From the NCBI GenBank assembly GCA_947630825.1, contig CANRJA010000013.1, positions 1 to 54,164 of the forward strand: 54,164 nucleotides of DNA. The letters are read 5' to 3'. The number at the start of each line of letters is the position of its first letter. Positions within the stretch are counted from its first letter, which is position 1. Position numbers and translations under genes: made by a program. This stretch comes from an uncultured Clostridia bacterium. GTDB taxonomy: Bacteria; Bacillota; Clostridia; Oscillospirales; Ruminococcaceae. Under the pieces are notes generated by a model. It was given only the letters and a program-made list of their open reading frames with translations. It was not told the DNA's origin and did not search any database. This document shows, one piece after another, positions 1 to 54,164 of this stretch.

Positions 1-106
1 CTTGAGTTTCTCTCTCAAGAATTACAGGTACTTCTCTTTGTCTTCGTGTTCCATTGTTCAATTTTCAAGATGCTATTGTCGCCTACTCGATTTCTCGTGC
101 GGCAAC
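1..106 (-). other. Probable rRNA operon leader (5' part), running off the left edge
   Basis: Read on the minus strand, this stretch follows a strong promoter. It contains TCTTGAAAATTGAACAATGG (55-70 and onward), which resembles the boxA-like leader sequence found before rRNA genes in Firmicutes. A short inverted repeat, CTTGAGAGAGAAACTCAAG, lies at the very edge (1-19). No coding frame is seen. I infer that a 16S rRNA gene, or another stable RNA gene, begins just outside the window; that gene itself is not visible. Confidence 0.6.
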
Positions 107-112
107 TTTTAA

Positions 113-141
113 ATAATAACACAACAAAAAGTCTTTGTCAA
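113..141 (-). promoter_or_regulatory. Strong sigma-A promoter, probably of an rRNA operon
   Basis: On the minus strand a perfect TTGACA (136-141) is separated by exactly 17 bp from TATTAT (113-118). The DNA upstream (142-180) is a run of A and T tracts like an UP element. A perfect -35 box, 17-bp spacing and A-tracts are typical of stable-RNA promoters, which fits the leader that follows. Confidence 0.75.
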
Positions 142-188
142 GTGTTTTTTTAAATTTTTTTCAAAAAATTTTTGGAAACAAAAAATAA

Positions 189-713
189 TTAAATTTGTAA
201 CTGCTCTATGATAAAATCTAAGTTTTCCTCAATGGATTTTGTTCCATCAATTCGTATGATAGGACATTCTAAAGACTGTATCCATTCTTCAACAGTGTTT
301 TCTGAGCGAGATTTAACAAAATCAAAAAACCTTTCTTCCTGTTCATATAAATCTCCACCTCTTAGAATTCTATTACCGAATTTTTGAAAAGAGCGATTTC
401 TAACTCTCTGCATTCGTATATCCTTTGAAACATCAATTAATATGGCGTATTGAATGAAAGTATATATAGCTTCTCCATAATCCCCTTTTACAGAAGCAAA
501 TACAAAGTTTTTATTTGCATTAATCTCGCTAAGCAGGAGCCTTTCAACTTCTTCACGAGTGCGTGGATTGGAATAAATATAATTTGGGGCTGTCTTTGGA
601 AAATATAAATCTTCAGCATCTATAAAATGAAAGTCTAATTTCTCTGCAAGGGCTTTCCCCAGTGTGCTTTTTCCAGAACCATTTAAACCACATATTATAA
701 TACCTATTCCCAT
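189..713 (-). CDS. Small P-loop nucleoside/shikimate-kinase-like protein
   Basis: A 174-residue single-domain P-loop protein. The Walker A motif GLNGSGKST lies at residues 9-17, followed by an HFIDAEDLYF segment like the second acidic motif of small-molecule and adenylate-type kinases. An arginine-rich stretch (RMQRVRNRSFQKFG, about residues 99-112) would form the lid. It resembles AAA_18/shikimate-kinase-like proteins, but the residues for shikimate binding are not evident, so the substrate is unknown. The start is supported by AGGAG six bases upstream. The gene is preceded by the tandem repeat array, so any promoter lies in or beyond repeats. Confidence 0.7.
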   Translation of the reverse strand: MGIGIIICGLNGSGKSTLGKALAEKLDFHFIDAEDLYFPKTAPNYIYSNPRTREEVERLLLSEINANKNFVFASVKGDYGEAIYTFIQYAILIDVSKDIRMQRVRNRSFQKFGNRILRGGDLYEQEERFFDFVKSRSENTVEEWIQSLECPIIRIDGTKSIEENLDFIIEQLQI

Positions 714-732
714 AAGCTGCTCCTATAACATC

Positions 733-1277
733 TGCCCAAAGACAGCAAAAACCTGCGGCGGCTCGCCAATCATTATAGTCTTTATTTCAACAAAGTAAAG
801 CCTGCCGTTGTGCATACTATGTACATTATACAAACTGCACAAAGGCAGCAGAGCCTGCGGCGGTTCGCCAATCATTATAGTTTTTATTTCATCAAAGTAA
901 AGCCTGCCGTTGTGCATACTATGTACATTATACAAACTGCCCAAAGGCAGCAGAGCCTGCGGCGACTCGCCAATCATTATAGTTTTTATTTCATCAAAGT
1001 AAAGCCTGCCGTTGTGCATACTTGTACATTATACAAACTGCACAAAGGCAGCAGAGCCTGCGGCGGTTCGCCAATCATTATAGTTTTTATTTCATCAAAG
1101 TAAAGCCTGCCGTTGTGCATACTATGTACATTATACAAACTGCCCAAAGGCAGCAGAGCCTGCGGCGACTCGCCAATCATTATAGTTTTTATTTCATCAA
1201 AGTAAAGCCTGCCGTTGTGCATACTTGTACATTATACAAACTGCACAAAGGCAGCAGAGCCTGCGGCGGCTCGCCGC
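733..1277. repeat. Tandem array of about 5.5 copies of a 101-102 bp repeat
   Basis: The block CCTGCCGTTGTGCATAC begins at 801, 903, 1005, 1106 and 1208, giving a period of 102, 102, 101 and 102 bp. A partial unit precedes it. Each unit contains CAAAGGCAGCAGAGCCTGCGG followed by a GGCGGCTCGCC-like core and an AT-rich part. Variants alternate: CACAAAGG with CGGTTCG, then CCCAAAGG with CGACTCG. This indicates a second-order repeat of about 203 bp made by duplication of a dimer. The last unit ends right before the stop codon of the DUF4364 gene. Open frames across it come from the 102-bp period (34 codons) and have no ribosome site. Confidence 0.95.
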
Positions 1278-1862
1278 CTAGTAGCCTGTTAAATCAGGCG
1301 TATACTCCTCGTTCTCAATAACAAAATCTAAAATTTTGCCGTAAAAAGCACTCGGATTTAGCATTACCTTCTTTTTTATATACTCAGCCTGAGTAAGGTC
1401 AGGAGCAAATAAAGTCAAATCCATTAGGTTCGCTCCGCTGTCCTGGCAGAGAAAATGCACCTCTGCTCCCTTTTCAACCTCTTTGACTTCTGCAATAATA
1501 TTGCTATCCTTTAATTTTGCAAAAAACTTCAGCCCCGACGAAATTATCTTGTCTCTAAAGCTCTTTGGAACTATCCCCTTAAATTCGTTCGCCGCCTCAT
1601 ATGCCTCCTGCGACAAAATGTAGTAATTGATTTCATCAACCGCCTCAATCCGCATCATCTTATCTCTTAGCATTTCCTCGACCGTCTCGGCATAGGTAAA
1701 ATAATTTACTATACCGTCAGAAGTCGCTATCTCGGCAAGCTGATTAGGCGTGATTGGTCTGTTTATCTGACGCAAAAAATAACAAATCAGAATCTTTATT
1801 GCATACTTGTCCTGCAAGTTCATCATATTAGGCTGAAGATATTTTTGAAAATTCTTATCCAT
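1278..1862 (-). CDS. DUF4364 family protein
   Basis: A 194-residue soluble protein matching the DUF4364 family, which is common in Clostridia and usually of unknown role. The N-terminal half (DKYAIKILICYFLRQINRPI, ITPNQLAEIA) looks like a winged-helix DNA-binding fold. The C-terminal half is a mixed alpha/beta domain. It is the last gene of the aroB-aroA-aroC run, 43 bp after aroC, with a GGTGA ribosome site before the ATG. Its TAG stop is directly abutted by the tandem repeat array. A transcription-regulator role is inference from the fold only. Confidence 0.8.
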   Translation of the reverse strand: MDKNFQKYLQPNMMNLQDKYAIKILICYFLRQINRPITPNQLAEIATSDGIVNYFTYAETVEEMLRDKMMRIEAVDEINYYILSQEAYEAANEFKGIVPKSFRDKIISSGLKFFAKLKDSNIIAEVKEVEKGAEVHFLCQDSGANLMDLTLFAPDLTQAEYIKKKVMLNPSAFYGKILDFVIENEEYTPDLTGY

Positions 1863-1905
1863 ATAATCACCATGCCCTTTCTTTAAAAGGCATACCTTTC
1901 ATAGA

Positions 1906-2997
1906 CTAAAAGTTAGGATAGTCGAGCATATGCGAAAGCAGTGCAATATTCACTGCCGCTTCAACACACGGAACAGCACGAGGTACAACGCACGGATCGT
2001 GTCTGCCCTTGATTTTTATAGTCTCGTTTGTCAGAGAACTGTAATCCACCGTTTTCTGCGGTTGTGCAATTGAAGGCGTAGGCTTGAATGCAACCCTCAG
2101 CGTCACCGGCATACCCGAAGAAATACCGCCTAAAATACCTCCGTGATTGTTGCTTCTTGTAACAACGTGACCATGCTCGTCAACATAAAACTCATCGTTA
2201 TTTTCACTGCCTAGCATCTTAGCACAGTTGAACCCTACTCCGAACTCGATACCCTTAACAGCGGGAATACCGAAAATCAATGACGCAATGCTGTTTTCTA
2301 AACCCTCAAAGATAGGCGAGCCAATTCCTGCCGGAACATTTATAGAAATACATTCCACAATTCCGCCGACAGAGTCTAAACACTTTCCTGCCTTTTCAAT
2401 GTCTTTTATTATAAGTCTGCCCTGCTTATCATCAAGAGTTGGAAATTCCTTTTCCCTGATTGACTTGATTTCATCTCTTGAAGTGGTAATAGGGTCGAAT
2501 GTTTTATCCTTAATTCCGTGTATTTCTAAAATGTGCGCACCCGTATAAATCCCTCTGCGCTCTAATATCTGACCTGCAACCGCTCCTGCAAAGCACAGAG
2601 GTGCTGTCAGTCTGCCTGAAAAATGTCCGCCGCCCCGTCCGTCGTTAAATCCGCTGTAGCGAACAGCGCCTGTGTAATCAGCGTGTCCGGGACGTGCAAG
2701 CTTAGACAGGTTTGAATAGTCATTCGAGTGCTGGTCTGTGTTCTGAATCAAAGCACATAGGGGCGTTCCCGTTGTTTTATCATTATAAAGCCCCGACATG
2801 ATTTGAGGCATATCCTTCTCACGCCTTTGAGTAGATGTTTTGTTTTTCTTCGGAGCTCGCCTTGCCATAAACGACATAAGAGCGTTCATATCAATATGCT
2901 CGCCTGACGGCAGATTATCAAGAACTACGCCGATAGCCGGTCCGTGGCTCTCCCCGAAAATAGATAAATTGATGTTGTGATTCCAAATTGATGCCAT
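1906..2997 (-). CDS. aroC: Chorismate synthase
   Basis: Catalyses the last step of the shikimate pathway, EPSP to chorismate, using reduced FMN. The 363-residue length is normal. The three family signatures are present: FGESHGPAIGVVLDNLPSG near the N-terminus, SGFNDGRGGGHFSGRLT in the middle, and GRHDPCVVPRAVPCVEA at the C-terminus. The start is preceded by AGGAGG. It lies 28 bp after aroA in the operon aroB-aroA-aroC. It shares a cofactor theme with the FMN-riboswitch transporter at 10.2 kb, though they are not linked in sequence. Confidence 0.97.
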   Translation of the reverse strand: MASIWNHNINLSIFGESHGPAIGVVLDNLPSGEHIDMNALMSFMARRAPKKNKTSTQRREKDMPQIMSGLYNDKTTGTPLCALIQNTDQHSNDYSNLSKLARPGHADYTGAVRYSGFNDGRGGGHFSGRLTAPLCFAGAVAGQILERRGIYTGAHILEIHGIKDKTFDPITTSRDEIKSIREKEFPTLDDKQGRLIIKDIEKAGKCLDSVGGIVECISINVPAGIGSPIFEGLENSIASLIFGIPAVKGIEFGVGFNCAKMLGSENNDEFYVDEHGHVVTRSNNHGGILGGISSGMPVTLRVAFKPTPSIAQPQKTVDYSSLTNETIKIKGRHDPCVVPRAVPCVEAAVNIALLSHMLDYPNF

Positions 2998-3025
2998 TTT
3001 TTGTCCTCCTTAATTCTTACACATT

Positions 3026-4273
3026 CTAGCCTATTGTCTCGACATTACCTCCGAGAGATTTAATAACCTCGAAAAAGTCAGGATAAGATTTTCTTACACA
3101 TTCCGCACCTTTTATTATAAGGTCACCTTTACATTTAACCGACGCTACAGTCATGGCCATTGGTATTCTGTGATCGTTGCAAGAGTCGATCTCACCGCCT
3201 GTCAAGTAATCAACTCCAGTGATTTCAAGCCCGTCCTCAAGTTCTTTAACCTTTCCGCCGACTGCGTTTAAAGCATTTGATATAGCCGACAAGCGGTCGC
3301 TTTCTTTAATTCTCAGCCTTGCGGCGTTTCTTATGTACGACACGCCTTTACAAAAACTTCCCAAAACCGCCAGAATAGGTACAAGATCGGGTATGTCCGA
3401 ACAGTCGATGTCAAAGGGCTTGAGTTCATTTTTATCTGAATTATACACTATTTCATTGCATATTTCAATAATCTTTTTGTCGCCTTGAAAGCTATTATCA
3501 AATAATCCCTCGATATTTATGTCACAGCCCAGACTGTTCGCAACACAGAAAAATGCCGCCTGCGAATAGTCTCCCTCGACCGCCTCATTATGAGGTTTAA
3601 GAGCCTCCACGCCCCTGACTATATAACCGTTCGGAGTTTCCTTGATCTGTGCGCCGAATTTGTTTAAACAATCAATAGTTATATCAACGTACGGTCTTGA
3701 TTCAAGATGCGATGTCAAAATTATTTTGCTCTCGCCCTCTGCAACAGACAAAGCCAGCAAAAGCCCTGTTATAAACTGCGAGGATATATCTCCTGCAATT
3801 TTGTATTCTCCTGCTCTCAGCTTTCCCGAAACAGAAAACGGCATTGTGTTGTTATAGTCAAACTCGACCCCGTTTTTGGTCATCTCGGTAAGGTAAGGCG
3901 TAATAGGTCTCTGCGGAAGCCTTCCCCTGCCCAAAAAGGTCGCATTAACACCAAGAACTGATGCAACAGGTATCAGAAATCTCAGCGTCGAGCCTGACTC
4001 GTTGCAGTCAATTACGGCATTTTCAACAGGCTTTGTAATCCCCTTAACATTTATAGTATATAAACCGCTTTCGTCTTTTGATGAGTTTATCTCTGCTCCC
4101 AAAGCTTTCATAGCCTCGATAGTTGCTATAATATCCTTCGACATATAAATATTTGAAATATCGCTTTCTCCGTCAGCAAGACCTGCCGCAATTATAAGCC
4201 TGTGTGCAACGCTTTTCGACGGAGGTATTCTTACATTACCCTTTAAAATTGACGGTGTGATTTTTATATCCAT
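3026..4273 (-). CDS. aroA: 3-phosphoshikimate 1-carboxyvinyltransferase (EPSP synthase)
   Basis: Joins shikimate 3-phosphate and phosphoenolpyruvate to make EPSP. The protein has 415 residues, slightly short for the family but complete. Visible motifs are PPSKSVAHRLIIAAGLA (residues 17-33), NESGSTLRFLIP (about 90-101), GRGRLPQRPI (about 115-124), KESDRLSAISNAL and DHRIPMAMTVA. These form the two-domain inside-out barrel active site. The ATG is preceded by AGGGG. It sits 24 bp after aroB and 28 bp before aroC, so the three are probably co-transcribed. Confidence 0.97.
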   Translation of the reverse strand: MDIKITPSILKGNVRIPPSKSVAHRLIIAAGLADGESDISNIYMSKDIIATIEAMKALGAEINSSKDESGLYTINVKGITKPVENAVIDCNESGSTLRFLIPVASVLGVNATFLGRGRLPQRPITPYLTEMTKNGVEFDYNNTMPFSVSGKLRAGEYKIAGDISSQFITGLLLALSVAEGESKIILTSHLESRPYVDITIDCLNKFGAQIKETPNGYIVRGVEALKPHNEAVEGDYSQAAFFCVANSLGCDINIEGLFDNSFQGDKKIIEICNEIVYNSDKNELKPFDIDCSDIPDLVPILAVLGSFCKGVSYIRNAARLRIKESDRLSAISNALNAVGGKVKELEDGLEITGVDYLTGGEIDSCNDHRIPMAMTVASVKCKGDLIIKGAECVRKSYPDFFEVIKSLGGNVETIG

Positions 4274-4297
4274 TGTAATTCCCCTTTTAGTTGTAAA

Positions 4298-5410
4298 TCA
4301 CATACTATAAATTATTTTTGCTATATCGTCTTCGGCGATCTCCTTTGCAAAATTACCATCATCAAACTCTTTTATCTTGCCTATCCCGTCCTGAATAACA
4401 AATCTCAGCTTGCCGTCTCTTACCTTTTTATCGGTGTAGAGTTTTTTAACAAGCTTGTCTCTGTCAATATAATCAGGAATAGTAATCGGCAATTCCGCAC
4501 GCTCAAGCAGACTGACAACTCTGCTTTCGTCGTCTTCGCTTGCAAGCCCTAGAGATTTTGCAAGCTTCACCTCAGCAACCAGACCAATAGATACAGCCTC
4601 TCCGTGAAGAAGTCTGTAATCGCTTACCGTTTCGATAGCACGTCCGACCGTATGCCCCAGATTGAGAACCTCTCTTAGACCCGTTTCAAGTTCGTCTTTC
4701 ATAACTACCTGATATTTGATTTCGCAATTTTTCTCAGCAATATGCTCGCAGACTTCGGTTTCACATTCAAATACCTTTTCTATATTCTTTTCTAAAAAGC
4801 CGAAAAATTCGTTATCCGCTAATATAGCGTGCTTAATTGTTTCAGCCAGACCGCTTGAAAGCTCTCTTTTAGGGAGCGTTTTCCACGCGTCTATATCTAT
4901 GTAGATTCTCTCAGGCTGGTTGAAAAGTCCGATAAGATTTGTCGCAAGAGGAGTGTCAACAGCGGTCTTTCCTCCGACAGACGCGTCTGCCGCAGACAAG
5001 AGCGTTGTAGCGTAGTTTATAAAAGGTACTCCCCGACCGAAAGTGCCTGCAATAAAACCTGCTAGATCGGTAACGACCCCTCCGCCAACCGCTATTACAC
5101 AGCAGTCTCTTCGGTAACCTAAACTCAACATCTCGTCCTCGATTTTTGCTTTGGTCTCACGGGTTTTGGATTTCTCTCCCGCAGGAAAAACAAACAAATC
5201 CACTTTCAATCCTGCTTCATTAAGTCTCGCCAAAACATCATCTGCATAAAGACCTTTTACATTGCTATCAGTAATGACGGCATACCTTTTAGCAGTCGAC
5301 ACAAGTCCGTTTTTTAAATCTCTTATAAGCGTGTCTACAAGACTGTGTCCGATTTCTATAAAGTATGAATCGTCAACAACCTTTTTTAGCTCAACATAAA
5401 ACTTTTTCAT
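4298..5410 (-). CDS. aroB: 3-dehydroquinate synthase
   Basis: Converts DAHP to 3-dehydroquinate with NAD and a divalent metal. The 370-residue protein shows the NAD-binding glycine motif AVGGGVVTDLAGFIAGTFGRG, ATTLLSAADASVGGKTAVD, and metal-site segments SSGLAETIKHAIL, NLGHTVGRAIE and LLHGEAVSIG. The second histidine of the usual GHTxGHAIE motif is an arginine here (codon CGT). The metal ligands Glu, His and His appear to be kept. It is the first gene of aroB-aroA-aroC-DUF4364, with AAAGGA upstream of the ATG. The region upstream holds GC-rich repeats. Confidence 0.95.
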   Translation of the reverse strand: MKKFYVELKKVVDDSYFIEIGHSLVDTLIRDLKNGLVSTAKRYAVITDSNVKGLYADDVLARLNEAGLKVDLFVFPAGEKSKTRETKAKIEDEMLSLGYRRDCCVIAVGGGVVTDLAGFIAGTFGRGVPFINYATTLLSAADASVGGKTAVDTPLATNLIGLFNQPERIYIDIDAWKTLPKRELSSGLAETIKHAILADNEFFGFLEKNIEKVFECETEVCEHIAEKNCEIKYQVVMKDELETGLREVLNLGHTVGRAIETVSDYRLLHGEAVSIGLVAEVKLAKSLGLASEDDESRVVSLLERAELPITIPDYIDRDKLVKKLYTDKKVRDGKLRFVIQDGIGKIKEFDDGNFAKEIAEDDIAKIIYSM

Positions 5411-5469
5411 AATGATTATTTCCTTTATTTAAAATCTATTAATCTAAACTATTAAAGAAGTAAAGGCAT

Positions 5470-5656
5470 AAGTATCTCCGGCGGTTCGCCGGTCTTGCCT
5501 ATTACTTCTAGTCTCTAGCTTCTAATCGGTCAATGGCTCCGGCGGCTCGCCAAACACAGCGTTTTATCCTCGCTTACAAATGAAAATCCGCCGTTGTTCA
5601 AATTATAACATTTATCCGACTTTCCAAAGGCGGTAATGACTCCGGCGGCTCGCTGG
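5470..5656. repeat. GC-rich intergenic repeat cluster, three CCGGCGG-TCGCC cores
   Basis: Three CCGGCGG(C/T)TCGC cores lie at about 5478, 5535 and 5641. Between the last two is the sequence CCGCCGTTGTTCAAATTATAA, then CCAAAGGCGG, the same order as in the other repeat copies of this window. The last core ends immediately before the TAG stop codon of pcrA. The orientation relative to the upstream gene is the same as at 1277, 20228, 47711 and 52236. Confidence 0.85.
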
Positions 5657-8014
5657 CTATAGTTTTTTTATCCTTGCGAAATTAGCCATAATTTTCTTTG
5701 TACCCTTTGTATCAAAAGCAATCTCAAGCATCGTATCGTTCGCCATTTTTTTAGCGGTAAGAACCGTACCCTCGCCGAAAATGTTATGTGATACTCTGTT
5801 CCCTACCTCGAAGTTCTGATCCGATGCCGTCCTAGTCTCAGACCTTCTCCTGAAAGCCATATGCTTATTTAGCATATTTGAATCAGAATTTACTTCTCTA
5901 TACTCATGTTCCATACCCGATGGCTGAATCAAGCCCTCGCTCTCCTCATTTAAAAGATCATCAGGAAGTTCCTCAAGAAAACGGGACTTTCTGTTTCTGT
6001 TTGTAACACCGAAAAGTATTCTTTCATTGCTGTGTGTAAGATAAAGCTCTCGCTTTGCCCTTGTTATCGCAACATAAGCTAAACGGCGTTCCTCCTCGAC
6101 TTCCACTTCGCTCTCCATACTTCTCTGTGACGGAAAAATATTTTCCTCCATTCCCACAACAAAAACCGTTGGAAACTCAAGACCCTTTGACGAATGTATA
6201 GTCATCATAACAACATAGTCTCCGTCTTGGTCTAAGTCGTCAACATCGGTAAAGAGCGAGATTTCCTCCAAAAAACCTGATAAGCTGGGTTCTTCCGCTT
6301 CCTCGGAGTATTTTATCATTGTAGACTTTAACTCCTCGATATTTTCAAGACGCATTTCGCCCTCATCGCCTTGAGATTTCAAGAAAGCTCTGTACCCCGA
6401 TACTTCCATAAGCTCGTCTAAAAGTTCCTCTAAAGACACTATTTCAGAAATATCAGTGAGATGCTCAAACATCTGAGCTAAAGGCATTAAAACACTTGCC
6501 TTTCTTGAAAGCGGAACTAAACTTTCGCTCTCTTTCATAACTTCAATTGGTGAAATCCCAAGATCTGAGGTTATCTGCTCTAAAGCATTAACCGTTGCGT
6601 TTCCGATAGAACGCTTAGGCTCGTTGATAATTCTCCTTAATCTAAGAATATCATTGTGGTTATTTACAACCGCCAGATAAGACAATACATCCTTTATTTC
6701 CTTGCGGTCAAAGAACTTCCTGCCTCCGATTATCTTATAAGAAATTCCGCTTTGCACAAACGCCTGCTCAACAGCATTGGATTGTGCGTTCATTCTGTAG
6801 AGAACAGCGTATTCGTTGTACTTTCTGCCCTCTTTTATTCCCGACAGAATAGTGTCAGCAACAAATCTTGCTTCATTTCTTTCGCTGTTTGCGTTATATA
6901 CGTTGACCTTATCGCCGTCGCCCATTGCAGTCCAAAGGTTTTTACCCTTTCTGCCCTTGTTGTTTTTTATAAGCTCATTTGCACAGGTAAGAATATTCTG
7001 CGTAGAACGGTAATTCTGTTCAAGCCTGATAACCGTACAATCATCAAACTGGTGCTCAAATGAAAGAATGTTCTCAATAGTCGCCCCTCTGAATTTATAA
7101 ATGCTCTGGTCGTCGTCACCAACAACACAAAGGTTTTTATACTTAGAAGAAAGCATTGATACAAGACGGTACTGAACCATATTTGTATCCTGATACTCGT
7201 CTACAAGTATGTATTTATACAAATTTTGATAATGGTCTAAAACATCAGGATTTTCTTCAAACAACTTTACCGTATGGCAGATGATGTCGTCAAAGTCCAT
7301 TGCATTAGACGATAACAGCTTGTGCTGGTACAGCTTATACAGCTTGGCGATAGTCGACTTTCTATAATCCGCCTGATTCTGATTTTCATATTCCAAAGGA
7401 GTTATCATCATATCCTTTTGCCGTGATATTTCCGACAAAACAACCCTCGGCGGAAACATTTTATCAGAAATATCCAGTTCCTGCAGGCAGGACTTCATAA
7501 CCCTTTGGGAATCGTCGCTGTCGTATATCGTAAATTCACTTGTAAAACCTATTTTATCACACTCGCGTCTTAAAATCCTAACGCACGCCGAGTGAAACGT
7601 AGCCGCAGTAAGACCGTCTCCTGCCTCGCCCAGCATATTGGATATACGTTCCTTTAATTCTCCTGCCGCCTTGTTTGTAAAAGTAATGGCAAGAATATTC
7701 CACGGCTTTATTGTATTTACCGATACTATTTTCTTTAGCCTTTGGCTGTCGGTTTCCAAACCGTCTGCATAGCGCTTTAAAAACTCTGCGTCTTCATCTG
7801 TAAACAAGGTTTCATTGCTGTTATATGCGTTGCCGAAATATATCATATTTGCTATTCGGTTTACTAAAACAGTAGTCTTGCCGCTTCCTGCTCCGGCTAA
7901 AATCAAAACAGGTCCTCTTATTTTAAAAATCGCCTTCCTCTGCTCGGGATTCATCTTCTCAAAATATTTTTCCAAAGCACTTCTTTTAAGACTTATGTAT
8001 TTATCATTGCTCAT
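5657..8014 (-). CDS. pcrA: ATP-dependent DNA helicase, UvrD/PcrA type
   Basis: An SF1A 3'-5' DNA helicase for repair and for clearing RecA or conflicts. It has 785 residues. Walker A is AGAGSGKTT (residues 40-48). Other motifs are NILAITFTNKAAGELKERI (motif Ia region), VDEYQDTN (Walker B), VVGDDDQSIYKFRGA (motif III), LEQNYRSTQNIL (motif IV), TIHSSKGLEFPTVFVVGMEE (motif V) and RRLAYVAITRAKREL (motif VI). The C-terminus (about 740-785, VGNRVSHNIFGEGTV) is the tudor-like domain that binds RNA polymerase in PcrA. The start has AGGAGG upstream. It is apparently transcribed alone and its stop abuts a repeat. Confidence 0.96.
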   Translation of the reverse strand: MSNDKYISLKRSALEKYFEKMNPEQRKAIFKIRGPVLILAGAGSGKTTVLVNRIANMIYFGNAYNSNETLFTDEDAEFLKRYADGLETDSQRLKKIVSVNTIKPWNILAITFTNKAAGELKERISNMLGEAGDGLTAATFHSACVRILRRECDKIGFTSEFTIYDSDDSQRVMKSCLQELDISDKMFPPRVVLSEISRQKDMMITPLEYENQNQADYRKSTIAKLYKLYQHKLLSSNAMDFDDIICHTVKLFEENPDVLDHYQNLYKYILVDEYQDTNMVQYRLVSMLSSKYKNLCVVGDDDQSIYKFRGATIENILSFEHQFDDCTVIRLEQNYRSTQNILTCANELIKNNKGRKGKNLWTAMGDGDKVNVYNANSERNEARFVADTILSGIKEGRKYNEYAVLYRMNAQSNAVEQAFVQSGISYKIIGGRKFFDRKEIKDVLSYLAVVNNHNDILRLRRIINEPKRSIGNATVNALEQITSDLGISPIEVMKESESLVPLSRKASVLMPLAQMFEHLTDISEIVSLEELLDELMEVSGYRAFLKSQGDEGEMRLENIEELKSTMIKYSEEAEEPSLSGFLEEISLFTDVDDLDQDGDYVVMMTIHSSKGLEFPTVFVVGMEENIFPSQRSMESEVEVEEERRLAYVAITRAKRELYLTHSNERILFGVTNRNRKSRFLEELPDDLLNEESEGLIQPSGMEHEYREVNSDSNMLNKHMAFRRRSETRTASDQNFEVGNRVSHNIFGEGTVLTAKKMANDTMLEIAFDTKGTKKIMANFARIKKL

Positions 8015-8074
8015 TGAGCTTTTTTACCTCCTGAATTTATATACAAAAACAAGTTTATAATGCAATATAACGCT

Positions 8075-8103
8075 ATTATAACACACATTAAAGTAATTTT
8101 AAA
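8075..8103 (-). promoter_or_regulatory. Candidate pcrA promoter with extended -10
   Basis: On the minus strand TGTTATAAT gives a TGn-extended -10 (TATAAT at 8075-8080) about 60 bp before the pcrA start. The -35 region is an AT-rich TTTAAA-like sequence only. The call depends mainly on the -10 element. Confidence 0.5.
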
Positions 8104-8217
8104 GGTTTTTAAATCTAAATTAAGAAAATAATTCTTCAAAACTATAGATTTTTCATAACCGTTGTTGTATAATTTAATTGACGTATTTGTTTTCATTAGT
8201 ATCACGGAGGAATTGCA

Positions 8218-9525
8218 TTGAAACTATATTCAAACAAAAAATACAACACTATAGCGGCTTATGTACTTATCGTTTTGGCAATCGGGTTTGTTATGATAGT
8301 AGCTGTGTTTAAATTCTCTACTATATTAAAAATACTCGGTACGATTGCGGATATTCTAATGCCTGTAATCTGGGGCTTTGCCATTGCATATATACTAAAT
8401 CCTATTTCAATGGGAATAAATAATCTCTTGAATAAAAGGTTATTTAAAAAAAGGCAAATGCCAAAACTTTCTGCAGCTATTTCAGTAACTATAGTTGAGC
8501 TTTTATTTATAGCTTTTATACTTGGCGTAATGTCGATAATCATTCCTGCTTTACTGAACAGCGTATCGGAAATTTTCTCAAACATCACACTTTTGTTCAG
8601 CAAGCTTCAGGAATACGCAAAGTCGCTGTTTTCAGATCACCCTAAAATCTACTCTTTTATTTCAGATAAAATCAGCGAATATTCAACAAATGCTGAAGAC
8701 TTAGTCGACAGAGCAGAGCCTATGCTCAATAACCTTGTTTCCGGCGCATGGGGCTTTTTAGGCTTTTTAAGAGACTTCGTACTAGGCGTTATAGTTTCGG
8801 TTTACTTCCTTTGCAGCAAGGATAATCTTCTTGCACAAATAAAGAAAATACTTCTTGCAAACCTTTCCAGAAGAAAATGTGAAAAGGTTTTTGAAGTATC
8901 TAAAAAGTGTCACAATGTTTTCGGAGGATTTATTACAGGAAAAGTTTTAGATTCACTCATTATAGGTCTGATAGCCGCTCCGTTTCTTCTTATACTGAAA
9001 ATTCCATACGCTGTAATGATAGCCGTTATAATAGGCATAACTAACGTAATACCGTTTTTCGGTCCGTTTATCGGCGCAATACCTACAGGACTTTTAGTTT
9101 TACTTGTTGATCCCGGAAAATTTATTCCGTTTGTGATTTTTGTGATTTTGCTCCAGCAGTTCGACGGAAACTTCTTAGGACCAAGAATTTTAGGCGACTC
9201 AACGGGACTTCCTGCAATATGGGTATTGATTTCGCTTTTAGTCGGCGGAGGGCTGTTCGGATTTGTCGGAATGCTCTTATCTGTTCCTACGTTTGCTGTA
9301 ATATACAGCCTTTCAAGAGATTCTATTGAAAAGAAACTAAAAAGGAAAAAACTGCCCGTCTCGACAAACTATTATAAGAACGATGTAGAACATCTCTATA
9401 AAACAAACAAAAGCAAAAAGCCTCTTACCATTGACGAGCTCTACGCCCTTGATATTCCGAGTACAGACGAGGCTAACGAAGTAGGTGACGCTGCATCTAA
9501 TCCTACTTTGGAAAAGATTGATTGA
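8218..9525 (+). CDS. AI-2E family transporter (YtvI/PerM-like permease)
   Basis: A 435-residue integral membrane protein of the AI-2E/PerM family (PF01594). Members include autoinducer-2 exporters and sodium/proton antiporters, so the substrate cannot be told. Hydrophobic segments occupy about residues 10-100 (three helices), 155-190, and 230-340 (several helices). The conserved segment FGPFIGAIPTGLLVLL is near residue 285. The C-terminal 60 residues are hydrophilic and acidic. The start is TTG at 8218, chosen because GGAGG lies seven bases upstream. A TATAAT at 8168-8173 could be its -10, but the -35 is weak. It is divergent from pcrA. Confidence 0.9.
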   Translation: MKLYSNKKYNTIAAYVLIVLAIGFVMIVAVFKFSTILKILGTIADILMPVIWGFAIAYILNPISMGINNLLNKRLFKKRQMPKLSAAISVTIVELLFIAFILGVMSIIIPALLNSVSEIFSNITLLFSKLQEYAKSLFSDHPKIYSFISDKISEYSTNAEDLVDRAEPMLNNLVSGAWGFLGFLRDFVLGVIVSVYFLCSKDNLLAQIKKILLANLSRRKCEKVFEVSKKCHNVFGGFITGKVLDSLIIGLIAAPFLLILKIPYAVMIAVIIGITNVIPFFGPFIGAIPTGLLVLLVDPGKFIPFVIFVILLQQFDGNFLGPRILGDSTGLPAIWVLISLLVGGGLFGFVGMLLSVPTFAVIYSLSRDSIEKKLKRKKLPVSTNYYKNDVEHLYKTNKSKKPLTIDELYALDIPSTDEANEVGDAASNPTLEKID

Positions 9526-9599
9526 AAACAGACTTTGATAAACGTCGGGGTTTTACCCAATTAAATTTGAATTATTTAAAATATAACTATAAAAGATTT

Positions 9600-9630
9600 A
9601 AGGCAGCCTTTTTATCGGCTGCCTTATATT
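9600..9630. terminator. Bidirectional terminator between the permease and lipoprotein genes
   Basis: AAGGCAGCC (9600-9608) pairs with GGCTGCCTT (9617-9625) across an 8-base loop, with T/A-rich flanks on both sides. It lies between two convergent genes, so it can serve both. Confidence 0.9.
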
Positions 9631-10104
9631 CTATTCCGCTTTTTCTTTTGTTAAATCTATTGAGAAACCAGAATCATTATTATCTACAATTACTTGAAAT
9701 AAAGTACCTCCATTTAGATCTGCTCCCCACAAATTTATTTTCACATCTCCGCAGAAATAATTATAAAGATTGCTGTCTGCTTCAATAACCATATGAGGTG
9801 CTTTGCCAAAAATATCTATCAAATCTGTCATAGTCGTTTTCTTGTTCAATTTAGATAGTTTTTTAGTTAATTCGCCTATGCTCATTTTTTCTAAAACTCC
9901 GTCGCTTTTTGTAACCTTTTCGGCAATTTGCTCAGCATTTTCTTCTTGATTACTTGCATCTTGACTATCGGTCACTTGCATAGAATATTCTTCTTGACTG
10001 TTCACATCTGAACCGGTCACTGAATTTTCCACGCTTTTCTTATTATTTGAACAACCACACAAAACTAACATTGCCATCAATGCCAATAAAAAAATTTTTT
10101 TCAT
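9631..10104 (-). CDS. Putative lipoprotein of unknown function
   Basis: A 157-residue protein with a lipoprotein signal peptide: MKKIFLLALMAMLVLCGCSN, with LCGC as lipobox and Cys18 as the predicted lipidated residue. A low-complexity Glu/Ser/Asp/Gln linker (about 22-65) follows. The small C-terminal domain (about 70-155) has the motif LNKKTTMTDLIDIFGKAPHM, similar in style to SmpA/BLIP-type lipoproteins, which compare short repeats with protein partners. That resemblance is weak. It has its own terminator shared with the convergent permease gene. Confidence 0.75.
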   Translation of the reverse strand: MKKIFLLALMAMLVLCGCSNNKKSVENSVTGSDVNSQEEYSMQVTDSQDASNQEENAEQIAEKVTKSDGVLEKMSIGELTKKLSKLNKKTTMTDLIDIFGKAPHMVIEADSNLYNYFCGDVKINLWGADLNGGTLFQVIVDNNDSGFSIDLTKEKAE

Positions 10105-10166
10105 TCTACCCCTTCTTTCAAAATAATATACTATAAAATTATTATAACATTTAATTTTATTTCTGT

Positions 10167-10201
10167 CAAAAAAATCACGCTCCGCAAAATACAGAACGTG
10201 A
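10167..10201 (-). terminator. Intrinsic terminator of the riboflavin S-component gene
   Basis: On the minus strand TCACGTTCTG pairs, with GU wobbles, to CGGAGCGTGA (10175-10201), followed by seven T residues. It lies between the stop at 10234 and the next gene. Confidence 0.85.
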
Positions 10202-10233
10202 ATTATACAAATATATTAATATTGATATGCTGG

Positions 10234-10914
10234 TCAACTATGCTTTACAAATTCAAAATCTCCACCAAGCAATACTATCATTACCGCAACTGAAATAATC
10301 AAAATAACACAAGCTGTAATAATTCCGCATACAGTGCGTTTATTAAGAGCGAATACGTTTTCTGATTTAGGCAGAATATTCATTGACCTAAGAGCCTGAG
10401 TAACAGGTTTGTAAAGTACAAATGTAAATACTGCGTTAAGCACACTTTTAATAAGATTAAAAGGCAGCAATAACGGCAAAATCATATTTGCAACCGTTTT
10501 AATATCAGTATGGGTATAAATAGGGGTAATTATCAGGTTTGCCAGCATCATTACAGCTGTTGTTGAAAATACCGCAGAAACAAGAGCAGCTATTGCACCT
10601 TTAAAGCTTTTATTATACTTGTAAATTAGAGAAGCCGTTACCGCAAATGCTGCACTGCCGGCAAAATTCATAATAGCACCCCAAAAGCCTGTGCTTGAAA
10701 CAGTAATAAGCTCAAGCAGAGCCTCTATAAATGCTACTGTGACCGCTGCAACAGGTCCGTAAATAAAGCCTGCAAGCGTGATAAACACGTCTTTAAAATC
10801 GAGCGTCAAAAACTGTACTCTAAAGCGGAACACAAAAAGACATATGTACCCCAATGCGATAAATAAGCCCAATACCGAGAGCTTTTTTAAATTATTGTTT
10901 CTTGTGTTTGACAT
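10234..10914 (-). CDS. ribU: ECF transporter S component, riboflavin-specific (RibU-like)
   Basis: Membrane substrate-binding subunit that takes up riboflavin together with a shared EcfA-EcfA'-EcfT module, which is encoded at 43.3-47.0 kb of this window. It has 226 residues with about six hydrophobic helices. The segment FLTLDFKDVFITLAGFIYGP (about residues 36-55) is typical of RibU. The family assignment is strengthened by the FMN riboswitch directly upstream on the same strand. AAAGGAT precedes the ATG. The C-terminal helix (about 195-218) extends past the usual end of some homologues. Confidence 0.9.
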   Translation of the reverse strand: MSNTRNNNLKKLSVLGLFIALGYICLFVFRFRVQFLTLDFKDVFITLAGFIYGPVAAVTVAFIEALLELITVSSTGFWGAIMNFAGSAAFAVTASLIYKYNKSFKGAIAALVSAVFSTTAVMMLANLIITPIYTHTDIKTVANMILPLLLPFNLIKSVLNAVFTFVLYKPVTQALRSMNILPKSENVFALNKRTVCGIITACVILIISVAVMIVLLGGDFEFVKHS

Positions 10915-11003
10915 ATCTAAGTCATCCTTTCTGATTATAAAATATATGCTTGCCTAAGTTAAATCTCAGGCAATTCTCCAAAAAATCATTAGGAAGGAAC
11001 ACC

Positions 11004-11034
11004 AAAAAACCTCTGAACATAATGCTCAGAGGTT
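11004..11034 (-). terminator. Terminator in the FMN riboswitch expression platform
   Basis: On the minus strand AACCTCTGA (11034-11026) pairs with TCAGAGGTT (11016-11008), followed by T residues at 11009-11004. It lies between the aptamer and the RibU-like start codon, so FMN binding most likely causes premature transcription termination. Confidence 0.9.
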
Positions 11035-11061
11035 TACTTTTGCATAAATACAAAAATACTG

Positions 11062-11181
11062 TCGTTTCTTCCATCCGGACTTTAACCGTCGGTTTTGGAA
11101 TTTCACCAAATCAGCAGAGATAAAATCTCTGTTCGTGGACTTTAACCACCGGTGTGGAATTTCACCACCCCCTGAAACTTA
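11062..11181 (-). promoter_or_regulatory. FMN riboswitch (RFN element)
   Basis: Read on the minus strand, the sequence contains the conserved aptamer segments in order: CAGGGGGUGGUGAAAUUCC, ACACCGGUGGUUAAAGUCC, CUGAUUUGGUGAAAUUCC, AACCGACGGUUAAAGUCC and GGAUGGAAGAAACG. The P1 stem, the five inner helices and the variable hairpin (CAGAGAUUUUAUCUCUG) can all be drawn. It stands before the riboflavin transporter gene and is followed by a terminator, the usual off-switch layout. Confidence 0.97.
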
Positions 11182-11220
11182 ATATTTATTTTGATTTCAA
11201 ATAGGCGTAGCTTTTTTACG

Positions 11221-11778
11221 CTAAGCCCTTTCCATATATTCGCCTGTTCTTGTGTCGATTCTTATCCTATCTCCGATTTCAATAAACAGCGGAACCTTTA
11301 TCTCTGCGCCTGTTTCCAAAGTCGCAGGTTTAGTGGCATTAGTTGCAGTGTCGCCCTTAAAGCCAGGGTCTGTTGCGGTAACCTCAAGCTCAACAAAGTT
11401 AGGAGGCTCAACGCCGAATACGTTACCCTTATATGAAAGAACCTTGCAAATCATCTGCTCTTTGACAAACTTAAAATTATCCCCAAGCTCAGAAGCATCT
11501 ATAGGAAGCTGCTCATATGTCTCAGGATCCATAAAGTAGTACAAATCTCCGTCTGTATAAGAATACTCCATATCCTTTCTTTCAACATAAGCCGTAGGGA
11601 ACTTAGCTGTCGGGTTGTAGGTTTTCTCAACAACCGAGCCTGTGATTATGTTTCTAACCTTTGCTCTTACAAATGCAGCGCCCTTTCCCGGCTTAACGTG
11701 CTGGAACTCAACTATCTGCATTACATTGCCGTCTTCTTCAAAAGTCATTCCGTTTCTGAAATCTCCTGCTGATACCAT
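11221..11778 (-). CDS. efp: Translation elongation factor P
   Basis: Binds stalled ribosomes at polyproline stretches and promotes peptide bond formation. The start chosen gives 185 residues, the usual EF-P length. It is the ATG placed eight bases after GGAGG; the longer frame starts at a TTG that overlaps the ribosome site itself. Domains are KOW-like (1-65), OB domain II and OB domain III ending [20 protein letters not shown] and [17 protein letters not shown]. The tip loop is VKPGKGAAF, with lysine at the modification position. It is the last gene of nfo-aroQ-pepP-efp. Confidence 0.97.
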
Positions 11779-11896
11779 AAATTTATCCTCCAAATAATTA
11801 TCATTTTTAAATTCTGCGACTCAATATTATAATTTGAATCTACAAATCTATAATATTATACCAAATATTTATTATAATTGCAACCCCTAAAATAAT

Positions 11897-12961
11897 CTAC
11901 AGTATAATCAGCTCTTTCGGCGCTTTTGTAAGGTTTATACAGCCGTCCTTTTTTAGCACAACAAAATCCTCAATTCTCACTCCGAACTCGCCTGCAATAT
12001 AAATTCCAGGCTCAATAGTCACAACAGAGTTTTCCAAAAGCTCGCAATCAGAGTTAGGAGACGCGTTCGGATACTCGTGTATTTCAAGTCCGACGCCGTG
12101 ACCGAGAGAATGACCGAAACAGTCACCGTAACCCTCATTGGTTATTATATCACGGGCAACGCTGTCAAGCTGACTTCCGATTAACCCTGCTTTTGCAAAC
12201 TTTATACTTTCTTTCTGTGCAGTTAAAACTATTTCGTAAATCTTTCGCTGCTTGTCAGTTGGTTCTCCCATACAGACCGTTCTTGTCATATCGCTGTGAT
12301 AACCGTCATAAACTGCCCCGAAATCCATTAAAACAAAGTCTCCACACTCAATCCTTTTATCACTTGGCACTCCGTGTGGCATTGAAGTGTTCTTTCCCGA
12401 CAACACTATAGTCTCAAACGACATCGCCTCCGCACCGTATTCAAGCATAAGGCTGTCAAGCCTTAAAGCTATCTCTCGCTCGGTTCTGCCGACCTCTATA
12501 AATTTTATAATATCATCAAAAGCCAACTCGGCAATTCTCTGCGCTTTTTCAATTTTTATAATCTCATCATCGCTCTTAACAGTCCGAAGGCTTGCAATAA
12601 GTCGGCTTAACTCCTTATCAGTCTTTATCTTACCCTTAAGATTTGCCTTAAAATCAATAAGTCCGCTGACTGTTAAATAGTCGCTTTCAACAGCAATAGT
12701 TTTTGCTCCGTGCTTTTTCAAAAGACTATTTATCTGATGAAAAAGCCTTTGCTGTTCTATAACCTCGCAGGTTGTGACTTTTCTTCTAGCCTTTTCTATG
12801 TACCGAAAGTCTATAATCAAATATGCACAATCAGGAAAAACCAAAATTGTTCCTGCCGAAGACTTCATATCGGTAAAATAACGTCTGTTCACATCTGAGG
12901 TTATTATTGCGCAGTCGCAGAAATCACCGATTTTAGACTGTAGTATTTCAATATTAGTCAA
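11897..12961 (-). CDS. Xaa-Pro aminopeptidase (M24B, PapA/PepP-like)
   Basis: Removes an N-terminal residue that precedes proline. The start taken is TTG at 12961, six bases after GGGAG, giving 354 residues; its TTGACTAA overlaps the aroQ stop by eight bases. The N-terminal creatinase-like domain spans about 1-125. The C-terminal pita-bread domain shows the five metal ligands in LMDFGAVYDGYHSDMTRT (two Asp), GHSLGHGVGLEIHE (His), TIEPGIYI (Glu) and FGVRIEDFV (Glu). The aroQ-pepP-efp order is the same as yqhS-yqhT-efp in Bacillus, which supports the identity. Confidence 0.93.
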   Translation of the reverse strand: MTNIEILQSKIGDFCDCAIITSDVNRRYFTDMKSSAGTILVFPDCAYLIIDFRYIEKARRKVTTCEVIEQQRLFHQINSLLKKHGAKTIAVESDYLTVSGLIDFKANLKGKIKTDKELSRLIASLRTVKSDDEIIKIEKAQRIAELAFDDIIKFIEVGRTEREIALRLDSLMLEYGAEAMSFETIVLSGKNTSMPHGVPSDKRIECGDFVLMDFGAVYDGYHSDMTRTVCMGEPTDKQRKIYEIVLTAQKESIKFAKAGLIGSQLDSVARDIITNEGYGDCFGHSLGHGVGLEIHEYPNASPNSDCELLENSVVTIEPGIYIAGEFGVRIEDFVVLKKDGCINLTKAPKELIIL

Positions 12962-13406
12962 ATTGATCTCCCTTTTCAAAAACCGCTTTCAACTCATCAA
13001 GACCCAAGAAGTAGCTTTTCTTGCCATACCCTGAAATCTGGGCTATGCAAACGTCTTTTATCACAGACTGCGACCTGAACCCCTCACGGGAGTGAATATC
13101 GCTAAGATGCACCTCGACCACAGGTATTTTTATTGCGGAAATTGCGTCTCTTATTGCATAGCTATAATGAGTATATGCTCCTGCATTGATCACAATTCCG
13201 TCAAATACTTTTCTCGCCTCGTGGAGCTTGTCAATTATTGCTCCTTCGTGGTTAGACTGGAATATCTCACAGTCAAAGCCTCGCTTTTTTGCATTTTGCA
13301 TAATCTCGTTATTAATGTTATCAAAACTGTCCGTACCGTAAATTCCGGGTTCTCTTTCTCCCAGAAGGTTCAGGTTGGGACCGTGTATAACTAATACTTT
13401 TTTCAT
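12954..13406 (-). CDS. aroQ: 3-dehydroquinate dehydratase, type II
   Basis: Dehydrates 3-dehydroquinate to 3-dehydroshikimate, third step of the shikimate pathway. The type II dodecameric enzyme is about 150 residues, as here when the ATG at 13406 is used (GGTGA five bases upstream). Motifs are HGPNLNLLGEREPGIYG (catalytic Arg and Tyr), NAGAYTHYSYAIRDAI, and EVHLSDIHSREGFRSQSVI with the catalytic His. It is separate from the aroBAC operon. It overlaps the next gene by eight bases, so the two are probably translationally coupled. Confidence 0.95.
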   Translation of the reverse strand: MKKVLVIHGPNLNLLGEREPGIYGTDSFDNINNEIMQNAKKRGFDCEIFQSNHEGAIIDKLHEARKVFDGIVINAGAYTHYSYAIRDAISAIKIPVVEVHLSDIHSREGFRSQSVIKDVCIAQISGYGKKSYFLGLDELKAVFEKGDQFD

Positions 13407-13424
13407 ATAAATCACCGTTTCTAT

Positions 13425-14279
13425 TTAATCCAACAACGAAAGATAATACTTTTTCATAGCCAAAGCGTCCTCTGCCTGAGTTCCCGAACTCTCACAGATA
13501 AATGTCGGAGACAAATTCTTCTTAGCAACAAGCTCCATAAGCGGTTCATACTTAGGTCCGTATGTATCGTCCTCAAATGTAAGATGCTTTTTCTCTCCGC
13601 CCGGCTCTGTGTACATTATCTTTGAAAAATGACTGTGAAATATTTTCAGTCTTTCGGTTCCCAGTTTATTCTCAATTTTATCAAGAATCTCCTCATACTC
13701 TGCTTTTCCCTTTATACCTCCAAAGGTTCTTGCATTGAGATGACCAAAGTCGATACACGGAATAAAAGTCTCATCTAAAGCGCAAAGCTCCAAAACCTCC
13801 TCCAGATTACCAAGCTGATTTACCTTACCCATTGTTTCGGGGCAAAAGTGTATGTCGCCCAATCCTTTTGATACTATCTCAGACCTCGCACGGGTAAGCG
13901 TATCTTTAGCAAGCTCTAAAGCCTCCTCACGGGTCATTTTTGCACACGAGCCTGCATGTATTATAATTCTGTCTGCGCCGATTCGCTTAGCAGCATCTGC
14001 GCTTTGAAGTATGTAATTTATGCTGTTGTCACGCTTTTCCTTTTCAACACTCGAAAGAGATATAAAATACGGTGCGTGAAGTGATAACTTAATTCCGAAT
14101 TTCTCTGCATTTTCACAAAGAGCAAAAGCCGTATTGTCAGATACCCTAACTCCCTTTCCGCACTGATATTCATAAGCGTCTATACCAAGCTCTTTTATAA
14201 ACTTCGGAGCGTCAACAGAGCTTTTATATTTAGCTGAAAAACTGTCGCTGTTTCCGGCAGGTCCGAATAGCGCCGACAT
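13425..14279 (-). CDS. Endonuclease IV-like TIM-barrel protein (apurinic site repair)
   Basis: An AP-endonuclease-2-family TIM barrel of 284 residues, using the ATG at 14279 with GGAAG before it. Metal-site segments typical of endonuclease IV are present: LHAPYFISLSS, RIIIHAGSCAKM, FCPETMGKVNQLG, CIDFGHLNAR, FHSHFSKIMY and FICESSGTQ. The likely job is cleavage 5' of abasic sites in DNA. Since the family also includes sugar isomerases, the assignment rests on these motifs and is good but not certain. It heads the operon with aroQ, pepP and efp, 18 bp before aroQ. Confidence 0.85.
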   Translation of the reverse strand: MSALFGPAGNSDSFSAKYKSSVDAPKFIKELGIDAYEYQCGKGVRVSDNTAFALCENAEKFGIKLSLHAPYFISLSSVEKEKRDNSINYILQSADAAKRIGADRIIIHAGSCAKMTREEALELAKDTLTRARSEIVSKGLGDIHFCPETMGKVNQLGNLEEVLELCALDETFIPCIDFGHLNARTFGGIKGKAEYEEILDKIENKLGTERLKIFHSHFSKIMYTEPGGEKKHLTFEDDTYGPKYEPLMELVAKKNLSPTFICESSGTQAEDALAMKKYYLSLLD

Positions 14280-14444
14280 AATAACACTTCCTTTATTGTT
14301 TCTTACATACATTGTAGCATATATCGAGGATATTTACAAATGCAATTTTATTCTATTTATTTTCCTGCTTATATTGCAATAGCATTATAAAAATAATATA
14401 ATATATTTATAATATTTCAGCATAATCAACTAAAAGTTTTCGCT

Positions 14445-14603
14445 CAAGCCTTTTTCAAAAGGCTTGCGGGTCAAGGGCGGAGCCCTGTCGCTGACGAACT
14501 GTCAGCGAAATTCCTTACGGAGTGCGCTCCGAAAAGGGTGAATTTAAAAATAGTCCAGTGGACTATTTTTAAAGAGGGGAAGCCCTGCAAGAGAGGGCTT
14601 CCC
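14445..14603. repeat. Hairpin-dense intergenic element: six consecutive inverted repeats
   Basis: The 440-base gap between divergent nfo-like and radA genes holds no gene. In 160 bp it has six inverted repeats: CAAGCCTTTT/AAAAGGCTTG (14445-14466), AGGGC/GCCCT (14474-14486), TCGCTGAC/GTCAGCGA (14488-14508), CGGAG/CTCCG (14518-14531), AAAAATAGTCC/GGACTATTTTT (14546-14570) and GGGAAGCCCT/AGGGCTTCCC (14577-14603). All arms are perfect. The rest (14280-14440, 14610-14700) is AT-rich with no clear signal besides the radA ribosome site. Confidence 0.9.
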
Positions 14604-14719
14604 TTAAAAAACTAATTTTCTATAGATTTTAATATGAAGTAAAAAGCAGGTTATTACTGTACAGACTTTTGTACAATTAAAAACATATAATTATCATAAC
14701 ATAAAAAACGGAGGTCATT

Positions 14720-16093
14720 ATGGCTAATTTAAAACAGGTTTACGTCTGTTCAAACTGCGGGTATGAAAGCTCAAAGTGGAACGGAAAATGCCCCAGCTGC
14801 GGTGAGTGGAACACATTTGAGGAAACAACTGCCGCTGTTGTAAAATCAGGCAGAAACACAACGAAAAAAACAGCCGACATAACAGGCGGTATAAGGTCGA
14901 TAAACGAGATCGACGGCAGCTTTGACGAGGTAAGATACAGCACAGGGCTTTCTGAGCTTGACAGAGTTCTCGGAGGAGGACTTGTAAAGGGCTCGCTTGT
15001 TCTTCTAGGCGGTGAGCCGGGAATAGGGAAGTCGACTATACTTCTGCAAATATGCAAAACCCTTTGCCAAAACAAGTCTGTGCTTTACGTTTCGGGCGAG
15101 GAATCTATGCGCCAGATAAAAATGCGTGCGGAACGTCTTGGCGTTTTGAGCGACAATCTGTATCTGCTTGCTCATACCGATGCAGAAGCCGTATGTGAGG
15201 CTGTAAAAAAGGAAAAGCCCGATATTGTTATCATAGACTCCATTCAGACTATGAACATATCGGCTATATCTTCCTCTCAGGGAAGCATAACTCAGGTAAG
15301 AGAATGTACAAACCTGTTTATGAGAACGGCAAAGTCTGAGGAAATCCCGTTCTTTATCGTAGGTCACGTCAATAAGGACGGCGCTATCGCAGGTCCTAAG
15401 GTTATGGAGCATATCGTTGACGCCGTTCTTTATTTCGAGGGTCAGAGAAATATGTCATACCGTATTTTGAGGGCCGTTAAAAACAGATACGGCTCAACAA
15501 ATGAGATAGGTGTTTTCGAGATGACCGATAAAGGTCTAATGGAAGTTGATAACCCATCTATGATGCTTTTGTCGGGGCGTCCCGTAGATGTTTCCGGCTG
15601 TTGTGTTGCGTGCGTTATGGAGGGTTCGCGACCGATTATGGCAGAGGTTCAGGCGCTTGTTGCAAAAAGCGGATTCGCCTCTCCAAGGCGAACCTCAACA
15701 GGCTTTGATTACAACAGAATGTCGATAATTATTGCGGTTTTGGAGAAACGTCTGGGATTTTACTTTGGCAACCTCGACGTTTTTATGAATATAGTAGGCG
15801 GCTTGAGGTTAGATGAGCCTGCCGCTGACTTATCAATAGCTCTGGCACTATACTCAAGCCTTACCGACAAAGTTATCCCCGATAAGTTGATAGCGCTGGG
15901 TGAAATAGGTCTTGGCGGAGAATTAAGAAGCATATCTCACATTACCCAGCGACTTTCAGAAATAGAAAGGCTCGGCTTTGAAAAATGCATTGTTCCGAAA
16001 AGTTCGCTGAAAGGCATTAACACTTCAAAATACAATATGCAAGTTGTCGGTACATACTCGATAAAAAACGCATTTAAAGAGGCGTTTATTTAA
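14720..16093 (+). CDS. radA: DNA repair protein RadA
   Basis: A RecA-like, hexameric branch-migration helicase that helps recombination. It has 457 residues. The N-terminal zinc finger is CSNCGYESSKWNGKCPSC (residues 10-27). Walker A is GGEPGIGKST (about 95-104), with VLYVSGEES and IVIIDSIQTM following. The RadA-specific KNRYGSTNEIGVFEM motif is near 253. The C-terminal Lon-like domain (about 290-457) contains VGGLRLDEPAADLSIALAL. The ATG has GGAGG upstream. It stands alone on the plus strand and is closed by a bidirectional terminator. Confidence 0.97.
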   Translation: MANLKQVYVCSNCGYESSKWNGKCPSCGEWNTFEETTAAVVKSGRNTTKKTADITGGIRSINEIDGSFDEVRYSTGLSELDRVLGGGLVKGSLVLLGGEPGIGKSTILLQICKTLCQNKSVLYVSGEESMRQIKMRAERLGVLSDNLYLLAHTDAEAVCEAVKKEKPDIVIIDSIQTMNISAISSSQGSITQVRECTNLFMRTAKSEEIPFFIVGHVNKDGAIAGPKVMEHIVDAVLYFEGQRNMSYRILRAVKNRYGSTNEIGVFEMTDKGLMEVDNPSMMLLSGRPVDVSGCCVACVMEGSRPIMAEVQALVAKSGFASPRRTSTGFDYNRMSIIIAVLEKRLGFYFGNLDVFMNIVGGLRLDEPAADLSIALALYSSLTDKVIPDKLIALGEIGLGGELRSISHITQRLSEIERLGFEKCIVPKSSLKGINTSKYNMQVVGTYSIKNAFKEAFI

Positions 16094-16101
16094 GCAAATA
16101 C

Positions 16102-16150
16102 AAAACAGAGACCGTATATGAACAAATGCTCATAATACGACCTCTGTTTT
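16102..16150. terminator. Bidirectional terminator between radA and ilvE
   Basis: AAAACAGAG (16102-16110) pairs with CTCTGTTTT (16142-16150), with an inner GTATATGA/TCATAATAC stem. The A and T arms make it usable in both directions for these convergent genes. Confidence 0.9.
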
Positions 16151-16193
16151 ATTTGTCCCTTACTCGAGTTGATAGACAGAAAAAATCTTACTT

Positions 16194-17276
16194 CTATTCT
16201 CTTACTTCTGTTAAGGGCACAACCCAACCAAATTCGTCAGGAATAGTTCCCCATTGAATCCCTGTCATTGTATCATAAAGCATCTGAGATACAGGACCGA
16301 TTTTGTTGTCGTTTATCGTCATAATCTTATCGTTCCATTTAAGGTGACCTACTGGTGAAATAACAGCAGCCGTTCCTGTTCCGAATACCTCGTCTAGCTT
16401 GCCGTCGTCGTAAGCCTTAGCGACTTCCTCAATAGAAATTCTTCTCTCCTCGACCTCGTAGCCGCGTTTCTTACAGACTTCTATTGCGGACTTTCTTGTA
16501 ATTCCCGGAAGAACAGAGCCTGTAAGCGCAGGAGTAACGATTTTGCCGTCGATAACAAAGAAAATATTCATTGAGCCTACTTCTTCAACATACTTTTGCT
16601 CTACGCCGTCGAGCCAAAGAACCTGCTCATAATCCTGCTTGTGAGCCTCGTCCTGACCTTTAAGAGAAATAGCGTAGTTAGCGGCAGTCTTGGCAAATCC
16701 CGTACCGCCTCTTACGGCTCTTACATACCTGCTCTCAACATAGATCTTAACAGGGTTAAGACCTGTTGAATAATAAGCTCCCGAAGGAGAAAGGATAATT
16801 ATAAATAAATAGTGGTCGGCAGGGCGAACGCCAACATAAGGGTCGGTTGAAATAATGAACGGTCTTATATACAATGACGCACCCTCTGTATGAGGAACCC
16901 AGTCCTTTTCAACATTAAGCAAAGCCATAAGACCGTCAAGGCAATCCTGTTCATTGACCTGAGGAATAACCATTCTCTCGTTAGAAACATTCATTCTCTT
17001 AAAGTTCTCGTCAGGTCTGAAAAGCTGAATTGAGCCGTCTTTTGTTCTGTAAGCCTTTAGTCCTTCAAAAATCTCCTGACCGTAGTGCAGACACATTGCG
17101 GCAGGTGAAAGAGAAATATCGCCGAACGGTACTATTCTGGCATCATGCCAGCCCTTACCCGTATCATAATTCATAATAAATATATGGTCTGTAAAGATAT
17201 TTCCGAATCCGAGTTTCGATTCGTCTTTAGGTTTGTCTTTTAGCTTGCTCGAAAGCTCATATCTGATGTCTAACAT
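16194..17276 (-). CDS. ilvE: Branched-chain amino acid aminotransferase
   Basis: A PLP enzyme of fold class IV that interconverts Leu, Ile and Val with their 2-oxo acids. The longer open frame starts 66 bases earlier, but the ATG at 17276 has GAGG upstream and gives 360 residues, the normal size. Motifs are [36 protein letters not shown] (with the PLP lysine), [20 protein letters not shown] and [12 protein letters not shown]. No T-box or leader was seen upstream, only a normal promoter. Confidence 0.95.
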
Positions 17277-17313
17277 TTTATAATACCTCTTTCTGAAAAA
17301 ATATATCGTAACT

Positions 17314-17342
17314 ATTATATACTCATTATATAAAAATTGCAA
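17314..17342 (-). promoter_or_regulatory. ilvE promoter
   Basis: On the minus strand TTGCAA (17337-17342) and TATAAT (17314-17319) are separated by 17 bp. The ATG follows after about 30 bases of leader. Confidence 0.75.
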
Positions 17343-17414
17343 TATCTATTGGCGAATTATTCGTATTTTTATAAAAAATATATAATTTTTGCCGAATTTA
17401 ACATCAATTTGCAG

Positions 17415-17460
17415 AAAACAAACAGCCCAGCCTTCATTTTATAGTGCAAGGCTAAGCTGT
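17415..17460 (-). terminator. Intrinsic terminator of yebC
   Basis: On the minus strand ACAGCTTAGCCTT (17460-17448) pairs over 13 bp, with two UG wobbles, to AAGGCTGGGCTGT (17434-17422), followed by TTTGTTTTC. Confidence 0.85.
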
Positions 17461-17472
17461 ATAAGTCTATAG

Positions 17473-18204
17473 TTATTCAGCAGGCATATCCCAGTTATGG
17501 TAAACCTCTTGAACGTCGTCGTTATCCTCAAGAGCTTCCAAAAGCAGATTCATTTTCTTAACTGCCTCCTCATCGGTCAGCGAAACACGGTTTGACGGGA
17601 TCTGCTCTGCCTCGGCAGAGAGTACCTTATAACCAAGATCAGTCATTGCGTGGTTTACATCTGAAACTTCGTTAGGCTCACAGGTAATTTCAATAATATC
17701 GTCCTCAATGCTGAAATCTGATGCTCCCGACTCCAGACAATCCTCCATTATCTTATCCTCGTCCGCGCCGTTATTCTCAAGCACAACTATTCCCTTTTGC
17801 TCGAACATAAATGATACACAGCCGGTCGTTCCGAGATTTCCCCCAAATTTATCAAAATAGTGTCTTATATCCCCAGCCGTACGATTCTTATTATCGGTAA
17901 GACACTCGACAATTACAGCCACTCCGTTCGGGCCGTAGCCTTCATAGACCATTGTCTCATAGTTATTCTTATCGCCCTCTCCGGCAGCCTTTTTTATCAT
18001 TCTTTCAATATTGTCGTTAGGCACGTTGTTACTCTTTGCCTTTTGAATCAAATCACGCAGCTTTGAATTATTTGCAGGGTCAGGTCCGCCCTCTTTAACG
18101 CAGACCATCATTTCCCTGCCGATTTTTGTGAAAATCTTAGCCTTTGCCGCGTCGTTGCCCTCTTTTTTTCTTTTAATATTGCTCCATTTTGAATGTCCTG
18201 ACAT
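17473..18204 (-). CDS. yebC: YebC/PmpR family protein
   Basis: A 243-residue member of the YebC family. Members were long described as transcription regulators, and YebC2-type proteins help ribosomes at proline-rich stretches. The signature MSGHSKWSNIKRKK opens the protein, followed by KAKIFTKIGREMMVCVKEGG and YEGYGPNGVAVIVECLTDNKNRT. All three family domains appear complete. It has GGAG upstream of the ATG and is flanked by terminators, so it is probably monocistronic. The YebC1 or YebC2 subtype was not resolved. Confidence 0.95.
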   Translation of the reverse strand: MSGHSKWSNIKRKKEGNDAAKAKIFTKIGREMMVCVKEGGPDPANNSKLRDLIQKAKSNNVPNDNIERMIKKAAGEGDKNNYETMVYEGYGPNGVAVIVECLTDNKNRTAGDIRHYFDKFGGNLGTTGCVSFMFEQKGIVVLENNGADEDKIMEDCLESGASDFSIEDDIIEITCEPNEVSDVNHAMTDLGYKVLSAEAEQIPSNRVSLTDEEAVKKMNLLLEALEDNDDVQEVYHNWDMPAE

Positions 18205-18312
18205 ATATATTTCGCTCCTTTTGGAGCGTTCCTCCCTTCATATGAACATTTTAATTTCACTTCGTAATATTTTACCACAAAGAAAAAAAGATGTCAACAA
18301 CAGCAAATTAAT

Positions 18313-18349
18313 AAAAAAGATCCGGCATAATCACATACCGAACCTTTTT
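18313..18349 (-). terminator. Intrinsic terminator of the ferritin gene
   Basis: On the minus strand AAAAAGGTTCGG (18349-18338) pairs with CCGGATCTTTTTT (18325-18313), with wobble pairs and a T run. Confidence 0.85.
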
Positions 18350-18371
18350 ATTACATATTAAAGCTTAAATC

Positions 18372-18881
18372 TTACAGCACAAGCGACGGTGCAGAATGTA
18401 CTCTAGAAGCAAGCTCACTGTTTAGCATATAAAGCCCCTTAGGATCAGAACCGAACAGCTCGAATTTTGTAATCATATCCTCTGCGTTCTTTTCCTCCTC
18501 ACCCTGCTCTTTAACAAACCAGTCTAACATCTGCATCGTGCGGAAATCCTTGACTGCAAATGCTGCGTCATAGATGTCGTTGATAAGCGAGGTAACATAT
18601 TTCTCATGCTCAAGACCTGCTTTTAAAGGCGCTAAATTGTCGTTAAGCTCAATATCAGGCTTTGCAATTGCCTCAAGAGTTACCTTCTCGCCGTTGTTGT
18701 GAAGATACTGATAAAAGAGCATTGCGTGATCCATTTCCTCCTGAGCCTGAACCTTGTACCAATTTTCAAAACCGTCAAGACCTGCTTCGGCATAATAATT
18801 CGCAAAATCCAAATACAAGTAAGCTGAATAAAACTCCTTGTTTACCTGTTCGTTAATAAGTTTTGCTACTTTACTGTCCAT
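18372..18881 (-). CDS. Non-heme ferritin
   Basis: Stores iron as ferric mineral in a 24-subunit cage. It has 169 residues with the four-helix ferritin fold. Ferroxidase residues are visible: Glu17 in NKEFYSAYLYLDFA, Glu50 and His53 in QAQEEMDHAML, Glu94 in GLEHEKYV, and KEQGEEEKNAEDM with the Glu/Gln of helix D. It resembles bacterial FtnA. AAGGAG precedes the ATG. It is monocistronic, with a good promoter and a candidate operator just downstream of the -10. Confidence 0.95.
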   Translation of the reverse strand: MDSKVAKLINEQVNKEFYSAYLYLDFANYYAEAGLDGFENWYKVQAQEEMDHAMLFYQYLHNNGEKVTLEAIAKPDIELNDNLAPLKAGLEHEKYVTSLINDIYDAAFAVKDFRTMQMLDWFVKEQGEEEKNAEDMITKFELFGSDPKGLYMLNSELASRVHSAPSLVL

Positions 18882-18926
18882 AATTAAACACTCCTTGTTG
18901 TATATTTTCTGAATATTTCACAGATT

Positions 18927-18940
18927 GACATAATCTTGTC
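18927..18940. promoter_or_regulatory. Candidate operator in the ferritin promoter
   Basis: An inverted repeat, GACA-N6-TGTC, lies seven bases downstream of the -10 element of the ferritin gene, in the region expected for transcription start. It does not match the classical Fur or PerR box. The regulator is unknown. Confidence 0.35.
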
Positions 18941-18947
18941 TAATTTA

Positions 18948-18975
18948 ATTATAGTATTTTTTTCAAATAAGTCAA
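18948..18975 (-). promoter_or_regulatory. Ferritin gene promoter
   Basis: On the minus strand TTGACT (18970-18975) and TATAAT (18948-18953) are separated by 16 bp. Confidence 0.8.
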
Positions 18976-19023
18976 TATATAAATTGGGAATATTAAAATT
19001 CACCTTGCAACTGCTATCAAGAT

Positions 19024-20019
19024 TCAAACTACATATACTATTTCAGTACCGTCAAATCTCCTTTTGATTTCTTCTCTCAAAAATACTTCTGCTTTGTCAC
19101 GATACTCCTGCTTATAGCAATACTTGCCTCTGCCCCTGCCTGTCATAATCTCTTTATTGTATATCTTTAATGCGTTTGGAAACGCCTGACTGTTTATTGC
19201 ATTTTGTACATAGCTGTAAGTCATAAATATTACTTCAATAAACATTTCTTTTTTTACCTTTTCCGTAAGGCGTTCAGACAGCGTATCTAAAAGCTCAGTA
19301 TACAGTCTTTCCCAATCATCAACAAAAATAACAGGTGCAATAAGCAATCCTACCTTGTATCCTGCCTCGCACATTTTATTTATCGCTTCTATTCTTTCGT
19401 TCAGCGGAGAAGTTCCTATCTCGACCTTTCTTATTATCATCTCAGGATTAACGCTCATTCTGAAAATAACTTTACCCTTATGATTGAGCGATAAAAGGTC
19501 GTCAACCATACTGAATTTTGTCGGGAAAGTAATAAACCCGCGTCCGTGTTCTGCGAACATCTCAATAGTCTTTACAAGGCTTCCCGTGATTTGATTTTCC
19601 AATATCAAATCGCTGTTGCTTCCTATTTCAAAAGTGCAAACTTTATCCGTCTTATGAGACTTCTCAATCAACTTTTCGATCATTTGGTCAATATTTACAT
19701 ACACACGCAAATATGAGCATTTATTATAGTTGCAAACAAGATAACAGTACAAACACATAGCGCTGCAGCCAGATGATGAAAAGGGCACAAGGTAGTCCGA
19801 AACCTTTTGATTTTCCACATACTTATGAGTTTTTCTTATACCGATTATCAGGTATTTTTTCATCTCTACAAAATCAGAATTGCTTTTATTTCTCAGTTCC
19901 TCAATATTGTTATGGCTTTCAATAGGAATCCACTCAACATCAGAATACTTTTCTTTCAGCCTTTGTCCCAACTCATATTCAAGTGCCTTAGGCTCGTAGT
20001 AAATTTTTTTAGGGTACAT
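19024..20019 (-). CDS. Spore photoproduct lyase-like radical SAM protein
   Basis: A 331-residue member of the SplB family. Known members reverse the spore photoproduct, a UV-made thymine dimer, using SAM and a 4Fe-4S cluster. The cluster motif CSAMCLYCYL (CxxxCxxC) is near residue 84-93, followed by SYLRVYVNI. KFSMVDDLLSLNHKGKVIF and GTSPLNERIEAINK align well with Bacillus SplB. However, the segment FEIGSNSD aligns with FEASCTSD of Bacillus SplB, so the hydrogen-donor cysteine (Cys141) is a serine here. The reaction may therefore differ. GGAG precedes the ATG. The gene stands alone. Confidence 0.85.
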   Translation of the reverse strand: MYPKKIYYEPKALEYELGQRLKEKYSDVEWIPIESHNNIEELRNKSNSDFVEMKKYLIIGIRKTHKYVENQKVSDYLVPFSSSGCSAMCLYCYLVCNYNKCSYLRVYVNIDQMIEKLIEKSHKTDKVCTFEIGSNSDLILENQITGSLVKTIEMFAEHGRGFITFPTKFSMVDDLLSLNHKGKVIFRMSVNPEMIIRKVEIGTSPLNERIEAINKMCEAGYKVGLLIAPVIFVDDWERLYTELLDTLSERLTEKVKKEMFIEVIFMTYSYVQNAINSQAFPNALKIYNKEIMTGRGRGKYCYKQEYRDKAEVFLREEIKRRFDGTEIVYVV

Positions 20020-20104
20020 ATTAACTCCATTTATTTTACATTTTGTTTTATTGTTTGCAGATAAGTGTTAAATATTCAGTATTCTACAACCTTAGGTCGG
20101 AGAC

Positions 20105-20133
20105 AAGAAAGCGTTCGGAATTTTTCCGAACGC
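20105..20133 (-). terminator. Hairpin linked to the repeat element
   Basis: GCGTTCGG (20111-20118) pairs with CCGAACGC (20126-20133). T-rich sequence lies on both sides. An almost identical hairpin is at 52057-52086, in the same position relative to a repeat copy and a Fn3-type C-terminus. Confidence 0.75.
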
Positions 20134-20150
20134 CTTGTTTTTTTACATCT

Positions 20151-20227
20151 ATTTACGACCCGCCGTTTATCAAATTATGTTTTATATCTAATTTATCAAA
20201 GGTGGAAGTGCCTGCGGCGGCTCGCCG
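20151..20227. repeat. GC-rich intergenic repeat copy
   Basis: The sequence reads CCCGCCGTTTATCAAATTATG, an AT-rich segment, then GGAAGTGCCTGCGG and GGCGGCTCGCC. It has the same order as the copy at 52143-52235. It ends right at a TAG (minus strand) that closes a relic reading frame. Apart from this repeat, the hairpin and the relic, the 350-base gap 20020-20370 holds only AT-rich DNA and a terminator. Confidence 0.85.
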
Positions 20228-20257
20228 CTATCGTATTTTCTTCTTAACAACCTTGCA
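20228..20257 (-). pseudogene. Relic 3' end of a Fn3-type surface-protein gene
   Basis: On the minus strand the codons read SCKVVKKKIR then TAG. The genes at 21873 and 52236 end WSKVVKKKVK and WSKVVKKKTK. Upstream of these codons the frame is not recognisable. Together with the adjacent repeat and hairpin it mirrors the 3' end of the GH59 gene, so it is probably what is left of a deleted paralogue. Confidence 0.55.
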
Positions 20258-20334
20258 ACTTCTTATAATAATTATATGTTTTTTTGCATATTATATTAAA
20301 ATAATTTATTGTTAATTTTTTCTTGAAACAGAGT

Positions 20335-20363
20335 AAAAAAAGCAGCCACATTTCTGTGACTGC
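20335..20363 (-). terminator. Intrinsic terminator of the first BspA-like gene
   Basis: On the minus strand GCAGTCACA pairs with TGTGGCTGC (20363-20342, one wobble), followed by seven T residues. The third BspA-like gene has almost the same terminator at 25132-25157. Confidence 0.9.
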
Positions 20364-20370
20364 TTAAATG

Positions 20371-21453
20371 CTACCCATGTATATTTTGATATACAACCTT
20401 TTTGCCTATCAGTATTTTTGCGTTTTTAACGCCGCTCTTATTATTTTGCAACTGTTCTTTTAGTTGGTCGGCTACCGTCTGATTTTTTACGATAAACTGT
20501 ATTCCGTCTTTTGTGTTTTTAAATGCACTGCTTTTTATTCCTTCATATTCTATTATCACTTTAGGCGAATTCTTTTCGTTTTCAATTATAACTGTCGATA
20601 ATTCTTTACAGTTACAAAAAGCCGAACCCTTAATTTTTTTAATATTTTTTGGTATAGTAATTTTCTTTAGTGATCCGCAATTTTCAAATGCACAAGAACC
20701 TATTTTTTTCGTTTTATTATTTATCTTTACTGTTTTTAGATTACGACATTTTCTAAAAGCATTTAATGTTATTGTTTCTAATGATTTAGGCAAATAAACT
20801 TTCTCTAGTTTTTTTACACCGCTAAAATCTATTTGTTTTGTTCCTTTTGACACCCTGTATGTCTTTTTACTGTTCACAAGAGATAACAGCTTTTTGCCGT
20901 TTTTTGAATATATAGCTCCGTTTTTCATTTTTATATATGGGTTTTTCTTATCAATTATAACTTTTAATTTTGGATAGTCTGATAATCCGTCTATTACTTG
21001 TGTTTTCTTTGGAACATATATCTTTTTAAGTTTTGTAAATTTTGCATACCGAAAATCTGCAGATTCTACTGTATTAGGTATAACAATTTTCTTATATGGC
21101 ATCTTCCACTTTCTATTATTTGCACCAAGCATCATGTCATCTATATTAATCTCTTTTACTTTAAGATTTCTGCCTTTAAAAAAGATTGTTTCCGGAATTG
21201 TAAGTGTATTACCTTTTGTTTTTGCAAAATTAACCGATACGTTATATGTTCCTTTTCTGCCAGTTTGATCATCATAAATATCTATATTATAATAAATATT
21301 ACCTATATTCACATTATAATATCCAGATGTTCCTTTATCATGGCTGTACTCCCATTTGTAATTATTAGGATAAGTATAGCCTACAGCATTAATAGGCAAA
21401 AGACAAATAAAACTTATTATTAAACTAAATATATAAATAGATAATCTTTTCAT
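20371..21453 (-). CDS. Secreted BspA-type leucine-rich-repeat protein
   Basis: A 360-residue secreted protein with a signal peptide (MKRLSIYIFSLIISFICLLPINAVG). The ATG at 21453 is used because GAGG lies seven bases before it and the signal peptide begins there. Its N-terminal domain (about 26-110) is Tyr/Asn-rich. LRR_5-type repeats follow (about 110-300), with units such as NAFRKCRNLKTVKI, CAFENCGSLKKITIPK and SAFCNCKELSTVII. The C-terminus, KNAKILIGKKVVYQNIHG, is shared with the gene at 25164. Such proteins usually bind host, fibre or cell surfaces; no specific ligand can be read. Confidence 0.85.
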   Translation of the reverse strand: MKRLSIYIFSLIISFICLLPINAVGYTYPNNYKWEYSHDKGTSGYYNVNIGNIYYNIDIYDDQTGRKGTYNVSVNFAKTKGNTLTIPETIFFKGRNLKVKEINIDDMMLGANNRKWKMPYKKIVIPNTVESADFRYAKFTKLKKIYVPKKTQVIDGLSDYPKLKVIIDKKNPYIKMKNGAIYSKNGKKLLSLVNSKKTYRVSKGTKQIDFSGVKKLEKVYLPKSLETITLNAFRKCRNLKTVKINNKTKKIGSCAFENCGSLKKITIPKNIKKIKGSAFCNCKELSTVIIENEKNSPKVIIEYEGIKSSAFKNTKDGIQFIVKNQTVADQLKEQLQNNKSGVKNAKILIGKKVVYQNIHG

Positions 21454-21470
21454 TATGTTTCCTCTTGCTG

Positions 21471-21683
21471 TTATACCAATGACATTGTTGAAATGCTTTC
21501 CCATTGTTCTCGGTAGAAGTATGATGTATTAATTCCGAGCTCAACAATATATCCGTAATAATTATTTAACTTTAAACCATAATAAGGAACAAATGTACTT
21601 TCGTCAAAACCATCTTTAAAATTTTCTATTACTTCATTGGAATAACCACTTTTTTGTTTAATTAAATTAAGTTTTATAGAATT
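21471..21683 (-). pseudogene. 5'-truncated coding remnant, unknown family
   Basis: The minus strand has an open frame of 70 codons ending TAA, 17 bp before the BspA-like start. It encodes a protein-like sequence including GYSNEVIENFKDGFDEST and GINTSYFYREQWESIS. There is no ATG, GTG or TTG start and no ribosome site, and a stop codon precedes it. It begins almost exactly at the predicted transcription start of the shared promoter. It looks like the 3' end of a gene now carried as leader of the next one. I do not recognise the family. Confidence 0.55.
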
Positions 21684-21693
21684 CTATATTTAC

Positions 21694-21722
21694 ATTATAT
21701 TATGTAAGTTATTGAAAGTAAA
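21694..21722 (-). promoter_or_regulatory. Promoter with TTTACTTTACTTTC block (first BspA-like gene)
   Basis: On the minus strand TTTACT (21717-21722) and TATAAT (21694-21699) are 17 bp apart. The -35 lies in a direct repeat, TTTACTTTACTTTC. About 70 bp upstream of this (21723-21792) is also conserved at the promoter of the gene at 25164, including GTTTTTGTATAAG and ACAAAGAAAGAC. Confidence 0.75.
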
Positions 21723-21830
21723 GTAAAATCTATTAATTTGATGAACTTTGTAGACTTATACAAAAACAATCGTCTTTCTTTGTATACTATAACAGATTAA
21801 GCTTTAATCCGCAAAAAAAGAAAACAAAAC

Positions 21831-21856
21831 GGCTGACACAGATTAATGTGCCAGCC
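21831..21856. terminator. Terminator, exact duplicate of the one at 23658
   Basis: GGCTGACACA pairs with TGTGCCAGCC around ATTAA, one mismatch, followed by T/A runs. The hairpin and about 12 bases of 5' flank are identical to 23647-23687. Confidence 0.9.
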
Positions 21857-21872
21857 ATTTTTATATTTTTTA

Positions 21873-23186
21873 TCACTTAACTTTTTTCTTAACAACCTTG
21901 CTCCACTTACCGTAATATGTACTGCCGTTTACGGTCTTATATGCCCTTACCTTTACAAAATACTTTTTCTTAGATTTCAGTCTCTTTAATGTTACCTTGT
22001 TCTTTTTAACTGTGACAGTTTTTTCATTCTTGGTAAATTTATTGTTAGTCGCATACACAACCTCATACCCTGTTGCTCCGCTGATCTTTTTCCATTTTAC
22101 GTTCAGTTTCTTTTTCTTGGCGGCCAGTTTAACGGATTTTACTTTGGCGGGTTTGGAATTTGATTGTCTTTTGTTTATTTGATTTATAGATTTATTAGTT
22201 AAAACTACTTCTGATAATAACTTGTATTCAATATCATTTTTTAATGCATATTGTTCAGCATAACTGTCCTTAAAACACTTGATTGTTAATTTATAACAAT
22301 TTTCAAAGGCTCTAGTTCCAATATTTTTTACACTTTTGGGTATTGTTATTTCTATTAAATTTTTACAATCGCTAAAAACACTTTTACCAATACTTACTAA
22401 ATTGCTACCTATTGTTACACTAATTAAAATTTCACAATGGGAAAATGCATCATCACAAATATTTATTAAACTATTTGGTAATATAATTCTTGTTAAGTTT
22501 TCACAATAACTAAACGACATACTTCCAATGCTTGTTACACCTTCTGGTATTGTTATATCACCTACACAAGTTGATCCATCAATAAGTATACCATTAATAA
22601 TTACTAAAGGATTTTCCTTTTGCTTTTTTGTCAACCATAATGTATCTTTAAATGCATATTTTCCAATGCTTGTTACACTGTTTGGTATTGTTATACTTGT
22701 TAAACTAGTACACAATTGAAACGCCCAATCTTCAATGATTGTTACACTTCTTGGTATTGTATAAGATGTTTGTGTTTTACCTATTGGATATTGTATAAGT
22801 TCTGTTTTATTATAATTAAATAAAACTCCATCTTGAGATGAATAATTTTTATTGTTAGAATCAACATTTATTTCTGTTAAACTTTCACAATACTCAAACG
22901 CTCTATATCCAATGTTTGTTACACTATTTGGTATTGTTACGCTTGTTAAACTACAATTTGCAAATGCATAATATTCAATTCTTGTTACAGCCTTTCCATC
23001 AATTTCATCAGGAATTTCAATGTCAGTTTCACTGCCAGTATATCCTGTTATCTCAACCGTACCGTCATATAAAACAGTATACTCATAATCGCCGTATGTA
23101 TCTGCCGATACATTAATAACAGGCAAAACGCCCATTAAACTAACTGCCATTATCAAAGCTGTCACTAAACTAAAAAATTTTTTCAT
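21873..23186 (-). CDS. Secreted BspA-type LRR protein with C-terminal Fn3 module
   Basis: A 437-residue secreted protein. The signal peptide is MKKFFSLVTALIMAVSLMGV up to VSA (about residue 28). At least six LRR_5 units follow (about 45-310), with consensus CxSLTSVTIPNSVTSIGxxAF, for example YAFANCSLTSVTIPNSVTNI and WAFQLCTSLTSITIPNSV. A Ser/Asn/Lys linker leads to a lysine-rich fibronectin type III domain (about 345-437; GATGYEVVYATNNKF, KKKYFVKVRAYKTVNGSTYY) ending WSKVVKKKVK. That Fn3 module is nearly the same as in the GH59 enzyme at 52236. The role in surface binding is inference. GGAG precedes the ATG. Confidence 0.88.
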   Translation of the reverse strand: MKKFFSLVTALIMAVSLMGVLPVINVSADTYGDYEYTVLYDGTVEITGYTGSETDIEIPDEIDGKAVTRIEYYAFANCSLTSVTIPNSVTNIGYRAFEYCESLTEINVDSNNKNYSSQDGVLFNYNKTELIQYPIGKTQTSYTIPRSVTIIEDWAFQLCTSLTSITIPNSVTSIGKYAFKDTLWLTKKQKENPLVIINGILIDGSTCVGDITIPEGVTSIGSMSFSYCENLTRIILPNSLINICDDAFSHCEILISVTIGSNLVSIGKSVFSDCKNLIEITIPKSVKNIGTRAFENCYKLTIKCFKDSYAEQYALKNDIEYKLLSEVVLTNKSINQINKRQSNSKPAKVKSVKLAAKKKKLNVKWKKISGATGYEVVYATNNKFTKNEKTVTVKKNKVTLKRLKSKKKYFVKVRAYKTVNGSTYYGKWSKVVKKKVK

Positions 23187-23226
23187 CTTGCTTTTCTCCT
23201 AAATAATAAAATATTATCCTAATTAC

Positions 23227-23255
23227 ATTTTACTCAATTTGGGTTTTAAAGTCAA
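23227..23255 (-). promoter_or_regulatory. Promoter of the LRR-Fn3 gene
   Basis: On the minus strand TTGACT (23250-23255) and TAAAAT (23227-23232) are 17 bp apart. The start codon follows about 35 bases after the expected transcription start. It does not share the block found at the other two LRR genes. Confidence 0.75.
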
Positions 23256-23356
23256 CCATTCTAAAAAAAACCAAATCATATTTACATTTTATCACCCTCG
23301 TATAATAATTATTTTAAAATACATATGTTATAGCTGTCTGATTACAATATTATTGT

Positions 23357-23396
23357 AACCTGTTTCAGGTTAAATGTCAATACCCTGTTTCAGGTT
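23357..23396. promoter_or_regulatory. Paired palindromic operator of the XRE repressor
   Basis: AACCTGTTTCAGGTT (23357-23371) is a perfect 6-bp inverted repeat with a 3-base centre. A second copy, CCTGTTTCAGG with one mismatch in the outer arm, lies at 23384-23394; the centres are 25 bp apart. The second runs into TATAAT at 23396-23401, the probable -10 of the XRE gene, so binding would block its own promoter. Confidence 0.8.
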
Positions 23397-23424
23397 ATAA
23401 TATAATTATTCTGAGGTGAGGAAT

Positions 23425-23673
23425 ATGTATAAAAGAATACGTGATTTACGGGAGGATCACGACCTCACACAGAAGCAAATTGCGGAAATTCTCAATATGT
23501 CACAGACGGGATATTCCAAGTATGAAACAGGCGAAAATGATTTGCCTACAGTAGTTTTGATAAAACTCGCAAACTATTATAATACAAGTATTGATTACCT
23601 TTTAAATAGAACAAACACCTTCAAACCCTATCCAAAAATAAAAGCAGAAAACAAAACGGCTGACACAGATTAA
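23425..23673 (+). CDS. Small XRE-family (Cro/CI-type) transcriptional repressor
   Basis: An 82-residue helix-turn-helix protein. The HTH covers about residues 4-60: IRDLREDHDLTQKQIAEILN, then MSQTGYSKYETGENDLPT. LANYYNTSIDYLLNRTN closes the domain in the usual XRE way. The ATG at 23425 is preceded by GAGGTGAGG; an in-frame GTG at 23416 lies inside that ribosome site. The last codons (ENKTADTD) and stop form the left arm of its own terminator. The paired operator upstream suggests autorepression. A second target is not seen, although the divergent LRR-Fn3 gene is close. Confidence 0.88.
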   Translation: MYKRIRDLREDHDLTQKQIAEILNMSQTGYSKYETGENDLPTVVLIKLANYYNTSIDYLLNRTNTFKPYPKIKAENKTADTD

Positions 23674-23683
23674 TGTGCCAGCC
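23658..23683. terminator. Terminator overlapping the XRE stop codon, shared with purA
   Basis: GGCTGACACA/TGTGCCAGCC around the TAA stop of the XRE gene, flanked by T and A runs. It is placed between convergent XRE and purA genes and is identical to the hairpin at 21831-21856. Confidence 0.9.
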
Positions 23684-23702
23684 ATTTTATTACTTTATTA
23701 CT

Positions 23703-24977
23703 TTATCTTATAATAATATCGTCTCTCTTTGGTCCGTTTGAGATCATCTTTATCGGGTAGCCTATATGCTCCTCGCAGAACTCTATATACTTTCTGCAAT
23801 TTTCCGGCAAGTCAGCGTAATTTTTAATGCCTCTTATGTCGCATTTCCAGCCGTCGAGAACCTCATAAACAGGCTTTGCCTTTTCAAGTTTAGTCGTCAC
23901 AGGGAAGTCGGTCGTAACCTCACCGTCTATCTCATACCCAACGCAGACAGGTATTTTATCGAGATATCCCAAAACGTCAAGAACAGTAAACGCAACCTCA
24001 GTTGTACCCTGAAGCCGACAACCGTATTTTGAAGCAACGCAATCAAACCAGCCCATACGTCTCGGACGCCCTGTAGTTGCGCCGTACTCTCCGCCGTCAC
24101 CACCTCGACGTCTTAGCTCGTCAGCCTCCTCGCCGAAAATCTCAGAAACAAATGCTCCTGCTCCTACTGCCGACGAATACGCCTTGCAGACGGTTACTAT
24201 CCCCGTAATTTGATAAGGAGGTATTCCTGCTCCGATAGCGCCGTAAGCCGCCAATGTTGAACTTGAAGTAACCATTGGATAGATACCGTGATCGGGGTCT
24301 TTAAGCGTTCCTAGCTGACCTTCAAGAAGGATATTTTTGCCCTCCTTGATAGCGTTTGCAAGATAAAGCGAAACGTCGCAGACATAAGGCTCTACCATTT
24401 TTTTGTATTCCATTAAGATATTGAAAAGCTCGTCAATGTTGAGTGCAGGCTTGTGATAGAGATTTTCAAGAAGAACATTCTTTTGCGGAGCGATTCTCTC
24501 CAAATGAGCTCTTAAAGCGTCCTCGTCAAAAAGCTCCTGAACCTGAAAGCCCAGCTTTGCATATTTATCTGAATAGAAAGGTGCGATGCCCGATTTTGTC
24601 GAGCCAAAGCTTGACTTACCCAGCCTTTCCTCCTCGTATTCGTCGAATAAAATATGGTACGGCATAACCATCTGCGCTCTGTCAGACACTAATATTTTGG
24701 GACGCGGAACGCCCTTACTTACTACCTGCTCGATCTCATTGAAAAGAACAGGTATATTTAGTGCAACTCCGTTGCCGATAATGTTAGTAGTGTGGTCATA
24801 AAAAACGCCCGACGGCAGAGTATGTAACGCAAACTTTCCGTAATCGTTTACAATAGTATGTCCTGCATTTGCTCCGCCCTGAAATCTGATTACAATATCG
24901 GATTCTCTGGCTAACATATCGGTTATCTTTCCCTTACCTTCGTCTCCCCAGTTAGCGCCAACGATTGCATTTACCAT
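23703..24977 (-). CDS. purA: Adenylosuccinate synthetase
   Basis: Uses GTP to join IMP and aspartate, the first committed step to AMP. It has 424 residues. The N-terminal signature GANWGDEGKGKITDMLA (residues 7-23) carries the catalytic Asp and the GTP loop. HTIVNDYGKFALHTLPSG, GQLGTLKDPDHGIYP (a variant of the usual GTLLDIDHGTYP region), RRRGGDGGEYGATTGRPRR and GWFDCVA follow, with SNGPKRDDIIIR at the end. GGAGG lies before the ATG. It is apparently monocistronic, placed between two BspA-like gene regions. Confidence 0.96.
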   Translation of the reverse strand: MVNAIVGANWGDEGKGKITDMLARESDIVIRFQGGANAGHTIVNDYGKFALHTLPSGVFYDHTTNIIGNGVALNIPVLFNEIEQVVSKGVPRPKILVSDRAQMVMPYHILFDEYEEERLGKSSFGSTKSGIAPFYSDKYAKLGFQVQELFDEDALRAHLERIAPQKNVLLENLYHKPALNIDELFNILMEYKKMVEPYVCDVSLYLANAIKEGKNILLEGQLGTLKDPDHGIYPMVTSSSTLAAYGAIGAGIPPYQITGIVTVCKAYSSAVGAGAFVSEIFGEEADELRRRGGDGGEYGATTGRPRRMGWFDCVASKYGCRLQGTTEVAFTVLDVLGYLDKIPVCVGYEIDGEVTTDFPVTTKLEKAKPVYEVLDGWKCDIRGIKNYADLPENCRKYIEFCEEHIGYPIKMISNGPKRDDIIIR

Positions 24978-25040
24978 AAATATTTCCTCCAGAATGTAAA
25001 CATTGAATTTGTATATTACGTTTTTAGAAAATACTTTATA

Positions 25041-25069
25041 AGTATACCATAAATACAGTCCTTTGAAAA
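25041..25069 (-). promoter_or_regulatory. Candidate purA promoter, extended -10
   Basis: On the minus strand TGGTATACT gives a TGn-extended -10 (TATACT at 25041-25046), with TTTTCA 17 bp upstream. No PurR-type box was recognised. Confidence 0.5.
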
Positions 25070-25131
25070 GGGTAAAAATACAAGTTCACAATATTTTAAT
25101 ATTCAATACGAATTCTCTGCCGTATACACAA

Positions 25132-25157
25132 AAGCAGTCACATTTCTGTGACTGCTT
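25132..25157 (-). terminator. Terminator of the third BspA-like gene
   Basis: AAGCAGTCACA pairs perfectly with TGTGACTGCTT around TTTC. The minus-strand 3' side ends in TTTTGTGT. It closely matches the hairpin at 20335-20363. Confidence 0.9.
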
Positions 25158-25163
25158 AAATTG

Positions 25164-26516
25164 CTACCCATTTATATTTTGATATACAACCTTTTTGCCT
25201 ACTAAAATCTTGGCGTTTCTAACGCCGCTGCCTTTTAGCTTTCTCTTGAGTGATTTTGCAACCTTCTTATTTTTTACAACAAATTTTATGCCTTTATTGG
25301 TGTTCTTAAAAGAATTTTTCGCGATTTTAGGAGCTTTCTTTTTATTTTTAATTGTTACTTTTGATAACTTTTTGCAGTTTTCAAAAGTGCTTAAACTGAT
25401 TTTTTTAACTCCGTTGATAGTAACACTTCTAAGTTTTTTGCAGTTAGAAAAAGCATCAAAAACAATATTAACATTATTGGAATTAATTTTTACCTTGTTT
25501 AATATTTTGCAATCACTAAATGCTCGCTCATCGATTTTTTTAACACTTTTTGGAATAGTTATACTTTTTAGTTTTTTACAATTACTAAATGCACGTTGTC
25601 CAATAGTGGTTAGATTTTTACCGAATTCTACAGACTTTAAGTTTGAGCCGGCAAATGCTTTAAAACCTATTTCTTTAACACTGTCAGGAATTATAATATT
25701 TGTTAGTTTTGCTTTTTTAAAAGCATATCCTCCTATTTTTTCAAGACCCTTCGGCAAAGTAATTTGCTTAACAGAACTCCAAGTTCCTCCCAGATATTTT
25801 AATGTATCAGGCAACTTTACATTTTCAATGTGCTTAAACCCAATTCCGCCGTAATTTAAAATCTCTTCTATACCATTAGAAAATGTAATGTTTGTGCTGT
25901 TGTTAAACGACATAAAAACTTTTTTGCCGTCTTTAGATAATAGCAAATTATTTTTATAGTAATAGTACGGATTATTTGGGTCAACAGATAGCTTTAAATT
26001 TGGACAATATTCCAAATATCTGTTATGTTCTAAATCGTAAAAACCCTTTTCTAAATCATCTGAATATATTAAATAATCAGTGTTGGATCGTCCTAACATT
26101 GTATTCTTAGGTAAATTAATTTTCTTCAAATTTGTAAATCCGAAAAGATTTGAAATATTATATATGGTTTCAGGTAATATAAACTCTTCTATATTGTTAT
26201 ACATTACTTCATACGAACCATATGATAAATCTATATCTGTAACAGTAAACTCTGTTCCGTTATATGTTATCTTTTTGGGTATTTCTACCTTTTGAACATT
26301 AGGAATATCTAAAACCGTAGCAGAATATTGAATTTTCACAGAACCATATTGCGCATAATCCTTTAAAAGGTAAGTAAAACTGCCTATTTGAACCTTAGGT
26401 TCCGAATGATAGTAAGCAGCATTTGATCCATCATAGTACGCTAATACATTGCCTGCAAATGCACTCGTTGATATAATAACTGTTACTAATAAACAAAATA
26501 GCTTTTTGATTTTCAT
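25164..26516 (-). CDS. Secreted BspA-type leucine-rich-repeat protein
   Basis: A 450-residue secreted protein. The signal peptide is MKIKKLFCLLVTVIISTSAF up to VLA (about residue 26). An N-terminal Tyr/Ser-rich domain is followed by LRR_5 units (about 90-400), for example YAFKKAKLTNIIIPDSVKEI, RAFSNCKKLKSITIPKSVKKI and NCKKLSKVTIKNKKKAPKI. The C-terminus, RNAKILVGKKVVYQNING, matches the gene at 20371. Those two genes also share promoter block and terminator, so they are recent paralogues. It is very lysine-rich, suggesting contact with acidic surfaces; that is inference. AGGAG lies nine bases before the ATG. Confidence 0.85.
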   Translation of the reverse strand: MKIKKLFCLLVTVIISTSAFAGNVLAYYDGSNAAYYHSEPKVQIGSFTYLLKDYAQYGSVKIQYSATVLDIPNVQKVEIPKKITYNGTEFTVTDIDLSYGSYEVMYNNIEEFILPETIYNISNLFGFTNLKKINLPKNTMLGRSNTDYLIYSDDLEKGFYDLEHNRYLEYCPNLKLSVDPNNPYYYYKNNLLLSKDGKKVFMSFNNSTNITFSNGIEEILNYGGIGFKHIENVKLPDTLKYLGGTWSSVKQITLPKGLEKIGGYAFKKAKLTNIIIPDSVKEIGFKAFAGSNLKSVEFGKNLTTIGQRAFSNCKKLKSITIPKSVKKIDERAFSDCKILNKVKINSNNVNIVFDAFSNCKKLRSVTINGVKKISLSTFENCKKLSKVTIKNKKKAPKIAKNSFKNTNKGIKFVVKNKKVAKSLKRKLKGSGVRNAKILVGKKVVYQNING

Positions 26517-26558
26517 AAAAATCTTCTCCTGTTAAATATTAATGGAATTTATGATTTT

Positions 26559-26586
26559 ATTATACTATCAATATATAGAAAGTAAA
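26559..26586 (-). promoter_or_regulatory. Promoter with TTTACTTTACTTTC block (third BspA-like gene)
   Basis: On the minus strand TTTACT (26581-26586) and TATAAT (26559-26564) are 16 bp apart within the same TTTACTTTACTTTC direct repeat as at 21694. The upstream 26587-26657 is clearly related to 21723-21792. Confidence 0.75.
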
Positions 26587-26703
26587 GTAAAATCTATGTA
26601 ATATGAAGAATTTTGTAGGCTTATACAAAAACTATGGTCTTTCTTTGTACACTATAACTTAACTAATATCAACCAGCTTATGTATCATCATACTATTTTT
26701 ACC

Positions 26704-26732
26704 TTGACACTGCACTATAATAGTGTTACCAT
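26704..26732 (+). promoter_or_regulatory. Promoter with palindromic operator in the spacer (esterase gene)
   Basis: TTGACA (26704-26709) and TACCAT (26727-26732) are 17 bp apart. The spacer contains the perfect inverted repeat CACTATAATAGTG (26713-26725). A repressor bound there would cover the promoter. Its TATAAT could also act as a -10, though no good -35 lies at the right distance. Confidence 0.6.
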
Positions 26733-26773
26733 AATCATCAGAAAATAAAACCGCTAATATTTGGAGGAAGGAA

Positions 26774-28276
26774 ATGAAATTAGCCGCGATTTTTAAAGAT
26801 AATATGGTGCTTCAAAGAAACAAGCCTGTATGCATTTTCGGACAATATGAACCTGAAAAGGATAAAACTATAACGGTTTCACTGGGCGAATATAAGACAA
26901 CCGCTGAAATTGTCGGTGAAAGGTGGTATGCCTATCTGCCGAAAATGAAGGCTCAGGCAGACTTGACCCTTATAATTTCTTCATCAAGCGGAGATTTAAT
27001 AACGCTGAATAATATCGCAGTCGGCGAGGTGTGGCTTGCAGGCGGACAGTCTAATATGGAGTATTTTATCGCCAATTCCAAAGACGCAGAAAAGCATATG
27101 TCAGATATGAGAAAAGCCAATATACGGTACTATAATGTTCCCAGATGCGGAATGATAAATAAAGAGCTGTTTAAAGCTGAAAAAGACTCTCACTGGGAGC
27201 TTTCAGACTCGGATACTCTCGGTGTATGGTCGGCAGTGGGCTGTCACTTTGCAAAAAATCTTTCTGAGAAGCTAGACTGTACTGTGGGAATTGTGGGCTG
27301 TAATCTAGGAGGTACTTCGGCTTCTGTTTGGGTTGACGAGGAAACTCTAAAAAGTGACAAGGACACCAATGTTTATCTTGAGGATTATGAAAAAGCCTGC
27401 GGCGAATTAACAGAAGAAGAGCAAATTAAAATCTACGACGAATACTTAGAGTATGAAAGAGAATGGAACGAGCGTCTAGCTGTTATTCAGAAAGAGCGTC
27501 CCGAGCTTTCGTGGGAAGATGTTCAAAAGGAAATAGGAGAATGTAAGTGGCCCGGACCTATGGGAATTAAAAACCCGTACCGCCCCTGCGGATTATATAA
27601 TACTATGATAAAAAGAATAGCACCCTTCACGTTCAGAGGTATAATATACTATCAGGGCGAAGAGGACGCCTCCCGTTGCGAAATATATTACAAGCTGTTT
27701 ACAAAGCTTATTGCAAAGTGGCGTGAGGATTTTAAAGACAGCGAAATGCCGTTTTTGTGTGTTCAGCTGCCTATGTTTGCCTATGAAAACGCACCCGACG
27801 ACAAGACGTGGCCTGTAATTCGTGAGGCGCAGATGAAAGCAAGCGAAACACTTGACAATGTACATACTGCGGTCATACTTGACTGCGGAGAATTAAATAA
27901 CATTCACCCTATTGATAAAAAGCCGGTAGGCGACAGACTAAGCCTTTTGGCATTAAAAAACGTATACGGCTTTGATAAGTGCGACGCTTATGGTCCAGCG
28001 ATTAAGTCTATTGAAAGAATACCAGACGGATACAGGCTTACATTTAAAAACGCTGAAAACGGATTTGAAGTCAAAGGAGAAGTAACGGGGTTTGAAATAT
28101 CATATGACGGAGAAAACTTTAATGAAATTACACCTGAAATTTCAGGCAGTGTAATGAAAGTCAAAAACGATAAAAATGCTGTAGAGATTCGCTATCAGTG
28201 GTTCAACTACAACGAGGTAACAATCTTCGGCAAGAACGGAATACCTCTTGCGCCGTTTAGAGAAAAATTAATATAG
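26774..28276 (+). CDS. Sialate O-acetylesterase-like carbohydrate esterase (SASA family)
   Basis: A 500-residue enzyme of the SASA/SGNH esterase family (PF03629), which removes O-acetyl groups from sialic acids or from plant polysaccharides such as xylan. Motifs are WLAGGQSNMEYFI (nucleophile serine, about residue 93), GCNLGGTSASVWV (oxyanion region), IIYYQGEEDASR, and GDRLSLLALKNVYG; the catalytic His is probably in the INNIHPID-like segment near residue 375. An N-terminal beta domain (1-80) and a C-terminal beta domain (410-500) frame it. No signal peptide is seen, so it probably works inside the cell on imported sugars. Confidence 0.85.
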   Translation: MKLAAIFKDNMVLQRNKPVCIFGQYEPEKDKTITVSLGEYKTTAEIVGERWYAYLPKMKAQADLTLIISSSSGDLITLNNIAVGEVWLAGGQSNMEYFIANSKDAEKHMSDMRKANIRYYNVPRCGMINKELFKAEKDSHWELSDSDTLGVWSAVGCHFAKNLSEKLDCTVGIVGCNLGGTSASVWVDEETLKSDKDTNVYLEDYEKACGELTEEEQIKIYDEYLEYEREWNERLAVIQKERPELSWEDVQKEIGECKWPGPMGIKNPYRPCGLYNTMIKRIAPFTFRGIIYYQGEEDASRCEIYYKLFTKLIAKWREDFKDSEMPFLCVQLPMFAYENAPDDKTWPVIREAQMKASETLDNVHTAVILDCGELNNIHPIDKKPVGDRLSLLALKNVYGFDKCDAYGPAIKSIERIPDGYRLTFKNAENGFEVKGEVTGFEISYDGENFNEITPEISGSVMKVKNDKNAVEIRYQWFNYNEVTIFGKNGIPLAPFREKLI

Positions 28277-28280
28277 CAAA

Positions 28281-28308
28281 AACGGGGTACTCAAAAGAGC
28301 GCCCCGTT
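28281..28308. terminator. Terminator between the esterase and PduL-like genes
   Basis: AACGGGG (28281-28287) pairs with CCCCGTT (28302-28308), with an inner CTC/GAG pair. The minus-strand side ends in five T residues; the plus side is weaker. Confidence 0.8.
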
Positions 28309-28327
28309 AAAATTTGTATGTATTTAG

Positions 28328-28906
28328 CTAACAGCATTTAACTATCTCGCCCATCTGGTCACGAGATGCGCCTACTGCGTTTGATTCATCGGTATCAATA
28401 TGCATTGCTCTTGCGTAAGACTCTGATACTCTGCATACTGTGTCGCATAAAATTGCGGTCCTGTCGGCGGATTCAATCTTTACGCATACTACCTGCTTAT
28501 CTTTAACGCCAAGCTCTTCAGCGTCGACAGGAGTAAGGTGAATATGCCTTTTTGCTATTATAACCCCCTCTGATATTTCAAGCTCTCCGCAAGGCCCTAC
28601 TATTTTGCACGAACCGCTTCCCTTGATGTCTCCCGATTCTCTGACAGGTGCGGCAATTCCTATTGAACGTGCGTCGGTAGCGGAAAGCTCAACCTGAGTT
28701 TCAGGTCTTGTCGGTCCGAGAATTGATACGTTAGGAAGCTCTTTCTTAGGACCTACTATGGTAACTCTCTCCTCACAGGCGTACTGCCCCGGCTGAGAAA
28801 GATCCTTTTTCTTTGTCAGTTTAGCGCCCTTTCCGAAAAGTATTTCAAGAGCTTCTTCTGTAACATGAACGTGCCTTGCGGACGTTTCGACAATAAATTT
28901 TGACAT
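28328..28906 (-). CDS. PduL-type phosphate acyltransferase (phosphotransacylase)
   Basis: Moves an acyl group between CoA and phosphate, feeding acyl-phosphate to acetate or propionate kinase. It has 192 residues, complete for the two PduL barrels. The metal ligands are seen as RHVHV (residues 11-15), KRHIHLTP (about 118-125) and MHIDTDESNA (about 168-177). There is no N-terminal encapsulation peptide and no microcompartment gene nearby, so it is probably a cytosolic Pta substitute. GGAGG precedes the ATG. It is apparently single-gene. Confidence 0.92.
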   Translation of the reverse strand: MSKFIVETSARHVHVTEEALEILFGKGAKLTKKKDLSQPGQYACEERVTIVGPKKELPNVSILGPTRPETQVELSATDARSIGIAAPVRESGDIKGSGSCKIVGPCGELEISEGVIIAKRHIHLTPVDAEELGVKDKQVVCVKIESADRTAILCDTVCRVSESYARAMHIDTDESNAVGASRDQMGEIVKCC

Positions 28907-29016
28907 TTCAATTCCTCCAATAAAACTTTGTCATATATTCTGCTGCCAAAAAATAAACTACCTATTTTATTAACTAAAACAAGAATTTTGTATTTTTCAA
29001 CAGTCATTTAGCATCA

Positions 29017-29508
29017 TTACAAATATCTTCCAACAAATATAACTAATAAAATCAATAAGCAAAATATTATAAACAATAAGTACGCACTGCTTAATGCTAC
29101 GCCTGCAATTGCAAAGCCTTTTCCGCGCTTTTTTATTTTATCTTTAGAAGTAAGGCCGATCAATGAAAATATAAATCCTAAAATCGCACAAAAAATACCG
29201 GCTTCACTTGCGATAAAAGCGCAGCAAGCTAAAACAAACCCTGCTATAGATAATTTGTGGAACTTAAAATCCACCGGCTGAAGCGGCGAATTGTTACATT
29301 CCCTAACGAAATTTGCATAATCACTCTGTTTTTGCTTTTCATCTTGAAATGGGATATATCTATCAGAAGAATAATCTATATCATTCCACTTTTCTTCCGT
29401 AATAACACTGCTCTCGGTAACATCTAATTCCTTTATAAGTTTAGCGCCGCAATTTGAGCAATAATTAAATTCTTCAGAGCTTTTCGCTCCGCATTTTATA
29501 CAGTACAT
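29017..29508 (-). CDS. Zinc-ribbon and DUF4190 membrane protein
   Basis: A 163-residue protein. The zinc ribbon MYCIKCGAKSSEEFNYCSNCG lies at residues 1-21 with two CxxC pairs. A hydrophilic linker follows. The C-terminal DUF4190-type domain (about 85-163) has two or three hydrophobic helices around an SLIGLTSKDKIKKRGKGFAI loop. The ATG at 29508 starts the zinc ribbon and has GGTGA in front. It is a paralogue of the gene just upstream (38 bp apart) and of the one at 31613. Function is unknown in this family. Confidence 0.8.
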   Translation of the reverse strand: MYCIKCGAKSSEEFNYCSNCGAKLIKELDVTESSVITEEKWNDIDYSSDRYIPFQDEKQKQSDYANFVRECNNSPLQPVDFKFHKLSIAGFVLACCAFIASEAGIFCAILGFIFSLIGLTSKDKIKKRGKGFAIAGVALSSAYLLFIIFCLLILLVIFVGRYL

Positions 29509-29546
29509 AAAAATCACCATTAAATAAATTGTACTTTTTAGTTTTT

Positions 29547-30110
29547 TTATTTGCCGAAAAAAATTGAAAACAGCCCTTTTACAGCTGGCGTTCCGTAATC
29601 ATATTCATAGTAAAAATCATCTATGAAACGGCGCAGTTCATACGGGTCGGCATTTGCAATATAAATAATAAGCAGAATTGTTACCGCAACAGAGAGGCAT
29701 CCTATTATTATTCCTGCAATGGCAAAGCCCTTGCCTTTTTCTTCTCTTACACTTGTCTGATGAAATCCGATAAGAGAAAGAATAAGCCCTACAAGTCCGG
29801 CTAATCCTCCACATAAAATACATCCGCATGAGGTTATAAATCCGGCAATTGCCATTGGGTTATAACGAGAAGTCGGCATATTTTGATTATAATTAGGAGT
29901 ACGATTATAATTCGTATTTTGATTATAATTTTGCTCTGCATATCCGTTTTGCTGTGCGTTAAAAGAGCTTGATTCTTGTGTTAGCTGATTATTTACATCA
30001 GGCTCTCTATAAGGTATGCCGTTTGGATCGGCACTTCTTAAAATCGCTCCGCAGTAACCGCAGAAGTTACTGCTGTCGTCGTTTTTATTTCCACATTTTG
30101 TACAATACAT
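29547..30110 (-). CDS. Zinc-ribbon and DUF4190 membrane protein
   Basis: A 187-residue paralogue of the next gene. The zinc ribbon MYCTKCGNKNDDSSNFCGYCG opens the protein. The linker is a low-complexity Asn/Tyr/Gln repeat (NYNQNTNYNRTPNYNQN, about residues 58-75). The DUF4190 domain (about 85-150) shows AIAGFITSCGCIL and KGKGFAIAGIIIGCLSV helices. The ATG at 30110 follows GGTGATATT. The likely job is a membrane sensor or scaffold, but there is no evidence beyond the architecture. Confidence 0.8.
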   Translation of the reverse strand: MYCTKCGNKNDDSSNFCGYCGAILRSADPNGIPYREPDVNNQLTQESSSFNAQQNGYAEQNYNQNTNYNRTPNYNQNMPTSRYNPMAIAGFITSCGCILCGGLAGLVGLILSLIGFHQTSVREEKGKGFAIAGIIIGCLSVAVTILLIIYIANADPYELRRFIDDFYYEYDYGTPAVKGLFSIFFGK

Positions 30111-30206
30111 AATATCACCGCACCTTGTAGCCATTAACAATTAATTTTCTATATTATACAATATTTTTGTTAAGAAGTCAACGAGTTTTATTTTGCGTTA
30201 TTTACA

Positions 30207-30234
30207 TTGACTTACATTGGATTTATGATATACT
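30207..30234 (+). promoter_or_regulatory. Promoter of the FkbM methyltransferase gene
   Basis: TTGACT (30207-30212) and TATACT (30229-30234) are 16 bp apart, about 40 bases before the start codon. Confidence 0.75.
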
Positions 30235-30280
30235 TTAGATGAACTTTTTAGTTATGGAAATCAGATAAAGAGGAATTTTT

Positions 30281-31363
30281 ATGATAAATCTAAAAGAACT
30301 TTTGTCTCTTGAATCCTGTTGGGAGAGACTTGAAAAAACTGATAAACCTATATTTATATACGGAATGGGCGACGGCTGTTTAAAACTTATGAAAGAGCTT
30401 AAAAAGCGAAAAATCCCTGTTTCAGGAATATTCGCAAGCGATGAATTTGTAAGAGGGCACTATTTTGAAGGTCATCTGGTTCACAAACTTTCTGAGATAG
30501 AAGAAAGTGCAGTTAAAAACGGATATAATTTTATAATTCTACTTGCATTTGCGGCAGGCTATCAGGAACTTATAACAAAAATCGACGAGCTTGAAAAAAG
30601 GCATAGTCTTCTAATGCCTGACACAGCCGTAATAGGCGGTGAGCCATTTTTAAAAGAGCATATAACCGAACGCTATAGCGATTTTGAAAGGGTATATTCA
30701 ATGCTTGAAGACGACATCTCCCGTAATACATTTGAAAACGTAATAAAATATAAAATCACAGGCGAACTTAAATATCTTCGTGAATGTACCACAACTACAG
30801 ACGAAGCCTTTGAAAATATAATAAAACTCGGCACAAATGAAACATACGTTGATTTAGGAGCTTTTAACGGAGATACCGTTTTAGATTTCGCCGATCGTAC
30901 TAATTACAGCTATAAAGAAATATACGCCTTAGAGCCAAATAAAAGGAACTACAAAAAGCTTCTTAAAAACGCTGAAAACTTGAAAAACACACATACCTTT
31001 AACTATGCGGCTTGGAGCGAGAATACAACGCTTATTTTTAACACAGGCGGAGGACGGCAGTCGCAGGTATCAAAAAATGGCGTAGAAACTCAGGCTGTAA
31101 GCGTTGACAGTATTTTAAACGGCAAAAAGGCAACCTATATTAAATACGATGTCGAAGGTGCTGAAAAGGAAGCTATAAATGGCTCAATGCAAACTATAAA
31201 AGCGCATTCTCCCAAACTTTGCGTAGCAGTATATCACAGACTTTTTGATATGATAGATATTCCCCTGCAAATTGAAAAAATAAATCCAAATTATAAATTC
31301 TATTTAAGGCATTATCCTTATTATCCTGCATGGGAGACTAATCTTTTTTGTGTAAATCCTTAG
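30281..31363 (+). CDS. FkbM-family SAM-dependent methyltransferase
   Basis: A 360-residue protein. The N-terminal part (about 1-150) is Rossmann-like, with IFIYGMGDGCLKLMKELKKR near residue 24, as in sugar or nucleotide-binding domains fused to FkbM enzymes. The C-terminal FkbM methyltransferase domain has TYVDLGAFNGDTVLDF (SAM motif I, about 189-204), IYALEPNKRNYKKL (motif II) and YIKYDVEGAEKEAINGS. FkbM enzymes methylate hydroxyls of glycans and natural products, so a cell-surface polysaccharide is a likely substrate. No glycan cluster is adjacent. GAGG precedes the ATG. Confidence 0.88.
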   Translation: MINLKELLSLESCWERLEKTDKPIFIYGMGDGCLKLMKELKKRKIPVSGIFASDEFVRGHYFEGHLVHKLSEIEESAVKNGYNFIILLAFAAGYQELITKIDELEKRHSLLMPDTAVIGGEPFLKEHITERYSDFERVYSMLEDDISRNTFENVIKYKITGELKYLRECTTTTDEAFENIIKLGTNETYVDLGAFNGDTVLDFADRTNYSYKEIYALEPNKRNYKKLLKNAENLKNTHTFNYAAWSENTTLIFNTGGGRQSQVSKNGVETQAVSVDSILNGKKATYIKYDVEGAEKEAINGSMQTIKAHSPKLCVAVYHRLFDMIDIPLQIEKINPNYKFYLRHYPYYPAWETNLFCVNP

Positions 31364-31490
31364 TTAAATTTAATAATCAAGTAACAACAAACAATTATCA
31401 TTGTACCGTTTATTATACGCATTATTAACAAAATATATATTTTGTGCAAAACATACAATTATACTGCATACAATTTGTAATGCTTTTCAC

Positions 31491-31519
31491 TTGAAAAATT
31501 CTGTTATATATGCTATAAT
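31491..31519 (+). promoter_or_regulatory. Promoter of the short DUF4190 gene
   Basis: TTGAAA (31491-31496) and TATAAT (31514-31519) are 17 bp apart, with TGC before the -10 (extended -10). The leader is about 85 bases with nothing else recognised. Confidence 0.8.
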
Positions 31520-31612
31520 CTAACAAAATAAACTAAAAGATTCTCGTTATTTTAAGTAATTACAGAATAATCTGTATTATAAATTATAAATTTTATTCAG
31601 GGGGTAATATTT

Positions 31613-31978
31613 ATGCAAAACAACGGAAAAGGTATGTCAATTGCTGGATTAGTACTAGGTATACTTGCTGCTATAGCTGCTTGGATTCCATGGGTTAATA
31701 TTGCGGCAATAATTCTTGGTATTATAGGTATTGTATTATCAGCTAAAGGAAGTAAACAAGCTAAAACTGCGGAAGCTTCTACTGGTATAGCTACTGCTGG
31801 TCTTGTTCTTTCAATTATAGGATTGATACTCGCTGCAATTGGTTTTATTTCATGCACACTTTGTGCAGTTTGCGTTGCAGGTTCTGCAGGCAGTGTAAAT
31901 AATGCACTTAGAGACCTTGAAAAAGATATTAGCAGTGCGGTTGATGAAATGAGCCGTTTTATCAACATAACTAAGTAA
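31613..31978 (+). CDS. DUF4190 small membrane protein
   Basis: A 121-residue protein with two long hydrophobic helices (about 8-45 and 60-90) and a short acidic C-terminal tail. The motif GKGMSIAGLVLGILAAIA matches the DUF4190 domain of the two zinc-ribbon proteins at 29.0-30.1 kb, but here no zinc ribbon is present. Cys-rich SCTLCAVCVAG lies in the second helix. GGGGG precedes the ATG. It is expressed from its own extended -10 promoter and has its own terminator. Confidence 0.8.
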   Translation: MQNNGKGMSIAGLVLGILAAIAAWIPWVNIAAIILGIIGIVLSAKGSKQAKTAEASTGIATAGLVLSIIGLILAAIGFISCTLCAVCVAGSAGSVNNALRDLEKDISSAVDEMSRFINITK

Positions 31979-32000
31979 ACAAGAACTTTTATAGGTAACA

Positions 32001-32028
32001 ACAGCCAATCTACATTAAGATTGGCTGT
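32001..32028 (+). terminator. Terminator after the short DUF4190 gene
   Basis: ACAGCCAATCT (32001-32011) pairs with AGATTGGCTGT (32018-32028), followed by TTTAATTTT. Confidence 0.9.
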
Positions 32029-32050
32029 TTAATTTTACTTGGAGGTTATG

Positions 32051-32839
32051 ATGTATCCCTATTTTGAGATTTTCGGAAGAACTATCGGCACTTATGCAGT
32101 GTGCGCATTGGTAGGCTTTTTAATATGCGGATTTGTCACAGGTTTTATATGTAAAAAACAAAAAATTCTATATGAAGATTTAATATTGCTAATGATTTCT
32201 GCAATAATTGGATTATTTCTTGGAGGGCACATACTTTACGCTCTAACAAACCTAATAGGAATTGCAAACGTCTTTGCAAATTTTTCAAACTATACTTTAT
32301 ACGATTTTTTTATGAAAATGATGCAATATTTTGGTGGTATGGTTTTCTATGGCGGATTTCTAGGTGCGTACGCAGCAATTCTTATCCATACTAAATTTTC
32401 TAATGGAATAAGCCGAGGCTTTGCGCTTGACTTATTCGCTTTACTGACCCCGCTTTTTCACACATTTGCGAGAATAGGCTGTTTTCTCGGCGGATGCTGT
32501 TATGGAAAAGAATCAAGTTGGGGCTTTATCATTCACGGAAACACACTTAATCCATCTGTAAACAATATTCTAAGAATACCTGTACAGCTTATAGAAGCAG
32601 GCTGTAACTTTTTGATTTTCTTAGTACTTTTAATGATTTTCAAAAAATGGCTTAATAAAGGATTTCTAATTTATGTTTATTTGATATTTTACCCTACAGT
32701 TCGGTTTATTCTCGAATTTTTCCGAGGAGATGAAATAAGAGGCTTTTTATTTGGACTTTCAACATCTCAGTGGATAAGTATTATTCTGTTTATGTTTGCC
32801 TTAACAAATCTATTAATGATAAAAAAGAACAATAAATAA
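32051..32839 (+). CDS. lgt: Prolipoprotein diacylglyceryl transferase-like protein
   Basis: A 262-residue membrane protein of the Lgt family, which moves diacylglycerol onto the lipobox cysteine of lipoproteins. About seven hydrophobic segments are seen. Motifs are GGMVFYGGFLGAYAAI (the HGG/YGG region), FARIGCFLGGCCYGKESSW (Lgt signature GRxGNFxxGxxxG, here GCF in place of GNF) and YPTVRFILEFFRGDE. The start ATG at 32051 is five bases after GGAGG; an ATG three bases earlier is also possible. The lipoprotein at 9631 would be a substrate of this enzyme or of a second Lgt. Confidence 0.82.
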   Translation: MYPYFEIFGRTIGTYAVCALVGFLICGFVTGFICKKQKILYEDLILLMISAIIGLFLGGHILYALTNLIGIANVFANFSNYTLYDFFMKMMQYFGGMVFYGGFLGAYAAILIHTKFSNGISRGFALDLFALLTPLFHTFARIGCFLGGCCYGKESSWGFIIHGNTLNPSVNNILRIPVQLIEAGCNFLIFLVLLMIFKKWLNKGFLIYVYLIFYPTVRFILEFFRGDEIRGFLFGLSTSQWISIILFMFALTNLLMIKKNNK

Positions 32840-32842
32840 ACC

Positions 32843-32880
32843 AGCCGCCCATCTTATCTAAATGATAAGACCGAGCGGCT
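32843..32880. terminator. Bidirectional terminator between lgt and the ABC exporter
   Basis: AGCCGC pairs with GCGGCT and CTTATC with GATAAG inside, followed by TTTTATT on the plus side and GGTTTATT on the minus side. Confidence 0.85.
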
Positions 32881-32884
32881 TTTA

Positions 32885-34732
32885 TTATGTAGCAATACCT
32901 GCAAACTGATTTTGATATAAATTGTAATAGCATCCCTTTTGCTCAAGAAGTTCCTCGTGATTTCCCTGCTCGACTACCCTGCCATCGTCTATAACTATGA
33001 TCTTATCTGCGTCTATTATGGTAGAGAGCCTGTGCGCAATAATAAGGCTTGTGCGGTTTTTCATAAGCGCAACCATCGCCGACTGTATGTTCATCTCGGT
33101 TCTCGTGTCAACTGAGGAGGTAGCCTCATCTAAAATCAAAATTTTAGGGTCGGCAAGAACCGCACGCGCAATAGCCAAAAGCTGCCTCTGCCCCTGCGAG
33201 AGATTTGAACCGCTTTCTGATAAAACAGTGTCGTACCCGTCGGGAAGCCTTTTTATAAACCTGTCTGCATTTGCGGTTTTCGCCGCACTTTCAATCTCCA
33301 ACAATTCAGCCTTCGGCTTTGCATAAGCAATATTTGAGCGTATTGTATCAGAGAACAAAACCGTGTCCTGCAAAACTATTCCTATAGTCTCACGGAGCTT
33401 ATCTTTAGAAATATCTTTTATGTTTACGCCGTCTATCTCTATCTCGCCCGAATCAATATCGTAAAACCTTGTAAGCAAATTTACAACAGTAGTTTTGCCC
33501 GAGCCTGTCGCCCCGACTATCGCTATCTTCTGACCGCTTTTTATATCAAGGTTGAAACCCTTTAAAACAGGCTTATCTGGTACATAACTGAAGTTTATAT
33601 TCTTAAAACTGATATTTCCCGAAACTTCATCGGGAACAAACTCACTATCATTTGAATTATCGTCCCTTTCGGACTCTTCATCCATAACGGCAAAAATTCT
33701 CTCGCCTCCGGCAACTGCTGTTTGTATCTGTGCATACTGGTTTGCAATTTCATTTATTGGTCTTGAAAATTGCTTAGAATATAAAATAAACGCCTGAATA
33801 GTTCCTATAGTTATAAAGCCCTTTAGTGCAAAATATCCTCCAAAGCCTGCTATAAGAACAAACCCCACGTTAGAAACAATATTCATAAGCGGTCCCATAG
33901 AGCCGCCGCATATCTGCGCCTTAACTCCTGTCTTTCTAAGACTGTCGCTCATTTTGTTAAACTCGTCTATCGCGTCCTTTTCCTTAGAATACGACACGAC
34001 TGTTTTATAACCTACAACCATTTCTTCTATATGACCGTCCAGCTTGCCCAGCAAAATTTGCTGACGGGTAAAATACTTACGCATAAATTTTGTCATAACC
34101 GAAGTGAACAGAACAGTCAGAATAATTGTAGAAACGCTTATCAAGGTAAGCACAGGCGAATAGTAAAGCATAATAACAAGCGAGCCGATAATCGTCAGCA
34201 CACCTGAAAAAAGCGAACCTATCGACTGTGAAATACAGTTTGATATGTTTTCAACATCATTTGTCATTCTGCTCATCAAATCGCCGTGATTATGAGTGTC
34301 TGTATATCTTATCGGCAGAGTTACTATCTTTCTGAACAGGTCGGTTCTCATAATTTTGACTGTTGTTTGAGACAGTTTTGCAGAGAACCATCCCTGAAAA
34401 TAAGTTATCACCGAAGTAAGAACATAAACTAAGCCTAGAATAATTAAGTATTTAACTAAGTTTTTATAGTCCACACCACTAGTCAGACCTATAGTGTCTA
34501 TTGCCTTTTGCTGAAGTGACGGTGCCGCCAGATTAAGGGCTGTAATAGCAAGCATTACTGCTAAAAGTATAAAGAAAATATACTTGCTTCTGCCCATATA
34601 AGAAAGTATTCGCTTTAGAGTTCCTAAAACGTCCTTTGGCTTTTCATGAGCCAAAACAGGGCCTCTGGGACCTTTTCCAAGCGGTCTTGGGGGATTATTT
34701 ATAGCTGACGGTCTTTTTTGCTGTTGTGCCAT
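32885..34732 (-). CDS. ABC exporter half-transporter, consensus ATP site (second subunit)
   Basis: A 615-residue ABC exporter subunit: an N-terminal extension with PSAINNPPRPLGKGPRGP, a type-1 transmembrane domain (about 45-330, six helices) and an ABC ATPase (about 370-615). Walker A is GATGSGKTT, the signature LSQGQRQLL, and Walker B ILILDEATSSVD with the normal glutamate; the switch is IAHRLSTI. The ATG at 34732 overlaps the stop of the partner gene in TAATG, so translation is coupled. It is a BmrC/BmrD- or TM287/288-type heterodimer with the next gene. Multidrug or peptide export is likely; the substrate is unknown. Confidence 0.93.
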   Translation of the reverse strand: MAQQQKRPSAINNPPRPLGKGPRGPVLAHEKPKDVLGTLKRILSYMGRSKYIFFILLAVMLAITALNLAAPSLQQKAIDTIGLTSGVDYKNLVKYLIILGLVYVLTSVITYFQGWFSAKLSQTTVKIMRTDLFRKIVTLPIRYTDTHNHGDLMSRMTNDVENISNCISQSIGSLFSGVLTIIGSLVIMLYYSPVLTLISVSTIILTVLFTSVMTKFMRKYFTRQQILLGKLDGHIEEMVVGYKTVVSYSKEKDAIDEFNKMSDSLRKTGVKAQICGGSMGPLMNIVSNVGFVLIAGFGGYFALKGFITIGTIQAFILYSKQFSRPINEIANQYAQIQTAVAGGERIFAVMDEESERDDNSNDSEFVPDEVSGNISFKNINFSYVPDKPVLKGFNLDIKSGQKIAIVGATGSGKTTVVNLLTRFYDIDSGEIEIDGVNIKDISKDKLRETIGIVLQDTVLFSDTIRSNIAYAKPKAELLEIESAAKTANADRFIKRLPDGYDTVLSESGSNLSQGQRQLLAIARAVLADPKILILDEATSSVDTRTEMNIQSAMVALMKNRTSLIIAHRLSTIIDADKIIVIDDGRVVEQGNHEELLEQKGCYYNLYQNQFAGIAT

Positions 34733-36462
34733 TAGTTTTCCCCCTCCCCGCTGCTTTTCATCTGCGAATTGTAAATATCTCTGTATACCTCGCTTGTTCT
34801 CAACAGTTCTTCGTGCGTACCTATTGCACAAAGACTCCCATGCTCTAATACCGCTATTCTGTCACAGTTCATAACCGACGCTATTCTCTGTGCAATTTTT
34901 ATAACGGTAATGTCTTTTAAGTTTTCGTCTAAAGCCCTTTGAAGTCTTGACTCAGTACCCAAATCAAGTGCTGATGTGCTGTCGTCGAAAATAAGTATCT
35001 CAGGCTTTTTCAAAATCGACCTTGCTATAGACAAACGCTGTTTCTGACCGCCTGAAAGCGACGCTCCCTTTTCTGCTATGTAGCCGTCATAACTGGCAGG
35101 CATTAATGATACAAACTCGTCAGCCTGTGCAATCTTTGCCGCTTTTTCTATATCAGACTTTGAAGCGTCTTTATCTCCCCAAGCTATATTTTCATAAACA
35201 GTGCCTGAAAAAAGCTCGCTTTTTTGAAGTACCATTCCAATCTTTTTTCTCAAACAATCAATATCATACTCCTTGACATTTACCCCGTCAACAAGAACCT
35301 CGCCCTCGTCTGCATCATAAAATCTAGGTATGAGATTTATAAGTGAGGATTTACCTGAGCCGGTCGCCCCTAAAATTGCAAAGTTCTCTCCTGACTTTAT
35401 ATCTACCGACAGATTTTTTATTACAGGCTCTCCGTTTGTACCCGGATATTTAAAGCTGACATTTCTAAAGCTGACTGTTCCTCCCTGACTGTTGTTGCTA
35501 ACATAACTTCCTGATTTTATAACAGGCTCGGTATACAGCACCTCGCATATTCTTTTTCCCGAAGCGTGCGCTCTTGATATTGACTGGAACATCATACTTA
35601 TCATCATAATTCCCATCAGTATCTGAGTTATATAAGTAAGCGCCGCCATTATCTGTCCGACTTTCATTTCTCCTGCTTCTACCTGAAAGCCGCCTATTAG
35701 TATAATCGCAATAACCGAAAGATTCATAACTATCATAAGCAGAGGATTTAATATAGACATTATCTTCTGAACCTTCAAATTAGTCTGCATAAGGTCTACA
35801 TTTGCCCTGTCAAATCTCTCTGATTCGTGCTTCTCACGGACAAACGCCTTTACAACTCTTGCTCCTGCTACATTCTCCTGAACAACTGAGTTTACTTTAT
35901 CAAGCTTTTTCTGAACAATGCTGTATATCGGCGTTGCTTTTTTAATTAGTATCATAATCAAAACCATTTCAACAGGCAGCGCACATACCAATACCAGTCC
36001 GAAATTAATGTCTAAAGAAAGCATCATTATAATTCCGCCGATAAACAGAATACTGTCTCGCACTAACATTCTAAGAGCAAAGTCAACAAACTGCTGAACC
36101 TGTGTTATATCATTAGTCAGTCTTGTAACCAAAGAACCTGTCGTAAACTTATCCGTTTGCTCAAAAGACAGACCCATTACTCTTTTAAAAGTGTCGTTTC
36201 TCAAATCTCTTGCAAAGCCCTGAGACGCCATTCCCGAAAACGCCGCTGAACCAACTCCGCACATTCCGCCAAAGCATATCAACAGCAGCATCATTATTCC
36301 CGTATGTATAATAAGCTCCATATTGCCGCCTACGACGCCCTCGTCAACTATCTTCGCCATTAATCTCGGCTGAGATAGATCCACTAATACCTCGCCTACC
36401 ATAGACAAAGGCGTAAGCAATGTAAAAATCCAATACGGCTTTAAGTATTTCGCCAATTTCAT
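34732..36462 (-). CDS. ABC exporter half-transporter, degenerate ATP site (first subunit)
   Basis: A 576-residue partner of the exporter: six transmembrane helices (about 15-300) and an ABC ATPase (about 330-576). Walker A is GATGSGKSS and the signature [14 protein letters not shown]. Walker B reads ILIFDDSTSALD, with Asp where the catalytic Glu normally is, and the H-switch reads IAQRIASV, with Gln for His. This is the pattern of the degenerate site in heterodimeric exporters. The ATG at 36462 fits the family N-terminus; AGGAG is rather far upstream (13 bases). Confidence 0.93.
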   Translation of the reverse strand: MKLAKYLKPYWIFTLLTPLSMVGEVLVDLSQPRLMAKIVDEGVVGGNMELIIHTGIMMLLLICFGGMCGVGSAAFSGMASQGFARDLRNDTFKRVMGLSFEQTDKFTTGSLVTRLTNDITQVQQFVDFALRMLVRDSILFIGGIIMMLSLDINFGLVLVCALPVEMVLIMILIKKATPIYSIVQKKLDKVNSVVQENVAGARVVKAFVREKHESERFDRANVDLMQTNLKVQKIMSILNPLLMIVMNLSVIAIILIGGFQVEAGEMKVGQIMAALTYITQILMGIMMISMMFQSISRAHASGKRICEVLYTEPVIKSGSYVSNNSQGGTVSFRNVSFKYPGTNGEPVIKNLSVDIKSGENFAILGATGSGKSSLINLIPRFYDADEGEVLVDGVNVKEYDIDCLRKKIGMVLQKSELFSGTVYENIAWGDKDASKSDIEKAAKIAQADEFVSLMPASYDGYIAEKGASLSGGQKQRLSIARSILKKPEILIFDDSTSALDLGTESRLQRALDENLKDITVIKIAQRIASVMNCDRIAVLEHGSLCAIGTHEELLRTSEVYRDIYNSQMKSSGEGEN

Positions 36463-36503
36463 TTCTATATCATTTCTCCTATTCAGATAACTACTCTTAA
36501 TAA

Positions 36504-36533
36504 ATTTTATCACATATATTTTAAAAAGGTCAA
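36504..36533 (-). promoter_or_regulatory. Promoter of the ABC exporter operon
   Basis: On the minus strand TTGACC (36528-36533) and TAAAAT (36504-36509) are 18 bp apart. Confidence 0.65.
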
Positions 36534-36548
36534 GAGCTTTAAATAATT

Positions 36549-36579
36549 AAAAGGGTAACATAAATTTAGTCACCCTTTT
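36549..36579 (-). terminator. Terminator of lysA
   Basis: AAAAGGGT (36549-36556) pairs with ACCCTTTT (36572-36579) with an inner AC/GT pair. Flanks are A/T-rich; the T run on the minus side is short (TTTTAATTATTT). Confidence 0.7.
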
Positions 36580-36594
36580 ATTTCTATTCTTCTT

Positions 36595-37848
36595 TTAATC
36601 AAAAATATGTGTGAAATCAAACGTCGCAAAATAATCGCTTGGCGTTTCTGCACGTCTTAACATCTCTGTACTTCCGTCCTCTTTTAAAAGTATCTCCGCT
36701 GAACGAAGCTTTCCGTTGTAATTATAACCCATCGAAAAGCCGTGCGCTCCTGTGTCGTGAATACAAATATAGTCTCCTATATCAATCTTAGGCAGCATTC
36801 TGTCGACCGCAAATTTGTCGTTGTTTTCACACAGTCCTCCTGTTATATCGTACTTATAATCGCAAGGCTCGTTTTCCTTACCTAACACCGTAATGTGATG
36901 ATACGCCCCATATATCGCAGGACGCATAAGGTTTGCTGCACAAGCGTCAAGACCGATATAGTTTTTGTAAATATTCTTTTCACGAACAGCCTTTGCAATA
37001 AGATGTCCGTAAGGCGCTAACATAAATCTGCCAAGCTCTGTGTAAATCGCAACATCGCCCATTCCGGCAGGAATTAGTACCTCCTCATAGGCTTTTCTCA
37101 CGCCCTCGCCTATCACCTCAATATCGTTTTCAGGCTCGTCAGGACGGTAAGGAACGCCTATTCCTCCAGATAGATTTATAAACTTGATTTTTGCTCCCGT
37201 CTTTTCATGAAGTTCTACCGCAAGCTCAAACAAAATTCTTGCAAGCTCAGGGTAATACTCGTTCGATATCGTATTAGACGCTAGAAATGAATGTATTCCG
37301 AACTCCTCTGCGCCCTTCTGCATAAGAATTTTATAAGCCTCTATCATCTGCTCCTTCGTCATTCCGTATTTAGCGTCACCTGGGTTGTCCATTATCTGAT
37401 TTGCTATTGCAAACTTTCCGCCAGGGTTATACCGACAGCATATTGTTTTAGGAATTCCGCAGAGCTTGTCCAAAACTTCTATATGAGTAAAATCATCAAG
37501 ATTGATATTAGCGTTTAGTTTTCTTGCCAAAAGAAAATCCTCATCAGGCGTTACGTTCGACGAGAACATTATATCAGAGCCTGTAAAGCCGCAAGCCTCG
37601 CTCATCATAAGCTCGGTAAGCGACGAACAATCAACTCCGCAGCCCTCCTCTTTTAGTATCTTTAATATACCCGGAGTCGGGGTTGCCTTTACAGCGAAAT
37701 ACTCCTTATACCCTTTGTTCCACGAAAACGCCTTGTTCAGACGTCTTGCATTCTCTCTAATACCTTTCTCGTCGTATATATGAAAAGGAGTTGGATATGT
37801 TTTAACTATCTCTTCTATTTTCTCCTTTGTAACAAACGGTTTTTTCAT
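36595..37848 (-). CDS. lysA: Diaminopimelate decarboxylase
   Basis: PLP enzyme of the alanine-racemase fold that makes lysine from meso-diaminopimelate. It has 417 residues. EYFAVKATPTPGILKIL carries the PLP lysine (near residue 54). NLSGGIGVPYRP and TELGRFMLAPYGHLIAKA bind the PLP phosphate. GGLCENNDKF is the variant of the usual CES(G)D substrate-site motif, and DTGAHGFSMGYNYNGKLRSAE closes the site. DAP decarboxylase is favoured over carboxynorspermidine or ornithine enzymes by length and the HDTGAHGFSM and LRSAE motifs. Well separated from other lysine genes. Start chosen with AGAGGTG upstream. Confidence 0.85.
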   Translation of the reverse strand: MKKPFVTKEKIEEIVKTYPTPFHIYDEKGIRENARRLNKAFSWNKGYKEYFAVKATPTPGILKILKEEGCGVDCSSLTELMMSEACGFTGSDIMFSSNVTPDEDFLLARKLNANINLDDFTHIEVLDKLCGIPKTICCRYNPGGKFAIANQIMDNPGDAKYGMTKEQMIEAYKILMQKGAEEFGIHSFLASNTISNEYYPELARILFELAVELHEKTGAKIKFINLSGGIGVPYRPDEPENDIEVIGEGVRKAYEEVLIPAGMGDVAIYTELGRFMLAPYGHLIAKAVREKNIYKNYIGLDACAANLMRPAIYGAYHHITVLGKENEPCDYKYDITGGLCENNDKFAVDRMLPKIDIGDYICIHDTGAHGFSMGYNYNGKLRSAEILLKEDGSTEMLRRAETPSDYFATFDFTHIFD

Positions 37849-37904
37849 CTGTACACCTCTTAATACTATAATTTCATCACTTTATCAGAATAAAACTTAT
37901 AAAA

Positions 37905-37934
37905 AGGATAACATTTTTTGACCGTTTTTGTCAA
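37905..37934 (-). promoter_or_regulatory. lysA promoter
   Basis: On the minus strand TTGACA (37929-37934) and TATCCT (37905-37910) are 18 bp apart. TTGAC-N6-GTCAA forms an inverted repeat over the -35 that could be an operator. No lysine riboswitch is seen. Confidence 0.55.
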
Positions 37935-37939
37935 GAGGA

Positions 37940-38022
37940 GGAGAGGTTAAGCTGGATATTTTAATAATTAAGACATATTTACTTGCTTCTAATCTAGGCA
38001 GCTTAATCCCTGCCGTCTCTCC
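37940..38022. other. Imperfect inverted repeat downstream of clpE
   Basis: GGAGAGGTTAAGCTG (37940-37954) is complementary to CAGCTTAA...CTCTCC (37999-38022), the right arm having a 9-base insert, with 44 bases between the arms. A small GGCAG/CTGCC hairpin lies inside the right arm. It sits 6 bp after the clpE stop and may end that transcript, though no T run follows. Confidence 0.5.
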
Positions 38023-38028
38023 GATTTA

Positions 38029-40338
38029 CTACTTTGTTTTCAATGCAAGCTCAGTCTTTCCGTCATTTGACTTGAGCGTCTTTGTAGTTAGCTTGATTTG
38101 AGTAGTTTCAATCTTAAGCTCGTCAATGAGGAGCTCGGCTATCTTATCCTCCACCTCGCTTCTTATAACTCTCCTGATATCTCTTGCTCCAAGCTTCTGA
38201 TTGTAAGACTTGTGAGCTAAGTACTCGCAAGCCTGCCTGTCATAGCTGAATTCAATTCCCTTTTCTTCAAGAGGCTCTTTCATCTCATCAAGCATCAGAG
38301 CCGCAATATCTGCATAATTATCCTCAGTAAGCGGATTGAATACTACTATCTCATCAACTCTGCCCAGAAATTCAGGTCTTAGAAAGTCTCTTAGCCCTTT
38401 CATAGCCTTTTCTTTAGAAATTTGATAGTCCGACTTGTTAAATCCAACGCCTGTGTCCTTTGAGGTCGAGCCTGCGTTAGAGGTCATTACTATGACCGTG
38501 TTCTCAAACGAGACTGTTCTTCCCTGTGCATCGGTGAGTTTACCCTCGTCTAAAAGCTGAAGCATAATGTTCATAACATCAGGGTGAGCCTTTTCTATTT
38601 CGTCAAACAATACAACCGAATATGGACGGCGTCTTACTTTTTCGGTAAGCTGTCCTGCTTCGTCATAGCCTACATATCCCGGAGGCGAACCTATTAGCTT
38701 TGCCACACTGTGCTTTTCCATATACTCCGACATATCAACTCGTATAATCGGCTCGGTTGCGTCAAAGAGAGTTTCACCAAGAACCTTTACAAGCTCGGTT
38801 TTACCAACTCCGGTAGGACCCACAAATATAAACGAAGCCGGTCTGCGGCGTTTTGAAAGCTGTACTCTGGTTCTTTTTATAGCCCTTGCCACTGCATCGC
38901 AAGCCTCGTCCTGACCGATAATTCTTCTTTCAAGCTCGTCTTTTAAATTTCTTATTTTAGAATATTCAGACTCAACTACCTTATTAGCAGGAATTCCCGT
39001 CCAAAGCTCAATGACCTTAGACAAATCCTCCTCAGTCACCCTCACCTTATCAACCTTTTGAGATAACTCCTTTTCCTTTTCCTCAAGCCTGATTATATCA
39101 GCCTTAATCTTTGCTATTGCCTCATAGTCAGGATTTTCTTCCTTTTCAGCCTCTTCCTCACGCAATTTTTGTTGTGAGAGTTCAGCCTTAACAGTTTCAT
39201 ATTCTTCGATTTCAGGGCTTCTTATACTACAGCAGGCACAAGCCTCGTCAAGAAGGTCAATAGCCTTATCAGGCAAAAACCTGTCGTTTATATATCTCTC
39301 GGCTAAAACTGCGCACATTCTCAAGGTTCCGTCGTCAATTTTAACCTTGTGATGCTCTTCATAGTATTTTCTAATACCGCCTAAAAGTTCAATCGAATCA
39401 GCAAGCGTAGGCTCATTTACCGTTACAGGCTGAAAACGTCTCTCTAACGCCGCGTCCTTTTCAATATACTTTCTGTACTCCTTAAAGGTGGTTGCTCCGA
39501 TAACCTGAATTTCGCCTCTTGATAGCGCGGGCTTAAGAATGTTCGCCGCATTCATAGTACCCTCGCTGTCACCTGTTCCAACAAGGTTGTGAATTTCATC
39601 AATAAACAAAATTATATTGCCCTGAGCCTTTACCTCTCCTACTAAGCCCTTGCACCTAGACTCAAACTGTCCTCTGAATTGAGTTCCGGCAACAAGAGAG
39701 GTCAAATCAAGAAGATATACTTCTTTTCCCCGAACGTGAAAAGGCACATCGCCCGATACAATTTTTTGCGCTATACCCTCTGCAATAGCAGTCTTTCCTA
39801 CGCCCGGTTCTCCTATAAGACACGGGTTATTTTTTTGGCGTCTCGACAAAATCTGAACTACTCTGGCAATCTCCTTGTCACGTCCTATTATATTGTCAAG
39901 CTCGTTGTTTCTTGCACGTTCAGTAAGGTTTGTACAGTAATTATCAAGGTATTTGAGCTTCTTTTTCTTATCCTCTTTTTCCTTTTCCTTAGCTTTATTC
40001 TGCCTCTTTTTCCTTTTAATATCATCAACAGTATAACTGTCGTCATCAGGGTTTTTCATACCATTGTCATTTCCAAAGAAGCTGTTAATAAAATTCGGGA
40101 GCATATCGCTTCCTCCAAGCTGAAAATCCTCGCCGTCATTTATATCCATTAGCTGATCAGAAAAGTTCTCTAAATCCTCCTCCGAAATGCCCATTGATTT
40201 CATATAATCATCTACTTGAGTTATACCCATTTCTTTTGCGCAAACAAGACACAGTCCTTCGTTCTTTTTTTCATTACCCTGCATTGCGGTAATAAACACA
40301 ACTGCCGGTCTTTTTTTGCATCTGGTACACATCATCAT
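38029..40338 (-). CDS. ClpE-like AAA+ unfoldase with N-terminal zinc finger
   Basis: A 769-residue HSP100 ATPase that would feed proteins to ClpP. The N-terminus has a McsA/ClpE-type zinc finger: CTRCKK (residues 4-9) and CLVCAKEMG (about 30-38). The usual N-terminal double Clp-N repeats are absent, as in ClpE. The first AAA domain has [15 protein letters not shown] and [11 protein letters not shown]; a UVR-like helical middle part lies near 400-440; the second AAA domain has [30 protein letters not shown] and TSNAGS. No CtsR box is recognised upstream. Three adjacent ATG codons make the exact start uncertain. Confidence 0.9.
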
Positions 40339-40426
40339 TGGTTTTTGCCATCCTTTCTTGTGTTGTTTATGATGTTATCAAAAATTACTAAAGCATATAT
40401 CAGTCTTAGTAACTTAAAGTCAAAAT

Positions 40427-41311
40427 CTAATTTAATATATCATTCATAATTCTCAAAAATACAGAGTTATTGATTGCCGTCTCGCTAAGGGTAAACGAGC
40501 TTCCTGAGTCTGAAAGAGAGAACACAGGAGATACTGTACTGATAATTGCAGTTATTAGAAAAACTACTAACAAACCTTTAACAGCTCCCAGCAAACCTCC
40601 GAGAACAGTATTAATTCCGCCCGTCTCTTTATTCTTGCCAAGCCTTGTGACAGCAACTATTATTCTGAGTATTATCCATATTACAATAAAACATAATACA
40701 AATAAAACGGCTTTTAAAGCAATTAAAATTATAGGCTTTAACGCAATATCTGTCAATTCCTCAGTCGCCTCGTCCTTATCTGTTTTCGCCAGTGAACGGA
40801 GCATATCCCCAAACATCTTTGAATCATTTGACGCTGCGGAATCAAAAGCTGGAACAAGATAAGAAGGCAGCGACTTCTCGACCTCGCTTTTAACCTCTTC
40901 ATCTTTAAACAGCGAGTCTATTTTATCTGAAATAGTATTGCTTGAAATCGGTATGCCTTTGGATTTCGCATAGCTTGATATACTTTCTGAAATATCTCCG
41001 CTTTCTCCTAAAGCCTTTTCTATCTCTTCATCGCTGATTTTTATACCAAGTTTGTTATCAAAAAAATGTTTATTTACAAACTCGGCAGTGTCAAAGTTTT
41101 CTATAGGTTCTTTAATGCAGTTCACAACCCGTTCCTTTACATAGGAGTCATAAACAGGCTCTGCCAAAAAGCCGGAAGCCAGATAACCAACCAAAAGAGA
41201 TAATATCAGTATTACAAACATAACAATGCTTCTTACTATCCCTCTGCGCGCGCCGGATATGCAGAACAATATTACTATTATAATCATTATAATGTCATAT
41301 AAAAGTGCCAA
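40427..41311 (-). CDS. CvpA family membrane protein
   Basis: A 294-residue CvpA-family protein. The N-terminal helices (about 5-55, with CISGARRGIVRSIVMFVILI) are followed by an extended soluble loop (about 60-180) and two or three C-terminal helices (about 195-285, with GINTVLGGLLGAVKGLLVV). In other bacteria CvpA is linked to colicin V production and envelope or biofilm traits; the molecular role is unclear. The start is TTG, nine bases after AAGGA. The gene follows DUF5711 by 39 bp in the operon. Confidence 0.85.
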   Translation of the reverse strand: MALLYDIIMIIIVILFCISGARRGIVRSIVMFVILILSLLVGYLASGFLAEPVYDSYVKERVVNCIKEPIENFDTAEFVNKHFFDNKLGIKISDEEIEKALGESGDISESISSYAKSKGIPISSNTISDKIDSLFKDEEVKSEVEKSLPSYLVPAFDSAASNDSKMFGDMLRSLAKTDKDEATEELTDIALKPIILIALKAVLFVLCFIVIWIILRIIVAVTRLGKNKETGGINTVLGGLLGAVKGLLVVFLITAIISTVSPVFSLSDSGSSFTLSETAINNSVFLRIMNDILN

Positions 41312-41350
41312 TTTGAAATTTCCTTTCAGTTAAGCTTTAACAACAGTATA

Positions 41351-42538
41351 TCAATACTTAAATTCTATCTTATTAATATCTCTGTATCCCATAAAGAATA
41401 TATTTCCGTCTATATACACAAAATCAACATAGTCGTTTTTTACATTAGCCATAGAAATTGACTTTCCTCTTGCATTATATGCAGAAATAGTCTTATCAGA
41501 TAAAATGAATGTATGAGAAAAATATGTCTTTATCGTCTTTATTTTCTCATCAACAACTATCTCAACAGGCTCTGAATCAGATTCAATCAAAATAAGATTG
41601 GAAGTTCCGTCCTCGCTTAGGCTTTTCAATGCAATAGATAAGCTATCTTCATTTGATGAAAATGATATAAGCTCCGATTTATATAAATATTCTTTATCTA
41701 TTTTTCCGTCTGATGTCAGCTTTACATATCTATCCTGACAAACAGCCCAAATACTGTTATCGCTCATCTTCTGCACACCGTAAACAAGCGAATTAATTTT
41801 ATCGCTTGTAAATAGCTGCTCCGTATTATTAAAACTTATTCCGTTTAAAGTCGTTGCAGGCAAACCGTTCTCAGTGTTAAAAGTGGAAACTATCGCTCCG
41901 TCGCCTGATGATATAAAATCAACGCTCAAAATCCGCTGACCATTTGCCCATTTATAACATTCCTTACCCTCACTGTTGTAAACCGTCAGATATGAAGGAT
42001 ACTTGTCGGTTTCTGTTACAACGGCAATATAATTGCTTTCGCTTATTTTAGCACTTATAATCACATTGTCAAGTGTTTTTTGGAACACCTCGCCCTTTTT
42101 CGTCATTACCGAAAAAGAGTATCCGTTTAAATCATATGCCAGAACCATATTTGAAGATGCAGACAACATAGGCTCTGACAGCGTATGCTGAATTGAATTT
42201 ATTTTATCGGCGCTTTTATTGTAAAAGGTTATATAGGTATCAGTCGCCACGACCAGATTCTCATCGCATTCGGTAAAAGTTGATGAGGTCGAGCCCTCTC
42301 CGAGATCAATAGGAAAGTTTCCTTTTGCAAGCTCTCCGTCGTTTACAATAGTCTCCTGAGTTTTTTCCAGTATATTATAAACATACGGTGACCATATTCC
42401 CCTTGTAAAGAAAATTGCTCCGGCCAAAATCAAAACCACTCCTACCAATACTATTTTCTTTATATTCTGAATAAACTTTCTCTTTCTTCTCTCTTTTCTT
42501 ATATCCATCTGAAACGGCTTTTGCGGTTCATAATCCAT
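41351..42538 (-). CDS. DUF5711 family membrane-anchored beta-propeller-like protein
   Basis: A 395-residue protein of the DUF5711 family, common in Ruminococcaceae/Lachnospiraceae. A charged N-terminus (about 1-27, with RKERRKRKFIQNIKK) precedes one transmembrane helix (about 30-48). The exported part looks like a WD/PQQ-type propeller, with repeated strands such as LVVATDTYITFYNKS, YIAVVTETDKYPSYLTVYNS and FILSDKTISAYNARG. No function is known. It lies between truA (40 bp upstream) and cvpA, and probably shares a transcript. Confidence 0.78.
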   Translation of the reverse strand: MDYEPQKPFQMDIRKERRKRKFIQNIKKIVLVGVVLILAGAIFFTRGIWSPYVYNILEKTQETIVNDGELAKGNFPIDLGEGSTSSTFTECDENLVVATDTYITFYNKSADKINSIQHTLSEPMLSASSNMVLAYDLNGYSFSVMTKKGEVFQKTLDNVIISAKISESNYIAVVTETDKYPSYLTVYNSEGKECYKWANGQRILSVDFISSGDGAIVSTFNTENGLPATTLNGISFNNTEQLFTSDKINSLVYGVQKMSDNSIWAVCQDRYVKLTSDGKIDKEYLYKSELISFSSNEDSLSIALKSLSEDGTSNLILIESDSEPVEIVVDEKIKTIKTYFSHTFILSDKTISAYNARGKSISMANVKNDYVDFVYIDGNIFFMGYRDINKIEFKY

Positions 42539-42578
42539 AACACTTTCACTTCCTCTCTCGGAATATAATACTATTCTA

Positions 42579-43316
42579 TTAATAATATACTTTGTTCAAA
42601 TACAATCCGCTTGCACTGGCAGTTCTGCCGGCAAAACGTCTGTCTCTTTTTTCTATAATTTCGGGAATCTCCGACTCGTCTATTTTTCCTTCATTGACAA
42701 ATAACAGCGTTCCGACCATTATTCTCACCATATTGTATAAAAACCCGTCTCCCGATACTGTCATTATTATTTTGTCGCCGTTACGCTCAACGTCAAATCG
42801 GTGTATAGTTCTTACGGTGTTTTCCTTTTCGTCTGCATTTGAACAAAAGCTCCTGAAATCGTGCTTACCCACAAAATGCTTTGCCGCCTTGTCAAGAAGC
42901 TTCTCGTCAATAGGATACCAATACTTATATATCCTGGTCCGCAAAAATGGATCTTTAATTTCACTGTTGTGAATCAAATACTTATATTCTTTTCCTATGC
43001 AATCATATCTTGCATGAAAGTTTTCATCGACTTCTTCACAGCTTAGTATCGCTATATCATCTGGCAGCTTTGAATTAAGACCAAATATGATCCCTCTGTT
43101 ATCTATATTTATTTCATCGCACTGGAACGAAAAATAATATTCATTAGCGTGAACACCAGTATCCGTTCTTGAACACCCGTATATAGTAATATCCTGCAAA
43201 AAAAGCTTTTCTAAAGCCTCCTCAACGACCTCCTGAACGGAAAGTGCATTCTCCTGCCTTTGAAAGCCGTGATAGGCGCTGCCGTCATATGCCATTTTAA
43301 CCTTGTAATTTACCAT
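42579..43316 (-). CDS. truA: tRNA pseudouridine(38-40) synthase
   Basis: Isomerises uridines 38-40 of tRNA anticodon stems. It has 245 residues. The catalytic aspartate is in GCSRTDTGVHANEYYFSF (near Asp52), preceded by YDGSAYHGFQRQENALSVQ. The conserved FLYNMVRIMVGTLLFV and GRTASASGLYLNKVYY close the fold. The ATG is only 4 bp after the ecfT stop, so translation is coupled. The ecfT-truA adjacency is common in Firmicutes. Confidence 0.95.
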   Translation of the reverse strand: MVNYKVKMAYDGSAYHGFQRQENALSVQEVVEEALEKLFLQDITIYGCSRTDTGVHANEYYFSFQCDEINIDNRGIIFGLNSKLPDDIAILSCEEVDENFHARYDCIGKEYKYLIHNSEIKDPFLRTRIYKYWYPIDEKLLDKAAKHFVGKHDFRSFCSNADEKENTVRTIHRFDVERNGDKIIMTVSGDGFLYNMVRIMVGTLLFVNEGKIDESEIPEIIEKRDRRFAGRTASASGLYLNKVYY

Positions 43317-43320
43317 CTTA

Positions 43321-44124
43321 TCAAACTATCCTGTTAATTAAAATTACCCCAGCTAAAAACACAGCGGTCACAAGCAATGCAATAGAATCCCTAGTCGCAA
43401 TGTGCAGCTGTTTGAGTCTTGTTCTACCCTCTCCGCCGTGATAACAACGGCACTCCATTGCCATTGCAAGCTCCTCCGCACGACGGAATGCCGATACAAA
43501 AAGCGGAATCAATATAGGTACCAGAGCCTTTGCTCTTTGAATTATCGAACCTGTTTCCATATCCGCTCCCCTTGCCTTTTGCGCCGACATTATCTTATCC
43601 GTTTCCTCGATAAGGGTAGGTATAAACCTCAAGGCTATCGTCATCATCATTGAAAGCTCGTGTACCGGAACCTTTATCTTTTTAAGAGGCGATAAAAGAC
43701 GCTCTATAGCGTCGGTAAGCGCAATAGGAGACGTAGTATATGTCAAAAGCGAAGTTCCGATTATAAGACATACTATTCTTACAACCATAAAAATTGACGT
43801 CTTAACTCCGCCTGTTGTTATTTTAATTATCCAAAAGTGTACAAGCATATCGCCTGTAGTTATAAAAAACAAATTCAATACGGCTGTGAAAATAATAATC
43901 GGAATAATTGGCTTAATGCTTTTTAACATTAGTCTAAACGGAATTGTTGATACCAAAAACGCACCTAGCATAAAAACAATTCCAACTGACAGAGCAATTA
44001 TTGATTTTGCCATAAACAAAAGAACAATAAATATTCCCGTCAGAATTATTTTCATTCTGGGGTCTAATCGGTGAACGACTGATTTGCCCGGAAAAAACTG
44101 TCCTATTGTAATATCCTTAAGCAA
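43321..44124 (-). CDS. ecfT: ECF transporter transmembrane subunit EcfT
   Basis: The coupling membrane subunit of the shared energizing module that serves many vitamin S-components, such as the RibU-like protein at 10.2 kb. It has 267 residues with about five hydrophobic helices. The two coupling motifs are seen: MSAQKARGAD and MAMECRCYHGG (A-x-A/E-R-G type; the second is degenerate). The start is TTG after GAGGTGAG. It is separated from ecfA1 and ecfA2 by ruvB, which is unusual. Confidence 0.92.
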   Translation of the reverse strand: MLKDITIGQFFPGKSVVHRLDPRMKIILTGIFIVLLFMAKSIIALSVGIVFMLGAFLVSTIPFRLMLKSIKPIIPIIIFTAVLNLFFITTGDMLVHFWIIKITTGGVKTSIFMVVRIVCLIIGTSLLTYTTSPIALTDAIERLLSPLKKIKVPVHELSMMMTIALRFIPTLIEETDKIMSAQKARGADMETGSIIQRAKALVPILIPLFVSAFRRAEELAMAMECRCYHGGEGRTRLKQLHIATRDSIALLVTAVFLAGVILINRIV

Positions 44125-44179
44125 ATCGTCTCACCTCATGTAAATCTTTTTTATATTTCAAATAAATTTCCTCGCAATA

Positions 44180-45220
44180 CTACAATGTTGTCTGACCGTC
44201 TTTAAGCAATCCTAGATGCTTATACGCAAGATCTGTTGCACATCTTCCTCTCGGAGTTCTTGCAATAAAACCTAACTGCATCAGATAAGGCTCGCAGACG
44301 TCCTCGATAGTGACCGCTTCTTCTCCGATAGCTGACGCTAAAGTCTCAAGACCTACGGGTCCTCCGTTATATCCCTTTATCATCATAGTCAACAGGCGAC
44401 GGTCAAGACCGTCCAATCCTAAATCATCAACTTCCATTCTGTCAAGAGCTATCTTTACTATTTCCTTTGTCACTTTGCCGTTGCCCATAACATCGGCATA
44501 ATCACGAACACGTTTTAAAAACCTGTTTGCAATTCTAGGCGTTCCCCTTGAACGGCTAGCAAGCTCATAAGCGCCATCTTTATCGCAGGCTACACCCAAA
44601 ATAACAGACGAACGCATTATAATATCGCAAAGCTCCTCTTTTGAGTACAGTTCAAGTCTCTGCATAACTCCAAACCTGTCACGCAGAGGCGACGTCAACT
44701 GTCCTGCCCTTGTTGTTGCCCCGACAAGCGTAAATTTGTTCAAATCAAGCCTGATACTTCTTGCACTGGGTCCCTTACCTATAATTATATCAAGGGCAAA
44801 ATCCTCGAGCGCAGGATATAAAACCTCCTCAATGGCTCTTGAAAGACGGTGTATCTCATCTATAAACAGAACGTCACCCTCTTGGAGATTAGTTAAAAGA
44901 GCCGCCAAATCACCCGGTTTTTCAATAGCAGGCCCAGATGTAACTCTGAAGTTAACTCCCATTTCGTGCGCAATTATACCAGAAAGAGTAGTCTTTCCCA
45001 GTCCTGGAGGTCCGTATAAAAGTACATGGTCGAGAGTGTCTCCTCGTTTTTTTGCCGCTTCAATATATATCTTTAAATTCTCTTTAACCTTTTCCTGACC
45101 GATGTATTCGTCAAGCGTTTTAGGTCTTAAATTCAAATCTACATCGTCAGTAGTATCTGCCTTTATGACCTCCGGCGCAACTATTCTGTTTTCAAGGTCA
45201 AAGTCGTTTGTTTCTATCAT
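44180..45220 (-). CDS. ruvB: Holliday junction branch migration helicase RuvB
   Basis: AAA+ motor that drives RuvA-bound Holliday junctions. It has 346 residues. Motifs are [18 protein letters not shown], the Walker [32 protein letters not shown] (Walker B), and [15 protein letters not shown]. The C-terminal winged helix ends [20 protein letters not shown]. The gene lies inside the ECF operon, between ecfA2 and ecfT, about 5 kb away from ruvA and ruvC. AAAGGA lies before the ATG. Confidence 0.96.
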
Positions 45221-45247
45221 AGCAATTCCTTTCTTTTACAAAAAACT

Positions 45248-46117
45248 TTATGCTTGCTTGCCTAGCATCTTCATAATCAGCTTTTTGCCGTACTCAACCG
45301 TATAAACATCATCATTAATGGGTACTCCCATAGCCTTTAAGCGGTTGAAAACCTTAGTCACCTGAGGAACAGAAAGTCCCATATTTTCAAGTTCATCTGC
45401 TCTTTTGAAAACATTGACAGGAGTATCATAGCAAAACAGCTTTGAATTGTTCATAACAAGTATCTTTGTAGCATTTTTTGCAACGTCCTCCATTGAGTGA
45501 GAGACAAGCATTACCGTGTTTTTCTTTTCCTCGTGATACTCCTTTATCTGACCCAATATCCTGTCTCTTCCCTTTGGGTCAAGTCCTGCTGTAGGCTCGT
45601 CAAGAATAAGCACCTTAGGTTCCATCGCCATAACTCCTGCAATAGCGGCTCTGCGCTTTTGTCCTCCCGAAAGCTCAAACGGCGACTTTTCTAAAATACT
45701 CTCATCAAGCCCTACCAGCCTTGCAGTTTCTCTTATTCGTCTGTCGATTTCATTTTCATCAAGACCCATATTCTTAGGTCCGAACGATATATCCTTATAA
45801 ACCGTTTCCTCAAAAAGTTGGTATTCGGGGTACTGAAAAACCAAACCTACCTTGAATCGCATCTCTCTAAGCTTTTTCTTATCGTCCCAAAGCAGTTCTT
45901 CGTTATCTATGAAAATCCTTCCGCTAGTCGCCTTGAGCAGACCGTTGAAATGCTGTATCAAAGTCGATTTTCCGCTTCCCGTATGCCCGATAACTCCGAC
46001 AAACTCGCCTTCGTCTATATCTATACTTACATTGTCTACGGCAGTATGCTCAAACGGAGTTTTCTCGCCGTAAACGTATGTTAAATTCTCTGTTTTAATA
46101 ATTGATATTTTAATCAC
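45248..46117 (-). CDS. ecfA2: ECF transporter ATPase EcfA2
   Basis: ATPase subunit of the ECF module. The GTG start at 46117 is chosen as AGGGG lies just upstream; the longer frame has an unrelated 12-residue start. It has 289 residues. Walker A GHTGSGKST, Q-loop VFQYPEYQLFEETV (typical of EcfA2), signature LSGGQKRRAAIAGVMA, Walker B VLILDEPTAGLD, and SHSMEDVAKN. The C-terminal EcfA extension (about 220-289) is present. It follows ecfA1 after 51 bp. Confidence 0.94.
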   Translation of the reverse strand: MIKISIIKTENLTYVYGEKTPFEHTAVDNVSIDIDEGEFVGVIGHTGSGKSTLIQHFNGLLKATSGRIFIDNEELLWDDKKKLREMRFKVGLVFQYPEYQLFEETVYKDISFGPKNMGLDENEIDRRIRETARLVGLDESILEKSPFELSGGQKRRAAIAGVMAMEPKVLILDEPTAGLDPKGRDRILGQIKEYHEEKKNTVMLVSHSMEDVAKNATKILVMNNSKLFCYDTPVNVFKRADELENMGLSVPQVTKVFNRLKAMGVPINDDVYTVEYGKKLIMKMLGKQA

Positions 46118-46168
46118 CAATCCCCTAATAGAAATTTTAGAAGCAAGATGCAAGAAACAAGAAATGGG

Positions 46169-47029
46169 TCAACATTTATTCAACAACTCTGAAAGCGCTT
46201 GCACACACTCGTCCTCTGTAATTATCTCAGAATCAAGGCTTATACCCTCGTCAATAAGCATATGTGTAAGCTCCGTCACCTGAGGAACATCAAGACCTAT
46301 ATTCTTAAGCTCCTCGACTCTTGAAAACACCTTTTTCGGAGTGTCGTTCATAACAATTTCTCCGCTGTCCATAACAACTACACGCTCAGCCTGTGCCGCT
46401 TCGTCCATATAGTGCGTTATAAGCACTATTGTAACCCCGAACTCCTTATTGAGCATTTTAATCGTCTTTAAAACCTCTTTCCGCCCGTTCGGGTCAAGCA
46501 TTGCGGTAGGCTCGTCCAATAAAATACAGTCAGGACGCATAGCGAGAATCCCTGCTATTGCGACCCTCTGCTTCTGCCCTCCCGACAGCTTGTGAGGTGC
46601 GTGTTCACGGTACTCATACATACCAACGGTTTTTAATGCGTCGTCAACACGCCTGCGGATCTCCTTAGGCTCTACGCCCATATTTTCAAGCGCAAAGGCA
46701 ACGTCTTCCTCAACGATCGTAGCCACTATCTGATTATCCGGGTTCTGGAAAACCATTCCCACCGACTGTCGAATATCAAGCAAATGCTCGTCATCTTTTG
46801 TATTATAACCGTTGACGATTACGTCTCCCTCCTCAGGAATGTTTATACCGTTAAAGCACTTTACCAGAGTAGATTTTCCGCTTCCGTTATGACCAAGCAC
46901 CGCAACAAACTCGCCTCTTTCAACGGCAAAGTTCAAGTTGCGAAACACTGTTGTCTTTTTAGCGCTCTCATTTTCATCAAAATCATTTATATATGAAAAG
47001 GTTATATTTCTAGCATATAAAAAACTCAT
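46169..47029 (-). CDS. ecfA1: ECF transporter ATPase EcfA1
   Basis: Partner ATPase of EcfA2. The ATG at 47029, six bases after GGAG, gives 286 residues. Walker [11 protein letters not shown]-loop [20 protein letters not shown] (typical of EcfA1), signature [17 protein letters not shown], and Walker [13 protein letters not shown] with [11 protein letters not shown]. It starts the ecfA1-ecfA2-ruvB-ecfT-truA-DUF5711-cvpA run; the module supplies several S-components, one of which is the riboflavin type in this window. Confidence 0.95.
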
Positions 47030-47064
47030 ATTTGTCTCCAAAAAAACATAAATTAAGTAAGCAA

Positions 47065-47478
47065 TTAACCAGCACCTATAATATGGTACTCAAGCAAATG
47101 TCCGTCGGAAAAATCTGATACATTTTCAATAATAGCATCTTCATAATCAAAACTATATTTTGTATGTGTTTTTCCGTCATACCATGTATATCCTGTTTCC
47201 TTGAAACCTGCTTTCTCCATTGCTTGTTCGGCTGTAAAATCATCATTGTAATAAATATATCCAATCCAATGGTTACAGCTTGAGCCTCCCTCACCGCAAT
47301 AGCGACCTTTTTTCAAATGGTAATAATCAGGGTCGTCCAGAACAATGTTTTTGACTAATTTAAAACCGTAAGAAACTTCCCATGTTTTCAAGTATATCCT
47401 TGTTAATGCAACACAAGCAATTCCGATAATCAAAATACAAGCCAGAATAATTAAAACTATTTTTTTAGTCTTTTTCAT
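47065..47478 (-). CDS. Hypothetical single-pass membrane protein
   Basis: A 137-residue protein with an N-terminal transmembrane or uncleaved signal helix (about 7-28, [20 protein letters not shown]). The exported part is rich in Tyr, Asp and Gly, including [21 protein letters not shown] with two cysteines and [19 protein letters not shown]. No family is recognised. AGGAG precedes the ATG. It lies 35 bp before ecfA1 but has a different style, and the region upstream is the repeat cluster. Confidence 0.65.
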
Positions 47479-47509
47479 TTCTTTTATCTCCTATCAAAGT
47501 CTAACATAC

Positions 47510-47766
47510 CGTTTATCAAACTATTCTAATACCTGATTACTCCCCAAAGGCGGCTCACCGTGCAGGGGCTTATCATTATCCTTTATTTCAAAGTAAAGCC
47601 CGCCGTTGTACAAAGTGATACATTATACAATCTCACCAAAGGCGACACCGGATGCAACCTTACAAAAATGAAGGGTTCTATAAAAAGTAAAATCCCGCCG
47701 TTGTGCATTGTCAAACATTTGGCAAACTATAATAGGCGGCTTCTCGTGCAGGGGCTTGCCCCTGCC
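47510..47766. repeat. GC-rich intergenic repeat cluster with GCAGGGGC palindrome
   Basis: Three degraded units: CCGTTTATCAAACT with CCCAAAGGCGGCTCACCG (47510-47566), CCCGCCGTTGTACAAAGTG with CACCAAAGGCGACACCGG (about 47597-47653), and CCCGCCGTTGTGCATTG with AGGCGGCTTCTCG (about 47693-47747). The last runs into the perfect palindrome GCAGGGGCTTGCCCCTGC (47748-47765). Between units is the TTTATTTCAAAGTAAAG segment also found in the tandem array at 0.7-1.3 kb. The right part overlaps the 3' end of the methyltransferase gene. Confidence 0.85.
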
Positions 47767-48619
47767 AGATTGCGGTGGAACCGCATGGCAGAATACCGCC
47801 TGTAGCCTCAACCGGCAATCCAATCTCGTCGGCAGTTACTTTGCCGCCGAACTTTTCTACAAGTATATCGTTTAAAATGTATGCCATAACCGACGGCGAA
47901 AGTCCCGTCGTGTAACTGTTTAATAAAAAGAACAAAGGATTATCTGATAAAACTTCCGAGCATACCTTTACAAGGTCGTAAATCGAGTCTTCTAGCTTCC
48001 AGACCTCACCGTTCGGACCTCTGCCATAGCTTGGTGGATCCATTACAACTGCGTCATAAAGGTTTCCTCGCCTGATTTCTCTGCGCACAAACTTTTCGCA
48101 ATCGTCTACAAGCCAGCGTATAGGCTTGTCTGAAAGGTTAGAAGCCGCAGCATTCTCTCTTGCCCATTGTACCATTCCCTTTGAAGCGTCAACGTGAGAA
48201 ACTAAAGCTCCTGCCTCAGCACAGGCAAGAGTTGCTCCGCCTGTGTATGCAAAAAGATTGAGAACCTTTACCTCTCTGCCTGCGTTTCTTATCTTATCCG
48301 ACATAAAATCCCAGTTTACCGCCTGCTCGGGGAAAAGTCCCGTGTGTTTAAAGCCTGTAGGACGTATGTTGAAAGTCAGTCTGCCGTAAGAAATATTCCA
48401 CGAATCGGGTAGCTTTGCTCTGTATTCCCACTCACCACCGCCCTTGTTTGAGCGGTGATAAACTGCGTCAGCCTTTTTCCACATATTTGATCTGCGTTTT
48501 GACTTCCATATAATTTGCGGATCGGGTCGGACAAGTATCTTACCGCCCCAGCTTTCAAGCTTTTCGCCCGTTGATGTATCTATTATTTTATAGTCTTTCC
48601 ACTTATCTGCTACTCTCAT
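47711..48619 (-). CDS. Class I SAM-dependent methyltransferase (RlmI/RlmK-like)
   Basis: A 302-residue methyltransferase of the family that modifies 23S rRNA (PF10672 type). Motifs are NLFAYTGGATLACAEAGA (SAM motif I), VDASKGMVQWARENAA, and the catalytic-site DAVVMDPPSYGRGPNGEVW. The conserved end LPVEATGGILPCGSTAIW is at about residue 285. The last 17 residues, WQGQAPAREAAYYSLPNV, are encoded by the GCAGGGGC palindrome and repeat, so the normal stop appears to be lost and replaced. AAGGA lies before the ATG. It is 24 bp after glmM. Confidence 0.88.
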   Translation of the reverse strand: MRVADKWKDYKIIDTSTGEKLESWGGKILVRPDPQIIWKSKRRSNMWKKADAVYHRSNKGGGEWEYRAKLPDSWNISYGRLTFNIRPTGFKHTGLFPEQAVNWDFMSDKIRNAGREVKVLNLFAYTGGATLACAEAGALVSHVDASKGMVQWARENAAASNLSDKPIRWLVDDCEKFVRREIRRGNLYDAVVMDPPSYGRGPNGEVWKLEDSIYDLVKVCSEVLSDNPLFFLLNSYTTGLSPSVMAYILNDILVEKFGGKVTADEIGLPVEATGGILPCGSTAIWQGQAPAREAAYYSLPNV

Positions 48620-48643
48620 TTATAAAATCCTTAAAATAAAAGG

Positions 48644-49999
48644 TTATTTTACTCCAAACTTAAATTCCAAAGCGTGAGCTATTGTCTTTGCATAGTCTGT
48701 GATAAGACCAAGATGTTTGCCCTCAATCATTACACGAATTAAAGGCTCTGTGCCCGATTCACGAACCAGTATTCTGCCGTCGTCTCCGAGCTTCTCCTTG
48801 TAGTCCTCAATAAATCTGTTCACTTCAGGCTCCTGTGACCATACACCCTTATACTTCGTATCAATAGTAACATTCTCAAGCACCTGCGGATATTCCTCCA
48901 TAATAGACGCAAGCTCAGACGCTTTTGCCCCTGTGTTTACCATAACCTCTAAGAACCTAACTCCCGTAAGCTCTCCGTCGCCTGTATTAGCTTCATCTAA
49001 AAAGATTATATGCCCCGACTGCTCTCCGCCTAAGTTATAACCGCCCTTTTGCATTTCCTCAAGAACATATCTGTCACCTACGTTTGTAGTTGCCGCAATT
49101 ATATTATCGCTCTTTGCATACTTGAAAAATCCCAGGTTTGTCATAACCGTTACAACACAGGTGTTGTGATTAAGAGTTCCTTTAGTTTTCATATACTTAG
49201 AGAAAACTGCCAAAAGCTTATCTCCGTTTATGATATTGCCCTTTTCATCACAAGCTAAGCATCTGTCAGCGTCTCCATCAAAGGCAAGACCGACATGACA
49301 CCTGTTTTCCACAACGTGCTTGCAAAGCCTCTCCATATGAGTTGAACCGCAGTTATCATTAATGTTTGTTCCATCTGGAGTGTTGTTTATAAAGTAACAG
49401 CTTGCTCCCAAGCCCTGAAACAACTTAACCGCACACGATGACGCAGAGCCGTTTGCACAGTCGATTGCAACCTTGATACCGTTAAAATCGCAGCCGACAT
49501 TTTTCATAATATATCTGACATAATCCCATTCAGCGTTCTTTTCTTCATAAACTCTGCCGATTTTTGTGCCGCTCAAAAGCTCGATTTTTTCTGGTGTGTC
49601 AAGTATAAGCTCTTCAATTTCTTCTTGAATTTTATCGTCAAGTTTAAAGCCTGTTCCTGCAAAAAGCTTTATTCCGTTAAACTCAACAGAATTATGCGAA
49701 GCTGAAATCATCACTCCTGCATCGGCGTTATACTTGTTTACAAGCATTGCAACAGCAGGCGTGGGAACAACTCCCAGCTTATGAGCGTCTGCCCCTACAG
49801 AACAAATTCCAGCTATTAGAGCCGATTCCAGAACATCACTTGATATCCTTGTATCCTTTCCTATCAGTATTTTAGCCTTGTGCCTCTTTTCCTTAGTAAG
49901 AACAATAGCGGCAGCCCTGCCGATCTGCATTGCCATTTCACAGGTCAGCTCAGTAACCGCTACTCCTCTTGCCCCGTCAGTTCCAAATAATCTTCCCAT
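48644..49999 (-). CDS. glmM: Phosphoglucosamine mutase
   Basis: Interconverts glucosamine 6- and 1-phosphate for UDP-GlcNAc and cell-wall synthesis. It has 451 residues. The N-terminus MGRLFGTDGARGVA, the phosphoserine loop GVMISASHNSVEFNGIKLF (about 95-113), the metal loop LAFDGDADRCLACDEKGNI (about 235-253), GGEQSGHI and the phosphate-binding RESGTEPLIRVMIEG are all present. AAGGAG lies before the ATG. It sits between the zinc phospholipase-like gene and the methyltransferase gene, all minus strand. Confidence 0.96.
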   Translation of the reverse strand: MGRLFGTDGARGVAVTELTCEMAMQIGRAAAIVLTKEKRHKAKILIGKDTRISSDVLESALIAGICSVGADAHKLGVVPTPAVAMLVNKYNADAGVMISASHNSVEFNGIKLFAGTGFKLDDKIQEEIEELILDTPEKIELLSGTKIGRVYEEKNAEWDYVRYIMKNVGCDFNGIKVAIDCANGSASSCAVKLFQGLGASCYFINNTPDGTNINDNCGSTHMERLCKHVVENRCHVGLAFDGDADRCLACDEKGNIINGDKLLAVFSKYMKTKGTLNHNTCVVTVMTNLGFFKYAKSDNIIAATTNVGDRYVLEEMQKGGYNLGGEQSGHIIFLDEANTGDGELTGVRFLEVMVNTGAKASELASIMEEYPQVLENVTIDTKYKGVWSQEPEVNRFIEDYKEKLGDDGRILVRESGTEPLIRVMIEGKHLGLITDYAKTIAHALEFKFGVK

Positions 50000-50055
50000 A
50001 TTTCTTCTCCTTCATTAATATTTTATGTTTGCAGACTTCTAATAAAGACTTCTGT

Positions 50056-50757
50056 TTAAAATAAACTTTTGTATAATCTGTCATCGGAAAGCTGTACAAC
50101 AATGTTCATTGAACTTTCTTCAATAAATTCAAGCATTCTCTGATATGTAATATACTTAGGAGTTTTATATTCTTGGTTCTTATTATCAAAAAACTTATTG
50201 CACACAAACCATTTGCTTCCCGAAAGCTCTTCATGAGCGAGCAGACCGTCAACTGAATATCCCCATTCGGTATAAAGCTCCTCACGAACATTTCTTGAAA
50301 AAGGATATTCCCTCGCAAGACGATAATCAATGTCGTCCATATCAAACATAAAGCCGTCAAAAAACTCCTTGCCGTGTTCTGTTTTTTCCTCACCGTTCAT
50401 AGCCTTTATGTATTCCAAACGAACAGTTTTCATAAAAAGCTCGTCACTGAGTAAATGAACCACATATCCCTTTAAAAAATCGTTGTATTTATTACCCTTG
50501 TAAATCCTTTTATCAATAAAGTCGCTTACTCTCTTGTGAAAAAGCTCCTGATTTTCGTCAGTTAAAAACTCAGCGTCTCTTATCCCCTCTCTAAGATGAG
50601 TTTTTTTCTTATCCTTTCTTACAAAACCCGGTCTGGCATGAATAGCGTCAGGTCCTATGCTGCCACAATAAAATAACGAAATATTATCAAACTTTTCATC
50701 TCCCAAAAGCTCAATAATTTTATCCGCTATTGCTATATGTGTAATTGCACCAGGCAT
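50056..50757 (-). CDS. Zinc-dependent phospholipase C-like protein
   Basis: A 233-residue all-helical protein of the zinc-dependent phospholipase C family (PF00882 type). MPGAITHIAIADKI supplies the first Trp/His-like zinc ligands region, FYCGSIGPDAIHARPG the next, KTHLREGI, and LKGYVVHLLSDELFM (His/Asp of the active site). No signal peptide is seen, unlike secreted toxins of this family, so a cytosolic or regulatory role is more likely than lipid attack on a host; the substrate is not known. GGGGG lies before the ATG. It is 27 bp after ruvA. Confidence 0.78.
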   Translation of the reverse strand: MPGAITHIAIADKIIELLGDEKFDNISLFYCGSIGPDAIHARPGFVRKDKKKTHLREGIRDAEFLTDENQELFHKRVSDFIDKRIYKGNKYNDFLKGYVVHLLSDELFMKTVRLEYIKAMNGEEKTEHGKEFFDGFMFDMDDIDYRLAREYPFSRNVREELYTEWGYSVDGLLAHEELSGSKWFVCNKFFDNKNQEYKTPKYITYQRMLEFIEESSMNIVVQLSDDRLYKSLF

Positions 50758-50784
50758 AATTATCTCCCCCTTAACAATATTTCT

Positions 50785-51384
50785 CTACATTGCCGCAAGA
50801 CCTCTCAAAGCCTGCTTTATCATCTCCTCAACAGAAGTTCCAGGGTCAATCGCAGAAACAACCCTAGCCGCGTCTGACTGAGAATATCCCAAAACAACAA
50901 GAGCCGATATTGCTTCTGCGGCATTCCCTTTGCCAACAGCAGAAAAATCAACATTTACGTTCTCACCCATAAGCGCTGCTTCCTTTGAAACCTTGTCTTT
51001 AAGCTCCAGAACTATTCTCTGTGCCACCTTTGGACCTACGCCCTTTGCTTTTGTGAACATTTTAGAGTCACCCGACGCAACGGCAAGCGCAAACGACTGA
51101 GGATCGCACACAGACAAAATAGCCAGCCCTGCTTTAGGTCCTACTCCGGATACCGACGTTAGAATCTTAAATGCATTAAGCTCGTCAAGAGTTGCAAAGC
51201 CGTACAGCGAAACATCAGCCTCACGAACGACCATAGATGTGTAGAGTGTTACATCACCCTGCGCCCCTTGAATCTGACTTATCGTTGACAGAGTCGTATT
51301 ACAAGCATATCCGACTCCTCCGCATTCAATGACTGCGATATCCTGACCGCAGTAAACAAGTTTTCCTTTTACGCTGTAAATCAT
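50785..51384 (-). CDS. ruvA: Holliday junction DNA helicase RuvA
   Basis: Binds Holliday junctions as a tetramer and loads RuvB. It has 199 residues. The N-terminal OB domain spans MIYSVKGKLVYCGQDIAVIECGGVGY, with the two helix-hairpin-helix motifs LTSVSGVGPKAGLAIL and KAKGVGPKVAQRIVLELKDK, and a C-terminal domain (about 148-199) that contacts RuvB. The ATG overlaps the ruvC stop by 4 bases (ATGA-type), so translation is coupled. Confidence 0.95.
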   Translation of the reverse strand: MIYSVKGKLVYCGQDIAVIECGGVGYACNTTLSTISQIQGAQGDVTLYTSMVVREADVSLYGFATLDELNAFKILTSVSGVGPKAGLAILSVCDPQSFALAVASGDSKMFTKAKGVGPKVAQRIVLELKDKVSKEAALMGENVNVDFSAVGKGNAAEAISALVVLGYSQSDAARVVSAIDPGTSVEEMIKQALRGLAAM

Positions 51385-51878
51385 ATTATATCTCCGTATT
51401 TTAAATTATAATTTGACGAATGACCATGCGTGATAGCAAGTGCAAGTGCGTCTGCTGTATCATCCGGCTTTGGAACTTCCTTTAGCTTTAGCATTGAGCG
51501 TGTAAGCTCCTGAACCTGCTTTTTCTCGGCTCTGCCATACCCTACCACCGCCTGCTTTACCTGAAGAGGTGTGTATTCACTAACCTTTATTCCTCGTTCA
51601 ATAGCAGAAAGAAGTATAACTCCCCTAGCCTGAGCAACATCTATTACTGTCTTTTGGTTTGTGTTGAAAAACAGCTTTTCAATACCCATCTCATCAGGCT
51701 CATACTTATCCAAAACCTCGCACATATCGTCATAGATAGTTTTTATCCTCAAATCAAACGGAGTATGCGCCTCAGTGGTTATCGCTCCAAAGTTCACAAC
51801 CTGAAAATCACTGCCAGCATAATCAATCACCCCAAAGCCTACTATTGCATACCCGGGATCAATACCTATTATTCTCAT
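51381..51878 (-). CDS. ruvC: Holliday junction resolvase RuvC
   Basis: Cuts Holliday junctions symmetrically. The ATG at 51878, with GGTGA five bases upstream, gives 165 residues. Catalytic acids are visible: Asp in RIIGIDPGYAIVGFG, Glu in MGIEKLFFNTNQKT, and the Asp pair in PKPDDTADALALAITHG. The first gene of ruvC-ruvA-PLC-glmM-methyltransferase. RuvB is elsewhere, at 44.2 kb. Confidence 0.95.
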   Translation of the reverse strand: MRIIGIDPGYAIVGFGVIDYAGSDFQVVNFGAITTEAHTPFDLRIKTIYDDMCEVLDKYEPDEMGIEKLFFNTNQKTVIDVAQARGVILLSAIERGIKVSEYTPLQVKQAVVGYGRAEKKQVQELTRSMLKLKEVPKPDDTADALALAITHGHSSNYNLKYGDII

Positions 51879-51925
51879 ATCAATCACCGTACCTTTTTAC
51901 GATACTATCCAATGCTTAGATGGAT

Positions 51926-51955
51926 ATTATAATAATATTACTTAAAAGCAAGCAA
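51926..51955 (-). promoter_or_regulatory. Candidate ruvC operon promoter
   Basis: On the minus strand TTGCTT (51950-51955) and TATAAT (51926-51931) are 18 bp apart. No LexA-type box was recognised. Confidence 0.55.
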
Positions 51956-52056
51956 TATTTTCTCAGTTTAATAACAATTAATTATATCATTATTATATAA
52001 AAAATGCAAGTGCAGGAAACCAAGATTATAAGTTAGATATTAGAGATTAGGTACAA

Positions 52057-52086
52057 GAAAAGCGTCCGGAATTTTTCCGAACGCTT
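52057..52086 (-). terminator. Hairpin/terminator after the GH59 gene's 3' repeat
   Basis: AAGCGTCCGG (52060-52069) pairs with CCGAACGCTT (52077-52086), with one GU wobble on the minus-strand RNA, followed on the minus side by TTTTCTTGT. The near-identical hairpin is at 20105-20133. Confidence 0.8.
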
Positions 52087-52099
52087 GTATTACTTCTTG

Positions 52100-52141
52100 C
52101 AATTGTCAATTATCAATTATCAATTGTTAATTATCAATTAT
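52100..52141. repeat. AT-rich direct and inverted repeat of CAATTAT-like units
   Basis: Five CAATTAT/CAATTGT-like units in a row (CAATTGTCAATTATCAATTA and onward). It lies between the hairpin at 52057 and the GC-rich repeat. The rest of the 350-base gap 51888-52235 holds the ruvC promoter, this block, the hairpin and the repeat; no gene is seen. Confidence 0.8.
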
Positions 52142-52142
52142 T

Positions 52143-52235
52143 TAGCCCGCCGTTTATCAAGTTATAACATTTATCAAACTACCCAAAGGCGGCAGTGCCT
52201 GCGGCGGCTCGCCGGTCACCGTTGCCGGCTCGCCG
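52143..52235. repeat. GC-rich intergenic repeat copy with duplicated end
   Basis: CCCGCCGTTTATCAAGTTATAA, TTTATCAAACT, CCCAAAGGCGGCAGTGCCTG and CGGCGGCTCGCCGG, then a second GCCGGCTCGCCG. The last ends immediately before the TAG stop codon of the GH59 gene. This is the clearest full-length copy in the window. Confidence 0.88.
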
Positions 52236-54164
52236 CTACTTAGTCTTTTTCTTAACAACCTTTGACCACTTACCATAATACTTCCTGCCGTTTGCCAACT
52301 TATATGCCCTTACCTTGACAAAATACTTTTTCTTAGCTTTCAGATTTTTAAGTGTTACCTTGTTTTTCTTTACTGAAACCTTCTTTTTGCCTTTGGAAAA
52401 TTTTTTGTTCTTGGCATAAACGACCTCATACCCTTTTGCTCCGCTTACCTTCTTCCAAGAAACATTCATCTTCTTTTTCTTCTTTACTTTTAACCTTACA
52501 TTTTTCACCTTTGCCGGTTTAGTAACTTTTTTGGCAGTATTATTAGAAACTTTCTTTGCCTGAGTTGTAGGAGGATATTCTCCTACGTGATCCTTAATAT
52601 CTGCCTTAGCTGTTTTATATGTTTCGCCTAAAACCTCAATGCAGTCGATAATAAAATATCCGCTTTTTACTGTAATTTTAATAGTATGCTGTTCATTTGA
52701 AAGACCGTTTACATAATACAGACTTTGACGCTGAAGTACCCCCGTGGTCAGAGCTATGTTGTCTCCCAAAGATACTCCGTCTAGCTCAATATCAACTGCG
52801 CTTTCAGTTCTGGTTCCGCCCAAAACGAAGTTTACTCCTGTTCCGTTAAAGGTATACTCAAGAGAAGCATTTTTCTCACTTGTCGAAGCGCTTGTTCTGT
52901 TATATAGTCTGAAAGAATCCCCAACCTTTAACGTCCAGTTACCGCTGTATTTAACAGAGCTGTCAAGCGGATCTATTCTTTCAACAAACGAGACTGCGCC
53001 TGCTCCTGTAATACTTTCAGAGGCTTTTTCAATTTTCAAATTGTCAAACTCTGATAAATAATAACTGCTATACAATCCTGCTCTGCCAGAAAGATAAGGA
53101 TTTTGTTTATCGGTATAACCGAATATTGCAGTATTATTTACATAGAACACTATTTCATTGCCCACTGCGCTAACTTTTAGGTTATACCATTTATTTGCGT
53201 CAAATCCCCTCACTGTACCTTCACTTAAAACCGTATTTGCCTTTAGGCATTGATATTTTCCGCTTTGCGCTAAAGATATCCAATAGCCTGACTTATTAGA
53301 TGCTGAAACAATGTCACAGGTTCCCACAGACCTCAAACCTACTCCGGCGAAGTTATAATCGGACGCCTGCTGCCTAGTATCAAGCTTTACATCAGCAGAA
53401 ACGCTGTAGTCAGCCCATTCGGTATCGCCTAAGGTAGTAGTTGGGGATGAGCCGCCTCCCCAAGTGAACGGAGTACTGCTGCTATCAATTTTTTGTTTAA
53501 GAACCTTTGAGCCGTCTGTTTTTTTTACGACCTCAAATGCTCCGCCTGCGTCGCAGGTATACAAAGGCGTTCCGCCTCTTTCTTCTATAAACTCATCTGG
53601 ATAGTTAAAATCGTCTATATACGGAAGTGGAAGATTTGTATCGGTTTCGCTTTTCTGATACGAAGATTTCTCCTCGTCAGCATATCCCTTCTGACCTGTA
53701 GTAGTAGTTAACGTTACAATAGAATACGGCTCGACTGTATATGTAAAATTACCGTTTTCGGGAGTTATGGTTTCAGAATTTTTAAGCCAGTTTGCATCAT
53801 AAGCCTGACCGACATCAGGACCCTTTGTGACCCAAGCCGTCAAAGGCGAATTTGCCTTATTAAGATTGCTTACCGAAACATTATAGGTTCTTTCGTTAGA
53901 TGTATCATTTACAAATACTATTGTGTAATCCCCTGTTTCAGGGTCGGCTAAGGTGATATAATTGTTGGTAGTGCCTCCTATTCCGTGACCGTCTCCGTCA
54001 GGCGTTCCGTCGCCATAGCAAGCGCCGTCAACATATTTCATATTATCAGTCTGGAACCTTGTAAAATGCTCCATAATGTAAGTTCCCACCTGAACCTCAT
54101 AGTGTCCGCTCCACGGCGTATCAGCCAAAATAAGCTGCTTTGGAACATACTGTGCGCCTGTATA
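52236..54164 (-). CDS. GH59 galactocerebrosidase-like glycoside hydrolase with Fn3 module, 5' end outside window
   Basis: The 3' 642 codons of a secreted glycosidase; the frame is open to the right edge, so the catalytic barrel start is missing. ADTPWSGHYEVQVGTYIMEHFTRFQ matches the segment after the TIM barrel of GH59 enzymes (galactocerebrosidase: PWSGHY and HTTQF). Next come the beta-sandwich, then the lectin-like domain beginning YIDDFNYPDEFIEERGGTPLY (about visible residues 183-380), a second beta domain near 400-520, and a lysine-rich Fn3 domain (about 555-642) ending KWSKVVKKKTK. The Fn3 closely matches that of the LRR protein at 21873. It likely acts on galactose-containing glycans outside the cell. 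The internal TTG at 54128 is not a credible start. Confidence 0.85.
   Translation of the reverse strand, partial: YTGAQYVPKQLILADTPWSGHYEVQVGTYIMEHFTRFQTDNMKYVDGACYGDGTPDGDGHGIGGTTNNYITLADPETGDYTIVFVNDTSNERTYNVSVSNLNKANSPLTAWVTKGPDVGQAYDANWLKNSETITPENGNFTYTVEPYSIVTLTTTTGQKGYADEEKSSYQKSETDTNLPLPYIDDFNYPDEFIEERGGTPLYTCDAGGAFEVVKKTDGSKVLKQKIDSSSTPFTWGGGSSPTTTLGDTEWADYSVSADVKLDTRQQASDYNFAGVGLRSVGTCDIVSASNKSGYWISLAQSGKYQCLKANTVLSEGTVRGFDANKWYNLKVSAVGNEIVFYVNNTAIFGYTDKQNPYLSGRAGLYSSYYLSEFDNLKIEKASESITGAGAVSFVERIDPLDSSVKYSGNWTLKVGDSFRLYNRTSASTSEKNASLEYTFNGTGVNFVLGGTRTESAVDIELDGVSLGDNIALTTGVLQRQSLYYVNGLSNEQHTIKITVKSGYFIIDCIEVLGETYKTAKADIKDHVGEYPPTTQAKKVSNNTAKKVTKPAKVKNVRLKVKKKKKMNVSWKKVSGAKGYEVVYAKNKKFSKGKKKVSVKKNKVTLKNLKAKKKYFVKVRAYKLANGRKYYGKWSKVVKKKTK

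Follow-up and report, generated by a model that had tools for sequence, protein, structure and literature searches.

REP-like palindromic repeats abut stop codons and tRNA ends in one clade of uncultured Clostridia

INTRODUCTION

What kind of repeat lies directly against stop codons, and how might it come to lie there? The question is raised by contig CANRJA010000013.1 (assembly GCA_947630825.1) of an uncultured Clostridia bacterium of the Ruminococcaceae; we call the whole stretch that was analyzed, positions 1 to 54,164, the window. An initial annotation, made from the sequence alone, described a GC-rich repeat at five sites of the window, in one orientation and always 3' of genes, with its core 0 to 3 nt from a TAG stop codon at four of them. 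It proposed a mobile miniature element with that stop codon as its target, an element whose end supplies the TAG, or a 3'-end RNA. Here we give the anatomy of the repeat, its distribution among relatives, its placement at gene ends, and the explanations that may account for it.

RESULTS

The repeat in the window

A covariance model, R1, built from eight window units matched the window at 728-1275, 5415-5654, 20156-20226, 47596-47760, and 52143-52213, all on the minus strand; the repeat is thus present at all five annotated sites, and on one strand. In the sense of the neighboring gene, a unit consists of H1, about 9 nt, and H2. H1 is a short GC-rich stem of about 6 bp with a loop of 3 to 4 nt, and H2 is a longer imperfect palindrome, CYGCC...GGCRG. 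The order H2, TGCCTG, core that had been described is kept in the clean copies. H1 has several unrelated stem sequences, which we call type A (CCGGCG-AGC-CGCCGG and variants), type B (GCAACG-GTGA-CGTTGC), type C (GCAGGGG-TGA-CCCCTGC), type C2 (GCAGGGC-TGA-GCCCTGC), and type D (CCGGCG-TGA-CGCCGG). Hybrid and stacked H1s are common.

At the first site, a tandem array (728-1275) holds a partial unit (728-767) and five full H1+H2 units with a period of about 102 bp (798-869, 900-971, 1002-1072, 1103-1174, and 1205-1275). Its last H1, a 15-nt type A hairpin at 1263-1277 (GCGGCG-AGC-CGCCGC on the minus strand), touches the TAG stop (1278-1280) of a minus-strand DUF4364 gene (1278-1862). The second site (5415-5654) has three H1 copies with cores at 5479-5490, 5540-5551, and 5643-5654, and a clear H2 (5588-5633) is found only with the last of these; the 15-nt H1 at 5642-5656 touches the TAG (5657-5659) of a PcrA/UvrD helicase gene (5657-8014, minus strand). 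At these two sites the annotated contact with TAG holds exactly. It is less simple at the other two. At 20156-20228, H2 (20160-20205) and H1 (20214-20228) lie beside a fragment of about 24 nt that precedes a TAG at 20228 and resembles the 3' ends of a family of fn3 genes, but no open reading frame (ORF) ends there, the nearest called ORF (≥70 amino acids [aa]) ending 144 nt away. At 52143-52236, H2 (52147-52192) is followed by stacked H1 hairpins, which form a composite (52201-52236) reaching the TAG (52236-52238) of an fn3 domain gene (52236-54128); a distance of 22 nt separates this stop from the exact core (52202-52213), and it is a second core with two mismatches (52223-52234), within the composite hairpin, that touches the stop. 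Because this gene belongs to the same fn3 family, the sites at 20228 and 52236 are not independent. The remaining annotated site, 47510-47766, does contain the repeat, as two degenerate units (47596-47760, minus strand), but the TGA stop (47711-47713) of the methyltransferase-like gene at 47711-48619 lies inside the H2 of a degenerate unit and not beside an H1. Overall, a flush H1 is found at 3 of the 47 listed gene ends of the window.

No Rfam covariance model matched window positions 700-1300 or 52100-52300 at an E value of ≤1, and a known Rfam RNA was rejected as the identity of the repeat. The sole Rfam match of the covariance model search was an FMN riboswitch, away from the repeat. A plain intrinsic terminator was also rejected, since the clean window copies have no run of five Ts right after H2.

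Copy number and clade limits

The genome of the window (G000) is a 1.82-Mb draft of 49 contigs, 94% complete. The core CGGCGGCTCGCC occurs in it 23 times, versus once for the reversed control. Across 41 relatives the core counts ranged from 0 to 36 inside the genus; outside the genus the range was 0 to 6, and the control was equally high there. The whole genome was searched with the covariance model. R1 was scored on 150 first-look candidates per genome, and so its counts are lower bounds: at least 87 matches in G000 at an E value of ≤1 and at least 60 at ≤0.001. At the latter threshold, each of 10 genomes of the genus, G000 included, had at least 33 to 120 copies, and five others had none among the candidates scored. 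The type B core repeated this split, with 5 to 24 occurrences per bearing genome and 0 in all five lacking genomes. The repeat is therefore real and far beyond chance. In a midpoint-rooted FastTree phylogeny of ten gene ends, the lacking genomes form one clade (support, 1.0), sister to and apart from the ten bearing genomes.

An exact-pattern scan of 84,980 genomes of the GTDB genome collection gave 48 stretches, all titled as uncultured Clostridia "Lapin-..." metagenome-assembled genomes; the pattern, a type A H1 plus the start of H2, misses the other types, and the scan may omit records close to the genome of the window. Lapin is French for rabbit. The bearing Clostridia probably come from rabbits; we infer both host and organ.

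Placement at gene ends

We analyzed placement in two sets, one of 45 clusters from G000 (68 R1 hits; E ≤ 0.01) and one of 85 clusters from named contigs (145 of 154 R1 matches, after eight with E > 0.001 and one cut by the end of its locus were dropped). Genes were long ORFs and ARAGORN tRNAs, so that some neighbors may be wrong, and an H1 was called flush if it lay within −11 to +3 nt of a stop codon or tRNA CCA. The H1 side faced a gene 3' end in 33 of the 45 G000 clusters and a 5' end in 12; in the named contigs it faced a 3' end in 58 of 85, a 5' end in 23, and neither in 4. The single orientation 3' of genes, as annotated, thus describes the window strand and a bias toward 3' ends elsewhere. 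Since about a quarter of the clusters point H1 at gene starts, which counts against the reading that we favor below, the placement is a strong bias and not a law.

Flush contact was much more frequent than expected. Under uniform placement in the gap between genes, 3.0 flush H1s were expected among the 33 G000 clusters and 15 were found; in the named contigs 37 of 58 were flush, and 32 of the 52 with both neighbors, versus 5.8 expected. No simulation reached the flush counts of either set. Many flush loci are orthologues or paralogues of each other, but when each upstream-gene family was reduced to a single representative, 25 of 48 were still flush (expected, 4.8; maximum of 50,000 simulations, 14). 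The other end of the unit behaves differently: from the H2 end to a convergent stop, 0 of 53 cases were flush, with minima of 50 nt (n = 22) and 36 nt (n = 31). H1 thus lies against stop codons or the CCA of tRNAs much more often than chance would predict. The copies are not spread equally upstream of genes, in both orientations, and far from stops, which would have argued against the initial description.

All three stop codons are used. The flush ends in G000 were TGA (6), TAA (4), TAG (3), and tRNA (2); those in the named contigs were TAG (19), TAA (13), TGA (4), and tRNA (1). TAG was modestly overused in the named contigs only (19/36 versus 82/254; Fisher P = 0.02), where the loci include orthologues and paralogues. 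TAG as the target, which had been suggested, was therefore rejected.

The bases 5' of H1 were varied (TAA, GCA, TAG, ATA, AGA, TGA, and others), and the 3' side was TGGC, AGGC, ATCC, or ACGC. The base preceding the 6-bp hairpin was A or G in 136 of 149 type A copies, whether flush or not.

tRNA ends

We surveyed 22 distinct tRNAs of G000 (from 30 of 39 pattern places) and 24 tRNAs of G001, a genome that lacks the repeat. A GC-rich hairpin lay within 2 nt of CCA in 8 of the 22 G000 tRNAs (4 of type A, 3 of type B, and 1 of type C, as typed by reading). These H1 copies precede separate terminators. In G001, 3 of 24 tRNAs had a hairpin right after CCA; the loop contained TGA in two of these three, and the difference between the genomes was not significant (Fisher P = 0.086). 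Because G001 has them too, at a frequency not significantly different, H1-like hairpins may have been present at tRNA ends before the element expanded.

Stop codons supplied by H1

Orthologous loci with and without the repeat were compared, as had been suggested, at the 3' ends of ten genes chosen because they have the element at the stop in G000. By a strict hairpin rule, a hairpin was at the stop in 57 of 94 ends of the bearing clade (49 of 84 without G000) versus 0 of 47 of the lacking clade; the rule misses some type B hairpins with the base further upstream (comM and rluB).

In dut, typA, rluB, and comM, the last residues and the stop come from H1, sometimes from its loop. Dut ends in GSTGTK in every lacking genome (5 of 5) and in GSTGQR in every bearing genome (10 of 10), and the codons CAA CGG TGA of the latter are the type B left arm plus loop. 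The last residue of TypA in the lacking genomes is R, H, or K; in 8 of the 10 bearing genomes the typA stop, TGA or TAA, is within the loop of an H1 with stem CAGGGC, CAGGGG, or GCAACG. The ends of comM, rluB, and a gene of 236 aa are likewise supplied by H1. The proposal that the element supplies stops is thus supported at some genes, although the codon is a TGA or TAA in the loop rather than a terminal TAG. In a TsaB-like gene of G014, H1 has no stop, and in our reading of the alignment the gene runs on into the element.

Turnover between species

At one and the same orthologous stop, H1 switches type: this was found at w1278, typA, c19, ilvC, comM, and ung. The H1 of w1278 is type A in G000, G002, G004, and G005 and type B in G007, G010, and G014. 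At c19 it is A in five genomes, C2 in two, and absent from three; at ilvC it is B in five, a B-like hairpin followed by an A hairpin in three, and absent from two. The closest species pair, G000 and G010, differs at 63 of 408 four-fold sites. We read 30 sites of this pair by eye, namely those of the ten compared genes and of 20 of 26 further alignments, with k1, k4, k23, k25, k30, and k32 set aside as unreadable. The type or makeup of H1 differed at 12 of the 30 (comM, rluB, typA, ung, w1278, and seven of the 20 further sites), six more differed only in the number of units (checked with R1), and 12 agreed.

Because different H1 types occur at orthologous stops of sister species, copies appear to be replaced or to recombine at the hairpin, and the pattern suggests that copies exchange sequence at the hairpin or are repeatedly replaced. 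In a test for the half-hairpins that exchange might leave, type B left arms without the right arm were found in 5 of 19 and 9 of 32 cases, versus 3 and 3 right arms without the left; the counts for types A and D were swamped by chance motifs.

Base pairing and folding

In 131 distinct type A copies, selected on four pairs and compared with shuffles, the stem extends exactly two pairs beyond those four. Pair −1/12 was formed in 121 of 131 copies (shuffled, 102.2; standard deviation [SD], 2.2) and pair −2/13 in 96 of 131 (shuffled, 62.6; SD, 4.4). There was no pairing excess at −3/14, −4/15, −5/16, or −7/18 and a small one at −6/17 (P = 0.005). In H2, pair 29/77 was U-A in 28 of 51 copies, C-G in 19, U-G in 2, and unpaired in 2. 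Over both helices together, the cells paired, the cells with double changes, and the covariation score exceeded all 500 shuffles.

Some results count against the reading that we favor. Two of the five covariation measures, the number of pairs with a double change and the number of pair types, were not above the shuffles, and RNAalifold found no consensus structure in the 51-copy alignment. The folding z scores of four single window copies were −1.97, −0.15, −1.78, and −3.01, and so one of the four folds unremarkably.

The paired stem changes include stop and coding bases, as at c19 (TAACGGCG/CGCCGTT) and trpGD (AGCGGCG/CGCCGCT). However, template switching reportedly creates and maintains RNA hairpins (PMC8794818), and because it can keep them paired, the paired changes are not in themselves proof that the repeat acts as RNA.

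Search for a mover

At an E value of ≤0.001, no Y1_Tnp domain was found in the 94% complete draft G000 or in three more bearing genomes, and the domain was present in two lacking genomes. Of the 12 Y1_Tnp loci in the genus, one had a strong R1 match nearby and two had weak ones. Mobilization by a RAYT, as of REPs, was rejected on these grounds. Mobility through an encoded reverse transcriptase was rejected as well, since PF00078 matched only in G000, G003, and G013, and 8 of the 10 bearing genomes had no match. Neither enzyme tracks the distribution of the repeat. In the G000/G010 alignments, read by eye, we noticed no insertion with a target duplication, which also counts against our reading, and mobility is therefore something that we infer. 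The miniature element of the initial annotation fits in being dispersed, clade-restricted, and non-coding and in its presence/absence differences; we saw neither a transposition event nor a target duplication, and no transposase that matched it.

DISCUSSION

We read this family, with the clade limits, flush placement, supplied stops, type switches, and paired stem changes observed above, as a clade-restricted, non-autonomous palindromic repeat of the REP/BIME kind that accumulates behind gene 3' ends and exchanges sequence between its copies, and we give this reading a probability of about 0.62. The element would first have been spread by some DNA transposition or recombination activity. Copies would then accumulate behind gene 3' ends with H1 directed at the stop codon or tRNA CCA and in contact with it, the left boundary perhaps being fixed at the stop by selection against damage to the coding sequence. 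Where the junction fell just before the old stop, the TGA or TAA of H1 would become the new stop and add one to three residues. Copies may then swap sequence, by gene conversion or by template switching at the hairpin, so that orthologues keep a hairpin while its type changes; such exchange, rather than fresh insertion, would produce the type switches.

These steps do not fully explain why the excess is so large exactly at the stop; behind it may lie a true signal that marks gene ends, or selection that favors a hairpin at that place. Because stops of all kinds and tRNA CCA ends are used, recognition of such a signal may take place on RNA or by way of translation. A device that recognizes the gene end itself, be it any stop or CCA, with H1 as a cap that can be exchanged and that can provide the stop codon from its loop, is a tentative possibility. 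We consider it unlikely that the repeat is a functional 3'-end RNA element, in which an H1 at the stop or CCA guards, trims, or ends the RNA and a need for the structure preserves a hairpin through the type switches. Its orientation-specific contact with stop codons and CCA ends alike would fit, as would the stems maintained by paired changes even in stop and coding bases (c19 and trpGD), the retention of a hairpin on three different stems at typA, and the post-CCA hairpins of a genome that otherwise lacks the repeat. Against it, few gene ends of the window carry a flush H1, many copies lie away from gene ends, and orthologues are often without a hairpin (c19 in 3 of 10 and trpGD in 5 of 9 bearing-clade genomes); the tRNA difference between G000 and G001 was not significant, the clean window copies have no T run after H2 and so are not plain terminators, and template switching could maintain the pairing. 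A terminating ribosome, moreover, would cover H1.

A transposase or recombinase that inserts the element 3' of a purine-ending triplet, as found in stops and CCA, would account for the purine before most type A hairpins, for the tandem arrays, and for stacked H1s, which often start directly after the TGA of an earlier H1. But AT-rich intergenic DNA is full of such triplets, and the triplet alone does not explain the frequency of true stops; with neither an enzyme nor a target duplication found, we regard an element that transposes preferentially to gene ends as distinctly improbable. Most improbable is a passive by-product of gene family duplication, with copies carried on duplicated 3' ends. 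The gene at 52236, the fragment at 20228, and fn3 paralogues do share their flanks, but as a full cause this is refuted by the flush contact that persists among unrelated upstream families.

The repeat is a clean, many-copy, multispecies case of an element that lends stop codons and lies directly against both stops and CCA ends. It can also be the source of C-terminal residues in conserved proteins, e.g., the QR of Dut. With ten bearing and five lacking species and mapped orthologous ends, the choice of gene ends, the rate of hairpin exchange, and any RNA action of gene-end hairpins become testable.

Several known systems share features with this repeat. Integron attC sites, the cassette attachment sites with R and L boxes that go with an integron integrase, are likewise located at stops and conserve structure rather than sequence; the genes here are scattered housekeeping genes and not cassettes. 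Miniature inverted-repeat transposable elements (MITEs) such as RUP are likewise small, non-coding, and dispersed; here the ends of H2 pair as CYGCC/GGCRG with H1 outside them, when checked as terminal inverted repeats, and no target duplication or parent insertion sequence was noticed in the G000/G010 alignments. Rickettsia palindromic elements insert in frame within genes, and our copies lie at gene ends. Those elements are likewise palindromic repeats that meet genes (PMC2229807). Enterobacterial RU-1 repeats can fuse to a gene 3' end and replace its stop (PMC2759123), but this ERIC-type element is 127 bp long and gives long translated extensions, unlike our flush hairpins of many types.

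The closest likeness is to REPs and BIMEs of the GTAG and CGTC superfamilies, which PMC3733652 describes as short, high-copy-number palindromes, mostly extragenic and close to gene 3' ends, the GTAG REPs often lending a TAG stop to the neighboring ORF; in that paper the word Firmicutes does not occur. Our repeat differs in that no GTAG or CGTC tag was seen among the tabulated bases next to H1 or on the 3' side, in its mutually unrelated H1 stems and head-to-tail arrays, in the absence of a RAYT from G000, and in its host, a member of the Clostridia. The open-access literature that we searched held no description of this family, its clade, its many stem types, the stop in the loop, the switching at orthologous stops, or the CCA contacts; the claim that no such family had been described therefore stands for the sequence, within that literature, and not for the habit. 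We read the repeat as an undescribed REP-like family, whose preference for gene ends and lending of stop codons have precedent in REP and RU-1.

A large gene family with fn3-like, lysine-rich C-terminal ends includes the window gene at 52236-54128 (minus strand) and a gene at 7001-7924 of locus L010. The family gave about 60 match rows in genomes G010 and G014. At several of these genes the two-hairpin element lies at the stop codon, and gene and element have apparently been duplicated as one. At the end of a TsaB-like gene in G014 (locus L253), the open reading frame seems to run on through the first hairpin, H1, into the second, H2; as the alignment reads, its C-terminal tail would be repeat derived.

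Two other repeats were seen. An AT-rich one, (CAATTAT)n / TTGATAATTGACAATGGATAATTG, occupies 52100-52141 and recurs at many related loci (e.g., L097, L124, and L179); where the hairpin element is absent, it sometimes follows the stop codon. The other, (TAGAAGCAAGAGGCAAGA)n, lies upstream of H1 copies at loci L026, L030, L036, and L040, often between the TAG stop and H1. The window also contains an FMN riboswitch (11059-11183, minus strand; Rfam RF00050, 106.9 bits).

In G001, a genome without the element, hairpins with TGA in the loop stand directly 3' of the CCA at tRNA-Arg and tRNA-Gln, among the tRNA genes of L293-L322. These hairpins are possible forerunners of H1.
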